From assembly GCA_025144245.1 (NCBI GenBank), contig JALXXC010000004.1:149594-213593 (forward strand): DNA of 64,000 bases, given 5' to 3'. Of this stretch, positions 1 to 64,000 are shown one piece after another. The notes under the pieces are model-generated. The model worked only from the letters and a program-made list of their open reading frames with translations, was not told where the DNA came from and made no database searches. Source of the DNA: Corynebacterium sp. p3-SID1145. GTDB taxonomy: Bacteria; Actinomycetota; Actinomycetes; Mycobacteriales; Mycobacteriaceae. Each line of letters begins with the position of its first letter. Position 1 is the stretch's first letter. A program made the position numbers and the translations under genes.

Positions 1-331
1 GCGCGGGTTGTGTGCGGAGGATCTTGCCCGGCCGGTCGAGCTGGTCGGCCGGGGCCGGCTCGTCGTAGAACGGGTCGTAGCCGTGTACCGGGGCACCGCC
101 CGGGGTCGTGGCCGCATGCTCGATGCCTTCACGGATTTCCTGGGCGGTCTGCGCTTGAGCCGCAGGGGTGCCCAGGCCGGCCGTGGTGCCATCCACCGCA
201 GCAGCGCTCAGTCCCGCAGCGGTGATGAATGCGGCGGCGGTGCGGGCAATGGTGCTCTTTCCACCCGATGAGCCCCGGTTCAGGCACAGACGGCGGGAAG
301 AAAGCAAGGTGTGGGAAACGACACGAATCAT
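1..331 (-). CDS. Secretory lipase, N-terminal part (runs off the left edge)
   Basis: Reading leftward from an ATG at 331, the open frame continues to the window edge and gives 110 residues. It starts with a long basic n-region and a hydrophobic stretch ending in an Ala-Gln-Ala type signal peptidase site near residue 61. The mature part contains DPFYDEP followed by PGKILRTQP, which resembles the mature N-terminus of actinobacterial secretory (LIP-family) lipases, where a DPFY...PG..LR motif precedes the alpha/beta-hydrolase core. The catalytic region lies outside the window, so the enzyme call is inferred from the N-terminal motif only. The expected role is secreted triacylglycerol or ester hydrolysis. 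Confidence 0.6.
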   Translation of the reverse strand, partial: MIRVVSHTLLSSRRLCLNRGSSGGKSTIARTAAAFITAAGLSAAAVDGTTAGLGTPAAQAQTAQEIREGIEHAATTPGGAPVHGYDPFYDEPAPADQLDRPGKILRTQPA

Positions 332-435
332 GCGTCGAATATTAAGCCAGTTTTGGGGATGTCGCGTGGTTTCTGTCGAAAAACGAGGGCGGTAGCGGGC
401 GCGGGGGTTGGGTGGCCGTCGTAAGATGTGGCGCT

Positions 436-606
436 ATGGGTTTGCTCTACAGGGATAAGAAGAAGGTCGGCAAGAACTCGTGGATCAACATGTCCAAATC
501 GGGTGCGTCGATGTCCACGAAGATGGGGCCAGTGACATTCAACTCGCGCGGCGGCGTGTGGGTGAAGCTGCCCGGTGGCATGACCTATCGCGGGCGCTGG
601 AAGTAG
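436..606 (+). CDS. DUF4236-type small protein
   Basis: This 56-residue basic protein begins MGLLYRDKKKVGKN and contains SKSGASMSTKMGP, the Leu-Ser-Lys-Ser-Gly-type turn seen in DUF4236 proteins, whose function is unknown. I chose the ATG at 436 rather than an in-frame one 24 bases upstream because a -10-like TAAGAT (422-427) ends 8 nt before it, which fits a leaderless transcript. There is no signal peptide or membrane segment. It stands alone between the divergent lipase and the convergent mutY. Confidence 0.55.
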   Translation: MGLLYRDKKKVGKNSWINMSKSGASMSTKMGPVTFNSRGGVWVKLPGGMTYRGRWK

Positions 607-668
607 CACGGAACAAGCGGGGAACAAGCACGGCACAAGCGGTTCTGGGCGGCCGTGCCGGGGTGCAG

Positions 669-1574
669 CTAGGGAAGGCGGAACTGCCCGTCGCTGTCTT
701 GCACGGCTAGCCCGTCGTCGAGAAGCGAGTACAGCGCCCGGGATCGCTGGCCGTCGTCGGGCCAAACGATGTCGATTGCTGCTTGCGGCACGGGGCCGCT
801 GGCTTCGCGCAGCACTTTCATGATTTTGCCGCGCACCTGCCGGTCGGTGCCGGCGAATTTCTGGACCTTGCGGCGGGCGAGCTCTTCCTCGGTGGGCGCA
901 GGTGAGCCGGCGGCGACCCAGGCGCAGGAGTCGAGCAGGGGGCAGGTCCCGCAGGCCGGGTTGGCGGCGGTGCACACCGTGGCGCCGAGTTCCATGAGGC
1001 CCGCTGAGAACACGGCGGCGCTGGAATCTGCAGGGTGGGCATGGCCAGCGGCATCGGCTGAGTCGGCGGCGGTGGGCAGCAGCGCCGCAACCCATTCCAG
1101 CTCAGCCTTCTGTGGGCGCGCGAGCGGCCGTCCGGCGACGGCACGCGCGTAGACGCGGCGCACGTTGGTGTCCACGACGGGCACAGCCTGCCCGTAGGCG
1201 AAGGCGGCGACGGCGCGGGCCGTGTAGTCGCCGATGCCGGGCAGGGCGAGCAACGAGTCGACGGAGGAGGGGACGCGGCCGTGGTGGTCGTCGACAAGCG
1301 ATTGAGCGCATTCTTTGAGGCGGAGCGCGCGGCGCGGGTAGCCGAGGGTACCCCACGCGCGCAGGACATCGTCTGTGGGCGCGGCGGCGAGGTCGGCGGG
1401 CGTGGGCCAGCGGGCGATCCATTCTTCCCAGATGGGGGCGACGCGGGCGACGGGGGTTTGGTGGCTCATCACTTCGGACAGCAGCACGCCCCAGGGGGTG
1501 GTGCCGGGGCGCCGCCAGGGGAGGTCGCGGGCGTTGTCGCGGTACCAGTCGATGATGTTCGCGGGATCAATCAC
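669..1574 (-). CDS. mutY: A/G-specific adenine glycosylase MutY
   Basis: MutY removes adenine mispaired with 8-oxoguanine in base excision repair. The 301-residue protein has the catalytic Glu in SEVMSHQT (residue 34), the helix-hairpin-helix LPGIGDYTA (from 111), the catalytic Asp of VVDTNVRRV (135), and a 4Fe-4S ligand set C-x6-C-x2-C-x5-C at about 201-217. The C-terminal part is short compared with the E. coli enzyme, as is usual in actinobacteria. The frame stays open further upstream, but the GTG at 1574 is preferred because the divergent carbonic anhydrase gene starts at 1597 and the homologous fold begins with IIDWYRDN. Confidence 0.93.
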   Translation of the reverse strand: MIDPANIIDWYRDNARDLPWRRPGTTPWGVLLSEVMSHQTPVARVAPIWEEWIARWPTPADLAAAPTDDVLRAWGTLGYPRRALRLKECAQSLVDDHHGRVPSSVDSLLALPGIGDYTARAVAAFAYGQAVPVVDTNVRRVYARAVAGRPLARPQKAELEWVAALLPTAADSADAAGHAHPADSSAAVFSAGLMELGATVCTAANPACGTCPLLDSCAWVAAGSPAPTEEELARRKVQKFAGTDRQVRGKIMKVLREASGPVPQAAIDIVWPDDGQRSRALYSLLDDGLAVQDSDGQFRLP

Positions 1575-1596
1575 AATACGTGCAAGAATAGTGGCT
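1575..1596. promoter_or_regulatory. Short divergent promoter gap mutY / carbonic anhydrase
   Basis: Only 22 bp separate the two divergent start codons. AAGAAT lies 7 nt before the carbonic anhydrase ATG, and TATTCT on the other strand lies 10 nt before the mutY GTG; the two hexamers overlap. This is the weakest member of a recurrent arrangement in this window, since neither hexamer-spacing pair is ideal. Confidence 0.35.
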
Positions 1597-2211
1597 ATGC
1601 CTTTCAGGAAGATTCCGCGGGATGCGTGGGCGCATCTTGAAGCGGGTAACGCGAGGTTCGCCAGCGAGCGCCCGGAGCACCCGAACACCAATGCTTATCG
1701 ACGCGCCGAGCTCCGCTCCGGCCAAGCCCCCTTCGCCGCAGTGCTGGCGTGCTCGGATTCGCGGGTGCCGGTGGAGATGCTTTTCGACGTCGGCCTCGGC
1801 GACCTCTTCGTCATCCGCACCGCCGGCGGCTGCGTCGACGCGGCAGTGACCGGCTCCCTGGAATACGCGGTGAAGTCGTTGGGTGTGTCCCTGATCGTGG
1901 TGCTGAGCCACGAGAGCTGCGGCGCGATCGGTGCGGCTGCATCGTCGTTCGAGGAAGGGGATTTGCCGGCTGATCTGACGCGCGTGTTCGTGGAGAAGAT
2001 CGCGCCGAGTGTCCTGGCTGCCCAGCGCGCCGGGCGCGACGACCGTGCCGGCATCGAGGAAGTCCACGCGGAGGTCACCGCGGAGCACATCATGGCCCGC
2101 ATTCCGGCTTTGCAGTCGAAGGTGGATGAAGGCAGCGTCGGTGTCGTCGCCGCAAGATACAGGCTTGAAGATGGCCGCGTCACAAGCGTTCAGGAGCATT
2201 TCGCGGGTTAG
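1597..2211 (+). CDS. Beta-class carbonic anhydrase
   Basis: This enzyme interconverts CO2 and bicarbonate and supplies bicarbonate to carboxylases. The 204-residue protein has the beta-class zinc ligands and catalytic dyad: ACSDSRVP gives Cys52, Asp54 and Arg56, and SHESCGAI gives His105 and Cys108. Length fits the family. There is no signal peptide, so it should be cytoplasmic. The ATG at 1597 directly precedes FRKIPRDAW, a normal start for actinobacterial homologues, and lies 22 bp from the divergent mutY start. No Shine-Dalgarno sequence is visible. Confidence 0.93.
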   Translation: MPFRKIPRDAWAHLEAGNARFASERPEHPNTNAYRRAELRSGQAPFAAVLACSDSRVPVEMLFDVGLGDLFVIRTAGGCVDAAVTGSLEYAVKSLGVSLIVVLSHESCGAIGAAASSFEEGDLPADLTRVFVEKIAPSVLAAQRAGRDDRAGIEEVHAEVTAEHIMARIPALQSKVDEGSVGVVAARYRLEDGRVTSVQEHFAG

Positions 2212-2220
2212 GATCACGGT

Positions 2221-3090
2221 GTGACACACCAACCGCCCCGCCGACCTGACCGCCCAAACCGTCCGAGCCGCTTGAGCCGTCCGAGCCGTTCCGAAGAGGA
2301 CCGCCTCGAGCACGGAGATGCCCGGCCGCTGCCGCAGGAGATCTACATGCGGCGCCGCGTGGCCGCCGCCGCGGTGATTCTCGCCGTTGTGGCCCTGGTG
2401 GTGTGGGCACTGACTGCTGTGGCCCGTTCGGGCGGCGGCGACGAGGCTTCCGAGACTCCTCCGCCTCCGCCGTCGACTTTGGTGACCACGCCGACTGAGC
2501 CGAACCCGGGGGAGTCAGGTGAGTCGGGTGAGTCTGGCACGGACACCACCACGAGCGGGACTGATTCGACGGGCACCGAAGCGAAGTCGAGCGACGCAGC
2601 AGCGACCGAGGAGAAGCCCGGCTCGTCCGAGGGGGCCGAACCCACTGGCGAGAAGGATGCCGCGGCTCTGGCCGCGAAGAAGACGTGCGAGCTGCAGGAC
2701 CTGCAGCTGACCACCGAGTTGAACAAGACGGCGTTCGCGCCCGGTGAGCCGGCGGACGAGCGCAAGTTCAGCGTCCTCATCCACAACCCCACCGGCGGGG
2801 ACTGCGTCATCAACACCGACGATAATCAGCTGCGCTTCGCCGCCTTCTCCATTGCGCGCGAGGGCTACCAGCAGATCTGGAGCGACACCGACTGCAACAA
2901 GCCCATGATCACCGGCAAGGAGACGTTCCCGGCCGGCGAGACCCGCAAGTTCACGGCGGCGTGGTCTGGCCTGGACTCCGCACCCGATCGTTGCGATGCC
3001 CGCCAGCCCGCCGCCCCCGGCGCCTACGCCGCCGTCGGCTTCCTGGGCGAGAACAGCTCCGATCCGGTGACCTTCAATATCACCGGCTAG
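2221..3090 (+). CDS. Single-pass membrane-anchored exported protein, function unknown
   Basis: This 289-residue protein starts at a GTG 9 bp after the carbonic anhydrase gene. It has an Arg/Pro-rich cytoplasmic N-terminus, one hydrophobic segment at about residues 44-66, a Pro then Gly/Ser/Glu/Thr-rich low-complexity linker to about residue 145, and a compact C-terminal domain. Cysteines in KKTCELQD, GGDCVINT, TDCNKP and DRCDA could form two disulfides. The C-terminal domain reads like a small beta-sandwich (HNPTGGDCVI, PAGETRKFTAAW). I do not recognise a named family; similar proteins occur beside disA and mutY in other corynebacteria. Confidence 0.7.
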   Translation: MTHQPPRRPDRPNRPSRLSRPSRSEEDRLEHGDARPLPQEIYMRRRVAAAAVILAVVALVVWALTAVARSGGGDEASETPPPPPSTLVTTPTEPNPGESGESGESGTDTTTSGTDSTGTEAKSSDAAATEEKPGSSEGAEPTGEKDAAALAAKKTCELQDLQLTTELNKTAFAPGEPADERKFSVLIHNPTGGDCVINTDDNQLRFAAFSIAREGYQQIWSDTDCNKPMITGKETFPAGETRKFTAAWSGLDSAPDRCDARQPAAPGAYAAVGFLGENSSDPVTFNITG

Positions 3091-3130
3091 CTGAAGCTGC
3101 GCCGCCCACCCCCGCAGGCTCGGACCGCAC

Positions 3131-4171
3131 CTAGACGATCCGGCGCAGCCCTTCCACAATGTGGCGCGCCCACAGCGGCGACACGTGCTCGGCCTCGGCG
3201 ATCTGCTCGGCGTCGGCGACCCGAATCGCGTCAAGGTCGCCGAACTGGGCGACGATGCGGTCGATGAGGGATTTCTGCACCCGCGGAATGCGGGACAGCG
3301 CCCGGTACCCGCGCGGGGTGACCGCCTCCATGAGGCTCTCCTCGGTCGCGGGCAGACCCAGAATGCTGGCTAGCGCGGAGGTGCTCAACAGCTCGGAGTC
3401 GGGGAGGAGGTCGAGGGAGTCGATGGTGTCGTCGATAAGCGAATTGCTCGGCGTGCCCTCCGCGACGAGGTAGTCGCACACCAGCATGGCGATGTCGTGG
3501 TAGATGTTGCCGCGCAGCTCGATGAGCTGGAGACGCAGCTGCCGCGCGTCGGAGCCGAGCTCGAGGATCTGGTCGTCAACGTCGCGGGCGGCGCGCTGCA
3601 GGAGCAGCTGGCGCTGAAGGAGGTGCAGGACGTCCTCGACCGTGGCGTAGCGGTTCATCTCCGCGACGCTGAGGCGCTGGTTCGCCTTATCGACGCGCAA
3701 ACGGTACTGCTCCACCGTCGCGATCGCCTGGCGGGCGCGCGTCATCATCACGCCGGGCTCCTCGATCGCGTGGCGTTTGCCGTCGGCGTAGACCGTGAGG
3801 ATGCCCATCGACGCCGACACCGACACAACCGGCACTCCCGTGTGCAGGGCCGTGCGCTCGGCGGCGCGGTGGCGGGTGCCCGTCTCGGAGGTCGGGAACG
3901 TCGGCGACGGCACGAGCTGGACGTTGGCGCGGGTGATGCGGGTGGCGTCGCCAGAAAGAATGACGGCACCGTCCATCTTCGCCAGCTCGCGCAGCAGCGT
4001 CGGGGTGAACGGCACGTCGAATTCGATGCCGCCGTCGCAGATTTCGGCGACCTCGGGGCCGTTGCCGATCACGATGAGTGCGCCTGTGCGGCCGCGTTTG
4101 ATGCGCTCGAGCCCGTCACGCAGCTCAGTGCCGGGCGCGAGACGCTGGAGCGTGTCACGCATGAAGGTCAT
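3131..4171 (-). CDS. disA: Diadenylate cyclase / DNA integrity scanning protein DisA
   Basis: DisA makes cyclic di-AMP from two ATP and binds branched DNA. The 346-residue protein has an N-terminal DAC domain with the DGA motif (67-69) and the RHR motif in GTRHRAAER (100-102), a helical middle region, and a C-terminal HhH DNA-binding domain (RGYRALSRIP). It lies directly downstream of radA with a 12 bp gap, the usual arrangement. A TAGACT hexamer (4181-4186, opposite strand) overlaps the radA stop codon 9 nt before the ATG, so disA may also have its own promoter. Confidence 0.96.
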   Translation of the reverse strand: MTFMRDTLQRLAPGTELRDGLERIKRGRTGALIVIGNGPEVAEICDGGIEFDVPFTPTLLRELAKMDGAVILSGDATRITRANVQLVPSPTFPTSETGTRHRAAERTALHTGVPVVSVSASMGILTVYADGKRHAIEEPGVMMTRARQAIATVEQYRLRVDKANQRLSVAEMNRYATVEDVLHLLQRQLLLQRAARDVDDQILELGSDARQLRLQLIELRGNIYHDIAMLVCDYLVAEGTPSNSLIDDTIDSLDLLPDSELLSTSALASILGLPATEESLMEAVTPRGYRALSRIPRVQKSLIDRIVAQFGDLDAIRVADAEQIAEAEHVSPLWARHIVEGLRRIV

Positions 4172-4183
4172 AAGAAACGCAGT

Positions 4184-5629
4184 CTACTTTCGCTTGTCGA
4201 CGCACGCGATCGCCTCCCCCAGCGTCCCCACCTCCTCGACCCGCATGGCTGGGACGTTGGGGGAGCTGTTGGCTCGGCCCGCGGGGACGATCGCGTGTTC
4301 GTAGCCCAGGCGGGCCGCTTCAGTGAGACGGCGCTCCAGGTTGGGGACCCGGCGCAACTCGCCAGCGAGGCCGACTTCGCCGATGACGACGGTTTTGGAC
4401 GGCAGCGGCTGGTTGTGCAGGCTCGACCAGGTCGCAAGGGCCACTGCGAGATCCGTGGCGGTTTCTGTGATGCGCATGCCGCCGACTGTGGCGACGTAGG
4501 CGTCCTTGTCGTTCGTGCGCTCCCCGCAGCGCGCCTGGAGGACCGCGAGGACCATAGGCACCCGGTTAAAGTCGAGGCCCGTCACGACGCGGCGCGGCGA
4601 CTTGTTCACCGGGTCGACCGTGAGCGCCTGGACCTCCGCGAGAATGGGGCGCACACCGTCCATCGCGACAGTGACAGCCGAGCCGTCCGGCGTCTGCCCG
4701 CGGTGGGAGAGGAACAAGCCGGAGGGGTCGGGGACCTCCCGGATTCCGTCGGCCGTCTGCTCGAAGCAACCGACCTCGTCGGTGGCACCGAAGCGGTTCT
4801 TCATGCCGCGAAGCATGCGCAGGCTCGTTTGCCGGTCGCCTTCGAAGGTGAGGACGACATCGACCAGGTGCTCCAGCACCCGCGGGCCCGCGACGTTGCC
4901 GTCCTTGGTCACGTGCCCGACGAGGAGGATCGGAAGGTTGGTCGTCTTCGCCAGGGTGGTCAGCGCCGCAGTCACCGCGCGCGATTGCGCGACGCCGCCA
5001 GCCACGCCCTCGACGCCGGGTGCCTGCATCGTCTGCACCGAGTCGACGATCAGCAAGCTCGGCTTCACCGCGTCGACGTGGCCGAAGACCACATCCAAAT
5101 TGGATTCCGAGGCGAGGAAGAGCCTGTCGTTGAGCCCGCCCGTGCGCTCCGCGCGGCCGCGGACTTGGGCAGCGGATTCCTCCGCGGTGACGTAGAGGGC
5201 GGTGCGGCCGGAACCGGACTCGGACTTGGAATCGGAGCCGGACTCTGGTCCGGAGACGGAGTCGGCGGAGGCCCAGCGGCTGGCGACCTCGAGAAGCAGC
5301 GTGGACTTGCCCACGCCAGGTTCGCCGGAGAGGAGAACCACTGACCCGGGAACAACGCCTCCGCCGAGGACGCGGTCGAGCTCGGAAATGCCGGAAGGGC
5401 GTCGATAAGCGGCGCTCGCGGCGATCTTCGTGATTGGCTGCGCGGCGCTCGTGGGCGTCAACCCGCGGGGAGCTGGGCCCGCGGGGCCTACGGAGGAGGC
5501 GGCGGCAGAACGCGGCGCGCTAGCCTGCTCCTGGAGAGTGCCCCACGCGCCGCATTCGGGGCAGCGGCCGAGCCATTTCGGCGACGAGTAGCCGCACTCG
5601 GAACACGTGTGGACGGTGCGCTTCTTCAT
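4184..5629 (-). CDS. radA: DNA repair protein RadA (Sms)
   Basis: RadA is a RecA-like ATPase that helps branch migration in recombinational repair. The 481-residue protein has an N-terminal C4 zinc finger (Cys9, 12, 23, 26), a Walker A GEPGVGKST (102-110), the family-specific KNRFGATDE motif near residue 280, and a C-terminal Lon-like domain ending in EEVGTLGEAI. A Ser/Glu/Gly-rich insertion around residue 125 looks specific to this strain or group. It forms a unit with disA, with a lipoprotein gene upstream on the same strand. Confidence 0.96.
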   Translation of the reverse strand: MKKRTVHTCSECGYSSPKWLGRCPECGAWGTLQEQASAPRSAAASSVGPAGPAPRGLTPTSAAQPITKIAASAAYRRPSGISELDRVLGGGVVPGSVVLLSGEPGVGKSTLLLEVASRWASADSVSGPESGSDSKSESGSGRTALYVTAEESAAQVRGRAERTGGLNDRLFLASESNLDVVFGHVDAVKPSLLIVDSVQTMQAPGVEGVAGGVAQSRAVTAALTTLAKTTNLPILLVGHVTKDGNVAGPRVLEHLVDVVLTFEGDRQTSLRMLRGMKNRFGATDEVGCFEQTADGIREVPDPSGLFLSHRGQTPDGSAVTVAMDGVRPILAEVQALTVDPVNKSPRRVVTGLDFNRVPMVLAVLQARCGERTNDKDAYVATVGGMRITETATDLAVALATWSSLHNQPLPSKTVVIGEVGLAGELRRVPNLERRLTEAARLGYEHAIVPAGRANSSPNVPAMRVEEVGTLGEAIACVDKRK

Positions 5630-5647
5630 CGCGGGCCGGCCGGGAGC

Positions 5648-6223
5648 TTAGTGGGAGGTGTGCCCTTCGTGGGCCTGCTCGGCCTCGGGCTGACGGTGGG
5701 TCTTGCCGGACTCGACGGTCGGAGCGGAGATGGTGGCGAGTGCCTCGACCTTGCCCGAATCGAACGTGAAGGTGACGGGCAGGTTGCCGCCGTACGCGTA
5801 CTCGCGGTTGTTCAGCTCGGTCTTGACGTACTGGATCTTGTCCAGGTCCGTCTGGGGCAGGTTGTCCAGGCCGTCCGCGGAGTCGCCGACGATGGACGTG
5901 TTGTACGGCATCGGGGCGACGGAGCCGAGCTGCACGTTCTGGCCGTCGACCTCGACGGACTGCAGCTGGTGGTCGCGCATATCGTAGTCCTGGTTCGTGG
6001 CGGTGAACTTTAGGGCTGCCTCGCCGTTCTCGTCGAGGAGGACGGTGACGTCGCGGACGGCCACGGAACCGTCTTCAGTCTGGGCGCTGGCGCCGTTGAC
6101 AGCCGCGACCTGGGAAGAGGTCTGGGTGATCTGGCCTGCCGAGCATGCGGCGAGCAGCAAAGCGGATGCGGCGGCGACCGAAACAGCGCCACCGCGGCGT
6201 GCGACCGACTTCAGGGACTTCAC
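5648..6223 (-). CDS. Exported lipoprotein (LpqE-like)
   Basis: This 191-residue protein has a basic n-region, a hydrophobic stretch and the lipobox LLAAC, so it should be lipid-anchored outside the membrane. The mature part is beta-rich ([29 protein letters not shown]), like the LpqE-type copper-chaperone-like lipoproteins of actinobacteria. The C-terminus is His-containing (HRQPE, HEGHTSH), which could suit metal binding. I placed the start at the GTG at 6223 because GGAGGA (6231-6236) lies 7 nt upstream; a start 39 bases earlier lacks such a site. It is upstream of radA and divergent from carD. Confidence 0.75.
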
Positions 6224-6390
6224 GTCGATGTCCTCCATAGAGATTTCTTTAAGGCGTATCACCGAATCACCTTAGCCTTTCGGCAGCCCCAATACACAGT
6301 TTGTGTGCCGACCGGAGACATACCGCACGCCCAAACAGGGGTCATCCGGGGGTATCCGGGCAGGCCCGGCAGGGGCAACGGGGCAGGTGC

Positions 6391-6396
6391 TAGGAT
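6391..6396 (+). promoter_or_regulatory. Probable -10 element of carD (TAGGAT)
   Basis: TAGGAT lies 38 bp upstream of the carD ATG, followed by a ribosome-binding site within GAGGAGA (6423-6429). This gives carD a short conventional leader, in contrast to the many leaderless genes nearby. Confidence 0.5.
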
Positions 6397-6433
6397 CGTC
6401 ATGTTGATTCGAACCCCCGAAAGAGGAGATTTC

Positions 6434-7027
6434 ATGGATTTCACAGTCGGAGAAGTGGTCGTCTACCCGCACCACGGTGCGGCCCGTATCGCCGACATTG
6501 AAAAGCGTGAGATGGGCGGGGAGGAGCTCGACTTCCTGGTCCTGAATATCCTGCAGTCCGATCTTTCGGTGCGCGTGCCCGTGAAGAACGCCGAGTTGGT
6601 CGGCGTCCGCGATGTCGTGGGGGAGGAGGGCCTGCGCAAGGTCTTCTCGGTCCTGCGCGAAACGGACGTCGAGGAGGCCGGCAACTGGTCCCGCCGCTAC
6701 AAGGCCAACCAGGAGCGTTTGGCGTCCGGCGACATCAACAAGGTCGCTGAGGTTGTGCGCGATCTGTGGCGCCGCGACCAGGGCCGCGGGCTGTCTGCGG
6801 GTGAGAAGCGCATGCTGGGCAAGGCCCGCCAGATCCTCGTCGGCGAGCTCGCGCTCGCGGAGCCGGTGGACGAGAAGAAGGCCGACGGCATGGAGAAGGA
6901 GATCCAGGCGGTGATCGCGCGGCATGTGGAGCAGGGGCTCGTCGAAAAGCCGCGCGAAGATTTCGATCCTGAGGACGATGTCGATCTCGACGACCTCAGC
7001 TTCGACGACGATGACAGCGAGGACTAG
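6434..7027 (+). CDS. carD: CarD-family transcription regulator
   Basis: CarD binds the RNA polymerase beta subunit and stabilises open complexes, notably at rRNA promoters. The 197-residue protein begins [17 protein letters not shown], the RNAP-interacting Tudor-like domain, followed by the helical DNA-interacting domain with [14 protein letters not shown] and [10 protein letters not shown]. The last 25 residues form an acidic Asp/Glu tail. The start is fixed by the RBS at 6423-6429. The 3' end overlaps ispD by 17 bp, so the two are probably cotranscribed, as in other corynebacteria. Confidence 0.96.
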
Positions 7028-7769
7028 CTCCCCCGTCGTCGCGCTTGTTGCCGCCGCCGGGCGTGGGACGCGGCTCGGCGCCGAGATTCCGAAGGCGTAC
7101 GTGCAGCTGCGCGGCCGGTCACTGTTGGAGCGGTCGGTCACGGCGATGGAGACGTCCGAGATCGTCGACAGGATCGGCGTGATCGTCAGCCCTGACATGG
7201 AGCCTCTTGCGCGGCGGTTGCTGCGCGGCCACGACATCCAGTTCATTCACGGTGCGGGCGAGCGCGCGGAGTCCGTGTGGGAGGGCCTGAAGGCACTTTC
7301 GCTTAACGACGCCACCGTCCTCATCCACGACGCCGCCCGCGCCCTCACCCCTCCAGGCATGATCGCCCGCGTGGCGCGCGCCGTGCTCGACGGGGCCTCG
7401 GCTGTCGTGCCTGTTGTGCCTGTCGCTGACACGATCAAGCGCGTCACCGCGGACGGCGCGGCTGTCGTGGACACCCCCGATCGCGCCACTTTGCGTGCCG
7501 TGCAGACACCTCAGGGCTTCGACTTGGCGACCCTGCGCGCCGCGAACGAGAAATACTTTGCGCAGGGTGGTGCCGCCGCTTCCGGCTTCACCGCCACCGA
7601 TGACGCCAGCTTGATGGAATGGTTCGGTGCCCCTGTGACGGCGGTGCAGGGCGACCCGATGGCGTTCAAGATCACCACCCCGATCGACCTGGTGCTCGCG
7701 GAAAGGATCACCGACGAGGCGGAACCGACTGTCTTCGATGTCCCGGCTTCGATGCCCCCGGGCAGCTAG
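7011..7769 (+). CDS. ispD: 2-C-methyl-D-erythritol 4-phosphate cytidylyltransferase IspD
   Basis: IspD makes CDP-methylerythritol from MEP and CTP in the MEP isoprenoid pathway. The 252-residue protein has the nucleotidyltransferase signature [11 protein letters not shown] near residue 12, a downstream PKAY, the conserved IHDAARAL, and a PQGF segment. The ATG at 7011 is inside the end of carD; the family core begins eight residues later. ispF follows 10 bp downstream, giving two consecutive enzymes of the pathway's middle section (IspE is not in this window). Confidence 0.95.
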
Positions 7770-7779
7770 TCTCGGGGGC

Positions 7780-8262
7780 ATGACTGATTTGCGCGTCGGA
7801 ACTGCGTTTGATGCCCACCAGATTCAGGAGGGCAAGCCGTGCTGGCTCGCGGGCCTTCTGTTCGAGGACGTTCCCGGGTGCGAAGGGCACTCGGACGGGG
7901 ATGTGGTCTCCCACGCGATCGTGGACGCGGTGCTCTCGGCGGCGGGTCTGGGGGATCTGGGGAGCTTCGTCGGCGTCGGCCGCCCAGAGTACGCGGGTGT
8001 GACGGGGGCGCAACTGCTCACCGAGTTGCAGGAGCAACTCGACGCGGAGGGATTCCGCGTGGTGAATGTTTCGGCGCAGTTGATCGCCCAGACCCCGAAG
8101 CTGGGGTCGGTTCGCGGGGAGGCGCAGCGGGTTCTGTCGGAGGCGCTCGGAGCGCCGGTGTCGGTGAGCGCGACGACAACGGACCACATGGGCTTCACCG
8201 GCTCCGGTGAGGGACGGGCGGCGACGGCCGCCGCGCTCGTGGAACGAAAGTGCCAACCCTAA
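7780..8262 (+). CDS. ispF: 2-C-methyl-D-erythritol 2,4-cyclodiphosphate synthase IspF
   Basis: IspF cyclises CDP-ME 2-phosphate to ME-cPP. The 160-residue protein has the metal-binding Asp11 and His13 in GTAFDAHQ, the conserved EGHSDGDV near residue 36, and the C-terminal [14 protein letters not shown] with the family-typical TT/E-type nucleotide contacts. GTAFDAH replaces the more common G-x-G-x-D-x-H. TAGTCT (7767-7772), overlapping the ispD stop, ends 7 nt before the ATG, so ispF may have an internal leaderless promoter as well as read-through. Confidence 0.94.
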
Positions 8263-8327
8263 GAACTTAAGTCCCTTACCTGCATTTTCAGGTTCCATTC
8301 AGCGCATGGCACGGTTACGTTGAGGTC

Positions 8328-9599
8328 ATGCGAAAAATAAAGACTCGGACTCGGGCCCTGGCTGTTGTCGTGGCACTGGCTGTCGTGCACGCGCCCGCCG
8401 CAGCCACTGCCGGCGCCGCTGTGCCGGCAATGCCGCAGGGCTACCCGATTGAGAACTTCGGCACGAAGTGCGGGGACGGTGTGACTCCGGAGTGGCGGTA
8501 CGCGGAGACGGCGCGCCGCTACCTCGCGGACGGCACCGTCCAGTTCACCAACCGCACCGACCAGACCGTTCCCTACACCGCGACAGTGGAGACGGGAACC
8601 AACCACAAGATCGAAGCCAATTCGAAGGCGGCCCTCCCGAACGGCTGGGACACCACGGCGAAGACGGACATCGGCCTGAAGGAGTCCAACGGCTGGATCG
8701 AGGGCGAGACCTTCGGCCCCATCAAGCTCGGCCCGGGGGAGTCCTTCCGCGTGGATTACGGAGTGCTTGAGAAGGACTTCATCTCCATGTTCATCACTTG
8801 TGACGATGGTGTGCTCCAAAACGCTCCGGGTGCGAACGTCATCCGCGGCACCGGTCCGGCGGAGCGCTACGCGTTCGCCTACATCATCAAGGCGGACGGA
8901 TCCATGTCCAACTTGGCGATGGAAATTCCGGCGCGCGCCGAGGGCGCCAACTCGAAGCCGGCGGGCCAGACGTACACGGCGACGTCGGGGCCGAGCCTGG
9001 AGAAGATCGCCAGTGAACGCGACATGACCGTCAAGCCCGACGCCAGCTTCCGTCGCGACGCCGACTGGCCGACGGAGGGGCAGCCAGCGCGCAAGGGCGA
9101 CATGTCGTACTACCCGTACGACATTGAGGCGGTCACGCCGACGTTCCGCAAGCCCGGCTATTCCCAGGACTTCCTGAACTGGTCGAAGGGCGACTACACC
9201 TTCCGGCCCGTGACCGATTACGTCGTCGGCGCCGAGAACAACCAGTACGTCAACTGGATGGGCGACAACGGCCGCCTCCCGGCCGGCTGGCTCACGTCTG
9301 TCGGAGCCGTCAAGCGGGCGTACATGCCGGTGGGCACCGAGCTGAAACCGATCGACTTGAAGCCCGGCGAGCGCGTGCGCGTCGAATACGGGACCACGAT
9401 GACCCGGATCAACTACCGGGAGATCTCCGCCGGCCGAGACGGCAACTACTCCCGGATCACGGCCCACCCGCAGTCCAGCGCCCCGACCGGTTTCTGGGCG
9501 GAGGCCACGGTGAAGGCCCCGGACGGCACCACACGGACACTCGACGTCACCCCGGACGAGTACCGGAATCTCCCTGTCCCCACCCAGTCCTACCTCTAA
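8328..9599 (+). CDS. Secreted protein A of a three-gene paralogous set
   Basis: This 423-residue protein has a signal peptide (basic start, hydrophobic core, Ala-Gly-Ala near 28-30). The mature part resembles the two downstream genes: an early Cys (TKCGDG), a segment RRYLADGTVQFTNRTD with PYTATVETG, then GPIKLGPGESFRVDYG and a second Cys (FITCDDG). The phrase recurs near the C-terminus as KPIDLKPGERVRVEYG, so the protein looks like an internal duplication. The Asn-Thr/Asp-rich strand-forming pattern resembles aerolysin/ETX-MTX2 beta-pore-forming folds, which is inference. It is the first gene of a unit inserted between ispF and cysS. Confidence 0.75.
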   Translation: MRKIKTRTRALAVVVALAVVHAPAAATAGAAVPAMPQGYPIENFGTKCGDGVTPEWRYAETARRYLADGTVQFTNRTDQTVPYTATVETGTNHKIEANSKAALPNGWDTTAKTDIGLKESNGWIEGETFGPIKLGPGESFRVDYGVLEKDFISMFITCDDGVLQNAPGANVIRGTGPAERYAFAYIIKADGSMSNLAMEIPARAEGANSKPAGQTYTATSGPSLEKIASERDMTVKPDASFRRDADWPTEGQPARKGDMSYYPYDIEAVTPTFRKPGYSQDFLNWSKGDYTFRPVTDYVVGAENNQYVNWMGDNGRLPAGWLTSVGAVKRAYMPVGTELKPIDLKPGERVRVEYGTTMTRINYREISAGRDGNYSRITAHPQSSAPTGFWAEATVKAPDGTTRTLDVTPDEYRNLPVPTQSYL

Positions 9600-9647
9600 T
9601 AAGAACTAGAACCAGGCTCAAGCCCAGAACCAGAAAAGGATTCGACC

Positions 9648-10205
9648 ATGAAACGCATCATCGCCGCAGCCACCGCTGTGACCCTCGCTTTCGCCCCTGC
9701 TGCCAACGCACTCCCGCAGCGCAACTTCGACGCGACCAACCCGACGACTATCGGCGAGCGCTGTGCCAACCCGGGCGACCGCGGCCAGACGGTCGAGATC
9801 GTCCGCAGCTACTTCGATGGCTCCGCCGGCACCTGGACGGTGTCCAACTACAACGACGAACCGCTGCCGCTGATCCGCACCATCAAGGAAACGAAGACCA
9901 AGACGTGGAACGTCAGCGCAGGTCTAAGCTTCGATGTTGCCAAGCTGATTCAGTTCACCTTCTCCACCAGCTACACCACCGAGCAATCCTACGAGGTCGG
10001 CGAGCAGGTCGGCCCTTACAACGTCGCCCCGGGCAAGACCGCCGTGATGCAGGCTGGCTGGATCGTCTCTGACTTCAAGGGCCAGGAGACAGTGTGCGGC
10101 AGCGACAACACCTGGCAGGCCGCCGGCAACACGTTCACCGCGACGATGCCGAAGGAGCGCCACGTCCGCGTCAGCACCCGCGACAACATGGACTGGGGCG
10201 CCTAA
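9648..10205 (+). CDS. Secreted protein B of a three-gene paralogous set
   Basis: This 185-residue protein has a clear signal peptide ending at Ala-Asn-Ala (about residue 21). The mature form begins LPQR, as does protein C. It has ERCANPG, TVSNYNDEPLPL, a run of alternating Thr/Ser/Lys residues, then VGPYNVAPGKTAV and a second Cys in TVCGSD about 110 residues after the first. The order (N-x-D/E-P segment, amphipathic Thr/Ser strands, GPY-x-VAPG) matches the transmembrane-hairpin architecture of ETX/MTX2 or aerolysin-like proteins; this is inferred, not proven. RBS is AAAAGGA (9634-9640). Protein C follows with no gap. Confidence 0.75.
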   Translation: MKRIIAAATAVTLAFAPAANALPQRNFDATNPTTIGERCANPGDRGQTVEIVRSYFDGSAGTWTVSNYNDEPLPLIRTIKETKTKTWNVSAGLSFDVAKLIQFTFSTSYTTEQSYEVGEQVGPYNVAPGKTAVMQAGWIVSDFKGQETVCGSDNTWQAAGNTFTATMPKERHVRVSTRDNMDWGA

Positions 10206-10772
10206 ATGAGGAAATTCACCGCGGCGCTGTTGTCGGCTGCTGTCGTTGCCGGTCTCGCGGCGCCGGCGCAGGCGGCGGCACCGGAATTCGAGCTTCCGCA
10301 GCGCTGGAACGACGACCTGGCTCCGGGATCCCACTGCGCAACCCCGGGGCAGACGGACACGTACGTGACCGCGAAGAGGCGCTGGTTCAAGCAGACCGAC
10401 GCAGCCAGTGTCGCGAACTTCACGGAGGAAGCCGTCCCGGTATCCCAGAACGTGAAGGAAAAGCGGGTGGAAACGCTCGAGGTGTCGGGCACCTTCACTC
10501 CGAAGGGCGACCTGGTGAAGAATGTCTCCCGCGCCTACGGCTGGAAGTACGTGCACCAGGTGACGTGGACGCTAAACCAGAAGGTCGGTCCGTACACACT
10601 CGCCCCGAATACCCAGGGGCGCCTCGTCTGGGGCTTTACCATGCTCGACGGTGACGCCCAGGATGTGCGGTGCGGGGAGGATCAGGTGTGGGGTGCCGTC
10701 GGCAAGCAATATGCTTTCACCCTTCCTGAAGCGCGGTATGCGGAGCTGAAGGTCGAATCTTCGGAACTGTAG
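10206..10772 (+). CDS. Secreted protein C of a three-gene paralogous set
   Basis: This 188-residue protein has a signal peptide ending at Ala-Gln-Ala (about residue 22). It aligns with protein B through LPQR, HCATPG, VANFTEEAVPV, KVGPYTLAPN and VRCGED, with the same two-cysteine spacing. Its ATG directly follows the stop codon of protein B, implying translational coupling. No catalytic motif is visible. With A and B it forms a secreted trio that might assemble or act in sequence. cysS starts 9 bp downstream, but with its own -10 element. Confidence 0.75.
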   Translation: MRKFTAALLSAAVVAGLAAPAQAAAPEFELPQRWNDDLAPGSHCATPGQTDTYVTAKRRWFKQTDAASVANFTEEAVPVSQNVKEKRVETLEVSGTFTPKGDLVKNVSRAYGWKYVHQVTWTLNQKVGPYTLAPNTQGRLVWGFTMLDGDAQDVRCGEDQVWGAVGKQYAFTLPEARYAELKVESSEL

Positions 10773-10781
10773 ACTGCGGTT

Positions 10782-12236
10782 GTGACTCAACGCATTTTCG
10801 ATACCGCGACCCGCACACTCCGTGACTTCGAACCTGTCCGCGCCGGGCATGTCTCGATGTACGTGTGCGGGGCGACGCCGCAATCTTCGCCGCACATCGG
10901 GCATCTGCGCTCGGGGGTGGCGTTCGACATTGTGCGCCGCTGGTTCGCCGCGAACGGCAACGACGTGGCGTTCGTCCGCAACGTGACGGATATCGACGAC
11001 AAGATTCTCACCAAAGCCGCCGACAACGGCCGCCCGTGGTGGGAGTGGGTGTCCACGCACGAGCGCGAGTTCACGCGCGCCTACAACACGCTGAATGTGC
11101 TGCCGCCAAGCGTGGAGCCGCGTGCGACGGGGTTCGTGACGCAGATGGTCGAGTACATGCAGCGTCTCATTGACAACGGTTTCGCCTACGCGGCGGACGG
11201 GTCGGTGTACTTCGATGTCGCGGCGTGGGTCGCGGCGGACGGGTCGGATTACGGCTCGCTGTCGGGCAACCGCGTCGAGGAGATGGAGCAGGGCGAGTCC
11301 GATGTACGCGGGAAGCGCGGTGCACACGACTTCGCCCTGTGGAAGGCGGCGAAGCCGGGGGAGCCGAGTTGGCCGACTCCGTGGGGCGACGGCCGCCCGG
11401 GCTGGCACCTGGAGTGCTCGGCGATGTCCACGTGGTATCTCGGCGCGGAGTTCGACATCCACGGCGGCGGGCTCGACCTGCAGTTCCCGCACCACGAGAA
11501 CGAGCAGGCGCAGTCGCACGCCGCGGGCGACGGTTTCGCGCACTACTGGATGCACAACCACTGGGTGACCATGGCTGGCGAGAAGATGTCGAAGTCGCTG
11601 GGCAACGTGCTGTCCATCGACAACATGCTCGAGGACGTGCGCCCGGTGGAGTTGCGCTATTACCTCGGTTCAGCGCACTACCGCAGCGTGCTCGAGTACT
11701 CGCCGGCGGCGCTGCAGGAAGCGGCAGTCGCTTATCGACGAATCGAGGACCTCATCTCCCGCACCTCCCGCTCCGGGCTCGTCGAACGCGGGACCTGGAC
11801 CGACGGTTTCGCCGCCGCGATGAACGAGGATTTCGCTGTGCCTAAAGCCCTGGCCGAGATCCACAACACCGTGCGCGCGGCCAACAAGGCGCTCGCCGAC
11901 GGAGATGCCGGAACCGCTCGTGAACTCGCCGGCTCGGTGCGCGCGATGACGGCTGTGCTCGGTGTCGACCCGGTGGAGTGGGTTGACAGGGCAGGCACTG
12001 CAGGCGCCGCGGGCGCTGGTGGTGCGGGCGCGGCTGGTGGCGCCGCCGCCGGTGATTCGGCGGGTGCCGCGGCTGCCCTCGATGTGCTGGTCACTGCGGA
12101 GCTGGAGCGCCGCGCGCAGGCCCGCGCCGAGAAAGACTGGGCCACCGCCGACGAGGTGCGCGACCGCCTCACTGCCGCGGGCATTGAAGTGACGGACACC
12201 GCTGATGGTGCGACGTGGGAGCTGAAGGGAAACTAG
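10782..12236 (+). CDS. cysS: Cysteinyl-tRNA synthetase
   Basis: CysS charges tRNA-Cys. The 484-residue class I synthetase has the HIGH motif as PHIGHLRS near residue 38, zinc ligands beginning with YVCGATPQ, and the KMSKS motif in [10 protein letters not shown]. The start is a GTG at 10782, 6 nt after TAGACT (10770-10775), suggesting a leaderless mRNA. A roughly 30-residue Ala/Gly-rich insertion occurs near residues 403-432, between the anticodon-binding helices; it is low complexity and probably a surface loop. rlmB follows 3 bp downstream, as in other corynebacteria. Confidence 0.96.
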
Positions 12237-12239
12237 AGC

Positions 12240-13199
12240 ATGGCTAAGCCGTACGAACGCCCAGACAAGCAGAAGAGCAACAAGAAGGGCGCCACCAAGG
12301 GTTCCGGTGGCCAGCGCCGTCGCGGACTGGCCGGCAAGGGCCCGACCCCGAAGGCCGAGGACCGCATCTACCACTCCGCGCACAAGAAGAAGCTGGAGCG
12401 GCAGCGCCGGGATTCGGGCCGCCACGAGCGCGAGCAGTCCGATCTGGTGGTGGGCCGCAACCCGGTGATCGAGTGCCTGCAGGCGAAGGTGCCGGCAGAG
12501 GCCCTCATTGTTGCGCAGGGTACCGGCCACGACGACCGTCTGAGCGAGGCTGTCCTCATCGCCAACACCCGCCAGATCCCCGTCCACGAGGTGCCGCGCC
12601 GGGATCTGGACGCGATGACGGGCAATGGCCTGCACCAGGGCATCGGCCTGAAGATCCAGCCGTACAAGTACGCCGATGTCTTCGACCTGATCGCCTCGGT
12701 GAAGGAACGCAACCAGACCGGAATGTTCGTCGTGTTGGACAACATCACGGACCCGCGCAACCTTGGTGCGGTGATCCGTTCGACGGCGGCGTTCGGCGGC
12801 CACGGCGTGATCATTCCGGAGCGTCGTTCGGCGCAGGTCACGGGTGTCGCATGGCGCACCTCCGCCGGTACGGCTGCGCGCCTGCCTGTCGCCCGCGCGA
12901 CGAATATCACGCGCACGATCAAGCAGTTCAAGGACAACGGCTACATGGTCGTGGGCCTCGACGCAGGCGGCGAGCACACTCTGGACACTTTCCACGCGGC
13001 GACGGATCCGGTGGTCATCGTCGTCGGTTCCGAGGGCAAGGGTATCTCCCGTCTGGTGCGCGAGAATTGCGACGTCATCATGTCCATTCCCACCGAAGAT
13101 TGGGTGGAGTCCCTCAACGCGTCCGTCGCGGCGGGTGTCGTGCTCAGCGAGTTCGCGCGCCAGCGGCGGGTTTCCAACGGGACCCCGGGCAGCGACTAG
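12240..13199 (+). CDS. rlmB: 23S rRNA 2'-O-methyltransferase, TrmH/SpoU family (RlmB)
   Basis: SpoU-family enzymes methylate ribose 2'-OH groups; the RlmB branch acts on G2251 of 23S rRNA. The 319-residue protein has a Lys/Arg-rich N-terminal extension of about 70 residues, a substrate-binding domain beginning [11 protein letters not shown], and the SPOUT motifs [35 protein letters not shown] and [19 protein letters not shown]. The start at 12240 is 3 bp after cysS, so the two should be one transcript. The exact nucleotide target cannot be read from sequence. Confidence 0.9.
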
Positions 13200-13273
13200 A
13201 CATCGCCTTCTGAGTCCGGCAGGCGCGGCCTCCCCAGGCGGGGAGAGGGCCGGGAAAGAGTGAGGTCGTTTGT

Positions 13274-13430
13274 CATGAACTGCTTGCGATGATCTCGTCG
13301 GCATGAACTGTTTTGCATGAATCGAGTAGCGGGTGGTCACTGCACAGCCCCGCCTAGGACTGTTGTCGGTTCATGCAGACCGATTCATGCCGATTGTTTC
13401 TCGGCAATCGAATCATGCCGAGGAAGCATG
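13274..13430. repeat. Cluster of CATGAA / TTCATG repeats in a convergent gap
   Basis: The 243 bp between the ends of rlmB and the esterase gene hold short repeats. CATGAA occurs at 13274, 13302 and 13316, and the reverse form TTCATG at 13370 and 13384, with a near copy ATCATG at about 13412. The better copies extend to TCGGCATGAA and TTCATGCCGA, which are inverted relative to each other. No gene or terminator is obvious. The role is unknown. Confidence 0.55.
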
Positions 13431-13442
13431 TAGGACCAACTC

Positions 13443-14321
13443 CTACAGCCCGAAGAAGCGGGTGACGAGCTCCGCTCCCACCACCTTGTCCGTCCCCGAC
13501 CCGATTTTCTCGTCCAGCTGCTTTGGGCTGGGCACGAGGTGGCCCATGCCTTCGATGGACCACAACTCGACAGGCGCGGCCTGCTGAGGGGAGCCGGAAG
13601 ATTCGACGCGGGCGGAATCGGCGCGGGCGGGGGAGCCGGGCACGCCGGGGCCGAAGCGGTCGATGCGCACGCCGTCACGTGAAGCCGAGGTGCAGTGGCC
13701 GGGGTTCAAGCCGTTGAGCTCGGCGAAAAAGCGGGCGGAGTCGATCGCGGACCGGGCAGTGCCGCGGTTGGCGTCGCCGATGCCGGACTGGCCGCCTTCG
13801 TAGGGCACGAGCGGGTCGGCGGTGCCTTGCACGCACAGCACCGGTGTGGGGACCCAACCTGGGGTTAGGGCGGCCATTTCGGGCAGCAGGTTGTCGTCGG
13901 TGGGCCAGGCGGCACCGAAGCAGGCGATGCCGGACAGCACTCCGGGGCGCTCGAGTGCGAAGCGCTGGATCATGGCGCCGCCGTTGGAGAACCCGCACCC
14001 GATCACGGGTCCGTCGGAGTGGGGGAGGAGGGCGGAGAGGAAGGAGGAGTCGTCGATACGCAGTTGGCGTGCTTTTTCCTGGAAGCCGACGCGGTGGTCG
14101 TTGAAATGCCTGTCGACCCCATCCGGGTAGATTACCGTGCACCCGCGGTCCGCGAGCGCGTCGAATGTGTTGCCCGTGAACCGGCGGGCGACGCTGCCTG
14201 ACTGGAGCGAACCGTGCAGGAAAAGGACCACGGGGGCGCCGGGTCGGGGGTTGTCGGGGAGCACTTCGGTGAAGCGGCGCTGCACGCCACCGTGCTCGAG
14301 GGTGCGACGGTTCACAATCAC
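13443..14321 (-). CDS. Secreted-type esterase, PHB depolymerase / LpqC-like alpha/beta hydrolase
   Basis: This 292-residue alpha/beta hydrolase has the oxyanion segment VVLFLHGSLQSG, a GxSxG nucleophile elbow in GCGFSNGGAM, a plausible Asp in GTADPLVPYEG, and the catalytic His in GMGHLVPS. This pattern is shared by PHB depolymerase, feruloyl-esterase and LpqC-like enzymes. No convincing signal peptide is seen from the GTG at 14321. The start is chosen because TACTCT (opposite strand, 14334-14329) lies 7 nt upstream; a second in-frame GTG is at 14315. It diverges from the LacI gene by 18 bp. Confidence 0.8.
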   Translation of the reverse strand: MIVNRRTLEHGGVQRRFTEVLPDNPRPGAPVVLFLHGSLQSGSVARRFTGNTFDALADRGCTVIYPDGVDRHFNDHRVGFQEKARQLRIDDSSFLSALLPHSDGPVIGCGFSNGGAMIQRFALERPGVLSGIACFGAAWPTDDNLLPEMAALTPGWVPTPVLCVQGTADPLVPYEGGQSGIGDANRGTARSAIDSARFFAELNGLNPGHCTSASRDGVRIDRFGPGVPGSPARADSARVESSGSPQQAAPVELWSIEGMGHLVPSPKQLDEKIGSGTDKVVGAELVTRFFGL

Positions 14322-14339
14322 GCTGTATAGAGTAGCTGC
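14322..14339. promoter_or_regulatory. 18 bp divergent promoter with overlapping -10 elements
   Basis: Forward TAGAGT (14328-14333) ends 6 nt before the LacI-regulator ATG. Reverse TACTCT (14334-14329) ends 7 nt before the esterase GTG. The hexamers share five base pairs on opposite strands, so the two promoters should be mutually exclusive. Confidence 0.55.
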
Positions 14340-15452
14340 ATGGCGCAAAGACGGGGCACGCTGGCATCGATCGCGGCGGAGGTGGGGGTGTCCCGCACGA
14401 CGGTGTCGAATGCGTACAACCACCCGGATCAGTTGTCGCCGGAGCTGCGGGAGCGGATCCTGGCGGTGGCGCGGGCGCGGGGCTACACGGGGCCGGACCC
14501 GACGGCGCGGAGCCTGCGGACGCGCCAGGCGGGGGCCGTCGGGGTGATCTTGACGGAGCATTTGGGCTACGCGTTTGAGGACCAGGCGTCGATTGATTTC
14601 CTGGCTGGGCTGTCGGAGAGCTCTGCGGGGGCGGGCACGGCCCTGACGCTCATTCCGCTCGGCCCGAACCAGGGCACGGGAATCAGCCCGCTCATTGCGG
14701 GCGCGCTTGTCGACGCCTTCGTCGTCTACTCCGTCCCCCAGTCCGAGCCCCATCTCGCGGCAGTGCGCGCCCGCGGGGTGCCGGTGGTGGTGTGCGATCA
14801 GCCGTACCCGTCCGGCGGCGGCGCGTATGTGGGTATCGACGACGCGGAGGCGGTCAAGCCGGCGGCACGGGCGCTGGTGGAGGCGGGGCATGAGCGGATC
14901 GGGATCGTCGGCAAGCGGCTGTTCAGCGACGAGTCCCGCGAGGGTGCCGTCACCCCGGCGGAGGTCGCGTCTGCCGACATGCACGTCCAGCGCGGCCGCA
15001 TCCAGGGGGCGCTGGAGGTGTTCGCGGAGGCGGGCATCTCAGAGGTGCCCATCGTGACGCGGCACTTCAACGACCACGCCTCAGCAGTCGATGCCGCACG
15101 CGCGCTTTTCGATGCCTCCCCCCACCTCACCGCCGTCCTCTGCACCACCGACTCAATGGCGTTGGGGGTGCTGGACTACTGCGCCCGGGCGGGCCTCCAC
15201 GTGCCCGGCGATGTGTCCGTCACGGGTTTCGACGGCGTTGAACAAGCGCTCGCCCGGGGACTCACGACAGTCGTGCAGCCCAACAAGCTCAAAGGGGAGA
15301 CCGTGGGGAAGGTGCTCACCGAGCTGACCGAGCTGACCGAGCTGACCGAGCTGACCGAAGCCGCGGGGGAAGCAGAAGCAACGCCGCCGCGCATTCTTCT
15401 GCCGACGGAATTCAGCCGCGGGCAGACTGTCGCGCCGCCGCGAGCTCGGTGA
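14340..15452 (+). CDS. ipsA: LacI-family transcription regulator, probable IpsA
   Basis: The 370-residue protein has an N-terminal LacI helix-turn-helix (TLASIAAEVGVSRTTVSNA), then a periplasmic-binding-protein-like effector domain ending in the GFDGVEQA region. In C. glutamicum the LacI regulator next to otsB is IpsA, which responds to myo-inositol and activates inositol-phosphate synthase; the same neighbourhood here supports orthology. Near the C-terminus a 9-bp tandem repeat encodes five Leu-Thr-Glu triplets (15315-15359). The 3' end overlaps the convergent otsB by 41 bp. Confidence 0.75.
   Translation: MAQRRGTLASIAAEVGVSRTTVSNAYNHPDQLSPELRERILAVARARGYTGPDPTARSLRTRQAGAVGVILTEHLGYAFEDQASIDFLAGLSESSAGAGTALTLIPLGPNQGTGISPLIAGALVDAFVVYSVPQSEPHLAAVRARGVPVVVCDQPYPSGGGAYVGIDDAEAVKPAARALVEAGHERIGIVGKRLFSDESREGAVTPAEVASADMHVQRGRIQGALEVFAEAGISEVPIVTRHFNDHASAVDAARALFDASPHLTAVLCTTDSMALGVLDYCARAGLHVPGDVSVTGFDGVEQALARGLTTVVQPNKLKGETVGKVLTELTELTELTELTEAAGEAEATPPRILLPTEFSRGQTVAPPRAR
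15315..15359 (+). repeat. Coding 9-bp tandem repeat, five units
   Basis: Five consecutive units of CTGACCGAG (first unit CTCACCGAG, last CTGACCGAA) encode five Leu-Thr-Glu triplets in the C-terminal part of the LacI regulator. The three middle units are identical, so slippage would add or remove residues in steps of three without breaking the frame. Confidence 0.9.
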
Positions 15453-16239
15453 GGAAATCCGCGACCTCGGCGACGGAGCCGAGCTGGTGGCTCGCGGCAG
15501 TGGCAGTGGTTGAGCATGCGGCAGGAGCAGCGGCGCCGGAAGCCTTGGCGGGCCGGACCTTGACGCCGACATCTGGTCCCGCACTCGCGCCCGCGCCCGC
15601 ACCCGTGTCGAGGACTTCGAGCGCGGTCTCGTCGGTTACGTCGTCGCCGGCGAACAAGGTCGCTGCGTACCGGGTCTTCTCGGCGGCGAGCCAGGTGCCC
15701 TTCGTGATGTCGACGGCGGAGAACTCCAGAACGTTGTGTCCGGGCGTGACGGGTCGGCCGTCCGTGGGGATCTCCCTGGCCCGCGCGAGGAGCGAGGCGG
15801 CGGTGTCGGGGTCGGCGGCGGCGAGTTTCGCCACGTGCAGGACGCGCTGGTAGGGCTTGATTTCGATGAAGGCGGAGGGGTGGGCGTCGATAAGCGGGGC
15901 GAGTTCGTCCTGGATCCGCGCGAGGTACGCGCGGTCGTCGTCGCTGAGTGTGGGCCCGCCTGAGGCCGGTTCGGCGCCGTGCGAACCGACGAGGGTGACG
16001 GGCGGGCCGAGCGGGCAGACCCGGCGCAGTCCGTCGAGGTGGCGGCCCGAGAGAATGGCGACGCCCGTGCCCGGCAGCCCGGCGAGGGTCTCCAGCGCGG
16101 CAAGCGCGCGCGGGTCGGGGGTGACGGCGTACGCGTCGGTGCCCAGGGGACAGATGGTGCCGTCGAAATCCATGCAGACCAGCAACGTTTCAGCGCCGGC
16201 GAGGCGGTCGAGGGCGGTGCGCGGGTCGGGCAGCGTCAT
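15412..16239 (-). CDS. otsB: Trehalose-6-phosphate phosphatase OtsB
   Basis: OtsB dephosphorylates trehalose 6-phosphate to trehalose. The 275-residue HAD-superfamily enzyme has motif I DFDGTICPL near residue 24, a Ser-containing motif II (AILSGR), the KPYQRVLHVA region, and FAGDDVTDETAL as motif IV. An Ala-rich stretch in the C-terminal third is less conserved. The ATG at 16239 overlaps the stop codon of the upstream lipoprotein by 4 bp, and otsA lies one gene further upstream, so the trehalose genes form one coupled unit. Confidence 0.94.
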   Translation of the reverse strand: MTLPDPRTALDRLAGAETLLVCMDFDGTICPLGTDAYAVTPDPRALAALETLAGLPGTGVAILSGRHLDGLRRVCPLGPPVTLVGSHGAEPASGGPTLSDDDRAYLARIQDELAPLIDAHPSAFIEIKPYQRVLHVAKLAAADPDTAASLLARAREIPTDGRPVTPGHNVLEFSAVDITKGTWLAAEKTRYAATLFAGDDVTDETALEVLDTGAGAGASAGPDVGVKVRPAKASGAAAPAACSTTATAASHQLGSVAEVADFLTELAAARQSARG

Positions 16240-16673
16240 TGGGCGACCAACTTGATGGTGGGGCGGTCGAGGGCGTCGGAACGCAGCTTGAGGGTGATCA
16301 CGTCGTCGGTGAGATGCGCGATGTCGAATTCCGCGCCCTCGGTGAGCAGCCCGGTGAGCTGGTCGTGGACGCGGCGGGAACCGCCGATGCAGTCCTCGCG
16401 CACGTCCCCGACGCGCACCCCCTTGAGACGCACCTCGCCGTCGCTGATGTCCGCTCCGGCCTGCAGGGGCGCGCAGGCGGTGCGCGCGGTGAGCGACTCT
16501 GCACCGAAGACGACGAGTGCGCGGCCCGCTGCGTCGGCGGGCACAGCACCGGGGGTGTCGGGGTCGGTGTAGACGGCCGTGACTTCCCACGTGCGTCCAC
16601 CCAGGACGTGGTCGGGGGCGGGGGAGCAGCCGGCGAGCAACAGGCAGGCGGCTACCGGGAGGACGCGTTTCAT
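16236..16673 (-). CDS. Small META/HslJ-like lipoprotein within the ots unit
   Basis: The 145-residue protein has a signal peptide with lipobox LLAGC (Cys16), so it should be membrane-anchored. The mature domain begins LGGRTWEVTAVYTDPD and ends TLKLRSD, a pattern resembling META/HslJ-type lipoproteins. Two further cysteines (RTACAPL, REDCIGG) may form a disulfide. The gene overlaps otsA upstream and otsB downstream by 4 bp each, so it is translationally coupled to both. The C. glutamicum locus also has a small hypothetical gene between otsA and otsB. Function unknown. Confidence 0.75.
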   Translation of the reverse strand: MKRVLPVAACLLLAGCSPAPDHVLGGRTWEVTAVYTDPDTPGAVPADAAGRALVVFGAESLTARTACAPLQAGADISDGEVRLKGVRVGDVREDCIGGSRRVHDQLTGLLTEGAEFDIAHLTDDVITLKLRSDALDRPTIKLVAQ

Positions 16674-17980
16674 CGCTCCACCTCCCGCAGCGCGCCGAGG
16701 AATGAATCGGCCCAGTGCGCGACATCGTGCTCGAGGACCTGCGCATTCATGGCCAGCATGGCATCTCGCGCCTCAGGGCTATTTTGCTTGTCGACGGCCC
16801 CCATAATCGCCCCTTTCACCGACTCAATGTCGAACGGGTTGCACAGGTGCGCCCGGTCCAGCTCCACTGCCGCGCCGGCGAACTCGGACAGCACGAGTGC
16901 GCCGCTGCCGTCCGGGTGACAGGCGACGTACTCCTTGGCCACGAGATTCATTCCGTCCTTGAACGGGGTGACCAGCATGATGTCGGCGGCGGAGTAGTAG
17001 TCCCGCAGCTGGGACTTGGGCACCGAGTGGTGCTCATAGTGCACGACCGGGTTGCCGAGCTTCCCGTACCGGCCGTTGATGCGCCCGACCGCCTCTTCTA
17101 CGCCCGCGCGGGTTTTCTTGTAGCTGGCGATGCGCTCACGCGATGGTGTGGCTACCTGGATCATGGCGACGGACTCGAGGCGGCCTTCGTCGAGAAGCTC
17201 TTCGACCGCGGTGAGGCGCTGCAGGATGCCCTTGGTGTAATCGAGCCGGTCCACGCCCAGCATCAAGGTGCGGGGGTTGGCGACGGAGCCGCGGACCTCG
17301 GCGATTGCGTTGTCGCCGGCACGCGCGAAGCCCGACGTGTCGATTGAGATGGGGAACGTGCCTGTACGCGGCGCCGCGGTGGCGAGTTCCCGGAAGTTGG
17401 CTTCGTCGCGCGTGCGCTGGAAACCGATCAGGTCGGCGCCTTCCAGGCCGCGGAGGACCTCGTCGCGCCACGGCAACTGCCGGAACAAGTCCGGAGCAGG
17501 GAAGGGGATGTGCAAGAAGAACCCGATGGTCACGTCCGGGCGGAGCTCGCGCAGTATGCCCGGGACGAGCTGGAGCTGGTAATCCTGCACCCAGACGGTG
17601 GCGCCTTCCGCCGCGACATCGGCCGCCGCGCGCGCGAATTTCTCGTTGACCGAGCGGTACTGCTGCCACCAGGAGCGGTGGTAGATCGGGGTGACGATCA
17701 GGTCGTGGTACAGCGGCCAGAGCGTGGAATTGGAGAAGCCCTCGTAGAAGAGGTGGTAGTCATCGTCGTCAAGCTGCACGGGGCGGAGAGTGACGCCGTC
17801 GTTGTCGAACGGCTCGAAGCTCGCTCCCGGCTCCCCGGGCCAGCCAACCCAGCAGCCCTGATTCGCCTTGAGTACGGGCGACAAAGCCGCCACGAGTCCG
17901 CCCGGCGACGCCACCCACTTCCCGCCGACATGGTCGACCGGCAAGCGGTTGGCGACGACGACGAACTGGCTATCCCTCAT
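16670..17980 (-). CDS. otsA: Trehalose-6-phosphate synthase OtsA
   Basis: OtsA joins glucose from UDP-glucose to glucose 6-phosphate, giving trehalose 6-phosphate, the precursor of trehalose for osmoprotection and mycolate carriers. The 436-residue GT20 protein starts VVVANRLPVDH, has the GGLVAAL glucose-6-phosphate loop, WVQDYQLQLVP, GVDRLDYTKG, and the C-terminal TPFKDGMNLVAKEYVA with LSEFAGAA. It is somewhat shorter than the typical 470-490 residues. The ATG at 17980 overlaps the upstream lysine-rich gene by 11 bp. Confidence 0.95.
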   Translation of the reverse strand: MRDSQFVVVANRLPVDHVGGKWVASPGGLVAALSPVLKANQGCWVGWPGEPGASFEPFDNDGVTLRPVQLDDDDYHLFYEGFSNSTLWPLYHDLIVTPIYHRSWWQQYRSVNEKFARAAADVAAEGATVWVQDYQLQLVPGILRELRPDVTIGFFLHIPFPAPDLFRQLPWRDEVLRGLEGADLIGFQRTRDEANFRELATAAPRTGTFPISIDTSGFARAGDNAIAEVRGSVANPRTLMLGVDRLDYTKGILQRLTAVEELLDEGRLESVAMIQVATPSRERIASYKKTRAGVEEAVGRINGRYGKLGNPVVHYEHHSVPKSQLRDYYSAADIMLVTPFKDGMNLVAKEYVACHPDGSGALVLSEFAGAAVELDRAHLCNPFDIESVKGAIMGAVDKQNSPEARDAMLAMNAQVLEHDVAHWADSFLGALREVER

Positions 17981-18395
17981 CGCTGGACGACTTCTTGGCT
18001 GCCTTCTTCGTGGTCTTCTTAGCGGCTTTTTTCGCCGTCTTCTTCGTGGTCTTTTTAGTGGACTTCTTCTTCGAAGCCTTCTTGGCGGTCTTCTTCGTCG
18101 CCTTTTTCTTGGCTGCCTTCTTCGTGGACTTCTTCTTCGCAGCCTTCTTAGTGGCTTTCTTCGCGGAGGAGCCTTCCTCCTCAGCCTCGGCGATCTCGGC
18201 CTCGAAGTCCTCTGCGAACTGCTTGTACACCAAGCCCTGGGGCTCGATGCCGAGCATGCACATGAGCGTCACACCGTCGACAAGATCTTCCGCGTACGTG
18301 GACACGATCCGGCGCGCGCCGGAGGCCGTCTGCTCCTCGACCGTGTGGACGGCTGCATCCGGGTTGGGGCGGCTGTCGGTGATCTTTGGGGGCAC
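17970..18395 (-). CDS. Lysine/alanine-repeat-tailed small protein
   Basis: The 141-residue protein has a conserved-looking N-terminal half of about 75 residues (IVSTYAEDLVDGVTLMCMLG and YKQFAEDFEAEI) followed by about 65 residues of Lys/Ala/Thr repeats (KKAAKK, TKKTAKK). The tail resembles histone H1 and the C-terminal tail of mycobacterial HupB, suggesting nucleic-acid or polyanion binding; the N-terminal domain is not recognised. The GTG start at 18395 has a strong GGAGG (18402-18406). The gene overlaps otsA by 11 bp, and thrE is just upstream. Confidence 0.75.
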   Translation of the reverse strand: MPPKITDSRPNPDAAVHTVEEQTASGARRIVSTYAEDLVDGVTLMCMLGIEPQGLVYKQFAEDFEAEIAEAEEEGSSAKKATKKAAKKKSTKKAAKKKATKKTAKKASKKKSTKKTTKKTAKKAAKKTTKKAAKKSSSDEG

Positions 18396-18443
18396 GAAAA
18401 ACCTCCTGAGGGTCTTGCCTGGCGGTGAACAGTAATGACCCGT

Positions 18444-20090
18444 CTATTCTACGCCATCGCCGCCTGCGCTGGGCAGCGTCCCTGGACTCTGCTTGCCCGG
18501 CTGCTTGGGGTGCTTCCGCGCCAGCGGGTTCTTGAGGTTCGGGTGCTTCTTGTTGGCTGCCTGTTTCTTCGCCGGCTGCTGCTTGGCCATCTCTTTCTTG
18601 GCTTGGTTCCGGGCGACCTGCTCCGCGCGCAGCTTCGCGGCGGCCTGCTCGGCGCGGCGGATCTGCTGGAACGTGATGCGGCCCGCGGCGCGGAAGGCGC
18701 GGTAGGGGTTGAAGGTCTGCGGGCGGCGGATGCGGCGGGCGATCCACTCGCCGAGAACCACGCCGCCGGAGAGGGCCATGCAGGTGCTCACAGCCAGGAA
18801 GATGTTGTTCAACCCGAGCACAGTCTGGTCGTTGAGCAGGGCGTACATGCCGCGGTAGACACCGGAACCCGGCAGGAACGGCGTGACGCCGGCGACCTCC
18901 GTGATCAACGGGGCGATCAGGTAGCGGCGGGCGATCAGACCACCGGCGAGACCGACCATGACCGCGCACACCGCAGTGGCGAAAAGGCGCCCAGAACCGA
19001 ACGGGATGAGGAAGGCGTAGTAGGTGAAACCGCCGAAGAAAGCGGTGGCTGCGGTGGCGATGATCGCCGGTACCTCCGCGTACACGGCGAGGGCGAAGCC
19101 GGCGGCGGCGAAGACCCCGCCCAAACTGCGCACAATCGCGGACTGGTACGTCGGGGTAGGCGGCTGCGTCTCGATCGGTGGCAGACCTGCGCCGAACATG
19201 TCCGCCACCTGGATGCCGCCAGCCACACCGGCGATGATCGCGCCGGTGAACAAGATGGCCTGGAAGAAGCGGCCGCTGGCGGTGACAGGCGAACCTGTGA
19301 CCCCGTCCTGCAGCGACTGGACCAGTGTCAGGCCAGCCAGCAGGACGACGATGCCCGTCGCGATGACTTGGCTGGGCACGATCGTGGTGCCGGCGCGCGT
19401 CGCCAGTGTATAGAAGACCGCCGCCGGCACGGTGGCCACGAAGCCGCCCACGACGCAGTGGTAGAAGTACGGCAGCTGCTTTTTGCCCATCCACGCGTTG
19501 ATCACTGTGATGAGGGAAGCGGTGACGGCCCCCAGTGCGGACATAAGCAGGTCGCCGCCGAGCAGGATCGCAATCGCGGCACCCATGAGCGCCCAACCCG
19601 CGATGGACACCCACTTGGAGTACGGGGGCGGCGCGGCGTCGAGTTCGTCGAGAATCTTCTCCGCGGTCTCCGGCGGGGTGGCGCCCGCACGGATCGAGCG
19701 GATCAGGCGGTCGACCTCCTGGAGTTTGGAGAAATTCTCCGACATGTCCGTGACCACGCGGAAGACGTTCACCGGCTGTTTGCGCACGGTGCCGATCACG
19801 GAATTGATCGTGATGGTGTTCATCGTGATGTCCACATGGCAGTAGTGCAGACCGTACGAAGACGTCACGGCGTGAATCTGGGCCTTCGCGTCCGAACTGG
19901 TCGTGCCGTTGGAGATAAGGATTTCGCCGACGCGCGCGCCGATCGTCATCACGGCCGCGACCTGGGCGGGGTCTGTCAGGTCGACAGGAGCCAGAACCGA
20001 CGGCGGCGGGGACGTGCGCGCTTGGTCGATGGTCGCCACCGGGGTATTGGTGCGCATCGTCTCACGCATATTCTTGAACACCGTTGCCAC
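18444..20090 (-). CDS. thrE: Threonine/serine exporter ThrE
   Basis: ThrE exports L-threonine and L-serine with the proton motive force. The 548-residue protein has a soluble N-terminal domain of about 150 residues (VGEILISNGTTSSDA, YCHVDITMNTI) followed by roughly ten hydrophobic segments, as in the C. glutamicum prototype. A Lys/Gln/Ala-rich cytoplasmic tail of about 70 residues follows the last membrane segment and makes the protein longer than the prototype. The GTG start at 20090 is 6 nt after TAGTGT (20102-20097, opposite strand), which fits a leaderless mRNA. Confidence 0.94.
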   Translation of the reverse strand: MATVFKNMRETMRTNTPVATIDQARTSPPPSVLAPVDLTDPAQVAAVMTIGARVGEILISNGTTSSDAKAQIHAVTSSYGLHYCHVDITMNTITINSVIGTVRKQPVNVFRVVTDMSENFSKLQEVDRLIRSIRAGATPPETAEKILDELDAAPPPYSKWVSIAGWALMGAAIAILLGGDLLMSALGAVTASLITVINAWMGKKQLPYFYHCVVGGFVATVPAAVFYTLATRAGTTIVPSQVIATGIVVLLAGLTLVQSLQDGVTGSPVTASGRFFQAILFTGAIIAGVAGGIQVADMFGAGLPPIETQPPTPTYQSAIVRSLGGVFAAAGFALAVYAEVPAIIATAATAFFGGFTYYAFLIPFGSGRLFATAVCAVMVGLAGGLIARRYLIAPLITEVAGVTPFLPGSGVYRGMYALLNDQTVLGLNNIFLAVSTCMALSGGVVLGEWIARRIRRPQTFNPYRAFRAAGRITFQQIRRAEQAAAKLRAEQVARNQAKKEMAKQQPAKKQAANKKHPNLKNPLARKHPKQPGKQSPGTLPSAGGDGVE

Positions 20091-20178
20091 ACCGTCACAC
20101 TATCTGTCCCCGCTGCTCCACGCGAGGAGAGACCCCTTTTGTGGACCGGGCTGTTCTGCTTGTAGAATCTCGCGCAGT

Positions 20179-20254
20179 GCTGGAGTGGCGCAATCGGTAG
20201 CGCAACGGTCTTGTAAACCGTAGGTTGCGAGTTCAAGTCTCGTCTCCAGCTCCA
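20179..20254 (+). tRNA. tRNA-Thr (anticodon TGT)
   Basis: The acceptor stem pairs GCTGGAG with CTCCAGC (20244-20250), the anticodon loop holds TGT at 20212-20214, and the T-loop has GTTCAAG. The CCA end (20252-20254) is encoded. A -10-like TAGAAT lies at 20163-20168. Confidence 0.96.
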
Positions 20255-20259
20255 CGGAC

Positions 20260-20300
20260 ACCCCAGTTCAACGTGCACGTTGGCTGGGGTTGACGTTTTT
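20260..20300 (+). terminator. Terminator after tRNA-Thr
   Basis: ACCCCAG and CTGGGGT (20284-20290) form the base of a hairpin extended by TCAACGT/ACGTTG, followed by GACGTTTTTC with a T-tract. This is a clear intrinsic terminator just after the tRNA. Confidence 0.8.
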
Positions 20301-20519
20301 CAGGCGGAACCGTGGACCGCAGCGGCCGCGTTTTCCGGGCGGCGGTGGAGGGGTCCCGACGAACTCCCCCGCAAGCCAATACAGGGGTACAGTGGACGTA
20401 CAGGAAACGTTCAGCCCCCGCTTGTTAAATAGGTCTGTTCCTGCGTGACGTCCGCTCGAAGGCCGACGGGGCCTCGGTTGCCGTAGACGTCACCATGTCC
20501 AAGTTGTGCAAGGAAGAAA

Positions 20520-21242
20520 GTGACTGTCATGGCTGATACGCCCACTCCCCAAAATGTCAGGGTTCTCGTCGTCGACGATGAGCCGAATATTGTCGAGCTG
20601 CTCACCGTGTCCCTGAAATTCCAGGGTTTCGAGGTCGAGTCGGCAGAGTCGGGGCAGGAAGCGCTGAAGATGGCGCGCGAGCTGAAGCCCGAGGCGTACA
20701 TCCTCGACGTGATGATGCCGGGGATGGACGGTTTCGAGCTTCTGGCGAAGCTGCGCAGCGAGGGCCTGGACGCGCCGGTCCTGTTCCTGACGGCGAAGGA
20801 TGGCGTGGAGGACCGCATCCACGGCCTGACCATCGGCGCGGACGACTATGTGACGAAGCCGTTCTCCCTCGAAGAAGTCATCACCCGTCTGCGCGTGATC
20901 CTGCGCCGCGGCAACGTGACCGACGGGGAGTCGGAGGATTCCACGATCCGCTACGCAGATTTGACGCTCAACGACGACACGCACGAGGTCACCAAGGCCG
21001 GCCAGATCGTCGAGCTGTCCCCGACGGAGTTCAACCTTCTCCGCTACCTGATGCTGAACGCCGAGGTGGTGCTGTCGAAGGCGAAGATCTTGGACAACGT
21101 GTGGCACTACGATTTCGGCGGCGACGGCAACGTGGTGGAGTCCTACATCTCGTACTTGCGTCGCAAGGTGGACACCGGTGACACGCCGTTGATCCACACG
21201 GTCCGCGGCGTGGGTTACGTGCTGCGCACACCGCGCCAGTAA
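20520..21242 (+). CDS. phoR: Phosphate-starvation response regulator PhoR (PhoP/OmpR class)
   Basis: The 240-residue protein has a receiver domain (VLVVDDEPN, phospho-acceptor Asp63 in ILDVMMPGMDG, Thr in FLTAKD, Lys in VTKPFS) and a C-terminal OmpR-type winged helix ending IHTVRGVGYVLR. It closely resembles mycobacterial PhoP. In C. glutamicum naming PhoR is the regulator and PhoS its kinase; the pair activates pst genes under phosphate limitation. A GTG at 20520 with AAGGA five bases upstream is preferred; an ATG at 20529 is the alternative. The stop overlaps the phoS start. Confidence 0.93.
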   Translation: MTVMADTPTPQNVRVLVVDDEPNIVELLTVSLKFQGFEVESAESGQEALKMARELKPEAYILDVMMPGMDGFELLAKLRSEGLDAPVLFLTAKDGVEDRIHGLTIGADDYVTKPFSLEEVITRLRVILRRGNVTDGESEDSTIRYADLTLNDDTHEVTKAGQIVELSPTEFNLLRYLMLNAEVVLSKAKILDNVWHYDFGGDGNVVESYISYLRRKVDTGDTPLIHTVRGVGYVLRTPRQ

Positions 21243-22729
21243 TGGCTTCGCCGAGACCAGAGGTCGCCCCGGCGAAGGTTTCCCGCTTGGCCCCGACTCG
21301 GGTGCCCAGGTTCCGGCTGCGCACCCGGCTGCTCGTTATCCTCATGGTCATTTCCGGCTTGGGCTTGATGGGAATGTCCTTCGCTGTGTGGGGGCTGACG
21401 CGGGACCAGATGTACGAGCAGGTGGATAAGGACCTGCGCAGAGGCTTGACGACGTGGGCTCTCAGCCCCGACATCCGCAGTTCCTCCCCGGACACGTATC
21501 TGCCCAGCCAGTACATCCTCATGACGGCGGTGCCGGGGCAACCGCCGCGCATCGACAATATCGGCGGCTGCTACCCGAGGTTGTCGGAGTTGGTGTTCGA
21601 CCGGCGTCCCCGCACTGTCGGCGCTGACTGCCTTTTCGACCAGAAGGAGGACCTGCGTTTCCGCGTGATCGCTGTGCAGGCGCCGGACGGCACGTCGACG
21701 GTGGTGGCTAAGTCGCTCGACCAAGAAAACGAGATGCTGGATGCGTTGGCGGCGGTGTTGGCGTCGATAAGCGTGCTTGTGCTGGGCATGATGGGCGCGG
21801 CCGGAACGTTCTTCGTGCGGCGCGCGCTGCTGCCGCTGAAGGATCTGGAGAATACCGCGCTGGCGATCGCCGACGGCAACATTGACTGCCGTGCGCCCGC
21901 GTGGCCACGCGACACCGAGTTCGGGCGCTTGTCCTACGCGATGAACACGATGGTCAGCCAGCTGCAGGAGACTCTCGACGAGTCGCGGGCGAAAGAAGAG
22001 CAGATGCGGCGTTTCGTCGGCGACGCGTCGCACGAGCTGCGCACCCCGCTGACGAGCGTGCGCGGCTACACCGAGCTGTATCGTGCGGGCGCGACCGACG
22101 ATGCGGACATGGTGCTCAGCAAGATCGACGAGGAGTCCGCCCGCATGAAGCTGCTGGTCGAGGATCTCCTGGCGCTCACCCGCGCGGAGGGAACGCGCTT
22201 GAACCTGCGCGAGGTGGATGTGCTCGAACTGGTGCTGTCGGTGAGCAGCTCCGCGCGCGCCGCTTTCCCCGGGCGTGTGCTGGCCGTCGAGAACGACGCC
22301 GAGGACATTCCACTCGTCTCCGGCGACCCCGACCGTCTCCACCAGGTGCTGCTGAACCTGGTCAGCAACGCGTTCAAGCACGCCGGCGACGATGCCGAGG
22401 TGACCATCAAGCTGCGCGGGTACCTGGACAACGTGTACATCGACGTCATCGATAACGGCTGCGGCATGGCCCCGGAGGACGCGGACCACATTTTCGAGCG
22501 TTTCTACCGCGCCGACTCTTCCCGCAACCGCTCCAAGAGCGCCGGCGGCTCGGGGCTGGGGCTCGCGATCACGAAGTCCATCGTCGAGCAGCACGGCGGC
22601 GCAGTCACCGTGATGTCCGCGCCGGGCAAGGGCTCCAAGTTCACGGTGAGCCTGCCCCGGATGCGTGTCGGTGGAGTCGGCGGTGCAGACGGTGCGGGTG
22701 GTTCTGCGGGTCAGCCGGATAAGGCTTAA
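21242..22729 (+). CDS. phoS: Phosphate-starvation sensor histidine kinase PhoS
   Basis: The 495-residue kinase has a transmembrane segment near residues 30-50, an extracytoplasmic domain to about 175, a second transmembrane segment, a HAMP linker (RRALLPLKDLENTALAIADG), the phospho-His in DASHELRTPLTSV, an N box NLVSNAFKHA, and G boxes DNGCGM and GGSGLGLAI. The ATG overlaps the phoR stop (TAATG), so the pair is coupled. A Gly/Ala-rich tail closes the protein. It should phosphorylate PhoR when phosphate is scarce. Confidence 0.93.
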   Translation: MASPRPEVAPAKVSRLAPTRVPRFRLRTRLLVILMVISGLGLMGMSFAVWGLTRDQMYEQVDKDLRRGLTTWALSPDIRSSSPDTYLPSQYILMTAVPGQPPRIDNIGGCYPRLSELVFDRRPRTVGADCLFDQKEDLRFRVIAVQAPDGTSTVVAKSLDQENEMLDALAAVLASISVLVLGMMGAAGTFFVRRALLPLKDLENTALAIADGNIDCRAPAWPRDTEFGRLSYAMNTMVSQLQETLDESRAKEEQMRRFVGDASHELRTPLTSVRGYTELYRAGATDDADMVLSKIDEESARMKLLVEDLLALTRAEGTRLNLREVDVLELVLSVSSSARAAFPGRVLAVENDAEDIPLVSGDPDRLHQVLLNLVSNAFKHAGDDAEVTIKLRGYLDNVYIDVIDNGCGMAPEDADHIFERFYRADSSRNRSKSAGGSGLGLAITKSIVEQHGGAVTVMSAPGKGSKFTVSLPRMRVGGVGGADGAGGSAGQPDKA

Positions 22730-22774
22730 GAGCGGCCTAGGTTGGGCTCGTTTGGGGGGCCATTTTTGGGGCCG

Positions 22775-22863
22775 GTGGATCTAGATTCCATTCGCCCGAG
22801 TCCCGCAGCTTGAAAGCCCAGGCCAGTTTTAGTTGCTCTAACAAAAAGTGAATCTAGATCCAC
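22775..22863. repeat. Inverted repeat with 14-bp arms
   Basis: GTGGATCTAGATTC (22775-22788) and its exact reverse complement (22850-22863) flank 61 bp in the convergent gap between phoS and the HIT gene. Each arm contains the 8-bp palindrome ATCTAGAT, so it could bind a dimer on its own or pair with the other arm. GGCC-rich sequence adjoins both arms. There is no T-tract, so a simple terminator is not obvious. Confidence 0.75.
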
Positions 22864-22887
22864 GGAGCCCCGGCCCGTGTCTGGTGC

Positions 22888-23310
22888 CTAGCGGCGGCCG
22901 TCCTCGCCGGTGCCCAACTCCGCACGCAGTTTCGCGGCGGCGGCGTCCATTTCCGCGGCGTCGGTGTCGTCGGCGCGCATGATGTTCTGCAGGCTGTAGC
23001 CCGACATGTCGTTGGCGGGGAACACGTGGATGTGCGCGTGCGGAACCTCGAAACCGGCGATGAGGTAGCCAGCGCGCTCGGAATCGAACGCCTTGATCAC
23101 GGCGTTGCCGATCTCCTGGGCGATCTCGTTGGCGTGCAGCCAGACTGCAGGGTCCAGGTCGGTCCACTTGTCCACCTCGGCGACCGGCACCACGAGCGTG
23201 TGGCCGTATGCGATCGGCTCGATGGTCAAAAACGCGGCGACGCTCTCGTCGCGGTACACGAAACGGCCGGGGATCTCTCCGTTGATGATCTTGGTGAAGA
23301 CTGTGCTCAT
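22888..23310 (-). CDS. HIT-family nucleotide-binding protein
   Basis: HIT proteins hydrolyse nucleoside monophosphate derivatives such as AMP-lysine or AMP-NH2. The 140-residue protein begins [20 protein letters not shown], a standard HIT start, and has the catalytic triad in PHAHIHVFP. The ATG at 23310 is chosen over an in-frame upstream start because TACCCT (23324-23319, opposite strand) lies 8 nt before it and it coincides with the family start. It diverges from purD by 31 bp; corynebacterial purD genes commonly have this neighbour. Confidence 0.92.
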
Positions 23311-23341
23311 GCCCGCCCAGGGTAGCGATACTATGGGCCGC
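23311..23341. promoter_or_regulatory. Divergent leaderless promoters, HIT gene / purD
   Basis: Forward TACTAT (23329-23334) ends exactly 7 nt before the purD ATG. Reverse TACCCT (23324-23319) ends 8 nt before the HIT ATG. The two -10 elements are four bases apart back to back within a 31 bp gap. Confidence 0.55.
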
Positions 23342-24610
23342 ATGCGCATCCTTGTGATCGGTTCGGGCGGCCGCGAACACGCCCTTCTCCATGCACTGGC
23401 AGGAACTGAAACTGACCCGCACGAGCTTCACGCCGCGCCGGGCAACGCCGGCATGGCGCGTCTTGCGGAGCTGCACAGCCTCGACGTGACTAATGCCGGC
23501 GCGACTGTGGAGCTGGCGCAGTCCATCGGGGCGGACCTGGTGGTCGTGGGCCCGGAACAGCCCCTCGTCGCGGGAGTGACCGACGCTCTCCGGGAGGCCG
23601 GCTTCGCGGTCTTCGGGCCGTCTAAGGCCGCCGCGGCGCTGGAGGGCTCGAAGGCGTTCGCGAAGGATGTCATGGCCTCCGCCGGTGTGCGCACCGCCGA
23701 TGCGCGCCAGGTGACGGATGTCGCGGATGTCCCGGCCGCGCTCGACGCGTTCGGACCCAATTACGTGGTCAAGGACGATGGCCTGGCCGGCGGCAAGGGC
23801 GTCGTGGTCACCCCGGACCGCGCCGCGGCCCAGGCTCACGCCGAGGCGGTGCTGGCCGCCGGCAACCCGGTGCTGTTCGAGTCTTTCCTCGAAGGCCCCG
23901 AGGTCTCCCTGTTCTGCCTCGTGGACGGCGAGACCGTCGTGCAGCTGCTGCCCGCGCAGGATCACAAGCGCGCCTACGACAACGACGAGGGACCGAACAC
24001 CGGCGGCATGGGCGCCTACACGCCGTTGCCGTGGTTGCCGGCGGACGGCGTGCAGCGCATTGTCGACGAAGTGGTTGCGCCCGTCGCCGCCGAGATGGTC
24101 CGCCGCGGCACGCCGTATTCGGGCCTCCTCTACGCCGGTTTGGCGTGGGGTGCCGAAGGCCCGGCCGTCGTCGAGTTCAACGCCCGTTTCGGCGACCCAG
24201 AGACGCAGGCCGTGCTCGCCCTGTTGGAGACCCCTCTCGCGGAGGTCCTCCATGCCACCGCGACCGGCACGCTGCACACCATCGGGCCGCTGGATTGGCG
24301 GGACGGGTTCGCGGTGACCGTCGTGCTCGCCGCCGAGGGGTACCCGGCCAACCCGCGCAAGGGCGACGTGATTACCGCCGCAGGCACGCTTATCGACGAC
24401 GCCTCCCACGTCCTCCACGCCGGCACCTCCCGCGACGGCGACGCCTATGTGTCCGCCGGCGGCCGTGTGCTGAACATCCTCGGCACCGGGGCCACGTTGG
24501 AAGAGGCGGTGGAAGAGGCGTACGCCACCATCGGGAAGATCGATCTGGCCGGCTCGTTCTACCGCCGCGACATCGCCCGGCCCGCGATCGAGGGCACGAT
24601 CACGGTCTAG
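23342..24610 (+). CDS. purD: Phosphoribosylamine-glycine ligase PurD
   Basis: PurD joins phosphoribosylamine and glycine with ATP to make GAR. The 422-residue ATP-grasp enzyme starts [16 protein letters not shown], has the PGNAGMA loop, the ATP-binding [14 protein letters not shown], and the C-terminal [14 protein letters not shown] signature. The ATG at 23342 is favoured over an upstream in-frame ATG at 23333 because TACTAT ends 7 nt before it and that upstream ATG overlaps the -10. purB follows 36 bp later with its own -10 element. Confidence 0.96.
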
Positions 24611-24633
24611 CTGCCCCGGTGCGGGGCGCGTGC

Positions 24634-24639
24634 GATAAT
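24634..24639 (+). promoter_or_regulatory. -10 element of purB, leaderless
   Basis: GATAAT is followed by exactly 7 nt and then the purB GTG. No Shine-Dalgarno sequence is present in between. Confidence 0.55.
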
Positions 24640-24646
24640 GGGGCGC

Positions 24647-26080
24647 GTGACTGACTCGAAACCCCGTAATGCGAATGTCCTGTCCAACCGCTACGCGTCG
24701 GCCGAAATGGCGACGCTGTGGAGCGCGGAGCACAAGATCATCCTGGAACGCCAGCTGTGGATCGCGGTGATGCGCGCGCAGCGCGACCTGGGCATCGACA
24801 TCCCGGCAGACGCGATCGCGGCCTACGAGAAGGTGGTGGATCAGGTCGACCTAGACTCCATCGCCGAGCGCGAGCGGGTCACCCGCCACGACGTGAAGGC
24901 GCGCATCGAGGAGTTCAACGCGCTGGCGGGCCACGAGCACATCCACAAGGGAATGACCAGCCGCGACCTGACGGAGAATGTCGAGCAGCTGCAGATTTAC
25001 CGTTCGCTCGAGCTGGTGCGGGGTCGTGCGGTGGCGGTGCTCAACGCGATCGGCAACCGGGCGGGCGAGTACCGCTCCATGGTGATGGCGGGCCGTTCCC
25101 ACAACGTGGCGGCGCAGGCGACGACGTTGGGGAAGAGGTTCGCGTCGGCAGCCGATGAAATGCTGGTGGCTCTGGACCGTGTCGAAGACCTGTTGGGCCG
25201 CTACCCGCTGCGCGGCATCAAGGGCCCGATGGGCACCGCGCAGGACATGCTCGACCTGGTCGGCGGGGACGAGGCGAAGCTGAACCAGTTGGAGCAGGCC
25301 ATCGCGAAGCACTTGGGCTTCGAGCGCATCTTCGACTCGGTGGGGCAGATCTACCCGCGTTCCCTTGATTTCGACGCGGTCTCCGCGCTGGTGCAGCTGG
25401 GTGCGGGCCCATCGAGCTTGGCCACCACCATCCGCCTCATGGCCGGCAACGAGACCGTAACCGAGGGCTTCAAAGAGGGGCAGGTCGGTTCGTCGGCGAT
25501 GCCGCACAAGATGAACGCCCGCTCCTGCGAGCGCGTCGGCGGCTTCCAGGTGATTCTGCGCGGCTACCTCACCATGGTGGGCGACCTCGCTGGCCAGCAG
25601 TGGAACGAGGGCGACGTGTTCTGCTCGGTCGTGCGCCGCGTGGCGCTGCCGGACGCGTTCTTCGCTATCGACGGCATGATGGAGACCTTCCTCACCGTCT
25701 TGGCGGAATTCGGTGCCTTCCCGGCGATGATCACGCGCGAACTTGACCGCTACCTGCCGTTTTTGGCTACCACGCGCATCCTGATGGCGTCGGTGCGCGC
25801 AGGCGTGGGCCGCGAAACCGCGCACGAGGTGATCAAGGAGCACGCCGTGGCGATGGCGCTGGACATGCGCGAAAACGGTGCGGAGCAGAACCTAGTCGAG
25901 CGCCTCGCGGGCGACGACCGTCTGCCGCTCGACCAGCAGCAGCTGGAGGAAGCGCTTAAGGACCGCCACGCGTTCATCGGCGCGGCGGAATCGCAGGTGG
26001 ACAATGTTCTCGCCCGCATCCAGACCTGGGCGAACAAGTACCCGGAGGCCGCTGGATACACTCCGGGAGAGATCCTGTAG
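24647..26080 (+). CDS. purB: Adenylosuccinate lyase PurB
   Basis: PurB releases fumarate from SAICAR (giving AICAR) and from adenylosuccinate (giving AMP). The 477-residue fumarase/aspartase-superfamily enzyme has the [11 protein letters not shown] signature near residue 285, the [12 protein letters not shown] segment near residue 105, and GRSHNVAAQ with the general-acid His. The GTG at 24647 is chosen because GATAAT lies 7 nt upstream. It is followed 22 bp later by purC, also with its own -10. Confidence 0.96.
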
Positions 26081-26089
26081 CCGGGGGCG

Positions 26090-26095
26090 TAACAT
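26090..26095 (+). promoter_or_regulatory. -10 element of purC, leaderless
   Basis: TAACAT is followed by exactly 7 nt and the purC ATG, the same geometry as purD and purB. The three consecutive genes of this purine block therefore each appear to have their own leaderless promoter. Confidence 0.5.
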
Positions 26096-26102
26096 CGCAC
26101 GC

Positions 26103-26978
26103 ATGCGTCCAGAGCTTTCTGACTACAATCATCTCTCCGCCGGCAAGGTCCGCGAGATCTACGAGGTCGACGACGACACCTTGCTGATGGTCGCCACCGA
26201 CCGTATTTCCGCGTTCGACTACGCACTTGAGCCGGAAATCCCGGACAAGGGCAAGATCCTCACCTACACCAGCGAGTTCTTCTTCGATCTGCTCGACGGG
26301 GTGCCCAACCACCTCGCGGGCCCGCTCGACGACGAGCGCATCCCGGAAGAAGTCCTCGGCAGCGCTTTCGTGGTGAAGAAGCTGGAGATGATCCCCTTCG
26401 AGTGCGTCGCCCGCGGCTACCTGACTGGGTCGGGCAAGAAGGAATACGACGCAAGCGGCGCTGTCTGCGGCGTCGCCCTGCCGGAGGGCCTGAAGGAAGC
26501 CTCGAAGCTGCCGGAGCCAATCTTCACTCCTGCCACGAAGGCGGAGCAGGGGGAGCACGACGAGAATGTGCGCTTCGAGTACGTCGTCAAGCATGTCGGT
26601 GAGGAGCTGGCTGAGAAGCTGCGCGCGACGACGCTGGACATCTACTCGCGTGCCGCGGAGTACGCGGAGACGCGCGGGATCATTCTGGCGGACACGAAGC
26701 TCGAGTTCGGACTCGATGCCGACGGCACGCTCGTGCTCGCCGACGAAGTCCTCACCCCCGATTCCTCCCGCTACTGGCCCGCGGACTCGTACGAGGAGGG
26801 CGAGAGCCAGCCGAGCTTCGACAAGCAGTACGTGCGCAACTGGCTGACGGGCCCGAAGTCGGGTTGGGACCCGAACGAGGGAACCCCGCCGCCGGAGCTG
26901 CCGGGCTCTGTCGTGGAGGCCACCCGCGACCGCTACATCGAGGCGTACGAGCGCCTGTCGGGCCGCAAGTTCGCTTAA
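26103..26978 (+). CDS. purC: SAICAR synthetase PurC
   Basis: PurC condenses CAIR and aspartate with ATP to make SAICAR, the substrate of PurB encoded just upstream. The 291-residue protein has [27 protein letters not shown] at its start (one motif, positions 13-40), [13 protein letters not shown] near residue 100, and the C-terminal [13 protein letters not shown] nucleotide-binding region. The start at 26103 is supported by the family start (L-S-x-Y-N-H-L) and by the -10 hexamer 7 nt upstream. Confidence 0.96.
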
Positions 26979-27004
26979 AGGACGGGGCGCTACGATCGGT
27001 GGGC

Positions 27005-29134
27005 ATGAGTGAAACGCCCACAGCACCTGTAGCAGCGAAGCACCCGGTGACCCGCACCTTCCACGGTCGCGAGTTCACCGACGATTACGAGTGGTTGCGT
27101 GACAAGGAGTCGCCGGAAACGCTCGCTTATTTGGAGGCGGAGAACGCCTACACGAAGAAGCAGACGGCGCATCTCGATGGCTTGACGGAGACGATCTACA
27201 ACGAGATCAAGTCCCGCGTGAAGGAGACGGACATGTCCGTCCCGCAGCGCCAGGGCGGCTGGTGGTACTACGGCCGCACGGAGGAGGGCAAGAATTACGG
27301 CATCAGCTGCCGCGTGCCTGTCGCGGACGGCAGTGACCCGTGGGCGCCACCGACACTTCCGGATGACGGTTCGGGGCTTCCGGGGGAGCAGGTCCTGCTC
27401 GATTTCAACGCTCTCGCCGACGGCCACGAGTTCTTTTCGGTTGGCGCCTCGAGTGTCAGCATATCGGGCCGCTACCTGGCGTTCTCGACGGACACCACGG
27501 GCGACGAGCGCTTCGACCTCAAGGTCAAGGATCTCGAGACGGGGCAGCTGCTTGAAGATGCCATCCCCGGCGTTTTCTACGGCGCCACCTGGGCCGGTGA
27601 GGACCACCTGTTCTACGTTCGCGTCGATGAGGCATGGCGCCCCCACCAGGTGTGGCGCCACACCCTGGGTTCCCCGGCCAGCGACGATGTGCTCGTCTAC
27701 GAGGAGCCGGACGAGAAATTCGGCGTTGGTGTGGCGGCGGACCGCTCCGAGAGCTACCTGATGATCGTCTCGGGGTCCTCTTTGACCACGGAGTGCCGGG
27801 TGCTGCCGGTGGACACCCCTGAGGGGGACTTCGAGGTGCTCTGGCCGCGTGAGGCGGGAGTGGAGTACACCGTTGATTACGCCGTGGTCGACGGCCAGGC
27901 GAATTGGGTGGTCACGCACAACGCGCACGGCCCCAACTCGTCGGTGGCAGTGTGCCCGGTGCCGGCGGAGGGCCAGGATTTGCCGCCGCTGCGTGAGCTG
28001 GCCGAGCTCCTGCCGCACGACGAGGAGGTGCGCATCGAGGGCACCGACTCCTACCGCGACTTCCTCTTCGTCGCCTACCGCCGGGGCGGGATCGGGCGTC
28101 TCGCGGTGGCGGACCTCGCCGGCGGCATCGGTGAGTTCCGGGAACTCGAATTCGACGAGGAGCTCTACACCGCAGGTCTGGTCGGCAACCCGGAATGGGA
28201 CGCGCCGGTGGTGCGCATCAGCTACACCTCATTCACCCAGCCCGCCCAGGTGCTCGACTACCGGGTCGCCACCGGCGAGCTCACCCTGCTGAAGGAGCAG
28301 GAGGTCCGCGGCGGATACAACCCGGCCGACTACGTCGCCGAGCGCATGTGGGCCACGGCCGAGGACGGCACGAAGGTGCCGATGTCGGTGGTGCGGAGGG
28401 CGGATGCGGACGTCGATAAGCCTGCTCCCTGCTTGCTGTACGGTTACGGGTCCTATGAGGCCTCGACGGATCCCGGGTTCTCCGTCGCGCGGCTGAGCCT
28501 GCTCGACCGTGGCATGGTGTGGGTGTGCGCGCACGTGCGCGGCGGCGGGGAGATGGGCCGCCTGTGGTACGACAACGGCAAGATGCTGAAGAAGAAGAAC
28601 TCGTTCAGAGACTTCGTGGCCTGCGCCGACGCGCTTATCGACGAAGGCCTCACCACCCCGTCCCTCCTCGTCGCCGAAGGCGGCTCCGCCGGCGGTCTGC
28701 TCATGGGCGCTGTCGCGAACCTCGCGCCGGAGAAATTCGCCGGCATTCAGGCCATCGTGCCGTTCGTCGATCCGCTGACCTCGATTTTGAAGCCGGAGCT
28801 GCCGCTGACCGTCGGCGAGTGGGAGGAATGGGGCGACCCGTACCACGACCCGGAGGTCTACGACTACATGGCGGCCTACGCGCCGTACGAGAACGTGGAA
28901 GCGAAGGATTACCCTGATATTCTCGCGGTGACCAGCCTCAACGACACCCGTGTGCTCTACGTCGAGCCCGCGAAGTGGATCGCGAAACTGCGGGCCACGG
29001 CCACCGGTGGGCAGTTCCTGCTCAAAACTGAGATGGCTGCTGGTCACGGCGGTGTCTCCGGGCGTTACGCCAAGTGGAAACAGACCGCGTTCGAGTACGC
29101 GTGGACCCTGACCACAGCAGGTGCCGTGAAATAA
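27005..29134 (+). CDS. ptrB: Oligopeptidase B / prolyl-oligopeptidase family serine peptidase
   Basis: The 709-residue protein has an N-terminal beta-propeller and a C-terminal alpha/beta-hydrolase domain. The nucleophile lies in VAEGGSAGGLLMG, an Asp is expected in VTSLNDTRVLYVEP, and the His lies in AAGHGGVSGRYAKW. The propeller entrance begins with FTDDYEWLRDKESPE, typical of S9A enzymes, and lacks a signal peptide, so it should cleave short peptides after basic residues in the cytoplasm. TACGAT (26991-26996) ends 8 nt before the ATG. It lies between purC and dctA, as in C. glutamicum. Confidence 0.93.
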   Translation: MSETPTAPVAAKHPVTRTFHGREFTDDYEWLRDKESPETLAYLEAENAYTKKQTAHLDGLTETIYNEIKSRVKETDMSVPQRQGGWWYYGRTEEGKNYGISCRVPVADGSDPWAPPTLPDDGSGLPGEQVLLDFNALADGHEFFSVGASSVSISGRYLAFSTDTTGDERFDLKVKDLETGQLLEDAIPGVFYGATWAGEDHLFYVRVDEAWRPHQVWRHTLGSPASDDVLVYEEPDEKFGVGVAADRSESYLMIVSGSSLTTECRVLPVDTPEGDFEVLWPREAGVEYTVDYAVVDGQANWVVTHNAHGPNSSVAVCPVPAEGQDLPPLRELAELLPHDEEVRIEGTDSYRDFLFVAYRRGGIGRLAVADLAGGIGEFRELEFDEELYTAGLVGNPEWDAPVVRISYTSFTQPAQVLDYRVATGELTLLKEQEVRGGYNPADYVAERMWATAEDGTKVPMSVVRRADADVDKPAPCLLYGYGSYEASTDPGFSVARLSLLDRGMVWVCAHVRGGGEMGRLWYDNGKMLKKKNSFRDFVACADALIDEGLTTPSLLVAEGGSAGGLLMGAVANLAPEKFAGIQAIVPFVDPLTSILKPELPLTVGEWEEWGDPYHDPEVYDYMAAYAPYENVEAKDYPDILAVTSLNDTRVLYVEPAKWIAKLRATATGGQFLLKTEMAAGHGGVSGRYAKWKQTAFEYAWTLTTAGAVK

Positions 29135-29220
29135 ATCACAGTAGGCCATCCCGATGGTGGGAATCTCCTTGAAGGGGAGTAATAACGTTCTTAATACTTC
29201 CATTTTTGAGAGGAGGCACG

Positions 29221-30669
29221 ATGTCATCCGTGCACCCCGGCTCCCCAGCCGCAGGCGTTTCACTCGGGCCCCAAATCGCCGAACCCCAGAAGCGCAAAGA
29301 CAACACCCACTGGCTCTACATTGGCGTCATCATCGCCGTGATCGGAGGCATCGCCCTCGGTCTCATTGCCCCTGACTTCGCAGTGAAGCTCAAGCCGGTC
29401 GGCGACACGTTCGTCTCGCTGATCTCGATGATTGTCGGCCCGATCATCTTCTGCACCATCGTCCTCGGCATCGGTTCCGTCCGCTCAGCCGCGACGGTGG
29501 GCAAGACCGGTGGCCTGGCCCTGATGTACTTCGTCGTCATGTCCACCATCGCTTTGGCCGTCGGCCTGGGCGTGGGCAACCTGATCAAGCCGGGCGAGGG
29601 TCTCGGCCTCCACGCGGATCCGTCGGCTGGCGCGAAATATGCCGAAAAAGCGAGCGAATCCGGCGGCCTGACGGAGTTCATCCAGAGCATTGTCCCGGAC
29701 ACCTTCTTCAGCGCGTTCGTCTCCGGCTCCATCCTCCAGGTCCTGTTCATCGGCCTGCTCGTGGGCTTCGCGGTGCAGTCGCTGGGCAAGCAGGGCGAGC
29801 CGATCCTCGGCTTCGTCGCCCACCTGCAGAAGCTGATCTTCAAGATCCTCGGCTGGATCCTGTGGCTCGCGCCGATCGGTGCCTTCGGTGCCATGGCCGC
29901 CGTCGTGGGCAAGACCGGCTTCCAGGCGGTCGTGCAGATGTTCGTGCTCATGCTCGCCTTCTACATCACCTGCTTCATCTTCGTCTTCGGCGTGCTGGGC
30001 ACGGTGCTGTGGGTGGTCACCCGCGTTTCACCGTTCGCACTGTTCAAGTACCTCGGGCGTGAGTTCCTGCTCATCCTGGCGACTTCGTCGTCCGAGTCGG
30101 CCCTGCCGAACCTCATGCGCAAGATGGACCACCTCGGTGTGGACAAGTCCACCGTGGGCATCGTCGTGCCCACCGGCTACTCCTTCAACCTCGACGGCAC
30201 GGCTATCTACTTGACCATGGCGTCCATCTTCATCGCCGATGCCATGAACATGCCGATGAACATGACCGAGCAGATCTCCCTGCTGGTCTTCATGATCATC
30301 GCCTCCAAGGGTGCGGCGGGCGTCACCGGAGCCGGTCTGGCCACCCTGGCCGCCGGCCTGCAGGCCTTCCGGCCCGACCTGCTTTCCGGTGTGGGCATCA
30401 TCGTCGGCATCGACCGCTTCATGTCCGAGGCCCGCGCCCTGACCAACTTCGCCGGCAACTCCATTGCCACCCTCGTCGTGGGCACCTGGACGAAGACCGT
30501 CGACCATGACCGTGTCAAGAAGGTGCTCTCCGGCGAGATCCCCTACGTCGCAGTTGACGACGACAGCCACGTCGATCTGTCGAACCCGACCGTGGAGAAC
30601 CCGGCTACCGCGCACCTGCAGCCCACCCCGCAGGTGGACCTGACGCAGTACAACAAGCCGCCCCAGTAA
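29221..30669 (+). CDS. dctA: C4-dicarboxylate:cation symporter DctA
   Basis: This 482-residue DAACS-family carrier has eight hydrophobic helices and two re-entrant loops, with the signatures TSSSESALPNLMRKM (hairpin 1) and GYSFNLDGTAIYLTMA, and ASKGAAGVTGAG (hairpin 2). The family takes up succinate, fumarate, malate or glutamate; the C. glutamicum gene at this position is dctA. A strong AGGAGG at 29211-29216 fixes the ATG at 29221. A -10-like TAATACT near 29193 gives a short leader. The C-terminal 45 residues form a polar cytoplasmic tail. Confidence 0.88.
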   Translation: MSSVHPGSPAAGVSLGPQIAEPQKRKDNTHWLYIGVIIAVIGGIALGLIAPDFAVKLKPVGDTFVSLISMIVGPIIFCTIVLGIGSVRSAATVGKTGGLALMYFVVMSTIALAVGLGVGNLIKPGEGLGLHADPSAGAKYAEKASESGGLTEFIQSIVPDTFFSAFVSGSILQVLFIGLLVGFAVQSLGKQGEPILGFVAHLQKLIFKILGWILWLAPIGAFGAMAAVVGKTGFQAVVQMFVLMLAFYITCFIFVFGVLGTVLWVVTRVSPFALFKYLGREFLLILATSSSESALPNLMRKMDHLGVDKSTVGIVVPTGYSFNLDGTAIYLTMASIFIADAMNMPMNMTEQISLLVFMIIASKGAAGVTGAGLATLAAGLQAFRPDLLSGVGIIVGIDRFMSEARALTNFAGNSIATLVVGTWTKTVDHDRVKKVLSGEIPYVAVDDDSHVDLSNPTVENPATAHLQPTPQVDLTQYNKPPQ

Positions 30670-30699
30670 CCGCGGCCTCTGCGCCCGACGCTGCCTGAC

Positions 30700-30726
30700 G
30701 CCCCCGCTCGCTCGCCGAGCGGGGGC
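30700..30726 (+). terminator. Terminator-like hairpin after dctA
   Basis: GCCCCCGCTCG and CGAGCGGGGGC make an 11-bp GC-rich stem with a 5-nt loop. There is no T-tract, so it may end transcription weakly or protect the mRNA 3' end. Confidence 0.6.
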
Positions 30727-30739
30727 GGTGCTGTGGACG

Positions 30740-30745
30740 TAGAAT
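30740..30745 (+). promoter_or_regulatory. -10 element of the deacetylase-fold gene
   Basis: TAGAAT ends exactly 7 nt before the ATG at 30753. It overlaps an in-frame ATG at 30744, which argues against that upstream start. Confidence 0.55.
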
Positions 30746-30752
30746 GAAGCCC

Positions 30753-31427
30753 ATGTCCCGCCACCTGCTCGTCTCCGTTTCCTCGATCTTCGACGAAACC
30801 AGGAAAGACGTGCAGAAGCTTGTCGGCGACCTCGAGCGGGAGGGGATCCCGGTGTCGTTGCTGGTGGCGCCGCACATCGATAAGAAGTGGCACCTGGCCA
30901 AGGACGACAAAACCAGGGGTTGGCTCAAGGAACAGATGGATGCCGGGCGCGGCCTCATTCTCAACGGTTTCGACCAGCCAGTCCAGGGCCGCCGCGCCGA
31001 ATTCGCCAACCTCGAAGTCCACGAGGCCAAACTGCGCCTTAAGGGGGCGACGCGGCAGATGGAGAAGCTCGGCTTCGAGCTGGACACCTTCGCCCCGCCG
31101 CGCTGGCGCATGTCGGATGGCACTCTCGAGGCTCTGCAGAAATTCGATTTCCGCCTCGCCGCGTCCACCCAGGGCGTCCACTTCCTCCGCACCGGGGACG
31201 TGGTTTACTCCCGCAACCTGTCGGTCGGCGAGGGCTTCGGCGCCGCCGGCTGGTGGCGCCGCAACATCATCGATGCCGCGGTACGCAGCGCCAAACGCGG
31301 CAACACAGTGCGCCTCTCCGTTTCGGGCAGGAACCTGTCGAAGAAGAAGGTCCGCGACGACTTCGTCGCCGCCGCAGTCGCGGCCGCGGGGAAGGGCCTA
31401 GAGCCGGTGAGTTACCGGGACCTGTAG
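30753..31427 (+). CDS. DUF2334-type polysaccharide-deacetylase-fold protein
   Basis: The 224-residue protein starts SRHLLVSVSSIFDETRKDV and continues with IPVSLLVAPH, LILNGFDQPV, and FAPPRWRMSDGTLEAL, the strand order of DUF2334 proteins, which share the NodB/polysaccharide-deacetylase barrel. In place of an early catalytic Asp-Asp it has SIFDE, with a further His in VAPHID. No signal peptide is seen, so a cytoplasmic substrate or non-enzymatic role is possible. It stops one base before the zinc importer gene ends on the other strand. Confidence 0.7.
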   Translation: MSRHLLVSVSSIFDETRKDVQKLVGDLEREGIPVSLLVAPHIDKKWHLAKDDKTRGWLKEQMDAGRGLILNGFDQPVQGRRAEFANLEVHEAKLRLKGATRQMEKLGFELDTFAPPRWRMSDGTLEALQKFDFRLAASTQGVHFLRTGDVVYSRNLSVGEGFGAAGWWRRNIIDAAVRSAKRGNTVRLSVSGRNLSKKKVRDDFVAAAVAAAGKGLEPVSYRDL

Positions 31428-32276
31428 CTAGCGCGTTCCCCCGATGCGGCGCCGCTGTACCCTGCCGATCAGCCGGCACAGCAGGTAAATGCCGAAAGAG
31501 ATGAAAGCCACGAACACGCTCACCGGCAGGCCCGGCGCCAGGGAGAGCACCATGCCGCCGACGGCGGAGACCTCGGCGATCACGACCGACCAGACGATGG
31601 CGCGCACCGGACTGCCGGTGATTTGGGTGGCGGCGGCACCGGGGGTGATGAGCAGGGACATCACGAGCAGCGCACCCACGATCTGCACGGACTGGGCAGA
31701 GGCGATGCCCACCAGGATGGCGAACAGCACCGACATGGCCCGCACATTGACCCCGGCCGCCGCGGCCATGACGGGGTCGGCGGAGGCGAACAGCAGGGGA
31801 CGCCACAGAACCGCCACCGCCGCCACAACGAGTACTGTGGTGCCGACGAGCAGCCACAGATTCTGCCCCGAGATGCCGACGATCTGGCCTGTCAACAGCG
31901 CCAGCGCCTGGTTGGAGTTGCCGGGGTAGAGGTGGATGAACAGCACGGATAGGCCCATGCCGAAGCTCATCACGACGCCGACTGCGGAGTCCTGCTGACC
32001 ACGGAAGCCGAGCGCCGCCAGCACCACCGCGGCGACGACTGCTCCAGCCACCGCGCCGAACCCGACATTCGCCCCGAAGAGCAGCGCCGCGGAAGCACCC
32101 ATCAGGGCCAGCTCCGAGGTTGCGTGGACGGAGAACGACATTTGCCGGACCACGATCAGCGGGGCCATCACACCCGAGAGCAAGCCGAGCAGTGCGCAGG
32201 CGATGAGGGTGACCTGAACGAAGTCGAGGCCGAGCAGGTACTGCGTCGTGTCCAGGGTCGTGTCCAGGGCGTTCAC
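31428..32276 (-). CDS. znuB: Zinc/manganese ABC transporter permease
   Basis: The 282-residue integral membrane protein belongs to the ABC-3 permease family of metal importers: about eight hydrophobic segments, VVRQMSFSVHATSELALMG near residue 45 and ALLVMSLLITPGAAA near residue 205 (the coupling-loop region). It starts at a GTG that overlaps the znuC stop by 4 bp, so the two are translationally coupled. With the adjacent ATPase and the His-rich binding protein it forms a complete importer. The Zur-type operators upstream favour zinc over manganese. Confidence 0.9.
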   Translation of the reverse strand: MNALDTTLDTTQYLLGLDFVQVTLIACALLGLLSGVMAPLIVVRQMSFSVHATSELALMGASAALLFGANVGFGAVAGAVVAAVVLAALGFRGQQDSAVGVVMSFGMGLSVLFIHLYPGNSNQALALLTGQIVGISGQNLWLLVGTTVLVVAAVAVLWRPLLFASADPVMAAAAGVNVRAMSVLFAILVGIASAQSVQIVGALLVMSLLITPGAAATQITGSPVRAIVWSVVIAEVSAVGGMVLSLAPGLPVSVFVAFISFGIYLLCRLIGRVQRRRIGGTR

Positions 32277-32992
32277 AGGACCACCATCCTTCCGTTGGCC
32301 TCGACGACATCCACGTGCGTTCCGTAGAGCTCGCTCAGCACGTCGGAACGCATGACCTCATCGACAGTGCCCACGACGTGGCCTTCCGGACCGAGGTAGA
32401 GCACCCTGTCGACGACCGCCAGGAACGGGTTGATCGAGTGCGTCACGCACAGCACCGCGGCACCGAGGGAATCGAGCCGGGACACGGTCTCCCTTTCGCG
32501 GGCGAGGTCGAGGGAGAGGAGGGGTTCGTCGGCAAGCATGAGCTCCGGCTCGCTGGCCAGTGCCTGGGCTTGGCGGATGAGCTGCTGCTGGCCGCCCGAC
32601 AAAAGGCCCACGCGCTGATCCGCGAAATGGGAGGCACCCACGCGTTCCAGGAGTTCGTCGACCTTGCCTGCCGGCGGCCGCCGGTGAGTAATGCCGTGCG
32701 CGCACGCCAGCGAGACGAGGTCGCGGCCGCGGACGGGCAGGTCGGCGGGGAACATGTGCTGCTGCGGGATGAACCCCACGCGTCCGGCCGTCCGCACGGT
32801 GCCGGCGGTGAGCTTGCGCGTGCCCAGGATTGTGCGCAGCAGCGTCGATTTGCCCACGCCGTTCGGGCCGAGGACAGCGATGAATTCACCGCGCCGCACC
32901 TCGAGATCGAGGCCGGACCACAGCGGGTCCACGGCGGCACCGGTGAATTCGAGCACCACGGGGTTCGCGGCAGGGGAGGCGGAAGAAGTCAC
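32273..32992 (-). CDS. znuC: Zinc ABC transporter ATPase
   Basis: The 239-residue ABC ATPase has Walker A GPNGVGKST, Q-loop VGFIPQQHMFP, the signature LLSGGQQQLIRQAQAL (LSGGQ), Walker B ELMLADEPLLSLD and the switch His in VTHSINP. It drives metal uptake with the permease encoded immediately downstream. A gap of 65 bp separates it from znuA and contains a second possible Zur box, so znuCB may be controlled partly on its own. Confidence 0.92.
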   Translation of the reverse strand: MTSSASPAANPVVLEFTGAAVDPLWSGLDLEVRRGEFIAVLGPNGVGKSTLLRTILGTRKLTAGTVRTAGRVGFIPQQHMFPADLPVRGRDLVSLACAHGITHRRPPAGKVDELLERVGASHFADQRVGLLSGGQQQLIRQAQALASEPELMLADEPLLSLDLARERETVSRLDSLGAAVLCVTHSINPFLAVVDRVLYLGPEGHVVGTVDEVMRSDVLSELYGTHVDVVEANGRMVVL

Positions 32993-33011
32993 TGTCTGAT
33001 CAAACCACTGC

Positions 33012-33026
33012 TGAAAATCGATTTCA
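33012..33026 (-). promoter_or_regulatory. Possible second Zur-type box before znuC
   Basis: TGAAAATCGATTTCA is an imperfect 15-bp dyad, 19 bp before the znuC start. It resembles the perfect box upstream of znuA but mismatches at two inner positions. Confidence 0.4.
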
Positions 33027-33057
33027 ATCGTGGGGGCCTGCGCAAGGGCAGGCGTCG

Positions 33058-34143
33058 TTAAGCGGCGTGCTCGTCGTGGTCGTGCCCGCTGTGGTCGCCC
33101 TCGCCCTCCTCGTCGTGCGGAAGCGCGTTGACCGTGTTGGCGAGCTCATCGACAACTTGATCGAAGTAGTCGAGGAAATCCGTGCCCTCCGGCGGGGTCT
33201 CGCGGATCTCGACGATCGGCACGTTGTTCTCCCGCGCTGCGTTAGCCAGCTGCTCCGTGGCGCTGTTGGTGCTCTGCGGGTTCACGATGAGCACCTCGAC
33301 GTGCCCGGCCTTGATCTCGTCGAGGAACGCGGCGATGTCCTGCACGGACGGCTCGGCCTCGTTGATGGTGGCCTTCATGTAGCCCTCCGGGGTGATGTCG
33401 TGGATCTCGGTGTCCCACACCAGCGGGGCGGCGATCGGCTCGGTCATCGCGATGTGCGTGTGCGGCAGAGCGGCGAGCTTCTCCTCGACCGCGTCCATGC
33501 GCTTGTCGACATCCTCCGTCGACCCGCCGGCTTTCTCCTTCACCCCAGCAGCGACTTTCTTGACCCGGTCCGGCGAGAACCACGCGTGCTCGAGCTCGCT
33601 CGGGTCTCCCGGGATGGCGTGGTCATGGCCGTCATGGCCATCATCGTGGTCGCCGTGGCCCTGCTCCTCGGCGTGGTCGTGGGTGTCGCTGCCCTCGGAC
33701 TCGCCGTGGTCGTGGCCCTCGTGGTCGTGCTCGTGCTTGTGGGCCTCGGCCTCTTCCTTGCTCACGAGGGGGATGGCGTGGACGATGCGGTCCTGCTCGG
33801 CGACGGTGTAGAGACTCGCGTCGTAGGGCCCGCCGTTGGCGACGAGGGTGCCGGCTTCGCGGACGCGGGCGAGGTCCTTGGCGGAGGGCTCGAAGTGGTG
33901 CGGGTCGATGTCGGCGCCGTTGATCACGGCTTCGACTTCGTTGCCGGTGACGGCGGAGGCGACGTCTGCCCACACCGGGGTGGTGGCGAGGATGCCGGAG
34001 GAATCCGCTGCCGCGCTGTTGGTGCTGTCGGCGCCGGACGCGGAGGTGTCCGCGCTGTCGGAGGAGCAGGCGGTGAGGCCTGCGCCGGCGAGGAGTGCGG
34101 CGGCTACGGCGGGGAGGGATCGGTGAAGATTGCGTTTCTGCAT
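33058..34143 (-). CDS. znuA: Zinc-binding lipoprotein of the ZnuA cluster A-I family
   Basis: The 361-residue protein has a signal peptide with lipobox LTAC, and the metal-binding DPHHFEPS near residue 80. A His/Asp/Glu-rich loop at roughly residues 133-175 (HKHEHDHEGHDHGE and similar) is typical of ZnuA and thought to collect zinc. A second His-rich stretch forms the C-terminus (HSGHDHDEHAA). The conserved EHAWFSPDRVKKVA and NPQSTN segments continue the fold. It captures extracellular zinc for ZnuBC. The perfect Zur-type palindrome lies 20 bp upstream of the ATG. Confidence 0.93.
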   Translation of the reverse strand: MQKRNLHRSLPAVAAALLAGAGLTACSSDSADTSASGADSTNSAAADSSGILATTPVWADVASAVTGNEVEAVINGADIDPHHFEPSAKDLARVREAGTLVANGGPYDASLYTVAEQDRIVHAIPLVSKEEAEAHKHEHDHEGHDHGESEGSDTHDHAEEQGHGDHDDGHDGHDHAIPGDPSELEHAWFSPDRVKKVAAGVKEKAGGSTEDVDKRMDAVEEKLAALPHTHIAMTEPIAAPLVWDTEIHDITPEGYMKATINEAEPSVQDIAAFLDEIKAGHVEVLIVNPQSTNSATEQLANAARENNVPIVEIRETPPEGTDFLDYFDQVVDELANTVNALPHDEEGEGDHSGHDHDEHAA

Positions 34144-34163
34144 GGGGAATATCTAACCAGTAA

Positions 34164-34178
34164 TGAAAACTGTTTTCA
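34164..34178 (-). promoter_or_regulatory. Zur operator upstream of znuA
   Basis: TGAAAAC-T-GTTTTCA is a perfect 7-1-7 palindrome located 20 bp upstream of the znuA ATG. Its form and target fit the Fur-family zinc repressor Zur. It lies where the znuA promoter should be. Confidence 0.8.
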
Positions 34179-34273
34179 ACTCGTTTTCGTGTGGTCGTCG
34201 GGGAGGGGTGGTGGCCGGGTCGTCCGATATACTGACGGGCGTCTTCAGACCTCCCAGACTGTGAAGGAATCTC

Positions 34274-34516
34274 ATGGCACGAGTCGTTGTCAATGTCATG
34301 CCCAAGGCCGAAATTCTGGATCCGCAAGGACAGGCCGTGCACCGTGCGCTGGGGCGCATCGGGGTGAACGGGGTGACGGATGTTCGCCAAGGTAAGCGCT
34401 TCGAGCTCGAGGTGGCTGACTCTGTCACGGACGAGGAGCTGCAGCGCGTCGCTGAGACGCTGCTCGCCAACACCGTGATCGAGGACTTCTCCATCGTGCG
34501 GGAGGACGCCCAGTGA
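34274..34516 (+). CDS. purS: FGAM synthetase subunit PurS
   Basis: PurS is the small subunit that bridges PurQ and PurL in the three-part FGAR amidotransferase. The 80-residue protein shows the usual start [18 protein letters not shown], followed by [25 protein letters not shown] (34263-34268) is the RBS and TATACT (34228-34233) a likely -10, giving a leader of about 35 nt. It overlaps purQ by 4 bp and opens the purSQL operon. Confidence 0.95.
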
Positions 34517-35193
34517 GCGCGACCATCGGCGTAATCACCTTCCCAGGCACGCTTGACGATGTTGATGCGTTGCGCGCCGTCCGCCTCGCCGGGGCGGAGC
34601 CGAAGGCGCTCTGGCATGCCGACGAAGATTTGACCGGCGTCGACGCCGTCATCGTCCCCGGTGGCTTCTCCTACGGTGACTACCTGCGCTCCGGCGCGAT
34701 CGCCGCGATGGCCCCGATGATGAAGGCTGTCGTCGAGGCCGCAGGAAAAGGCATGCCGGTACTGGGCATCTGCAACGGGTTCCAGATCCTCACCGAGTCC
34801 GGCTTGCTGCCGGGAGCCCTGACCCGCAACAAGGGCCTGCACTTCCACTGCACCGACACCTACCTCGAGGTGGCCAACGCCGAGACAGCGTGGACCAGCG
34901 AGTTCGAGGCGGGCCAGAAGATTCTCATCCCGGCGAAGCACGGCGAGGGGCGCTTCCAGGCGGCCCCGGAGACGATCGAGGCGCTGGAGGCGGAGGGCCG
35001 GGTGGTCTTCCGCTACACCGACAACTTCAACGGCTCGATCAACGGAATCGCTGGTGTGACCAGTGAGAACCGCCGTGTTGTCGGGCTCATGCCGCACCCG
35101 GAGCATGCCATCGACCTGCTGACCGGGCCGTCCACCGACGGGCTGGGTCTGATCCAGTCCGCCATCGCCGAAATCTCGAAGATCGGAGCCTGA
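34513..35193 (+). CDS. purQ: FGAM synthetase subunit PurQ (glutaminase)
   Basis: PurQ hydrolyses glutamine and passes ammonia to PurL for FGAR to FGAM conversion. The 226-residue class I glutamine amidotransferase has the nucleophile Cys87 in VLGICNGFQ, the oxyanion segment [11 protein letters not shown], and His/Glu in MPHPEHA near the C-terminus. The GTG start overlaps the purS stop (GTGA). purL starts 5 bp downstream, so all three subunits are translated from one mRNA. Confidence 0.96.
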
Positions 35194-35198
35194 TCCGC

Positions 35199-37538
35199 GT
35201 GAACGCTCAAGAAGGAAAGAACCCGCTCGTGCGCAACGACACTGTTGAGGCCGCGAAGGCGACGCCGGAGCAGAAGCAGCCGTACGCCGCGCTCGGCCTG
35301 AAGGACGACGAGTACGCCCGCATCCGGGAGATCCTCGGCCGCCGCCCCACGGACGCCGAGCTGACCGTCTACTCGGTCATGTGGTCCGAGCACTGCTCCT
35401 ACAAGTCGTCGAAGGTTCACCTGCGCTACTTCGGCGAGACCATGACTGAGGAGATGGGCGCGAAGCTGCTCGCCGGTATCGGCGAGAACGCCGGCGTGGT
35501 GGATATCGGGGACGGCAACGCAGTGACCTTCCGCGTCGAGTCCCACAACCACCCGTCCTATGTCGAGCCCTACCAGGGCGCGGCCACGGGTGTCGGCGGC
35601 ATCGTCCGCGACATCATGGCCATGGGCGCGCGCCCGATCGCCGTGATGGATCAGCTGCGTTTCGGCCCGGCAGACGCGGACGACACCAAGCGTGTCCTGC
35701 CCGGTGTCGTCGCCGGCATCGGCGGCTACGGCAATTCCCTTGGTCTGCCGAATATCGGCGGCGAGACCTCCTTCGACGCTACCTATGCCGGCAACCCGCT
35801 GGTCAACGCGCTGTGTGTGGGCACCCTGAAGGTCGAAGACCTGAAGCTGGCCTTCGCGTCCGGTCAGGGCAACAAGGTGATGCTCTTCGGCTCCCGCACG
35901 GGCCTCGACGGCATCGGCGGTGTGTCGGTGCTGGCCTCCGAGAGCTTCGAGGAAGGCGCGGAGCGCAAGCTGCCAGCTGTGCAGGTCGGCGACCCGTTCG
36001 CGGAGAAGGTCCTCATCGAGTGCTGCCTGGAGCTCTACGGCGCGAACGTCGTCGTCGGCATCCAGGACCTCGGCGGCGCCGGTCTCGCCTGCGCGACTTC
36101 CGAGCTCGCCGCGGCCGGTGACGGCGGCATGCGCGTCAACCTCGACGCAGTCCCGCTGCGCGCGGAGAATATGTCCGCCGCGGAGATCCTCGCCTCCGAG
36201 TCCCAGGAGCGCATGTGTGCCGTCGTGGCACCGGAAAATGTGGAGAAATTCAAAGCCATCTGCGCCAAGTGGGACGTCAACTGCGCGGAGATCGGCGAAG
36301 TCACCGGCGAAGCCGACCGCCTGGTCATCGAGCACAACGGCGAGATCGTCCTCGACGCACCGCCGTCGACGATTGCTGATGAAGCACCGGTCTACCAGCG
36401 CCCCTGGGCCCGCCCGGAGTGGCAGGACGGGGTGCAGGAGCAGGTGGACGTCGATAAGCCCGCAGATGTCGCTGATGCGTGGTTGAAGCTCGTCGCGTCC
36501 CCTGCGCTGTGTTCGCGTGACTGGATCACCGAGCAGTACGACCGCTACGTGCGCGGCAACACCGTCCAGGCGCGCCACGCGGATTCGGGCGTGCTGCGTA
36601 TCGACGAAACCTCCGGCCGCGGTGTCGCCGTCTCCGCCGACGCGTCCGGCCGCTACGCCTACCTGGACCCGAACATGGGTGCCCGGCTCGCCTTGGCGGA
36701 GTCCTACCGCAACGTCGCAGTCACCGGTGCCCGCCCCGTCGCAGTGACCAACTGCCTCAACTTCGGTTCCCCGGAGAACCCCGACGTGATGTGGCAGTTC
36801 CGCGAAGCCGTGCACGGCCTGGCTGACGGTGCTGTCGAGCTGGGAATCCCGGTTTCCGGCGGCAACGTGTCCTTCTACAACCAGACGGGCGAGACCCCGA
36901 TCCTGCCGACCCCGGTGGTGGGCGTGCTCGGCGTCATCGGCGATGTCGCGGACTCAGTCAGCCACCGCGTGGTGAACAACCAGGACTCCGACATTCTCGT
37001 CCTGCTCGGCGAAACCAAGGACGAATTCGGCGGCTCCGTGTGGCAGGAAGTCTCCGGCGCCGGCCTGGCTGGCCTGCCGCCGCAGGTCGACCTAGCGAAC
37101 GAGGCGAAGCTGGCCGACTACTTCTGCGGCCCGGCGGACTCCTCCGGTGCCTCGGCCGGCCTCACCGCAGCCCACGACCTGTCCGAGGGCGGTCTGGGCC
37201 AGGCAGTGTTCGAGATGCTCAAGGACACCGACAAGGGTGCGGAACTCGACCTGTCCGCAGTGCACGAGGACGCGTTCACGGCGCTGTTCTCCGAGTCGGC
37301 TTCCCGAGTGCTCGTGGCGTGCAGCCCGGACCGCGTCGACCGCGCCGTCGCCGAAGCGGTGGAGCTGGGCATCCCGGCCGCCGTCATCGGGTCGACGAAC
37401 CTGAGCGGCGAGGTCACCTTCGCTGAGGGCACGCCCGCCGCCGGCCATTCTGTCGGCATGGAGGCTCTGCGCACCGCGTGGGCCGGCACCCTGCCGGGTC
37501 TGTTCGCCCACGCTGACGCGCCGAACGCCGCAGTCTAA
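35199..37538 (+). CDS. purL: FGAM synthetase subunit PurL
   Basis: PurL is the catalytic, ATP-dependent subunit that makes FGAM. The 779-residue small-type PurL has the catalytic region [14 protein letters not shown] (His near residue 67), [21 protein letters not shown], two PurM-like halves, and the second-half [11 protein letters not shown] and [12 protein letters not shown]. The GTG at 35199 is preceded by GGAG; a later in-frame GTG at 35230 matches the common family start nearly as well. The gene ends before a strong bidirectional terminator. Confidence 0.96.
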
Positions 37539-37569
37539 GCAGCCGCGCAGGGCAGGGGGCAGAGCGCGC

Positions 37570-37618
37570 AAAAGCCCCCGCGATCCGGAAAACAAACCAG
37601 ATCCAGCGGGGGCTTTTC
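37570..37618. terminator. Bidirectional terminator between purL and thioesterase gene
   Basis: AAAAGCCCCCGC pairs with GCGGGGGCTTTT, with A and T tracts on either side, so it can serve both convergent genes. The two arms enclose about 25 nt that partly pair. Confidence 0.85.
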
Positions 37619-37641
37619 GCGCTGTGCTGTGCCTCGAGCGG

Positions 37642-38649
37642 CTAGTCGGTGCGCTGGGTCGACGGGTTCGGCGAGACCAGCGGCATCGGGCGGTACTCTT
37701 CGCGCAGCTCCTTGAGCACCTCGGCGTGCTGCCATAGTGCCTTGTCCTCGTCGGTTTTGGGGACGAACTGGCGCGCCTTCAGCGGGTCACCGTCAACGTC
37801 GGTGGCGACGTAGGTGAAGGTGGCGTGGATCGCGGTCTGGAGGTTCTCGCGGCCGCCGCGGGGGTCACCGGATCGGACGTGGGTGTCCACGCTCATGGAG
37901 CGCTCTCCGGTGCGGGTCAGGCGTGCGTCGACCTCGATGAGGTCGCCGATGGAGATCGGACGGTAGAAGCGGATGCCGCCGGCGTAGACAGCCACGGTCT
38001 GCTCGCCGGACCACTCCATGGTGCAGGAGGTGCCGGCAGAATCGATCCATTCCATGGCGGTGCCGCCGTGGACCTTGCCGCCCCAGTTGATGTCGGTGGG
38101 CTTGGCCATGAAGCGGTGGATGACGCGCGGGGCGTGGGATTCGCCATCGTAGGTCTGCAGGGCCATCTGCTCTTCGATGTTCTTGCGCAGGTCCAGGCGG
38201 GACTTGGCGGCTTGCTCGACGCGCTTTTCCTCGTCAGTCTGCGGTACGTACTTGGGCACTGCCATGCCCTTGCCGGTCTCGGGGTCCTTGGCCACGAAGA
38301 TGACCAGGCAGTCGCATGCGCGGGTGAACACGCCTTCGCGCGGGTCAGCGGAGAGCACTTCGTTGACGATGTGCATGGAGCTACGCCCGGTCATGGCGAG
38401 GCGGGAACGCACCTCGACGATGTGGCCCGAGGGGATGGGGCGGGTGAAGTGGATGTGGCCCACGTAAGCGGTGACGCAGTAGGTCGAAGACCACTGGACG
38501 GCGCAGGCGTACGCGGATTTGTCGATCCACTCGAGTACTCGGCCGCCCGAGACGCCTTGCGCACCTGCGTGAATGACGTCGGTGGGGGCCGCCATGAAGC
38601 GGAGGGTGATGGATGAGGGCTTGTTAGCAGTTTCCACTGTCTCGGTCAT
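37642..38649 (-). CDS. Acyl-CoA thioesterase, double hotdog (cytosolic acyl-CoA hydrolase type)
   Basis: The 335-residue protein carries two hotdog domains in tandem. Both contain the family pattern of a substrate-facing segment before an EWID helix: GGRVLEWIDKSAYACAVQW at about residue 33 and HGGTAMEWIDSAGTSCTMEW at about residue 205, each followed by GHIHFTRPI or GGIRFYRPI. Such proteins hydrolyse acyl-CoA to free acid and CoA. The ATG at 38649 is 7 nt after TAAACT (38662-38657, opposite strand). It lies convergent to purL. Confidence 0.88.
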   Translation of the reverse strand: MTETVETANKPSSITLRFMAAPTDVIHAGAQGVSGGRVLEWIDKSAYACAVQWSSTYCVTAYVGHIHFTRPIPSGHIVEVRSRLAMTGRSSMHIVNEVLSADPREGVFTRACDCLVIFVAKDPETGKGMAVPKYVPQTDEEKRVEQAAKSRLDLRKNIEEQMALQTYDGESHAPRVIHRFMAKPTDINWGGKVHGGTAMEWIDSAGTSCTMEWSGEQTVAVYAGGIRFYRPISIGDLIEVDARLTRTGERSMSVDTHVRSGDPRGGRENLQTAIHATFTYVATDVDGDPLKARQFVPKTDEDKALWQHAEVLKELREEYRPMPLVSPNPSTQRTD

Positions 38650-38679
38650 TCCTGTGAGTTTAATACGTAGACTGCGATC
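38650..38679. promoter_or_regulatory. Divergent leaderless promoters, thioesterase / sterol-carrier-type gene
   Basis: Reverse TAAACT (38662-38657) ends 7 nt before the thioesterase ATG, and forward TAGACT (38668-38673) ends 6 nt before the other ATG. Both fit in a 30 bp gap without a Shine-Dalgarno sequence in a standard position. Confidence 0.5.
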
Positions 38680-39063
38680 ATGACTCCTAAGAACGACCCT
38701 CAGGCCACCCGCGCGGCGGTGGAGGCGATCAGGGGGTGGATCGAGGACCCGGAAGGCGCGCCTGTTCCGGCGCGCGGACTGATCGCAGACGCTTGCCGAC
38801 GTACTGTGCGCGCCCTTGCCGCCGAGCTCCCCGGCCACACTGTGGAGCTGCGGGTGCCCCCATTCGTGGCTGTCCAGTGTGTGGAGGGGCCCCGCCACAC
38901 GCGCGGTACCCCGCCGAACGTGGTGGAGATGCGGCCGGAAGTGTGGCTGCAGTTGGCCACGGGCAGGCTGGATTACGGCGATGCCGTGGCCGACGGCCGG
39001 GTGGAGGCGTCGGGTTCGCGTGCGGGGGAGGTCGCGGCCGGCTTGCCTGTGATTGCCCTCTAG
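38680..39063 (+). CDS. Sterol-carrier (SCP2)-family small protein
   Basis: The 127-residue protein has RTVRALAAELPGHTVELRVPPFVAVQC then TPPNVVEMRPEVWLQLATGRLDY and VADGRVEASGSRA, the sequence style of actinobacterial sterol-carrier-like proteins (the segment EMxPxxWLxLATGxLxW is typical). The fold is a small lipid-binding cavity domain; no enzymatic role is evident. purF starts 27 bp downstream, and this neighbour pairing is common in corynebacteria and mycobacteria. Confidence 0.8.
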   Translation: MTPKNDPQATRAAVEAIRGWIEDPEGAPVPARGLIADACRRTVRALAAELPGHTVELRVPPFVAVQCVEGPRHTRGTPPNVVEMRPEVWLQLATGRLDYGDAVADGRVEASGSRAGEVAAGLPVIAL

Positions 39064-39077
39064 GTGGGTGAATCCAC

Positions 39078-39083
39078 TAGGGT
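39078..39083 (+). promoter_or_regulatory. -10 element of purF, leaderless
   Basis: TAGGGT is followed by exactly 7 nt and the GTG at 39091. It identifies this GTG as the start rather than the in-frame ATG-less frame opening further upstream. Confidence 0.55.
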
Positions 39084-39090
39084 TGTGCAC

Positions 39091-40614
39091 GTGCAAAGCC
39101 TAAATGTCGATGCTGTCGATGCTCACGCACCGCGTCCCGTCCGGGACATGGAGGCCGAGGAGACCGAGCCGCGCGAGGAGTGCGGTGTCTTCGGTGTATG
39201 GGCGCCGGGTGAGGATGTCTCCAAGCTGACGTATTTCGGCCTTTTCGCCCTGCAGCACCGCGGACAGGAGGGGGCCGGTATCGCGGTGGGGGATGACGGT
39301 CGGATCGTGGTGTTCAAGGACAGCGGGCTGGTCTCGCAGGTCTTCGACGAAGCGATCTTGGACGCCTTGCAGGGTGATGTGGCGATCGGCCACACGCGGT
39401 ATTCCACGGCGGGCGCCCAGAACTGGGAGAATGTCCAGCCGATGTTCCGCACCTCCCCGAACGGGACGGATGTGTCGTTGGCGCACAACGGCAACCTGGT
39501 GAACTACAAGACGCTGCAGGACGAGGCGATCCGCCGCAAGCTGGTGCCGAAGGAGGGCGTTGAGGGGCAGGGCTCGTCGTCGGATACAGCGGTGGTCTCC
39601 GCCCTGCTCGCCGACGGCGTCCGCGACGACCGTTCCCTCCTCGACTCCGCCCGCGACTTGCTGCCCACCTTGAAAGGTGCTTTCTGCCTCGTCTTCACCG
39701 ACGGCGAGACGCTGTATGCGGCACGTGACCCGCACGGCGTGCGTCCGCTGTCGCTCGGCCGGCTCGAGCAGGGCTGGGTCGTGGCCAGTGAAACAGCCGC
39801 TCTGGACATCACGGGCGCTTCCTTCGTGCGCGATATCGAGCCGGGTGAGCTGGTCGCCATCGATTCTTCCGGCATTCATGCCGAGCGTTTCGCCGACGCC
39901 ACCCCGAAGACGTGCGTCTTCGAGTACGTCTACATCGCGCGCCCCGATTCCGTGGTGGAGGGCACCACGGTCAACGCCGCCCGCCTGGAGATCGGCCGGA
40001 GGTTGTCGCATGTGTCGCCGGTGGACGGCGACATTGTCATGCCCGTGCCCGAATCCGGCACCCCTGCGGCGATCGGCTACGCGGAGGAGTCCGGCATCCC
40101 GTTCGCGCAGGGGCTGATGAAGAACGCATACGTCGGCCGCACCTTCATCCAGCCGTCCGACACCTTGCGCCAGCTGGGTCTGCGTTTGAAGCTCAACCCG
40201 GTGCGCGAGATCATCGAGGGCAAGTCGCTCGTCGTCGTCGACGACTCCATCGTGCGCGGTAACACGCAGCGCAAACTGATCCGCATGCTGCGTGAGGCGG
40301 GCGCCGCCGAGGTGCATGTGCGCATCGCCTCGCCGCCGGTGAAGTGGCCGTGCTTCTACGGCATCGACTTCGCAAGCCCGGGCGAGCTCATCGCCAACAA
40401 CGCCGGTGGCGACGACGCGGCCGTGGCGGAGAATATCTGCCGTGTCATCGGCGCGGATTCACTCGCGTTCGTGAGTATCGACGACATGATTGCATCGACA
40501 GGCAAGCCTGCAAAGAATTTGTGCGCCGCCTGCTTCGACGGCCACTACCCGCTCGGTCTGCCCGAGCACAACGCCAACGCTGATGCCGTGCGGCGCATTC
40601 AGGAAGGGATGTAA
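39091..40614 (+). CDS. purF: Amidophosphoribosyltransferase PurF
   Basis: PurF commits PRPP to purine synthesis by replacing pyrophosphate with ammonia from glutamine. The 507-residue enzyme has a 30-residue propeptide before the Ntn nucleophile Cys31 (REECGVFGVWAPG), the glutaminase-domain HRGQEGAGIAV, and the PRPP site VVVDDSIVRGNT near residue 383. C-terminal Cys residues (NAGG, CAACFDG) resemble the 4Fe-4S ligands of the B. subtilis-type enzyme. purM follows 5 bp downstream in the same transcript. Confidence 0.96.
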   Translation: MQSLNVDAVDAHAPRPVRDMEAEETEPREECGVFGVWAPGEDVSKLTYFGLFALQHRGQEGAGIAVGDDGRIVVFKDSGLVSQVFDEAILDALQGDVAIGHTRYSTAGAQNWENVQPMFRTSPNGTDVSLAHNGNLVNYKTLQDEAIRRKLVPKEGVEGQGSSSDTAVVSALLADGVRDDRSLLDSARDLLPTLKGAFCLVFTDGETLYAARDPHGVRPLSLGRLEQGWVVASETAALDITGASFVRDIEPGELVAIDSSGIHAERFADATPKTCVFEYVYIARPDSVVEGTTVNAARLEIGRRLSHVSPVDGDIVMPVPESGTPAAIGYAEESGIPFAQGLMKNAYVGRTFIQPSDTLRQLGLRLKLNPVREIIEGKSLVVVDDSIVRGNTQRKLIRMLREAGAAEVHVRIASPPVKWPCFYGIDFASPGELIANNAGGDDAAVAENICRVIGADSLAFVSIDDMIASTGKPAKNLCAACFDGHYPLGLPEHNANADAVRRIQEGM

Positions 40615-40619
40615 GCACC

Positions 40620-41726
40620 ATGACCACCCCCGAGAACCAGCAGCCGGGAAACCCGGGCACCCAGAGTGCCGACGCTTCCGTCTCCTACGCCGCGGCCGGC
40701 GTGGACATTGAGGCGGGCGACAAGGCTGTCGAGCTCTTCGCGCCCCACGCCAAGCGCGCGACCCGCCCGGAGGTGCGCGGCAGCCTCGGCGGTTTCGCGG
40801 GCCTGTTCGCCCTGGGCAAGTACAAGGAGCCGCTGCTGGCCGCCGGCTCGGACGGCGTGGGCACCAAACTCGCAGTCGCCCAGGCGATGGACAAGCACAA
40901 CACCATCGGCATCGACTTGGTGGCCATGTGCGTCGACGACCTCGTGGTGTGCGGCGCGGAGCCGCTCTTCCTGCAGGACTACATCGCGATCGGGAAGGTC
41001 GTGCCGGAGAAGGTCGCGACGATCGTCTCGGGCATTGCTGAAGGATGCGTCCAGGCCGGCTGCGCCCTGCTCGGCGGCGAGACTGCGGAGCACCCGGGTG
41101 TGATGGGGGAGGACGAGTACGACGTGTCCGCCACCGCCGTCGGTGTCGTCGAGGCGGACGAGTTGCTCGGCCCTGACCGTGTGCGCGACGGCGACGTGAT
41201 CATCGGCATGGCGTCGTCCGGCCTGCACTCCAACGGTTACTCCCTGGCCCGCCACGTGCTCCTGGAGAAGGCGGGCCTGCCGCTCGACGGCCACATCGAG
41301 GAACTCGGCCGCACACTCGGCGAGGAGCTTCTCGAGCCCACCCGCATCTACTCCCTCGACTGCCTCGCCCTAGCCCACGAGTGTGAGGTGCGCACGTTCT
41401 GCCACGTCACCGGCGGAGGCCTGGCGGGCAACATGGAGCGCGTCATTCCGGAGGGCAAGGTCGCCGAGATGCACCGTGCGTCGTGGGAGCCTCCGCAGAT
41501 CTTCCGCACCATCCGCACCGTGGGCCGCGTGCCCGAGGAGGAGATGGAGAAGACCTTCAACATGGGTGTCGGCATGGTCGCGGTCGTCGCTCCCGAGGAC
41601 CGGGACCGTGCGCTGGCGATGCTCACCGCGCGCCACGTGGACTGCTGGGAGCTCGGTGTAGTGCGCAACGCGACGGAGGAGGACGGCGGACGCCGTGCGG
41701 CGCTCGTCGGCACGCACGTGCACTAA
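40620..41726 (+). CDS. purM: AIR synthetase PurM
   Basis: PurM closes FGAM to AIR with ATP. The 368-residue protein has VSYAAAGVDIEAGDKAVELF, GSLGGFAGLF, GSDGVGTKLAVAQAMDKH (nucleotide binding), MCVDDLVVCGAEPLFLQDY, and GLHSNGYSLAR, all typical of PurM. The start is set by AGGAAGG at 40601-40607. It directly follows purF; with purSQL upstream and purC/B/D further left the window encodes most steps from PRPP to AICAR. Confidence 0.96.
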   Translation: MTTPENQQPGNPGTQSADASVSYAAAGVDIEAGDKAVELFAPHAKRATRPEVRGSLGGFAGLFALGKYKEPLLAAGSDGVGTKLAVAQAMDKHNTIGIDLVAMCVDDLVVCGAEPLFLQDYIAIGKVVPEKVATIVSGIAEGCVQAGCALLGGETAEHPGVMGEDEYDVSATAVGVVEADELLGPDRVRDGDVIIGMASSGLHSNGYSLARHVLLEKAGLPLDGHIEELGRTLGEELLEPTRIYSLDCLALAHECEVRTFCHVTGGGLAGNMERVIPEGKVAEMHRASWEPPQIFRTIRTVGRVPEEEMEKTFNMGVGMVAVVAPEDRDRALAMLTARHVDCWELGVVRNATEEDGGRRAALVGTHVH

Positions 41727-41821
41727 CCCATCCCGCGCGTTCGCGCAGGTGATCGGGGTAAGCGACATAATTTGACTCGCACGCTATTATGGCATGCAGG
41801 ACAAATTTTCAGACGTTTTCA

Positions 41822-41852
41822 AAAGGGCCGCCGACTTTTCGGGCCGCCCTTT
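41822..41852 (+). promoter_or_regulatory. Hairpin in the leader of the DUF3073 gene
   Basis: AAAGGGC and GCCCTTT (41846-41852) form a stem between the likely -10 (TATTAT near 41787) and the start codon, and the segment GGGCCGCC occurs twice as a direct repeat inside it. The RBS (AAGGGGGT, about 41862) follows. This could be a terminator for purFM or a structured leader controlling the downstream gene. Confidence 0.45.
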
Positions 41853-41875
41853 AGACACCTCAAGGGGGTCACGCC

Positions 41876-42094
41876 ATGGGTCGCGGACGCGCCAAAGCAA
41901 AGCAGACCAAGGTCGCACGCCAGTTGAAGTACAACACGCCCGACATGGATCTTGATTCGCTCCAGCGGGAGCTCGCGGGCAAGGCCCCTTCGAACCAGTG
42001 GGACGACTCCGACGACGATGACTACGACGTCGACCCCCAGTACGCCGAGTACGCCGACTGGGACGCAGACGAAGATGAGGCCGACCAGCGCTAA
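41876..42094 (+). CDS. DUF3073 small acidic-tailed protein
   Basis: This 72-residue protein has a basic N-terminal half (GRGRAKAKQTKVARQLKY) and a strongly acidic C-terminus (DDSDDDDYD and DADEDEAD). It matches actinobacterial DUF3073, which is usually next to purM and conserved but uncharacterised. The charge split suggests that it binds nucleic acid or a basic partner. The start at 41876 has AAGGGGGT 7-8 nt upstream. Confidence 0.9.
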   Translation: MGRGRAKAKQTKVARQLKYNTPDMDLDSLQRELAGKAPSNQWDDSDDDDYDVDPQYAEYADWDADEDEADQR

Positions 42095-42122
42095 TTAGCT
42101 GCGTGTAGCGGCCTCCCCGCAG

Positions 42123-43262
42123 CTAGCGGGCGCGGCCGCGCAGCTTATCGACGGCGCGCCTGCCCGCCCTTTCCCCTTCATCCGCGGGCAAGGAATCGAT
42201 GTCTACGGCCGCGGTGACGGTCATCGTGCCGTTTTCTTCGTCGCCTGCTTCGATCTCCAGTGTGATTGGCGCGGCGGTTGGCTCCGGGGCATTCAGCGCG
42301 GAGCGCTTCACCAGTGCCAGGGCGACGGGGCCGTAGTCGCAGTCGTGCGCCACGGTGCCGAGCCTGCCAACGGTGCGTCCGCCGACAGTCACGGGTGCGC
42401 CCGCTTTCGGCTCGGCAGGTGCGGAACCGTCCAGGTGCACGAGCACCAGCAGGCGCGGTGAGCGGCCGAGATTCTCCACGCGTGCGACAGTCTCCTGACC
42501 GCGGTAGCAGCCCTTGTTCAAGTGGACGGCGCCCGCGTGCCCGCCGCGCGCGATGAGCGTGGGGGCCTCGTGGGGGATGGACTTGGCGTCCAAATCTGCG
42601 CGGAGTTCAGGTTCGAGAGCTTTCACGCGCTCGGCGGAAAAGGCCATGAGACCCGCTCTCTCGAGGCCCGCGTCCGGGGCGGTGAGCGCGCGGAAGGCAT
42701 CGGCGAGCCGCTCGCGGGGAACAGCGATATCGATCCGCCGCGGACCCGCCCAATCCACTTCACGGGAGTAGGCGGCGCCGATCGACGAAGGCACAGCGAA
42801 AGACGACGGGGTGCCCAGCAGAGTGATGATGCCCAAGTCGACCTCCTCGACGGTCACGTCGGACCAGAAGATCATCTTCGTCAGGTAGTCGAGCAGGGAT
42901 TCACCGGAATAGGACGGGGTATCCAGGTAGAACGCGTCCTCTGTGCGGGTGATGTCGGCGTGGTGGAGAATGCGGCCCTGCATGTCCAGATCGCACACCG
43001 CGGCGCTGAAACCGTCGGGGGCGTCATCGAGCTTCTGCGAAAGCAGATTGTTCAGGAATTCGGGCGCGTCGGGCCCCGCCACACGGATCACCCGCCTGTG
43101 GCTGCGGTCGACGGCTACTCCACCGCGTTCGACGGAGCGCTGCTCGCGCAGGGGGTCGCCGTAGTGGGAGGGGACTCCGGCGGCGTCGATAAGCGTGCTC
43201 GTCGCGTCGGGCAGCTCGGCCGCTCCAGTGAAACTCAATAGGGGCGAACGGTAGTTATTCAC
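42123..43262 (-). CDS. ygfZ: YgfZ/GcvT-family folate-binding protein
   Basis: YgfZ proteins bind folate and support repair or assembly of certain Fe-S enzymes. The 379-residue protein has the signature KGCYRGQETVAR near residue 245 with its conserved Cys, and the GcvT-like N-terminal region. The GTG at 43262 is chosen over further upstream codons because TAGAAT (43275-43270, opposite strand) lies 7 nt before it. It diverges from the class IV aminotransferase by 33 bp, a common pairing in actinobacteria. Confidence 0.92.
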   Translation of the reverse strand: MNNYRSPLLSFTGAAELPDATSTLIDAAGVPSHYGDPLREQRSVERGGVAVDRSHRRVIRVAGPDAPEFLNNLLSQKLDDAPDGFSAAVCDLDMQGRILHHADITRTEDAFYLDTPSYSGESLLDYLTKMIFWSDVTVEEVDLGIITLLGTPSSFAVPSSIGAAYSREVDWAGPRRIDIAVPRERLADAFRALTAPDAGLERAGLMAFSAERVKALEPELRADLDAKSIPHEAPTLIARGGHAGAVHLNKGCYRGQETVARVENLGRSPRLLVLVHLDGSAPAEPKAGAPVTVGGRTVGRLGTVAHDCDYGPVALALVKRSALNAPEPTAAPITLEIEAGDEENGTMTVTAAVDIDSLPADEGERAGRRAVDKLRGRAR

Positions 43263-43295
43263 GGTCCCGATTCTACGCGGGCATAATGGGACCCT
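43263..43295. promoter_or_regulatory. Divergent leaderless promoters, ygfZ / aminotransferase
   Basis: Reverse TAGAAT (43275-43270) ends 7 nt before the ygfZ GTG and forward CATAAT (43282-43287) ends 8 nt before the aminotransferase ATG. The two -10 elements face away from each other, six bases apart. Confidence 0.55.
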
Positions 43296-44207
43296 ATGGG
43301 CCCCAATCACGCTGTCATTTATCTCGTCGAGCCGTTCGGCGGCTCAATGCGGCGGCAGAACGCCAAGTTGCCGCACGTGTACTGGGACGACGCGGCGGTC
43401 ACGCGCGGAGACGGCTGCTTCGAGACAATCCTGGTCGCCGGCGGCGAACCGACCAATCTGGAGGCGCACCTGAAGCGCTTCACCAATTCCGCGCGGCTGC
43501 TCGACCTCCCGGCACCGCCGGCTGAGGCGTGGCGCGCGGCCACGTATCAGGCAGTCGCCGACTTCGTGCGCGAATCCGGTCTCGAGCCCGGAGACGTGGA
43601 GGCCAAATGCCAGTGGACCTACACCCGCGGCCGCGAATCCACCGGTGTGCCCAGCGCGTGGGTGACGGTGCGCCCGATTCCGCGTGAGCAGATTGAACTC
43701 CGTGAGCGTGGCGCCAAGATCATGACTGCGCCCCGCGGCTACACTCTCGCCGCCACCGAGGAGACACCGTGGCTCACCGTCGGCGCGAAAACGCTCAACT
43801 ACGCCGCCGCAATGTCGGCTGTGCGCTGGGCGAAAAGCCGCGGTTTCGACGACGTCGTCTACATCGACCCCGCGACCGGGCGTGTGCTGGAAGGCGCGAC
43901 GTCGTCGGTCATCGCGGTGCGCGGCGACAAACTGCGCACCCCCACCACCGGGGGCGATGTGCTTCCCGGTACCACCCAGGCGGCGATCTTCAAACGCGCC
44001 GAGAAAGAGGGGTGGCGCTGCAAGGAAAAAGACATTGACGTCGACTACCTGCTCAGCTCAGACCAAGTCTGGCTGGTCAGTTCCGTGCGCGGCGGGGTGC
44101 GCGTCACCGCGATCGACGGCACCAAACTTCCCGCGCCCAGCAAGAAAGACGAGGCGAAGGTGCGCGCACTCATCGACGCCGCTCTCCGCCCCGCTCCTCG
44201 GCCCTAG
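43296..44207 (+). CDS. Class IV PLP aminotransferase (aminodeoxychorismate lyase-like)
   Basis: The 303-residue protein has the fold-type IV pattern: GDGCFETILV near the start, an early LEAHLKRF segment, the PLP lysine in GAKTLNYAAAMSAVRWAKS (Lys about residue 166), DDVVYIDPATGRVLEGATSSV, and TPTTGGDVLPGTTQAA. These are shared by branched-chain aminotransferase, D-amino-acid transaminase and 4-amino-4-deoxychorismate lyase (PabC). Together with the neighbouring folate-binding ygfZ, PabC (p-aminobenzoate synthesis) is the most likely role, but the substrate is not certain. Confidence 0.8.
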   Translation: MGPNHAVIYLVEPFGGSMRRQNAKLPHVYWDDAAVTRGDGCFETILVAGGEPTNLEAHLKRFTNSARLLDLPAPPAEAWRAATYQAVADFVRESGLEPGDVEAKCQWTYTRGRESTGVPSAWVTVRPIPREQIELRERGAKIMTAPRGYTLAATEETPWLTVGAKTLNYAAAMSAVRWAKSRGFDDVVYIDPATGRVLEGATSSVIAVRGDKLRTPTTGGDVLPGTTQAAIFKRAEKEGWRCKEKDIDVDYLLSSDQVWLVSSVRGGVRVTAIDGTKLPAPSKKDEAKVRALIDAALRPAPRP

Positions 44208-44878
44208 CCCGCGATCCGCTGAAGCTCCGCCGACATATAGGGGATGAACACCAGCTCATCCTCGGCGGTACCGCCGGCGACGCGCTCGTCGACCCAGCCC
44301 AAATTGTTGTTCGGCATTAGGCCGTACATGCGCTTGCCGGGGCCGTGCTTGGCCGGTCCCTGCTCCGTCGCGATGGTCGACGCGGAGGTCAGCTGCCATG
44401 CGCGCTCGTTGACAGGGGAGCCGTAAAGGATCTCCACGAGGCCGCGGGAGTTCGTCAGCGTCACCTCGATTTCGTCCTTCAGGGAGATCCGCCAGAAACC
44501 GGTTTCGCGCTGGTCGGCTCCGGTGGCGTTGCCGTCGGAATCGAGGCGCCAGATGCGCGAATCGAAACGCAGGTAGTTCTCGCCGTCGTGCGAGATAACC
44601 AGCTGCTGGCCAAAGCTGTACTCCTTCGGCTCATCCTCGGGGTTATCCGGCAGTTCCACTGCCTGGCCCGTGCCCTGCCACACGCCGACCAGCGGCAGAA
44701 GGCCGAGCAACCCGTCGTGCAGGTTCGGCCCCTGGCGCAGGTTAGCTGTGTCGTCGGGCAGGGGAATCTCATCCAGGCCCAATGCCGGAATATTGCGGTG
44801 CGCGGTGCCCTTTGACTGCTCCGCGGCAAGGTTCACGGCATCGTTGGCGTTCAGCTTCGAGTTCTCGTTGTCGCTCAT
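44204..44878 (-). CDS. Nitrobindin-like heme-binding (FABP-family) protein
   Basis: The 224-residue protein has LLPLVGVWQGTGQAV, which contains the GxWxGxG motif of nitrobindins, and YSFGQQLVISHDGENYLRF, typical of this ten-stranded barrel. In M. tuberculosis and human homologues the protein binds heme and nitric oxide. An expected distal His-containing end segment is less clear. The ATG at 44878 is 8 nt after TACGCT (44892-44887, opposite strand); an in-frame TTG further upstream is not needed. Convergent overlap with the aminotransferase is 4 bp. Confidence 0.85.
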   Translation of the reverse strand: MSDNENSKLNANDAVNLAAEQSKGTAHRNIPALGLDEIPLPDDTANLRQGPNLHDGLLGLLPLVGVWQGTGQAVELPDNPEDEPKEYSFGQQLVISHDGENYLRFDSRIWRLDSDGNATGADQRETGFWRISLKDEIEVTLTNSRGLVEILYGSPVNERAWQLTSASTIATEQGPAKHGPGKRMYGLMPNNNLGWVDERVAGGTAEDELVFIPYMSAELQRIAG

Positions 44879-44893
44879 GGAAGCCAAGCGTAG

Positions 44894-45643
44894 TCACCCG
44901 CCGGCGGACGGGGCGATGGGGGAGAGCAGCTCCGGAGTGAGCGTCACCGCGTACTGCTGTGCGGAGAAACGGATCGACCCGCCCGCCACCTCGACCAAGT
45001 CGGCCTGGGCGCCGATGGGGAGCTCGCGGGTGTCCAATTCGAGCGTGTAGGCGTCGGTGACGGCGGCGGCGAGGTTCGGTGGGACGTCGATAAGCTGTTT
45101 CGGCTCCATGTGGAACTGCGTGCCGTCGATACGGAGGGTGACCACCGCGGACGTCTTTTCGTCGGTGCCCGGGACTGTGCCGGTGAGCTGTGCTTCGCTC
45201 GCAGTGCCGCCGGCAGGCGAAATGTCGTACGGGTTGGCGATATCCAAGTCGGTCATGCCGAGCAGCTGCCCGAAAGCGACGCCGTCGAGCGAGAGAGTGT
45301 GCTCGATGCGCTTGGCCTTGGCTCCCGCGAAATCCGCGGCGAATGCGCGGGCGGGGTCGATGGTGACGTCGTAGATATCGGTGCGCGAATTCGCGGTGCC
45401 CACCCCCTCAACATCGACGTCGAGGGCCTGGAAACTCACGCGCGGCACCTTGCCCGTGACTGCGACCTGGGCGAACGGGAAGCCGCCCACATACGTGTCG
45501 GGATCCCCTGGGAGGCCGTCGGCATCGCGGGCGTGGGCGGCCAGTTCGCGCTCCACGTGCGCCGCGTACCCCGCGTCTACCCCGAATGCGAGCGCCACCG
45601 CACCCGCGACGACACCCGCGGTGACCAAACCCTTCGCCTTCAT
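44894..45643 (-). CDS. DUF2993 / LmeA-like exported protein
   Basis: The 249-residue protein has one N-terminal hydrophobic segment and then DPDTYVGGFPFAQVAVTGKVPRVSFQALDVD, which matches LmeA-family (DUF2993) proteins with TULIP-like lipid-binding folds. In mycobacteria LmeA affects lipomannan elongation in the periplasm, and a similar cell-envelope role here is inferred. The ATG at 45643 has TACGGT (45655-45650, opposite strand) 6 nt before it. It diverges from mshD by 22 bp. Confidence 0.85.
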   Translation of the reverse strand: MKAKGLVTAGVVAGAVALAFGVDAGYAAHVERELAAHARDADGLPGDPDTYVGGFPFAQVAVTGKVPRVSFQALDVDVEGVGTANSRTDIYDVTIDPARAFAADFAGAKAKRIEHTLSLDGVAFGQLLGMTDLDIANPYDISPAGGTASEAQLTGTVPGTDEKTSAVVTLRIDGTQFHMEPKQLIDVPPNLAAAVTDAYTLELDTRELPIGAQADLVEVAGGSIRFSAQQYAVTLTPELLSPIAPSAGG

Positions 45644-45665
45644 GCCTTTACCGTAGCCTGGGGGC
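45644..45665. promoter_or_regulatory. 22 bp divergent promoter with overlapping -10 elements
   Basis: Reverse TACGGT (45655-45650) ends 6 nt before the LmeA-like ATG. Forward TAGCCT (45654-45659) ends 6 nt before the mshD ATG. The hexamers overlap by two bases on opposite strands. Confidence 0.55.
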
Positions 45666-46643
45666 ATGACACAGCGTTCTTCTGCCGTGCAGCGCATCGA
45701 CCTCTCCAACGACTCTGAGCTGGTCAACGCTGCCAACGAGATCCTCAGCCGTGTGCGCGCCGCTGACGGCGTCGAGGCTTTTTCCGAAGGCTTCACCAAA
45801 GAGCTCGGCCGCACCTCCGGGCACACCTACTGGGCATCGCTTGACGACGGCGCCCTCACCTCCCTCGCCGCCTGCGCCCCCGACGGTTCCGCCGAGCTGG
45901 CCGTCGACCCCTCCGCCCGCCGCAACGGGCACGGCGCGGCCCTCGCTGGGGCTGTTCTCGCCGAGCGCCCCGACGCCGGACTGTGGGCCCACGGCGACCT
46001 CCCCGCCGCCCGGGCCCTCGCGTCGAAGCTGTCGTTGCGTCCAACCCGCGAGCTGCTCGTCATGTCACTCGACGGCGATGCACTTGAAGCCGCTGGCGGC
46101 TCCGGCGGGACAGGCTCCGCCCTTCCCGGCGGTTTCGAGGAACTGAGCTACCCCGAATCCGTGAACCGGTGGGGGCGCGATGCGGTCGAACACACCTGGC
46201 TGGATGTCAACAACGATGCCTTTTCCTGGCACCCAGAGCAAGGCGGCTGGGACCTCGCCGGGCTACACGACGCCATGGACACGCCCTGGTTCGATCCTGA
46301 AGGCGTGAGGATGCTGTGGGATACGCACAGCGCTGGGTCTGGGGCTGAGTCTGCGACTGGGGCTAGAGAGGCTGAGCTTGCCGGCTTCCATTGGACGAAA
46401 CGCCACTCGGCCAAGCTGGGGGAGGTCTACGTCGTGGGTCTGTCCTCGCAATACCGCGGCCGCGGATTGGGGGATCCGCTCATGCGCGCCGGTCTGGAGC
46501 ACCTCGCCGCCGGCGGCTCGCGCCGGGTCATCCTCTACGTCGAGGCAGATAATGGTCCGGCGGTGCGCCGTTATGGGGAGCTCGGCTTCACTGTTGCCGA
46601 ACGGCACGTCGTATACAAGGCGTCCGAGGCACATGAGGCCTGA
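45666..46643 (+). CDS. mshD: Mycothiol synthase MshD
   Basis: MshD acetylates Cys-GlcN-Ins with acetyl-CoA to finish mycothiol, the major thiol of actinobacteria. The 325-residue protein has two GNAT domains: AELAVDPSARRNGHGAAL in the first and GLSSQYRGRGLGDPLMRAGLEHLA in the second with the typical acetyl-CoA pyrophosphate loop. YVEADNGPAVRRYGELGF closes it. The position upstream of pstS matches the corynebacterial and mycobacterial order mshD-pst/phoU. A leaderless -10 lies 6 nt before the ATG. Confidence 0.92.
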   Translation: MTQRSSAVQRIDLSNDSELVNAANEILSRVRAADGVEAFSEGFTKELGRTSGHTYWASLDDGALTSLAACAPDGSAELAVDPSARRNGHGAALAGAVLAERPDAGLWAHGDLPAARALASKLSLRPTRELLVMSLDGDALEAAGGSGGTGSALPGGFEELSYPESVNRWGRDAVEHTWLDVNNDAFSWHPEQGGWDLAGLHDAMDTPWFDPEGVRMLWDTHSAGSGAESATGAREAELAGFHWTKRHSAKLGEVYVVGLSSQYRGRGLGDPLMRAGLEHLAAGGSRRVILYVEADNGPAVRRYGELGFTVAERHVVYKASEAHEA

Positions 46644-46717
46644 AATTGTGGGCCTGGGTCTCATTGAAAGCTCAGTTGTGGCACAGGACGCATCAGTAAT
46701 TCACAGGAGTTCCTAAA

Positions 46718-46736
46718 GTTAACTCATTGTTCACCA
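46718..46736 (+). promoter_or_regulatory. Candidate PhoR direct-repeat site before pstS
   Basis: GTTAACTC (46718-46725) and GTTCACCA (46729-46736) form a direct repeat with a 3 bp spacer and 11 bp period, the format expected for OmpR-class regulators such as PhoR. They lie about 30 bp upstream of TAGCTT (46768-46773), a possible -10. Regulation of pst by PhoRS is established in C. glutamicum; this exact site is inferred. Confidence 0.5.
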
Positions 46737-46881
46737 TTTAGGGGTCGCAGGGTTAACGCGGGGCCCGTAGCTTGCCAGTTGTGAGCACTCAGGCACGGAC
46801 ACTCTTGCGCCATCCGGCGCTCCTGGTGGGCCTGAGACCGATGCTCAGAAGAATCTGAATTCGCACCGGAAAGGTATCCCC

Positions 46882-48021
46882 GTGATCCGTAACATCAAGC
46901 GCACTGCAGCTGTCGCAGGCATTGCTGCACTGACCTCCGTCACCCTCGTTGCATGCGGTGACTCCAACGACAACGCTAACGACCAGGGCAACGACACCAA
47001 CGCTTCCGAGTCCCAGGACGGCGGCAAGATCGAGGGTCTGTCCGGCCAGACCGGCCAGCTCGTTGCCGAGGGCGCTACCTCCCAGAAGAACGCTATGGAG
47101 TACTTCGGCGCACGTTACTCCGAGGCTGTTCCGGGTGCGAACCTCGCCTACAACGCGACCGGTTCCGGCTCGGGTGTCAAGAACTTCATCGCTAACCAGG
47201 CGACCTTCGCTGGCTCCGACTCCGCTCTGAAGGAAGACAAGGGCGAGGTCGAGGACGCTAAGAAGCGCTGCGGTGGCAACGACGCATGGCACCTGCCGAT
47301 GGTCATCGGCCCGGTCGCTATCGCCTACAACCTCGAGGGCGTCGACGAGCTCAACCTCACCATCGACAACGTTGTCGAGATCTTCAACGGCACCATCAAG
47401 AACTGGAACGACCCGAAGATTGCCGAGAACAACAAGGACGCGAAGCTCCCGGACCAGAACATCTCCGTGATCTACCGCTCCGACGAGTCCGGCACCTCCG
47501 ACAACTTCCAGAAGTTCCTGGCTTCCGCTTCCGACGGCAAGTGGACCGGCGAGGGCAAGGCCTTCCCGAAGGAGGTCGGCATCGGTAAGGAGGGCTCCAC
47601 CTCCGTCGCTGAGGAAGTCAACGCTACCCCGGGTGCCATCACCTACGTCGAGGCTGGCTACGCCCGCGACCTTGACCTCGGTGTCGCGAAGCTTGACTTC
47701 GGTGCTGGCCCGGTCGAACTCTCCGACGAGACCGTCAACAAGGCGCTCGAGGGTGTCCAGTTCAAGTCCGAGGGCAACGACATGGTCGTCGACTCCAAGG
47801 CTCTGTTCGCTTCCAAGAACGAGGGTGCTTACCCGCTGATCCTGACCACCTACGAGATCGTCTGCTCCAAGGGCTACGACGAGGAGACCAAGAACATGGT
47901 CAAGGACTTCCTGACCGTGGTCCTCGACTCCCAGGACGAGGAGCTCGCTGACGCCGGCTTCATCCCGGTGAAGGGCGAGTTCGCTGACAAGCTGAAGACC
48001 TCCATCGACGCCATCAGCTAA
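46882..48021 (+). CDS. pstS: Phosphate-binding lipoprotein PstS
   Basis: PstS binds extracellular phosphate for the Pst importer. The 379-residue protein has a signal peptide with lipobox LVAC, the EGATSQKNAM and TGSGSGVKNF segments that contact phosphate, SALKED, and YRSDESGTSDNFQKFL. The start is a GTG at 46882 after AAAGG; a leader of about 100 nt precedes it. A stem-loop follows 50 bp after the stop, before pstC. Confidence 0.95.
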   Translation: MIRNIKRTAAVAGIAALTSVTLVACGDSNDNANDQGNDTNASESQDGGKIEGLSGQTGQLVAEGATSQKNAMEYFGARYSEAVPGANLAYNATGSGSGVKNFIANQATFAGSDSALKEDKGEVEDAKKRCGGNDAWHLPMVIGPVAIAYNLEGVDELNLTIDNVVEIFNGTIKNWNDPKIAENNKDAKLPDQNISVIYRSDESGTSDNFQKFLASASDGKWTGEGKAFPKEVGIGKEGSTSVAEEVNATPGAITYVEAGYARDLDLGVAKLDFGAGPVELSDETVNKALEGVQFKSEGNDMVVDSKALFASKNEGAYPLILTTYEIVCSKGYDEETKNMVKDFLTVVLDSQDEELADAGFIPVKGEFADKLKTSIDAIS

Positions 48022-48068
48022 GACACAGCGTCTACAACGCTTCCAGTCCTCACAGTCTGGGAGCCCGA

Positions 48069-48103
48069 CATGCCCCCCGCCACCGCTGTGAGCAGGGGGC
48101 ATG
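48069..48103 (+). terminator. Hairpin between pstS and pstC
   Basis: CATGCCCCC (48069-48077) and GGGGGCATG (48095-48103) make a perfect 9-bp stem with a 17-nt loop and no T-tract. In many transporter operons such intercistronic hairpins raise the relative amount of the binding-protein mRNA. The next gene starts 117 bp later with a good RBS. Confidence 0.6.
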
Positions 48104-48219
48104 CCTATGTGGTGGGTGTTTCGAGGGCCGGCAACGGCCGCCCCGTGCGCCCCGACAAAACAGTGGAAAGCCCCGAGTTTTCCGCGCACTGACCTTCAAA
48201 ACCAAAAGGAATCGTCACT

Positions 48220-49290
48220 ATGGCTGACAACGAATTGCCGGCAAACGCGCACGAGGACCGTCGCGCCGGCTCCGTGACCAGCGAAGGCCCCGTCGGTGGG
48301 GCGTCGCAGGCGGCACCTGTCGCCACGGGTCAGGATGCCGGTGTTGGAACTGCTTCCTCCGGCGCTGGTGTGAAGCGCCCGGGTGACCGTGTCTTCGAAG
48401 CTCTGTCCACCATTTCCGCAGCACTGATCACCGTGATCATCATCGCGGTGGGCCTGTTCCTCCTGATCCAGGCTTTCGATCCGCTGCGCCTGAACCAAGA
48501 GAACTTCTTCACCTACGGCGGTGGCTGGCAGACCGCGAACCTGGAGGAGATGAAGTTCGGTATCCCGAACCTCTTCTTCACCACGGTCACCGTCTCCGTG
48601 ATCGCTCTGATCCTCGCGATGCCTGCCGCACTTGGCATCGCCATCTTCCTGTCCAACTACGCACCGAAGCAGCTGGTCCGTCCGCTGGCGACTCTGGTGG
48701 ACATGCTCGCCGCTGTCCCGTCGATCGTCTACGGTCTGTGGGGCGCGCAGGTGCTCGGCCCGAAGCTGTCCGGCTTCTACGAGTGGATTCACTCCTGGGG
48801 CGGCAGTTTTGTGCTGTTCAAGCAGTACCAGAACTCCCCGTCGTTCGCGACTGGCGGCAACATGCTCACCGGTGGCATCGTCCTGGCGATCATGATTCTG
48901 CCGATCATCGCGGCGACCACCCGCGAGATCTTCGTCCAGACCCCTCCCGGCCAGATCGAGTCCGCCCTCGCACTGGGCGCGACGCGCTGGGAAGTCATCC
49001 GCATGACCGTCCTCCCGTTCGGTCTGTCCGGCTACATCGCCGGTTCTATGCTTGGCCTCGGCCGCGCACTGGGCGAGACCATGGCGCTCTACATGGTCAT
49101 CCCGACCGGCCCGGAGTTCCGCGGCACGCTTTTCGACGGCGGTTCCACTTTCGCAACCGCTATCGCGAGTGCCTCCGCAGAGTTCAACAACCCGACCTCC
49201 GCTGGCGCGTACATCTCCGCAGGTCTGGTCCTGTTCCTGCTGACCTTCATCGTCAACTCGATCGCCCGCGCGATCGTCAACAAGAAGTAG
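48220..49290 (+). CDS. pstC: Phosphate ABC transporter permease PstC
   Basis: The 356-residue protein has a polar cytoplasmic N-terminal region of about 60 residues and then about six hydrophobic segments. ALALGATRWEVIRMTVLPFGLSGYIAGSMLGLGRALGETMAL near residue 245 is the EAA-type coupling loop of PstC/PstA permeases. RBS AAAAGGA (48204-48210) sets the ATG at 48220. pstA follows with a 9 bp gap or immediately, so they are coupled. Confidence 0.95.
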   Translation: MADNELPANAHEDRRAGSVTSEGPVGGASQAAPVATGQDAGVGTASSGAGVKRPGDRVFEALSTISAALITVIIIAVGLFLLIQAFDPLRLNQENFFTYGGGWQTANLEEMKFGIPNLFFTTVTVSVIALILAMPAALGIAIFLSNYAPKQLVRPLATLVDMLAAVPSIVYGLWGAQVLGPKLSGFYEWIHSWGGSFVLFKQYQNSPSFATGGNMLTGGIVLAIMILPIIAATTREIFVQTPPGQIESALALGATRWEVIRMTVLPFGLSGYIAGSMLGLGRALGETMALYMVIPTGPEFRGTLFDGGSTFATAIASASAEFNNPTSAGAYISAGLVLFLLTFIVNSIARAIVNKK

Positions 49291-49299
49291 GTGTATGAC

Positions 49300-50304
49300 A
49301 TGAGCACTGCATACCCCGGTAACAACGCTGGCGAGTCCAAGAAGGTCACTGAGGTGACGGAGACCGCCCCGGCAAAGTCCGCGTCGACTGCCACTGCCAC
49401 CCGCGAGAAGGCGACCCCGATCGGTGACGATCCGTTCACCAACATCGCCCCCGGCCGCAAGACCCTGAATTCCTTCATGGGCGGATTGATGTGGGCGGCA
49501 ATGCTGATCGCGCTGATCCCGCTGCTCTGGCTGCTGTTCACGCTGGTGTCCCGCGGCTACGAAGCCATTCTCAACCCCGACTGGTGGACCCAAGACATGG
49601 TCGGCGTCCGTGCACGCCGCGAGGGCGGCGGCGCCCTCCACGCCATCGCGGGCACCCTGATGCAGACCCTGATTGCGTCGCTGTTCTCCATTCCGATCGG
49701 CGTCTTCACCGCCATCTACCTGGTGGAGTACTCCAACGGCAACAAGCTGGGCAAGCTGACCACATTCATGGTGGACATCCTTTCCGGTGTCCCGTCCATC
49801 GTTTCCGCTCTGTTCATCTACGCACTGTGGATCACCATTCTGGGCCAGCAGCGTTCCGGCTTCGCCGTGTCGCTGTCCCTGATCCTGCTGATGGTCCCGG
49901 TTGTTGTCCGTAACACCGAGGAGATGCTCCGCGTTGTGCCGATGGATCTGCGCGAGGCGTCCTACGCGCTCGGCGTTCCGAAGTGGAAGACCATCGCTCG
50001 CATCGTGCTGCCGACCGCTCTGTCCGGCATTGTCACCGGCATCATGCTGGCCATCGCCCGCGTCATGGGTGAGTCCGCGCCGGTGCTGATCCTCGTGGGT
50101 TCCACCCCGCAGCTCAACTGGTTCGGCCTGTTCAACCAGCCGCAGTCTTCGCTGCCGCTGTTCATGCTGGACATGTGGAAGTCCGGTTCGGCGCAGCCGG
50201 TCATGGACCGTCTGTGGGGTGCAGCCCTCACCCTGGTCATCCTCGTCGTTGTCCTGAACTTGCTCGCACGCACGATCGCGGCGAAGTTCTCGGTCAAGAA
50301 GTAA
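49300..50304 (+). CDS. pstA: Phosphate ABC transporter permease PstA
   Basis: PstA pairs with PstC to form the membrane channel. The protein of about 334 residues has a Thr/Ala/Lys-rich cytoplasmic N-terminus of about 65 residues, then six hydrophobic segments and the coupling loop EEMLRVVPMDLREASYALGVPKWKTIARIVLPTALSGIVTGIMLA (near residue 210). A GTG at 49291, adjacent to the pstC stop, is an alternative start three residues longer; I used the ATG at 49300 because AGGTG precedes it at a better distance. Confidence 0.93.
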   Translation: MSTAYPGNNAGESKKVTEVTETAPAKSASTATATREKATPIGDDPFTNIAPGRKTLNSFMGGLMWAAMLIALIPLLWLLFTLVSRGYEAILNPDWWTQDMVGVRARREGGGALHAIAGTLMQTLIASLFSIPIGVFTAIYLVEYSNGNKLGKLTTFMVDILSGVPSIVSALFIYALWITILGQQRSGFAVSLSLILLMVPVVVRNTEEMLRVVPMDLREASYALGVPKWKTIARIVLPTALSGIVTGIMLAIARVMGESAPVLILVGSTPQLNWFGLFNQPQSSLPLFMLDMWKSGSAQPVMDRLWGAALTLVILVVVLNLLARTIAAKFSVKK

Positions 50305-50341
50305 GTCGCCCCGCCCTTTCATTCCCATCTAGGAGAAATCA

Positions 50342-51118
50342 ATGTCTATCAAGCTCCAGCTGAACGACCTCGACATTTACTACGGCGACTTCCACGCCGT
50401 GCAGAGCGTCAACATGGATATCCCGGCCCAGGCCGTGACCGCGTTCATCGGCCCGTCCGGTTGCGGTAAATCCACGGTGCTGCGCACCCTGAACCGCATG
50501 CACGAGGTCATCCCGAACGCGTACGTCGACGGCGAAGTGCTTCTCGACGGCCACGACATCTACGCCAAGAACGTCGACCCGGTGGCTGTCCGCAACACCA
50601 TCGGCATGGTGTTCCAGAAGGCGAACCCGTTCCCGACCATGTCCATCGAGGACAACGTCGTCGCGGGCCTGAAGCTGTCCGGCGAGAAGAACAAGAAGAA
50701 GCTCAAGGAGGTCGCTGAGCGCTCCCTGCGCGGCGCGAACCTGTGGGACGAGGTCAAGGACCGCCTGGACAAGCCGGGCGGAGGCCTCTCCGGTGGTCAG
50801 CAGCAGCGTCTGTGCATCGCCCGCGCGATCGCAGTCCAGCCGGAAGTCCTGCTCATGGATGAGCCGTGCTCCGCACTTGACCCGATCTCGACCCTCGCTG
50901 TGGAGGACCTGATCCACGAGCTGAAGGACGAGTACACCATCGTCATCGTGACGCACAACATGCAGCAGGCTGCGCGTGTGTCCGACAAGACCGCGTTCTT
51001 CTCCCTCGAGGCGACCGGTAAGCCGGGCCACCTCGTCGAGTTCAACGACACCAACACGATCTTCGAGAATCCTCAGCGCAAGGAGACTGAGGATTACATC
51101 GCCGGCCGCTTCGGCTAA
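50342..51118 (+). CDS. pstB: Phosphate ABC transporter ATPase PstB
   Basis: PstB powers phosphate import. The 258-residue ATPase has Walker [10 protein letters not shown], a Q-loop [18 protein letters not shown], the signature [16 protein letters not shown], Walker [14 protein letters not shown], and the switch His in [10 protein letters not shown]. The RBS AGGAGA (50331-50336) precedes the ATG by 5 nt. The operon ends after it at a strong hairpin, and phoU is on the opposite strand. Confidence 0.97.
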
Positions 51119-51143
51119 ACCGCCGCACTAGCGACGCATTTCG

Positions 51144-51174
51144 AGCCTCCGCCGAGAATTTCTTGGCGGGGGCT
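51144..51174 (+). terminator. Terminator after pstB
   Basis: AGCCTCCGCC (51144-51153) pairs with GGCGGGGGCT (51165-51174) with one G-T pair and an 11-nt loop. The following TTCGCTATTG is only weakly T-rich. A near copy of the window-wide 11-mer (GCTTGTCGACG) follows at 51183. Confidence 0.75.
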
Positions 51175-51203
51175 TCGCTATTGCTTGTCGACGCTCTCCC
51201 GCG

Positions 51204-51947
51204 CTACTTCTTGGCCTGCCGATGCCCGAAGTACTGCTCGAGTTCGAGGAAGCGCTCGTCTAACTCGAGCTCCTTGCCGTCGGCGTCTTTCTTGCGCTCG
51301 TAGCGTTCAGGGGTCAGGCCGGTGACGAGGTAGACGATGCGGGCGGCGACGTTCACGCAGTGGTCGGCGTAGCGTTCGTAGTAGCGCCCCAGTAGGGCGA
51401 GGTCGACGGCGGTGCGGCTGGTTCCTTCCCAGTCGCGGGCGGTGACGCTGTTGAGCAGGTGCTGGTTCAAGGCGTCGAGCTCGTCGTCGAATTGACTCAT
51501 GGCCAATGCGCCCTCGACGTCGGGGCTGATCAACTGGTCGTGGATGAGGTCGCCCATGGTGTCCACAAGGCGGGCGAGTTCGACGACGGTGGGGCGCATG
51601 GTGTCGTCGTAGACGAACTCGGGGTGGCGCAGCCGCGCGGTGCTGGCGATGTGACGCCCCAGGGTGCCCATGCGGTTGAAGTCCTCCACGATGTAGATCG
51701 AAGTGAAGACCTGGCGGAGGTCGGAGGCGACGGGGCTTTCAAGAGCCAGGAGGGCCATGCTGCGCTCTTCGCAGCGGACACGGATTTCTTTGATCGTGTC
51801 GGCTTCGGTGAGGGCGGTTTCGGCGTCTTCGAGGGTGCCGTCGATAAGCGATTTGGACGCGTAACGCATGACGCTGCGCACCGTGTCGCTCATGCTTTGC
51901 AGGTCCTGCGAGAAAGCGTTGAGATGCTCTCGGTAGATGGTGCGCAT
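51204..51947 (-). CDS. phoU: Phosphate signalling protein PhoU
   Basis: PhoU couples Pst transport status to the histidine kinase and limits phosphate uptake. The 247-residue all-helical protein has two PhoU domains: MRTIYREHLNAFSQDLQSM with CEERSMALLALESPVASDLRQV in the first (D-L-R-x-V) and YYERYADHCVNVAARI with metal-binding Asp/His-type residues in the second. It is transcribed opposite to pstSCAB, as in C. glutamicum, rather than as the last pst gene. The start ATG has GAGGA 7 nt upstream. dusB lies 11 bp upstream on the same strand. Confidence 0.95.
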   Translation of the reverse strand: MRTIYREHLNAFSQDLQSMSDTVRSVMRYASKSLIDGTLEDAETALTEADTIKEIRVRCEERSMALLALESPVASDLRQVFTSIYIVEDFNRMGTLGRHIASTARLRHPEFVYDDTMRPTVVELARLVDTMGDLIHDQLISPDVEGALAMSQFDDELDALNQHLLNSVTARDWEGTSRTAVDLALLGRYYERYADHCVNVAARIVYLVTGLTPERYERKKDADGKELELDERFLELEQYFGHRQAKK

Positions 51948-51958
51948 GGTGGTCCTCG

Positions 51959-53128
51959 CTATCCGCCGCTGGAGTCGATTTCGGCTCCGACCGGCACAGT
52001 ATCGTCTTCCGGGTCGTCCAACCAGCCGTCGGGGAGTGCCACCTTGGCTGCGGAACCCTGGCGCCCGCGAGCGGAATCCGCCGCTTCAGCGCGCTGGGTG
52101 GAGTCGGCGATGGTGGAAAGTTGGTCGTTCAACTCGGCGAGCGTGGACACGCGCGCTAGCTGACCGCGGAATTCACCGCCGACTGGAAATCCTTTGAGGT
52201 ACCAGCCTACGTGTTTGCGCATGTCCCGGCATCCCCTGTCCTCGCCTTCGTGCTGTGCCAGGAGTTCGGCGTGGCGGGCGATGATGCGGGCAACCTCGCC
52301 GAGAATGGGTTCCTCCGGCACTGCTTCGCCGCGGAGCTGTGCCCCGAGCTGGGCGAACAGCCACGGGCGGCCGAGGCAGCCGCGGCCGACGACGACGCCG
52401 GCGCAGCCCGTTTGGTCCATCATGGCCTGCGCGTCGGCGGGCGCGAATATATCTCCGTTTCCGAGGACGGGGACCCCGGTGCCGTCCATGTGCTCGACGA
52501 GTCGTGCGATCTCGCTCCAGTCCGCGTCACCGGAGTAGCGCTGCGCGGCGGTGCGCCCGTGGAGGGTGACGGCGGCGGCTCCGGCATCGGCGGCGATGCG
52601 CCCGGCGTCGAGATGCGTGTGGTGCTCGTCGTCGATGCCGATGCGGAATTTCACGGTCACCGGGATGCCGATGCCTTCCGTGGCGCGCACGGCCGCGTCG
52701 ACGATCTGGCCGTACAGCTTGCGCTTGTAGGGGAGTGCGGAGCCGCCGCCGCGTCGCGTTACTTTCGGCACGGGGCAGCCGAAGTTCATGTCCACGTGGT
52801 CTGCCATGTCGTGGTCGACGATGGTGCGCACCGCCCTGTACGTGTACTCGGGATCGACGGTGTAGAGCTGCATCGACCGCGGCGATTCCTGTGGCGCGAA
52901 CGTGGTCATGTGGAGGGTTTTCTCGTTGCCCTCGACGAGCGCGCGGGCGGTGATCATCTCGCACACGTACAGCCCAGACGAGGTGCCCGTCAGTTCTTCC
53001 TCGATCTCGCGGCACAGGACGCGGAACGGCATGTTCGTCACGCCGGCCATCGGCGCGAGGATGACCGGTGAGGCGAGGTTCATGCCGCCTATGCGCAGCT
53101 GCGGAAGAGTCGAAGTCACGTGGCCCAT
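51959..53128 (-). CDS. dusB: tRNA-dihydrouridine synthase DusB family
   Basis: Dus enzymes reduce uridine to dihydrouridine in tRNA D-loops with FMN and NADPH. The 389-residue TIM-barrel protein begins APMAGVTNMPFRVLCRE, has the catalytic Cys in MNFGCPVPKVTRRGGGSAL, and the FMN-binding VTLHGRTAAQRYSGDADW and VGRGCLGRPWLF. A polar tail of about 45 residues follows the helical domain. The ATG at 53128 has AAGGAA 5 nt upstream; further upstream in-frame codons are not used. It may be cotranscribed with phoU. Confidence 0.93.
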   Translation of the reverse strand: MGHVTSTLPQLRIGGMNLASPVILAPMAGVTNMPFRVLCREIEEELTGTSSGLYVCEMITARALVEGNEKTLHMTTFAPQESPRSMQLYTVDPEYTYRAVRTIVDHDMADHVDMNFGCPVPKVTRRGGGSALPYKRKLYGQIVDAAVRATEGIGIPVTVKFRIGIDDEHHTHLDAGRIAADAGAAAVTLHGRTAAQRYSGDADWSEIARLVEHMDGTGVPVLGNGDIFAPADAQAMMDQTGCAGVVVGRGCLGRPWLFAQLGAQLRGEAVPEEPILGEVARIIARHAELLAQHEGEDRGCRDMRKHVGWYLKGFPVGGEFRGQLARVSTLAELNDQLSTIADSTQRAEAADSARGRQGSAAKVALPDGWLDDPEDDTVPVGAEIDSSGG

Positions 53129-53231
53129 TGTTCCTTCTTCCGTTGCCGCCGCACAAACTACCGTGGGACAACCGCTTATCGACGCCCCGATTTCTCCCCA
53201 TCCCCAACTGCCCGCTACCATGAATGCGCAC

Positions 53232-53304
53232 GGGCCTTTAGCTCAGTTGGTAGAGCTACGGACTTTTAATCCGCAGGTCCCGGGTTCGAGCCCCGGAGGG
53301 CCCA
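53232..53304 (+). tRNA. tRNA-Lys (anticodon TTT)
   Basis: The acceptor stem is GGGCCTT with AGGGCCC (one G-T pair), the anticodon TTT is at 53265-53267 in loop CTTTTAA, and the T-loop has GTTCGAG. CCA is not encoded. A perfect hairpin follows. Confidence 0.96.
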
Positions 53305-53311
53305 CAGGTGC

Positions 53312-53345
53312 AAAACCCCACAGTCGGCGACGGCTGTGGGGTTTT
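53312..53345 (+). terminator. Terminator after tRNA-Lys
   Basis: AAAACCCCACAG (53312-53323) and CTGTGGGGTTTT (53334-53345) form a perfect 12-bp stem with a 10-nt loop that ends in a T run. Confidence 0.85.
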
Positions 53346-53419
53346 CTCTGCCCGCTCTGCCTGGCACCCGTTTGTTCGGCAGCGCCCGCGGGGCGGGTGT
53401 CGGGCGTAGGGTGGACGGC

Positions 53420-55156
53420 ATGCCCGCTGAGAAGAATCGCGCAATTGACCGAGCCGACAAGCCCTGGCTGAGCTACTACCCGGAGTGGACGGACCATACC
53501 CTGGACTATCCGGAGAAGACTCTCGTGGAGATCTACGACGACAATCTGGCGGCCAATTCCGAGAAGACGGCCACGCACTTCTTCGGGCGGACGTTGACGT
53601 ACGGGGAGCTGGACGCGGAGGTGCGGCGCGCGGCCGCCGGGCTGAAGCGCCTGGGGGTGCAGCAGGGCGACCGGGTGGCGATCATGCTGCCGAACTGCCC
53701 GCAGCACGTTGCCGTGTTCTTCGCGGTGCAGAAGCTCGGCGCCATCGTGGTGGAGCACAACCCGCTCTACACGGCGCATGAGCTGCGCCCACAGTTCGAA
53801 GATCACGGCGCGCGCATCGTCGTGGTGTGGGACAAGGCGGCCGAGACCGCGAAGAAGCTCAAGGCTGATCCCAGCACGAGTGTGGAGACTGTAGTCAGCG
53901 TCGACATGACCAAAGCTATGCCGTGGGTGCAGCAGCTGGCGCTGAAGGTGCCCGTCGGCAAGCTGAAGAAGGCGCGGGAGCAGCTCACCGAACCGGCGAC
54001 CGACACGGTGCCCTGGGAGAAGCTGGTGGGTGCGAAGAAGGTGCTTCCGCCGCGGGTGCATACGCCGAACAATATCTGGCCCGACGACCCGGCCCTGGTG
54101 CTCTACACCTCAGGGACTACCGGCTCCCCGAAGGGCGCCGTGCTGACCCACCGCAACCTTATGGCAAACCCGGTGCAGGGCCGCGCGTGGGTCAAGGAGC
54201 TGCAGGAACCTGGGCAACGCATGCTGGGCACCTTGCCGTTCTTCCACGCTTACGGCCTGACGTTCTCGCTGACCCTGACGTTCTTCATCGGCAGCGAGCT
54301 CGTCCTGCTGCCGGCCCCGTCGATGGATCTGATCATGCGCGCGGTGAGGAAAACCCCGCCGACTTTCGTGCCGGGCGTGCCCACCGTTTTCGAGCGCATC
54401 GTGCAGTCTGCGCGTGAGAAGGGCCTCGACCTCAGCGAGGTGCAGATCGGCTTCTCCGGCGCATCGTCCCTGCCGGCCAGCGTGATCGAGGACTGGGAGG
54501 ATGTCACAGGCGGCCGCCTCGTGGAGGGGTACGGCCTGACGGAGACGTCCCCGATTGTCGTGGGCAACCCGGAGAGCGCCGACCGCCGCCCCGGCTACAT
54601 CGGCATCCCGTTCCCGGACACGGACGTGCGGATCGCCAACCCGGACAACCTCGACGAGGAGATGCCGTACGGGGAACCGGGCGAGATCTTGGTCAAAGGG
54701 CCGCAGGTCTTCGGCGGCTACCTGAACAACCCGGAGGCCACTGAGAAAGTCTTCCACGACGGCTGGTTCCGCACCGGCGACATGGGCGTGATGGAAGAAG
54801 ACGGCTTCATCAAACTGGTCTCCCGCATCAAGGAGTTGATCATCACCGGCGGGTTCAACGTGTACCCGGCGGAGGTGGAGGAGACTCTGCGCGGACACCG
54901 CGATGTCGTGGACGTCGCCGTCGTGGGGCGCCCGCGCAGCGACGGCTCAGAGGACGTCGTCGCCTGCGTCGTCCTCGACCGGGGCGCGGAGCTCAACCCG
55001 GACAGCCTGAAGGAGTTCGCCCGCGAGAATCTCACCCGTTACAAGGTGCCGCGCAGCTTCTACCACTTCGAGGACCTGCCAAAGGACCAGATGGGTAAGA
55101 TCCGCCGCCGCGAGGTGCGCGACGAGCTGCTCGCGCGCCTCGAGCGGGACGCTTAG
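53420..55156 (+). CDS. fadD: Long-chain fatty-acid-CoA ligase
   Basis: The 578-residue adenylate-forming enzyme activates fatty acids with ATP and CoA. It has the P-loop-like YTSGTTGSPKGAVLTHRN near residue 232, an A5-type VEGYGLTETSP, WFRTGDMGVMEEDGFIKLVSR, and the C-terminal lysine motif PKDQMGKIRRREVRDEL. The chain length specificity cannot be read. TAGGGT (53407-53412) ends 7 nt before the ATG at 53420, so the mRNA is probably leaderless. The FadD number used in other species is not assigned. Confidence 0.92.
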   Translation: MPAEKNRAIDRADKPWLSYYPEWTDHTLDYPEKTLVEIYDDNLAANSEKTATHFFGRTLTYGELDAEVRRAAAGLKRLGVQQGDRVAIMLPNCPQHVAVFFAVQKLGAIVVEHNPLYTAHELRPQFEDHGARIVVVWDKAAETAKKLKADPSTSVETVVSVDMTKAMPWVQQLALKVPVGKLKKAREQLTEPATDTVPWEKLVGAKKVLPPRVHTPNNIWPDDPALVLYTSGTTGSPKGAVLTHRNLMANPVQGRAWVKELQEPGQRMLGTLPFFHAYGLTFSLTLTFFIGSELVLLPAPSMDLIMRAVRKTPPTFVPGVPTVFERIVQSAREKGLDLSEVQIGFSGASSLPASVIEDWEDVTGGRLVEGYGLTETSPIVVGNPESADRRPGYIGIPFPDTDVRIANPDNLDEEMPYGEPGEILVKGPQVFGGYLNNPEATEKVFHDGWFRTGDMGVMEEDGFIKLVSRIKELIITGGFNVYPAEVEETLRGHRDVVDVAVVGRPRSDGSEDVVACVVLDRGAELNPDSLKEFARENLTRYKVPRSFYHFEDLPKDQMGKIRRREVRDELLARLERDA

Positions 55157-55166
55157 GCGTTTACGG

Positions 55167-55748
55167 CTAGTCCCAGACGCCGAGGTTCATCAGAATCGCG
55201 CCGTCTTCGCGCACAAGGGCGAGATCGTTCTCGTCTGCGGTCGGCAGATCGCTGATGTAGCGCTGCAGCCGCAGCTGGTAGCTCTTCTCCTCGCCGTCGA
55301 CGGTGAGGGTGCCCACGGAGTTGAACTTGTCGTGCTCGTCCACGACCACGTCATCCACGACGACATTCCCGGTGCCCGTGCCGCGGACAGCGAAGATGGG
55401 CTCGCCGCTGGAGAAGTCCGCGCCCGACCCGCCATTGAGGATCATCTCGACGAATTCGCGCACGGCCACTGGGTCGCCGGTCAAGTGCGCCACGGAACGG
55501 GGGCCGAGGACGGAATGGGTGAGGGGCGTCAATGCGTCGTCAAGCGCCATCGATTCCTCGCGGTAGCTGAGGCCGCACTGCGTGGGCGTGCCCTCCGCGT
55601 CCGTGCCGACGAGCACCTCGATGCCGACTTTTCCGTCGCGGTCGACGGCCCGGTAGGAACCTTGGACTTGCTTCAGCACGGAAAAGCGGGAGGCGATCTC
55701 GTCTTTGGTGGGGGTCAGTTCAGCGTCGTAGATTTTCGCGGTAGCCAT
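55167..55748 (-). CDS. Maltokinase N-terminal cap-like domain protein (CG0192-like)
   Basis: This 193-residue protein begins ATAKIYDAELTPTKDE and contains SRFSVLKQVQGSYRAVD, GIEVLVGTD and YREESMALDD. It resembles the free-standing CG0192-type proteins whose fold matches the N-terminal cap of maltokinase. It has no kinase domain. The start at 55748 has TACAGT (55761-55756, opposite strand) 7 nt upstream. It is convergent with fadD and divergent from the ZIP gene by 23 bp. A trehalose or maltose link is only suggested by fold. Confidence 0.65.
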   Translation of the reverse strand: MATAKIYDAELTPTKDEIASRFSVLKQVQGSYRAVDRDGKVGIEVLVGTDAEGTPTQCGLSYREESMALDDALTPLTHSVLGPRSVAHLTGDPVAVREFVEMILNGGSGADFSSGEPIFAVRGTGTGNVVVDDVVVDEHDKFNSVGTLTVDGEEKSYQLRLQRYISDLPTADENDLALVREDGAILMNLGVWD

Positions 55749-55771
55749 ATTTCCTACTGTAGGCTTCCCGC
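55749..55771. promoter_or_regulatory. 23 bp divergent promoter with overlapping -10 elements
   Basis: Reverse TACAGT (55761-55756) ends 7 nt before one ATG and forward TAGGCT (55760-55765) ends 6 nt before the other. The hexamers share two bases within CCTACTGTAGG, which is itself a palindrome. Confidence 0.55.
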
Positions 55772-56536
55772 ATGGTGGCGTTCGTAATTTGTTTATTCGC
55801 TGGCTTATCGACGGCCCTCGGCGGCCTCTTCGTCGCCCTCCAACGCCACCCGGGCGAACGATTTCTCGCGGTGTCCCTCGGCTTCTCCGCGGGGGTGATG
55901 CTCTACATTTCCCTTGTGGAGCTCCTCCCCGAAGGCGTTGAGGGGCTCGAGGAAGCCGGGTACGCATCGGCCCGCGTTTGGGGACCGGTGGCCTTCTTCG
56001 CTGGTGTACTGCTCATCGCGGTGATCGACCGGTTCGTGCCCGAGGACATCAACCCCCACGAGGAGCCAAATCCGGCCGGCGGAAGCCGCATGCGCAAAGT
56101 CGGGGTGATGACGGCGGTGGCGATCGCCGTCCACAATTTTCCCGAAGGGTTCGCCACATTCTTCGTCGCCCTGCAGGACATGACGCTGGCACTGCCGATC
56201 GCCGTCGCGATCGCGATCCACAACATTCCGGAGGGCATCGCCGTCGCCGTGCCGATCCGCGAAGCGACCGGCAAGAAGTGGGCCGCAGCCGGGTGGGCCG
56301 CTCTGTCCGGACTCGCTGAGCCGCTGGGCGCCGTTATCGGGTACCTGTTCCTGCGGCCCTTCCTCGGCCCCGCCGCTTTGGGGGTCGTGTTCGCGGTCAT
56401 CGCCGGCATCATGGTGTTCGTCAGCCTGGACAAGCTCCTGCCCACCGCGATTGCGACGGGCCGCCACCACAGCGCGGTCTACGGTGTCGTCGGGGGAATG
56501 GCGGTCATGGCACTCAGCCTGATTTTGCTCGGCTAA
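55772..56536 (+). CDS. ZIP-family metal transporter (ZupT-like)
   Basis: The 254-residue protein has eight hydrophobic segments and the ZIP binuclear metal site: AVHNFPEGFATF in helix 4 and AIHNIPEGIAVAVP in helix 5, each with His-Asn-x-Pro-Glu-Gly. The first helix carries no signal peptide. ZIP proteins import Zn2+, Fe2+ or Mn2+. It starts 6 nt after a -10-like TAGGCT. The substrate cannot be chosen from sequence, and no Zur box lies in its 23 bp promoter gap. Confidence 0.92.
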   Translation: MVAFVICLFAGLSTALGGLFVALQRHPGERFLAVSLGFSAGVMLYISLVELLPEGVEGLEEAGYASARVWGPVAFFAGVLLIAVIDRFVPEDINPHEEPNPAGGSRMRKVGVMTAVAIAVHNFPEGFATFFVALQDMTLALPIAVAIAIHNIPEGIAVAVPIREATGKKWAAAGWAALSGLAEPLGAVIGYLFLRPFLGPAALGVVFAVIAGIMVFVSLDKLLPTAIATGRHHSAVYGVVGGMAVMALSLILLG

Positions 56537-56625
56537 TAAATCGGCGAAACGCAGGACACACTGAGCGGTATCCGCGACACTGTGGCCATGAACCTTTTCG
56601 CCGTGCCCACCACGGTGCCCCCGCA

Positions 56626-57220
56626 GTGGTAGTGAACAACGCCGGCGAATCCCAATCCGGCCCCTTCGAGGAGCTGCCACGCGAAGCCCTGGAACGTCTC
56701 TTCCAGGTCAACGTGCTCGGGCACGTCGATTTCACGCAGCGCCTCCTGCTCGCCATGCGCGCCTCTGCCCGCCAGGGAAGTGGCGGCCGCATCGTCATGG
56801 TCGGATCCATGCTGGGGAGTTTTCCCCTCGGCTTCCGCTCCTCCTACGTCGCCACTAAAGCCGCCGTCAAAGGCTTCGCCACAGCCGCGCGCCGGGAGCT
56901 GGCCCCGCACGGTATCGGCATCTCCACCGTCGAGTCTGGGGCGATCGCGACGGGGATTTCGGAAAGGAGGACGGGGTACGTCGATAAGCACGGCCCCTAC
57001 GCCCGCGACTACGGCCGCATGCTCGGGAAGCTGAACAGGAACGAAGCTGGCGGAATCAGCGCCGAACGCGTAGCCCGTGAAATCCTCCGGCCCATCCGCG
57101 CCACCCGCCCACGCGCGCTCCGTGGCCTTCAGGTCCATGGCGCGCGTCGCGTTTCCGCTCGCGCGCCTCGTTCCGCAGCAAGTCATGCTCAACATCATCA
57201 GCGCCAAGCACGACCTGTAG
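56626..57220 (+). pseudogene. Short-chain dehydrogenase remnant, 5'-truncated and frameshifted
   Basis: The sequence opens at VNNAGESQSGPFEE, the middle of an SDR, with the catalytic Ser in MVGSMLGS and Tyr/Lys in SSYVATKAAVKG. The N-terminal Rossmann half with the TGxxxGxG motif is missing; the bases before it hold only a short unrelated frame with a stop codon (TAG at about 56627 in that frame). Near 57110 the reading changes frame: another frame encodes VAFRSMARVAFPLARLV then QQVMLNIISAKHDL, a normal SDR end, stopping at 57218-57220. It therefore has two lesions and is not expected to be functional. Confidence 0.75.
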
Positions 57221-57273
57221 GTTTGTTGAAAAATCGTGGGCTGGTTTATGATATTCAAGCTGTCTAACAGCGG

Positions 57274-57346
57274 GCCCCCATCGTCTAGAGGCCTAGGACT
57301 CCGCCCTTTCACGGCGGCAACACGGGTTCGAATCCCGTTGGGGGTA
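57274..57346 (+). tRNA. tRNA-Glu (anticodon TTC)
   Basis: The acceptor stem is GCCCCCA with TGGGGGT (first pair G-T), the anticodon TTC is at 57308-57310 in loop CTTTCAC, and the T-loop has GTTCGAA. CCA follows at 57347-57349. tRNA-Asp begins two bases later. Confidence 0.95.
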
Positions 57347-57350
57347 CCAA

Positions 57351-57424
57351 GGCCCTGTGGCGCAGTTGGTTAGCGCGCCGCCCTGTCACGGCGGAGGTCG
57401 CGGGTTCAAGTCCCGTCAGGGTCG
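57351..57424 (+). tRNA. tRNA-Asp (anticodon GTC), copy 1
   Basis: The acceptor stem is GGCCCTG with CAGGGTC, the anticodon GTC at 57385-57387. CCA is not encoded. The 74-nt gene is identical to the copy at 59140-59213, 1.8 kb away, with an HNH gene between them. Confidence 0.96.
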
Positions 57425-57430
57425 CAATTC

Positions 57431-57457
57431 AGGCCCGGGTGTGCATCACCCGGGCCT
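57431..57457 (+). terminator. Terminator after tRNA-Glu/tRNA-Asp
   Basis: AGGCCCGGGT and ACCCGGGCCT make a 10-bp stem followed by TTTTGC. An exact copy of the window-wide 11-mer follows at 57465. Confidence 0.85.
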
Positions 57458-57584
57458 TTTGCATGCTTATCGACGTTTTCCAACGCTGTTTTCCACATTC
57501 CGTCGGCCTGGTACTTGCGCAGTTTGTAGGTACCGAGATCTCTTTGTTCGTTTTTCACATGCCGTTGACCTTGTGGTTCTTGGG

Positions 57585-57593
57585 TTATCCACA
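57585..57593 (+). promoter_or_regulatory. Perfect DnaA-box match
   Basis: TTATCCACA occurs 54 bp upstream of the HNH start. It is a single copy with no cluster around it, so it is recorded only as a match. Confidence 0.35.
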
Positions 57594-57646
57594 GGTGTGG
57601 GTTGGGGGTCTGGTGGTGGGTGGGGTGGGAGTTTATGGTTTGGGTC

Positions 57647-58780
57647 ATGAACGATTTCGACGCTTTCATCGCTTCTGTATCCTCCCCGATGGGGATCCTG
57701 GCGGGGTTTGACCGTCAGGTGGCGGTGCGTGCCGGCATCAACCCGCTCACGGTACGCAGGTGGGCCCGTTTGGCGAAGGTGTATTTCGGCCCGACGCGGT
57801 TTACCCGCAAACAACGCCACGCGGTGCGCCTGGCACGCGAGACGTCGAAGTCGCTGGACCAGTTGGTCTTCATCGAATCCTGTGTGCGTGGCGTTGCTGA
57901 TGATGCCGGTAAGTGGGGGTTGCGCCTAGCGTTGTTGTCGGTGCGCGGCACCTACGACACCCTGAAGCGCAAAGCCGCCGACATCCTCGCAGATAATGAT
58001 GACCCGCGTCCTGCCCCTGCACGGGGTGTGCGGTTCACCGGATCCTATAGGAACACCCGCACGATGACGGTGACCGGGGACGAGCACGTTATAGCAGCGG
58101 TGGAATTCGCTCTGCGGCGTGACCTGCGCCCAGATAGGCCGGTGGCAGGCCAAATGTATGACGCGTTCGTCGACCTGATCCACACCACCACCAACAACAA
58201 CGGCGACCGTGCCGGTGCCGGTGCTGGTGCTGGTGGTGGTGTGGCGGCGGCGGTGCCACGCCCAGTAGTACTCATCCCGCTGGATGAGTACACCAGGATT
58301 CTGGCCGGTGATGGTGATGATGTGGTGCTGGGGTTATCCGATGGCACCACGATGACCGGGGCGCAGTATCTAGCGCGGTTTCACGGCACCACCTTGGAAG
58401 TGGCGGTGTTCCACCCGCAGGCAGGTGCAGTGAACCTGTATGACACCAAGCGCTTGGCAAATGCCAAGCAGCGGGATTTAGCCCGGATGGTGCTCACCAC
58501 CTGCCCGGTACCAGGCTGCCGGCACGCGGCGGATAACTGTGAGGTCCACCATGTCACAGCGTGGTCGCGGGGTGGGGTGACGAATATGGATAACCTGTCG
58601 ATTCTGTGCAGGTACCACAACCGCACCAACGATGATGACCCGGCCAAGCAGAACAGGGGCCGGATTGAGATCAGGGCCGGAACACCGACCTGGGTATCGC
58701 CCAAGGGAACACCAGTGGCGAATAACCGCCACCCCTACGGAGCCATGAAACAGCTCTTCGGGACACAAGCAGGACCATAA
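57647..58780 (+). CDS. HNH endonuclease with DUF222-type domain (13E12-like)
   Basis: The 377-residue protein has a helical N-terminal region (INPLTVRRWARLAKVYFGP, then LARETSKSLDQLVFIESC), a variable Gly/Ala-rich linker near residue 195 (AGAGAGGGVAAA), and a C-terminal HNH motif CPVPGCRHAADNCEVHHVTAWSRGGVTNMDNLSILCRYHNR. This pattern resembles REP13E12/DUF222 proteins, mobile-element genes that are multicopy in mycobacteria and corynebacteria. The ATG at 57647 is chosen because TATGGT (57634-57639) lies 7 nt upstream. It is located between two identical tRNA-Asp genes. Confidence 0.85.
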   Translation: MNDFDAFIASVSSPMGILAGFDRQVAVRAGINPLTVRRWARLAKVYFGPTRFTRKQRHAVRLARETSKSLDQLVFIESCVRGVADDAGKWGLRLALLSVRGTYDTLKRKAADILADNDDPRPAPARGVRFTGSYRNTRTMTVTGDEHVIAAVEFALRRDLRPDRPVAGQMYDAFVDLIHTTTNNNGDRAGAGAGAGGGVAAAVPRPVVLIPLDEYTRILAGDGDDVVLGLSDGTTMTGAQYLARFHGTTLEVAVFHPQAGAVNLYDTKRLANAKQRDLARMVLTTCPVPGCRHAADNCEVHHVTAWSRGGVTNMDNLSILCRYHNRTNDDDPAKQNRGRIEIRAGTPTWVSPKGTPVANNRHPYGAMKQLFGTQAGP

Positions 58781-59139
58781 GCAAACCCCCGGCACAGCCG
58801 GACTCCTTGCCTGCAGACACGCACCCGATTGCAGACACATGCCTGGCTGCTGAGACGAACCCGACACTGGCACTACCGGACTGCTCGACTCCTGGGGCGT
58901 CTCTGATGCTGGGGCGTACCCGACTTACTTGACAGCTGACACGGCGATCCCGCAAAACACCACGCAGGACCGCCGATCAAGCACGCCCAAAACATGAGGC
59001 AAGAAAATCCGGCCGGATAGCAGGGGCGATAAAATGGCGGTTATAGTGCTGGTTTGTGAAGCTTCAATCCCTCTGTGTAAGGTATCAATTCGTGCAAGAC
59101 GCGGGGAATAAACCCGCTTAAGCGCGAAAAATAGAATAA
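58781..59139. other. Intergenic stretch between HNH gene and tRNA-Asp copy 2
   Basis: This 359-bp interval has no credible gene on either strand. TTGTGA (59054-59059) and TAAGGT (59078-59083) with an 18-bp spacer make a possible promoter for the tRNA-Asp/tRNA-Phe pair. GCGGG-CCCGC (about 59101-59117) may form a small hairpin in the primary transcript. The rest is unremarkable. Confidence 0.5.
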
Positions 59140-59213
59140 GGCCCTGTGGCGCAGTTGGTTAGCGCGCCGCCCTGTCACGGCGGAGGTCGCGGGTTCAAGT
59201 CCCGTCAGGGTCG
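59140..59213 (+). tRNA. tRNA-Asp (anticodon GTC), copy 2
   Basis: It is identical over 74 nt to the tRNA-Asp at 57351-57424. It is followed 28 bp later by tRNA-Phe, probably on the same transcript. Confidence 0.96.
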
Positions 59214-59241
59214 CTGAATTGCTTGTCAAACGAGTAGTTCC

Positions 59242-59314
59242 GGCCAGATAGCTCAGTTGGTAGAGCACACGCCTGAAAAGTGTGGGGTCGCCAGTTCGAT
59301 CCTGGCTCTGGCCA
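59242..59314 (+). tRNA. tRNA-Phe (anticodon GAA)
   Basis: The acceptor stem is GGCCAGA with TCTGGCC, the anticodon GAA at 59275-59277 and the T-loop GTTCGAT. CCA is not encoded. It is followed by a hairpin at 59323. Confidence 0.95.
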
Positions 59315-59322
59315 CAACATCG

Positions 59323-59355
59323 AAGTCCTCCTGCGCATCGCGGGAGGACTTTTCT
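59323..59355 (+). terminator. Terminator after tRNA-Phe
   Basis: AAGTCCTCC (59323-59331) pairs with GGAGGACTT (59343-59351), followed by TTCTTT. Confidence 0.85.
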
Positions 59356-59405
59356 TTATGATGGGTGACTCCGAGCTTCACATCGACACTTTCCGGGAGG
59401 TTCCC

Positions 59406-59696
59406 ATGGCAGACAAGAGCATTAGCATCGCGCACGAGGAATCGGATAAGCGCTACATCATCACGGTGGACGGGCAGCAGGCGGGCTTCGCGGACTACCG
59501 CGACGTCGATGCCAGCACCCGCGATTTCAACCACACGGTGATCGACCCGAGCTTCCGCGGGCAGGGTTTGTCCGGACAGCTGGTCAAGGCGGCTCTCGAT
59601 GACACTCGCTCAGCCGGCAAGAAGATCATCCCGACGTGCTCGGCCGTGGCGCACTTCGTAGAGAAGAACGCGGACTACAAGGATCTGGTGGCTTAG
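59406..59696 (+). CDS. Small GNAT-type N-acetyltransferase (YjdJ-like)
   Basis: The 96-residue protein begins with ISIAHEESDKRYIITVDGQ and contains FNHTVIDPSFRGQGLSGQLVKAALDDTRSAGKKIIPTCSAV, the acetyl-CoA-binding part of short Yjdj-type GNAT proteins with the Cys in PTCSAVAHF. Target unknown. GGGAGG (59395-59400) is 5 nt upstream of the ATG at 59406; an earlier in-frame start at 59355-59358 lacks a good RBS. It follows tRNA-Phe and faces cysE. Confidence 0.88.
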   Translation: MADKSISIAHEESDKRYIITVDGQQAGFADYRDVDASTRDFNHTVIDPSFRGQGLSGQLVKAALDDTRSAGKKIIPTCSAVAHFVEKNADYKDLVA

Positions 59697-59788
59697 ACCT
59701 GTTGGTTTAAACCCAGTGGCGGAGACCGGTGGGGTAGAGATGCTGGCTTAGGACGGGGCGCGCAGGTCGAGCTCAGCGCTAGATAGAG

Positions 59789-60382
59789 CTAGATGATGTA
59801 GTTGTTGTCGTCTGAAGCCACGTAGGAGTCCGGATCGACGAGGTGCTTGCGCTCGTCGGACTTGCGCGGGCGGCACTTGGCCGGGATACCGATCGCGATG
59901 CAGTTCGCCGGCACATCTTTGGTCACGACGGCGTTGGCGCCGACAGCGGACCCCTCGCCGATGGTGATGGGGCCCAGCACTTTTGCGCCGGCACCGATAG
60001 TGACGTTGTCCTCGATTGTGGGGTGGCGCTTCGTCTGGGTGAGCACCTGGCCACCCAAGGTGACACCGTGGTAGAGCATGACACCGTCGCCGATCTCGGC
60101 GGTTTCGCCGATGACGATGCCCATGCCGTGGTCGATGAAGAAATGGCGGCCGATGGTGGCGCCGGGGTGGATTTCCACACCGGTGAGGAAACGGGTGACC
60201 TGCGCGAGTATGCGCGCAGGTCCCTTGATGTCGCGGATCCACAGGGCGTGGCTTACGCGGTGCATCCAGATGGCGTGCAGGCCGGAGTACACGAGAGCAT
60301 TCTCGACGTCGCCCCGAGCCGCGGGGTCGTGCTCGCGGGCGTTCGCTAGATCCTCACGGATGGTCCTGATCACCTTCAGCAT
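59789..60382 (-). CDS. cysE: Serine O-acetyltransferase CysE
   Basis: CysE makes O-acetylserine from serine and acetyl-CoA, the first step of cysteine synthesis. The 197-residue protein has a helical N-terminal region and a left-handed beta-helix of hexapeptide repeats ([59 protein letters not shown]). DHG and GxHGVTLGG carry the catalytic His residues. The product of the next gene upstream, CysK, uses its product. The ATG at 60382 is followed by a typical short form of the enzyme. Confidence 0.94.
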
Positions 60383-60411
60383 GGAGCGTAGTCTAACAGC
60401 GCGAACAGCAA

Positions 60412-60450
60412 CGCCCCCTCGGCCTGAAGGTTTTGATTCAGGGAGGGGGC
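60412..60450 (-). terminator. Terminator between cysK and cysE
   Basis: CGCCCCCTC (60412-60420) pairs with GAGGGGGC (60443-60450), and inside it CCTGAA pairs with TTCAGG, giving a long two-step hairpin read after cysK on the minus strand. An exact copy of the window-wide 11-mer adjoins it at 60453-60463. Confidence 0.65.
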
Positions 60451-60472
60451 GGCGTCGATAAGCGGAAAATGC

Positions 60473-61417
60473 TTAGTCGCGGATGTCCTCGTAGAGGATG
60501 GTGGAGATGTAGCGCTCACCGAAGTCGCAGATCACGGTGGCGATCGTCTTACCTGCGTTCTCCGGGCGGGAAGCAACCTCGAGGGCAGCCTTGACGTTAG
60601 CGCCGGAGGAGATGCCGCCGAGGACGGCGTCCTTGCGGGCGAGCTCGCGGGAGGTGGCCACAGCGTCCTCGTTGGAGACGGTGATGACCTCGTCGATGAT
60701 CTCGCGGTTCAGGGTGCCCGGAACAAAGTTGGCGCCCAGACCCTGGATCTTGTGCGGGCCAGCTTGGCCCTCGGACAGCAGCGGGGAAGCGGCCGGCTCG
60801 ACAGCGATGAGCTTGATGTCCGGGTTCTGCTCCTTCAGGTACTTGCCCGCGCCGGAGATGGTGCCGCCGGTGCCGACGCCTGCGATGAGGATGTCGATCT
60901 TGCCGTCGGTGTCGTTCCACAGCTCGGGGCCGGTGGTCTCGTAGTGGACCTTCGGGTTGGCCTCGTTCTCGAACTGGCGGGCGAGGATGGCGTTGTCGGT
61001 CTGCTCGACGATCTCGTTGGCCTTTTCTACTGCGCCCTTCATGCCGGCTGCACCCGGGGTGAGCTCGATCTGTGCGCCGTATGCGCGGAGGATGACGCGG
61101 CGCTCGACGGACATGGTCTCGGGCATGGTCAGAATGACCTTGTAGCCTCGGGCTGCGCCGACGAGCGCGAGGGCGATGCCGGTGTTGCCGGAGGTGGCCT
61201 CAACGATGGTGCCGCCGGGCTTGAGCTCGCCGGAGGCCTCGGCTGCGTCGATAATTGCGCGGCCGATGCGGTCCTTGACGGAGTTGGCCGGGTTGTAGAA
61301 CTCGAGCTTGCCCAGCACGCGCGCGTTGGCTGCGTCGGTGCCTTCGGTGATGCCCTTCAGTTCGACGAGCGGGGTGCCGCCGATGGTGTCGAGGATGTTG
61401 CTGTAAACGTTGCCCAT
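60473..61417 (-). CDS. cysK: Cysteine synthase CysK (O-acetylserine sulfhydrylase)
   Basis: CysK replaces the acetate of O-acetylserine with sulfide to give cysteine, using PLP. The 314-residue fold-type II enzyme has the PLP lysine (Lys48) in FYNPANSVKDRIG, the EATSGNTGIALA segment, and GVGTGGTISGAGKYLKE for phosphate binding. The RBS AAAGGAG precedes the ATG at 61417. Upstream lie an McbR-like operator and the divergent ramA. Operon order cysK-cysE follows C. glutamicum. Confidence 0.96.
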   Translation of the reverse strand: MGNVYSNILDTIGGTPLVELKGITEGTDAANARVLGKLEFYNPANSVKDRIGRAIIDAAEASGELKPGGTIVEATSGNTGIALALVGAARGYKVILTMPETMSVERRVILRAYGAQIELTPGAAGMKGAVEKANEIVEQTDNAILARQFENEANPKVHYETTGPELWNDTDGKIDILIAGVGTGGTISGAGKYLKEQNPDIKLIAVEPAASPLLSEGQAGPHKIQGLGANFVPGTLNREIIDEVITVSNEDAVATSRELARKDAVLGGISSGANVKAALEVASRPENAGKTIATVICDFGERYISTILYEDIRD

Positions 61418-61534
61418 TTTCACTCCTTTTCGTTGTGCCCCGTTGAGGCCGGACGTGGCCACGGGGCTGTTCACGGCGGAAAGTGGTTGTTTTCCGCGGA
61501 CATGTCACATGGTACACGAGATCCACCAAAAAAC

Positions 61535-61550
61535 TAGACCGAGCAGTCCA
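61535..61550 (-). promoter_or_regulatory. McbR-like operator upstream of cysK
   Basis: TAGAC-N6-GTCCA differs by one base from the TAGAC-N6-GTCTA palindrome bound by the sulfur-amino-acid repressor McbR in C. glutamicum. It lies about 20 bp upstream of the likely -10 of cysK, where a repressor could block -35 recognition. Confidence 0.65.
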
Positions 61551-61610
61551 ATCCAAATGAACCGCACGGTTTGGCGTGGTGACGTGCGGATGCTCGTGAT
61601 CCTGTGAGCC

Positions 61611-61696
61611 GGGGGTAGCTGGCATCGGGCGCAAGATGTTGATTCGGACTCATGCGTGTGGGCATCTGTGGCCCGGTCAATGATTTTGCTACCCCC
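61611..61696. promoter_or_regulatory. Candidate RamA autoregulatory sites
   Basis: GGGGGTAGC (61611-61619) and GCTACCCCC (61688-61696) are exact inverted 9-mers 68 bp apart. RamA of C. glutamicum binds G4-6 or C4-5 stretches of this kind, and controls its own gene. The second site lies just upstream of the likely ramA -10. Confidence 0.5.
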
Positions 61697-61793
61697 GTAG
61701 CCGGGTTAGTATGGTCCTACCTGTACTGCAGACGCCGATTTACGCCCACCGGTGGGGACACTCTAATGGGGGGCTTTCCATGAAGGAGTTGGA

Positions 61794-62633
61794 ATGGATT
61801 CGCAACGGGTCAAGGACGATGACGACGCTATCCGCGCCTCGCTCACGTCGCTGAAGACCGCGACGGGAATCCCGGTGGCGATGTACGGCACTTTGCTGGC
61901 CGACAACCGCCTCCAGATCACCCAGTGGATCGGCCTGCGCACGCCGGCGCTGCAGAACCTTGTGATTGAGCCGAACCACGGTGTCGGCGGGCGTGTGGTG
62001 GGCACGCGCCGCGCTGTCGGCGTGTCCGATTACACGCGGGCGAACGTGATCTCGCACGAGCACGATGCCGTGATCCAGGACGAGGGGCTGCACTCGGTGG
62101 TGGCGGTGCCGGTGATCGTGCAGCGGGAGATCCGCGGTGTGCTCTACGTCGGTGTGCATTCACCGGTGCGTTTGGGCGACAAAGTGATCGAGGAGGTCAC
62201 GATGACGGCGCGCACTCTGGAGCAGGACCTGGCCGTGAATTCCGCGTTGCGGCGCGTCGAAGGCGGTAAGGGCACCGCGAAGGCCGGCCGTGTGATGAAC
62301 GGCGCGGAGTGGGAGCAGATCCGCGCGACCCACTCAAAGCTCCGCATGCTGGCGAACCGGGTCGAGGAAGAGCAGCTGCGCAAGGAGCTGGAGCAGCTGT
62401 GCGACCAGATGGTGACGCCGGTGCGCGTGAAGCAGTCGACGAAACTGTCGGCGCGCGAGATTGATGTGCTGTCGTGCGTCGCGCTCGGCCACACGAACGT
62501 CGAGGCGGCCGAGGAAATGGGGATCGGCGCTGAGACGGTGAAGTCGTACTTGCGCAGCGTGATGCGCAAGCTAGGGGCGCACACGCGTTATGAAGCGGTG
62601 AACGCGGCCCGCCGCATTGGCGCCCTGCCGTAA
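61794..62633 (+). CDS. ramA: LuxR-type transcription regulator RamA
   Basis: RamA is a global regulator of carbon metabolism in C. glutamicum (acetate, resuscitation-promoting and cell-wall genes). The 279-residue protein has a GAF-like N-terminal domain (residues about 1-145), then a helical linker and a LuxR helix-turn-helix: [47 protein letters not shown] near the C-terminus. The neighbours cysK-cysE and murA match C. glutamicum. AAGGAG (61783-61788) precedes the ATG. Confidence 0.93.
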
Positions 62634-62651
62634 CCGCGGGACATTTTTCAT

Positions 62652-62657
62652 TACCCT
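62652..62657 (+). promoter_or_regulatory. -10 element of murA, leaderless
   Basis: TACCCT ends exactly 7 nt before the GTG at 62665. This marks the GTG, rather than an in-frame start further upstream, as the likely murA start. Confidence 0.5.
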
Positions 62658-62664
62658 GGTGGGC

Positions 62665-63921
62665 GTGAAAGAGCGTTTTCTGGTTCAAGGTGGAGCATGT
62701 CTGCAGGGTTCGGTCCGGGTGGCGGGCGCGAAGAACAGTGTGCTCAAGCTGATGGCGGCGGCGCTGCTCGCGGAGGGCACGACAACGCTGAACAACTGCC
62801 CGGAGATCCTCGATGTCCCGTTGATGCAGAAGGTCCTGGAGGGCCTGGGGTGCGAGGTGGAGATCGACGGCACTGTTGTGCGGATCCATACGCCGGCCAA
62901 TGTGTCGCCACGCGCGGATTTCGACGCGGTGCGGCAGTTCCGCGCGTCGGTGGCGGTCCTGGGGCCGTTGACAGCGCGTTGCGGTGAGGCGGTTGTCGCG
63001 TTGCCCGGCGGCGACGCAATTGGATCGCGGCCGCTGGATATGCACCAGTCGGGGCTGGAGAAATTGGGGGCGAGCACCCATATCGAGCACGGTGCGGTCG
63101 TGGCCCGCGCGGCTCAGCTGAGCGGCGCGAAGATCAGTCTGGACTTCCCGTCGGTCGGCGCGACCGAGAATATTCTTACCGCTGCGGTGCTTGCCGACGG
63201 CCGCACGATCCTCGACAACGCTGCCCGCGAGCCAGAGATCGTGGACCTGTGTGACATGCTCAACTCCATGGGGGCGCAGATTCAGGGGGCGGGAACGTCG
63301 ACGGTGACGATCGATGGCGTCGATAAGCTCAGGCCCACGGAACACACGGTGGTCGGCGATCGAATTGTTGCAGGTACGTGGGCATATGCCGCGGCAATGA
63401 CGGGCGGGGACGTGACGGTGGGCGGGATCGCGCCGCGCCACCTGCATCTCGCGCTGGCGAAGCTGAAGAACGCCGGCGCCACAGTCGAGACTTACGAGCA
63501 GGGCTTCCGCGTGCGCATGGACGGACGCCGCCCACAAGCGGTGGACTACCAGACCTTGCCTTTCCCCGGCTTCCCGACGGACTTGCAGCCGATGGCGATC
63601 GGGCTCGCCGCGATTGCGGAAGGCACGTCGGTGATCACGGAGAATGTCTTCGAATCGCGATTCAGGTTCGTCGACGAGATGCTCCGCCTGGGGGCGGACG
63701 CGACAGTGGACGGGCACCATGTTGTGCTGCGCGGCGTGGAGAAACTCTCGTCGACCGATGTCTGGTCGTCCGACATTCGTGCGGGTGCCGGCCTCGTGTT
63801 GGCGGGGCTCGTTGCCGACGGTGAGACAGTCGTGCACGATGTGGAGCACATCGACCGAGGTTATCCCCACTTTGTGGAGCACTTGAACGCGCTCGGAGCG
63901 AACGTGGAACGCGTGTCTTAA
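62665..63921 (+). CDS. murA: UDP-GlcNAc 1-carboxyvinyltransferase MurA
   Basis: MurA transfers enolpyruvate from PEP to UDP-GlcNAc, the first committed peptidoglycan step. The 418-residue protein has the start [32 protein letters not shown] (split by family variations) and the catalytic loop [15 protein letters not shown]. In this loop Asp117 replaces the usual Cys, as in M. tuberculosis MurA, which confers fosfomycin insensitivity. The gene is next to ramA as in C. glutamicum, where a second murA exists elsewhere. Confidence 0.95.
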
Positions 63922-63939
63922 CGCAGGTCAGGCGTGTGA

Positions 63940-63968
63940 AAGGGCATTCGCTTATCGACGAAGCCCTT
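63940..63968 (+). terminator. Hairpin after murA containing the 11-mer
   Basis: AAGGGC (63940-63945) pairs with GCCCTT (63963-63968) and TTCG with CGAA inside it. The loop is formed by an exact copy of the window-wide 11-mer (63950-63960). No long T-tract follows, so termination strength is unclear. The window ends 32 bases later. Confidence 0.5.
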
Positions 63969-64000
63969 AAAAGGGCCGAAAATGCGTCTTGCGCTGGGGA

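What the first reader, a model, noticed from the sequence alone, without database searches (positions are those of the whole stretch)
1..64000. A dispersed 11-mer, GCTTATCGACG, occurs at least 21 times exactly
An 11-mer should appear about 0.03 times on both strands of 64 kb by chance, before any composition correction. Here at least 21 exact copies occur, about one per 3 kb. Twelve are in reverse orientation and nine forward, so it is not strand-polarised. It is read in several frames (Leu-Ile-Asp, Ala-Tyr-Arg-Arg, Val-Asp-Lys, Ser-Ile-Ser, Leu-Ser-Thr), and uses codons rare at high GC, TTA at 55804 and ATA at 21765. The DNA word therefore appears to be selected, not a protein motif. Four copies are intergenic, and three of these adjoin or sit inside hairpin terminators (57465, 60453, 63950). 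A variant with G at position 5 resembles the TTATCCAC/TTGTCCAC pair of DnaA boxes, but with G instead of C. Possible roles include a DNA-uptake sequence, a nucleoid-protein or chromosome-organisation site, or a methylation target.
Basis: seen in the sequence. Interest (0 to 1): 0.9.

Follow-up and report, generated by a model that had tools for sequence, protein, structure and literature searches.

The report
Corynebacterium's genome-wide directional 46-base DNA tag
Many Corynebacterium species carry, hundreds of times per genome, an 11-letter DNA word usually followed on one side by a 35-base C-rich stretch, kept at the DNA level and changing in 'dialects' between groups, most like the tags some other bacteria use to recognise their own DNA when taking it up.

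Summary
In detail: 21 exact copies in the window (shuffle mean 0.01) and 494 in the genome, 248+/246-. The host is Corynebacterium. In 242 genomes of the genus the word has 0 to 782 copies, 100 or more in 113. Other clades use dialects such as GCTTGCCGAYG.

The word is only part of the element. On its 3' side, positions +11 to +45 are C-rich and G-poor on the word's strand, returning sharply to background at +46, in sense, antisense and intergenic sites alike. Same-strand neighbours exclude each other within about 1 kb (19 pairs, 51 expected); opposite-strand neighbours do not. No dependence on strand, gene context or gene position was found. Word and tract diverge less than flanks between two strains.

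So this is a directional, roughly 46-bp chromosomal element under DNA-level selection or drive. Best reading: a DNA-uptake (self-recognition) signal, analogous to Neisseria DUS and Haemophilus USS but of independent origin; uptake itself is not shown and no receptor was found. RecBCD-Chi, KOPS and terminator readings fit worse. Counterexample: one lineage (G316) has the word without the tract.

The parts
1693..1738 (+). word 1693-1703 plus 3' tract (C19 G9 of 35)
3395..3440 (-). word 3430-3440 plus 3' tract (C20 G3); sense LID frame of 3131-4171
5365..5410 (-). word 5400-5410 plus tract (C16 G8); sense AYR frame of a radA-like gene (named by eye)
11730..11775 (+). word plus tract (C17 G6); sense AYR frame
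15850..15895 (-). word 15885-15895 plus tract (C18 G3)
21727..21772 (-). word 21762-21772 plus tract (C16 G5); antisense SIS frame using ATA
24388..24433 (+). word plus tract (C21 G6); GCTTCTCGACG in the orthologue L001
28376..28421 (-). word 28411-28421 plus tract (C19 G6); antisense VDK frame
28633..28678 (+). word plus tract (C18 G6); sense LID frame
36414..36459 (-). word 36449-36459 inside purL plus tract (C19 G6); intact in 4 of 5 orthologues, one base changed in L071
42143..42188 (+). word plus tract (C18 G9); antisense VDK frame
43149..43194 (-). word 43184-43194 plus tract (C19 G8); sense LID frame
45050..45095 (-). word 45085-45095 plus tract (C20 G7); intact in 5 of 5 orthologues
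51804..51849 (-). word 51839-51849 plus tract (C16 G7), in a phoU-like gene (named by eye)
53174..53219 (+). word plus tract (C20 G3), just upstream of tRNA-Lys
55803..55848 (+). word plus tract (C18 G8); sense LST frame using TTA
56944..56989 (-). word 56979-56989 plus tract (C16 G5)
57465..57510 (+). word plus weak tract (C12 G6), intergenic, downstream of tRNA-Asp
60418..60463 (-). word 60453-60463 plus tract (C16 G6), intergenic; a terminator-like stem (60430-60414) overlaps the tract
63283..63328 (-). word 63318-63328 plus tract (C17 G7); antisense VDK frame
63950..63995 (+). word without a C-tract (C9 G9), intergenic
1254..1299 (-). position-5 variant GCTTGTCGACG (1289-1299) with tract (C19 G7)
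4192..4237 (+). variant GCTTGTCGACG with tract (C21 G5)
14705..14750 (+). variant GCTTGTCGACG with tract (C18 G6)
16786..16831 (+). variant GCTTGTCGACG with tract (C16 G4)
51183..51228 (+). variant GCTTGTCGACG with tract (C16 G8)

Best explanation
SHOWN: many Corynebacterium chromosomes carry hundreds of copies of a directional element of about 46 bp: an 11-bp core (GCTTATCGACG here; GCTTNNCGAYG across the genus) plus, in most lineages sampled, a 35-nt C-rich, G-poor tract on the 3' side of the core's strand. It is kept at the DNA level, independently of gene strand and position, and same-orientation copies exclude each other within about 1 kb. INFERRED: it is a DNA-uptake (self-recognition) signal. 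A surface DNA receptor, plausibly a minor pilin of the conserved Tad locus or ComEA, binds core plus tract; import of donor DNA then starts at the site and runs in one direction through ComEC, and homologous recombination copies the imported stretch, site included, into the recipient. This uptake bias drives new sites to spread where no same-orientation site already serves the next 1-2 kb, spares foreign islands, and lets clades drift into dialects.
For: Genome-wide, both strands: 248+/246-, control 1; roughly even in genus genomes (of 149 with 50 or more copies, 3 deviate at P<0.02: 20/39, 166/123, 32/58). Far above Markov expectation: 92 vs 1.28 in own sequence, 112 vs 1.63 in G158. Clade dialects, as in DUS and USS (PMC3630211, PMC12616744, PMC7811141; passages seen). 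One-sided C-tract extension over 393 sites of four genomes; USS cores also have an extension, AT tracts (PMC7811141 and PMC12616744 passages). Same-strand exclusion: 19 pairs under 1 kb against 51 expected, opposite strand 63 against 52; 150 control 8-mers gave a median same-strand ratio of 1.32, and the three lowest of them are pieces of the word itself. Transcription-independent: 0.49, 0.52 and 0.47 sites/kb in divergent, convergent and tandem gaps, 0.22 in genes, flat along genes. Maintained: 41 sites shared between two strains; tract divergence 20/1470 vs 44/1722 upstream (Fisher P 0.016) with sites taken from G000, 24/1610 vs 46/1886 (P 0.052) from G326. Changes at sites are mostly substitutions in place. 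GC-poor windows are site-poor, and the two site-free gaps inspected hold transposases. Machinery: ComEC in 241 of 242 genomes, TadA-like ATPase in 80 of 80, ComEA beside ComEC in the own genome (named by eye). Micrococcus luteus, also an actinobacterium, has competence-related tadA1, tadA2 and comEA (PMC6667448 passages).
Against: No uptake was tested, and my listings showed no paper on natural transformation in Corynebacterium. ComEC and TadA are equally present in genomes without the word, so no gene tracks it and no receptor is identified. Unlike DUS/USS, close inverted pairs are not in excess (opposite strand under 250 bp: 15 vs 13.1 expected) and terminator-type gaps are not preferred. 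G316 has the word (26 in 82 kb with L057, 0.53 expected) but no C-tract. Same-strand exclusion has not been described for DUS/USS to my knowledge, and I had no yardstick genome. An excess of opposite-strand pairs at 3-4 kb (83 vs 51.6; Poisson P 3.5e-5, one of ten bins) is unexplained. Overall spacing is not more even than random in own and G158 (gap CV 0.99, 0.97), though it is 0.75 in G243 (35 sites) and 0.93 in G151.
Confidence: 0.55

Rival explanations
1. A Chi-like recombination site: a resecting helicase-nuclease other than RecBCD (for example AdnAB) is switched at the element and recombination is raised on one side over 1-2 kb.
For: Directional, about one per 5 kb in the own genome, same-strand exclusion over about 1 kb, kept at the DNA level. 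Directional decay over a few kb is recalled for E. coli Chi.
Against: RecC (PF04257) was found in 0 of 80 genus genomes tested. No strand preference in four blocks of 280-400 kb. Dialects within a genus and loss in many species are unlike Chi, and AdnAB is not known to answer to Chi (both recalled). A 46-bp site is far longer than any Chi that I recall. AdnAB was not searched here.
Confidence: 0.15
2. A chromosome-organisation or segregation site (a nucleoid protein, SMC- or FtsK-type motor) read directionally.
For: Broad coverage of the sampled chromosome, directional sequence, avoidance of same-strand redundancy.
Against: No strand preference within blocks as KOPS would need; not palindromic; 73 of 242 genomes have 10 or fewer copies, and of these only 18 have 100 or more of the GCTTGCCGAYG dialect. 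GC-poor windows are avoided.
Confidence: 0.12
3. A mutational footprint: a nick or repair patch starting at the word makes the C-over-G bias, without selection on the tract.
For: Sharp 35-nt end of the bias; frame-independent.
Against: The tract diverges less, not more, than its flanks between strains (20/1470 vs 44/1722; 24/1610 vs 46/1886). Word without tract exists. It would still not explain the word.
Confidence: 0.07
4. An RNA-level element such as a Rho-type C-rich/G-poor terminator or processing signal.
For: C-rich, G-poor stretches resemble rut regions (recalled).
Against: Antisense and sense sites carry the same tract. Density does not depend on transcription context or on position in the gene; in tandem gaps 28 sites are sense and 20 antisense.
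Confidence: 0.04

Closest known systems
DNA uptake sequence (DUS) of Neisseriaceae
   Same: Short word, hundreds of copies or more, clade dialects around a fixed core (PMC3630211 passages)
   Different: No shared sequence; 3' C-tract; fewer copies; no excess of close inverted pairs; another phylum; uptake and receptor not shown
Uptake signal sequence (USS) of Pasteurellaceae
   Same: Core plus extension, dialects, evolves by point mutation (PMC7811141 and PMC12616744 passages)
   Different: The extension is a continuous 35-nt C-over-G tract, not AT tracts; same-strand exclusion seen here (not computed for USS); no excess of close inverted pairs or of terminator-type gaps
Chi recombination sites
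   Same: Directional, dispersed, similar spacing (recalled)
   Different: RecC found in 0 of 80; no strand preference in blocks; much longer site; dialects and loss within one genus
KOPS/SRS motifs read by FtsK/SpoIIIE
   Same: Directional, dispersed, genome-wide (recalled)
   Different: No strand preference in 280-400 kb blocks

Membership tests
DNA uptake sequence (DUS/USS) | Short word strongly over-represented genome-wide in both orientations | tested here: met
DNA uptake sequence (DUS/USS) | Clade-specific dialects around a fixed core | tested here: met
   the GCTTCTCGACG dialect rests on four 22-kb loci only
DNA uptake sequence (DUS/USS) | Sites arise and decay by point mutation in place | tested here: met
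   most changed sites differ by one to three bases in ungapped alignments; a few orthologous positions are too diverged to tell
DNA uptake sequence (DUS/USS) | Preferential uptake of DNA bearing the word (the defining property) | not testable with these tools
   needs an uptake assay
DNA uptake sequence (DUS/USS) | Host encodes uptake machinery | tested here: met
   ComEC 241 of 242, TadA-like 80 of 80, ComEA in own genome by eye; not specific to word-rich genomes
DNA uptake sequence (DUS/USS) | Word bound by a pilus receptor (ComP-like) | not testable with these tools
   no candidate singled out; tad loci of 5 word-rich and 4 word-poor genomes share their order by eye, except that TadB and TadC look fused in 3 word-poor ones and two small genes were not called in G138
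DNA uptake sequence (DUS/USS) | Frequent close inverted pairs in terminators (typical, not defining) | tested here: not met
   15 opposite-strand pairs under 250 bp vs 13.1 expected; similar density in all gap types
DNA uptake sequence (DUS/USS) | Depleted in foreign DNA | tested here: inconclusive
   1 site in 7 windows with GC below 0.58; two site-free gaps inspected by eye hold transposases; plasmids and phages not tested
Chi site | RecBCD present | tested here: not met
   PF04257 in 0 of 80
Chi site | Recognised by some resecting helicase-nuclease | not tested
   AdnAB not searched or assayed
KOPS/SRS | Polarised along each replichore | tested here: not met
   26+/25-, 60+/52-, 50+/51-, 46+/43- in 280-400 kb blocks; replichores were not mapped
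Intrinsic terminator or RNA element | Located at 3' ends in sense orientation | tested here: not met

The most novel reading that the evidence does not exclude
Actinobacteria possess their own uptake-signal system, of independent origin from the two known families: a polar element whose 11-bp core marks self DNA and whose 35-nt C-over-G tract sets the direction of import, so that each element serves about 1-2 kb on one side and the chromosome is covered separately in the two directions. The word even reshapes the proteome: the tripeptide VDK is about 3-4 times as frequent as in sampled genomes without this word.
Probability: 0.4. Interest if true: 0.95.

Novelty: new variant of a known kind. 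Interest (0 to 1): 0.85.

Why it matters
[quoted passage not shown] A third, independent system in a mycolate-bearing actinobacterial genus would show that self-recognition tags evolve repeatedly, would predict natural transformation in a medically and industrially important genus, and would make the origin and dialect shifts of such tags testable across 242 genomes. If it is not an uptake signal, the genus still has a directional, genome-wide 46-bp element, not described in the papers I could search, that needs a reader protein.

Tried and rejected
Protein motif: rejected; five frames, antisense and intergenic copies. Chance or composition: rejected. P-loop coding as the source of GCTTGCCGACG: unlikely in the tuberculostearicum group, where 28 words in eight loci carry the C-tract (skew 0.30); not excluded for G316, which lacks it. 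Strict orientation alternation: strong in own sequence (66 of 89, shuffle mean 45.6) but weaker in G158 (63 of 111, 55.6), G297 (54 of 88, 44.5) and G206 (59 of 100, 50.5), and not clear in G243 (20 of 34, 17.1) or G151 (7 of 16, 8.2); the underlying effect is same-strand exclusion, which is weaker when position-5 variants are included (0.51, 0.45, 0.59 in the first three bins). Convergent versus divergent preference among close opposite pairs: none consistent. ComEC or TadA as the gene that separates word-rich from word-poor genomes: no. RecBCD-Chi: no RecC. Literature, listings only unless said. The exact-string search found 125 papers holding the word or a piece of it, 20 listed, none of them by title about this; no listed title reported a Corynebacterium uptake sequence. 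PMC5217627 mentions Corynebacterium for CRISPR repeats (passages); PMC1852404 has no match for Corynebacterium. Not done: E. coli Chi and H. influenzae USS as yardsticks for exclusion; plasmids and phages; AdnAB; genome-wide count of GCTTCTCGACG and GCTTGTCGACG; C. glutamicum and C. diphtheriae by name.


Full report
OBSERVATION. GCTTATCGACG occurs 21 times in the window (9+, 12-), against a mean of 0.01 in dinucleotide shuffles. In the whole own assembly (2,368,688 bases, 31 contigs) it occurs 248 times forward and 246 reverse; the word read backwards occurs once. In 464 kb of own sequence it occurs 92 times where a 4th-order Markov model expects 1.28.

HOST AND SPREAD. Gene content (by eye) and the named PurL relatives place the window in Corynebacterium; L001 (Corynebacterium sp. 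Marseille-P3884) is 94% identical in PurL. Of 150 relatives of the GTDB family searched, the 140 in other genera have 0-7 copies. Of 242 genomes of the genus, 234 have at least one copy; totals range from 0 to 782; 113 have 100 or more and 73 have 10 or fewer. Of those 73, 18 have at least 100 copies of GCTTGCCGAYG and 55 have fewer than 50. I tested 46 named genomes out of the 62 loci that I treated as Corynebacterium (one of them, L026, is titled only Mycobacteriaceae): high counts include Marseille-P3884 679, C. urinipleomorphum 529, C. gottingense 478, C. meitnerae 465 and C. tuscaniense 407; low ones include C. pygosceleis 1, C. phocae 2 and C. spheniscorum 4.

DIALECTS. Position 5 is loose (own sequence: A 92, G 29, C 27, T 24). 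Clades lean to other versions: GCTTGCCGACG in the tuberculostearicum group, GCTTGCCGATG in the accolens/macginleyi group, AGCTTGCCGATGCCCCC in G243, and GCTTCTCGACG in the mucifaciens/haemomassiliense group. The last rests on four 22-kb loci (25 copies against 3 of the word); genome-wide those four genomes still have 186-321 copies of the window's word, and the C version was not counted genome-wide. C. tuberculostearicum SK141 has 307 GCTTGCCGAYG against 97 of the word; C. macginleyi 184 against 4; TAE3-ERU12 534 against 52. In 60-kb samples (40 kb for one) of seven low-count genomes no 11-mer was comparably enriched; the strongest was one with 6 copies in G054.

THE SECOND HALF OF THE ELEMENT. 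Over 393 sites of four genomes (own, G158, G297, G206), corrected for codon position and strand, C is raised and G depleted on the word's strand from +11 to +45 and both are back to background at +46; upstream, -3 to -1 show clear preferences and -11 to -5 weaker ones. In own plus G158 the bias is alike in the main sense frame (89 sites), the main antisense frame (45) and intergenic sites (45): C 0.50-0.52, G 0.17-0.21 at +11..+30, so it is not a codon effect. It follows the dialect words of most word-rich clades sampled and the near-cognates changed at positions 3, 4, 5 and 6; it is weaker in lowii/oculi and alimapuense/tapiri/lubricantis (skew 0.17-0.18) and not seen in word-poor and outgroup samples, where the words are few. 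Exception: G316 (taken to be TAE3-ERU12, since both word counts agree) has, with L057, 26 words in 82 kb (0.53 expected) and no tract. In the window 20 of 21 copies have at least twice as many C as G in the 35 bases; 63950 does not, nor do the three GCTTCTCGACG variants.

LAYOUT. In six blocks of four genomes, same-strand pairs are depleted at short range: 2 of 12.8 expected under 250 bp, 4 of 12.8 at 250-500, 13 of 25.5 at 500-1000, 14 of 25.5 at 1000-1500, near normal from 2-3 kb. Opposite-strand pairs are not depleted (15 of 13.1, 14 of 13.1, 34 of 26.1, 27 of 26.1), and at 3-4 kb are in unexplained excess (83 of 51.6). For 150 of 151 control 8-mers of similar abundance the median same-strand ratio under 1 kb is 1.32, against 0.38 for the word; the lowest control that is not a piece of the word has 0.84. 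Among adjacent neighbours under 1 kb, 61 are opposite and 18 same (binomial P 1.3e-6). Four blocks of 280-400 kb show no strand preference. Density is 0.22 per kb in genes and 0.47-0.52 in all three kinds of intergenic gap, and flat along genes (gene calls by my own rough script). These facts fit an element that acts in one direction over 1-2 kb, at the DNA level.

CONSTRAINT. Against the orthologous 20-22 kb of five relatives, the sites at 36449 and 45085 are intact in 4 and 5 of 5. For sites taken from the window, word identity is 0.97 (L001), 0.96 (L071), 0.88 (L003), 0.83 (L002) and 0.75 (L061), against flank identity of 0.82, 0.86, 0.73, 0.76 and 0.74; for sites taken from the relatives it is 0.91, 0.92, 0.83, 0.86 and 0.91 against 0.84, 0.83, 0.71, 0.72 and 0.71 (3-9 sites per comparison, and L061 shows no excess in the first direction). 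Between two strains of the species over about 197 kb (divergence 0.023), 41 sites are shared, 1 aligned site is exact only in G000 and 5 only in G326; word divergence is 1/462 or 5/506 depending on which strain defines the sites, tract 20/1470 or 24/1610, upstream 44/1722 or 46/1886 (Fisher P for tract against upstream 0.016 and 0.052). The proteome bends to the word: 91 of 122 LID tripeptides followed by a G are encoded by it, and VDK has 37 per 100,000 residues against 9 in word-poor samples and 11 in G243 plus G151.

FOREIGN DNA. Five-kb windows with GC below 0.58 hold 1 site in 7 windows. The largest site-free gap in own contig C1 holds what look like an IS256-type transposase and a type III restriction system, and that of G158 transposases and an arsenic cluster, judged by eye from translations. 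Only these two gaps were inspected.

MACHINERY. ComEC is in 241 of 242 genomes, a TadA-like ATPase in 80 of 80 that I picked by word counts (36 word-rich, 44 word-poor; 79 over the family cut-off), and the own genome has comEA-comEC and a seven-gene tad locus beside a DEAH helicase (named by eye). None separates word-rich from word-poor genomes. RecC is in 0 of 80.

JUDGEMENT. The anatomy and evolution match uptake signals better than any other known kind: over-representation in both orientations, dialects on a fixed core, a one-sided extension, point-mutational turnover and scarcity in GC-poor DNA. The sequence is unrelated to DUS and USS, and the C-tract, the same-strand exclusion and the lack of terminator pairing differ. 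Uptake, receptor and direction of import are inference. Chi-like action by another helicase is the main rival.

Noticed in passing
G151 stretch L135-L144: A REP-like family (GACTTTTTGGACTC, GACTCCGCGTC, GGACTCGGAGTC) gives the most enriched 11-mers in this 200 kb, ahead of the word dialect.
   Followed up: no
L010, L020, L028 (near purL): Repeats of AAGGGCGACA / CAAGGACGGC, up to 25 copies of one 10-mer in a 22-kb locus; L078 and L007 have an AGCTAGCTCC repeat.
   Followed up: no
own contig C1 270-281 kb (L098, L099): GC-poor island with what look like an IS256-type transposase and a type III restriction-modification pair, free of the word.
   Followed up: partly
L172, L173, L174: TadB and TadC look fused into one protein in three word-poor genomes (G138, G213, G166) but are separate in the five word-rich ones inspected and in G054.
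   Followed up: partly
G269 comEC: ComEC frame holds one in-frame TGA in a word-poor genome; G162, G237 and G370 give two ComEC matches, perhaps broken frames.
   Followed up: no
G386 contig C16 about 3-58 kb: Site positions look mirror-symmetric, which suggests a palindromic or misassembled contig in the C. bouchesdurhonense record.
   Followed up: no
site pairs of own, G158, G206, G297: Opposite-strand pairs at 3-4 kb are in excess (83 vs 51.6 expected).
   Followed up: no
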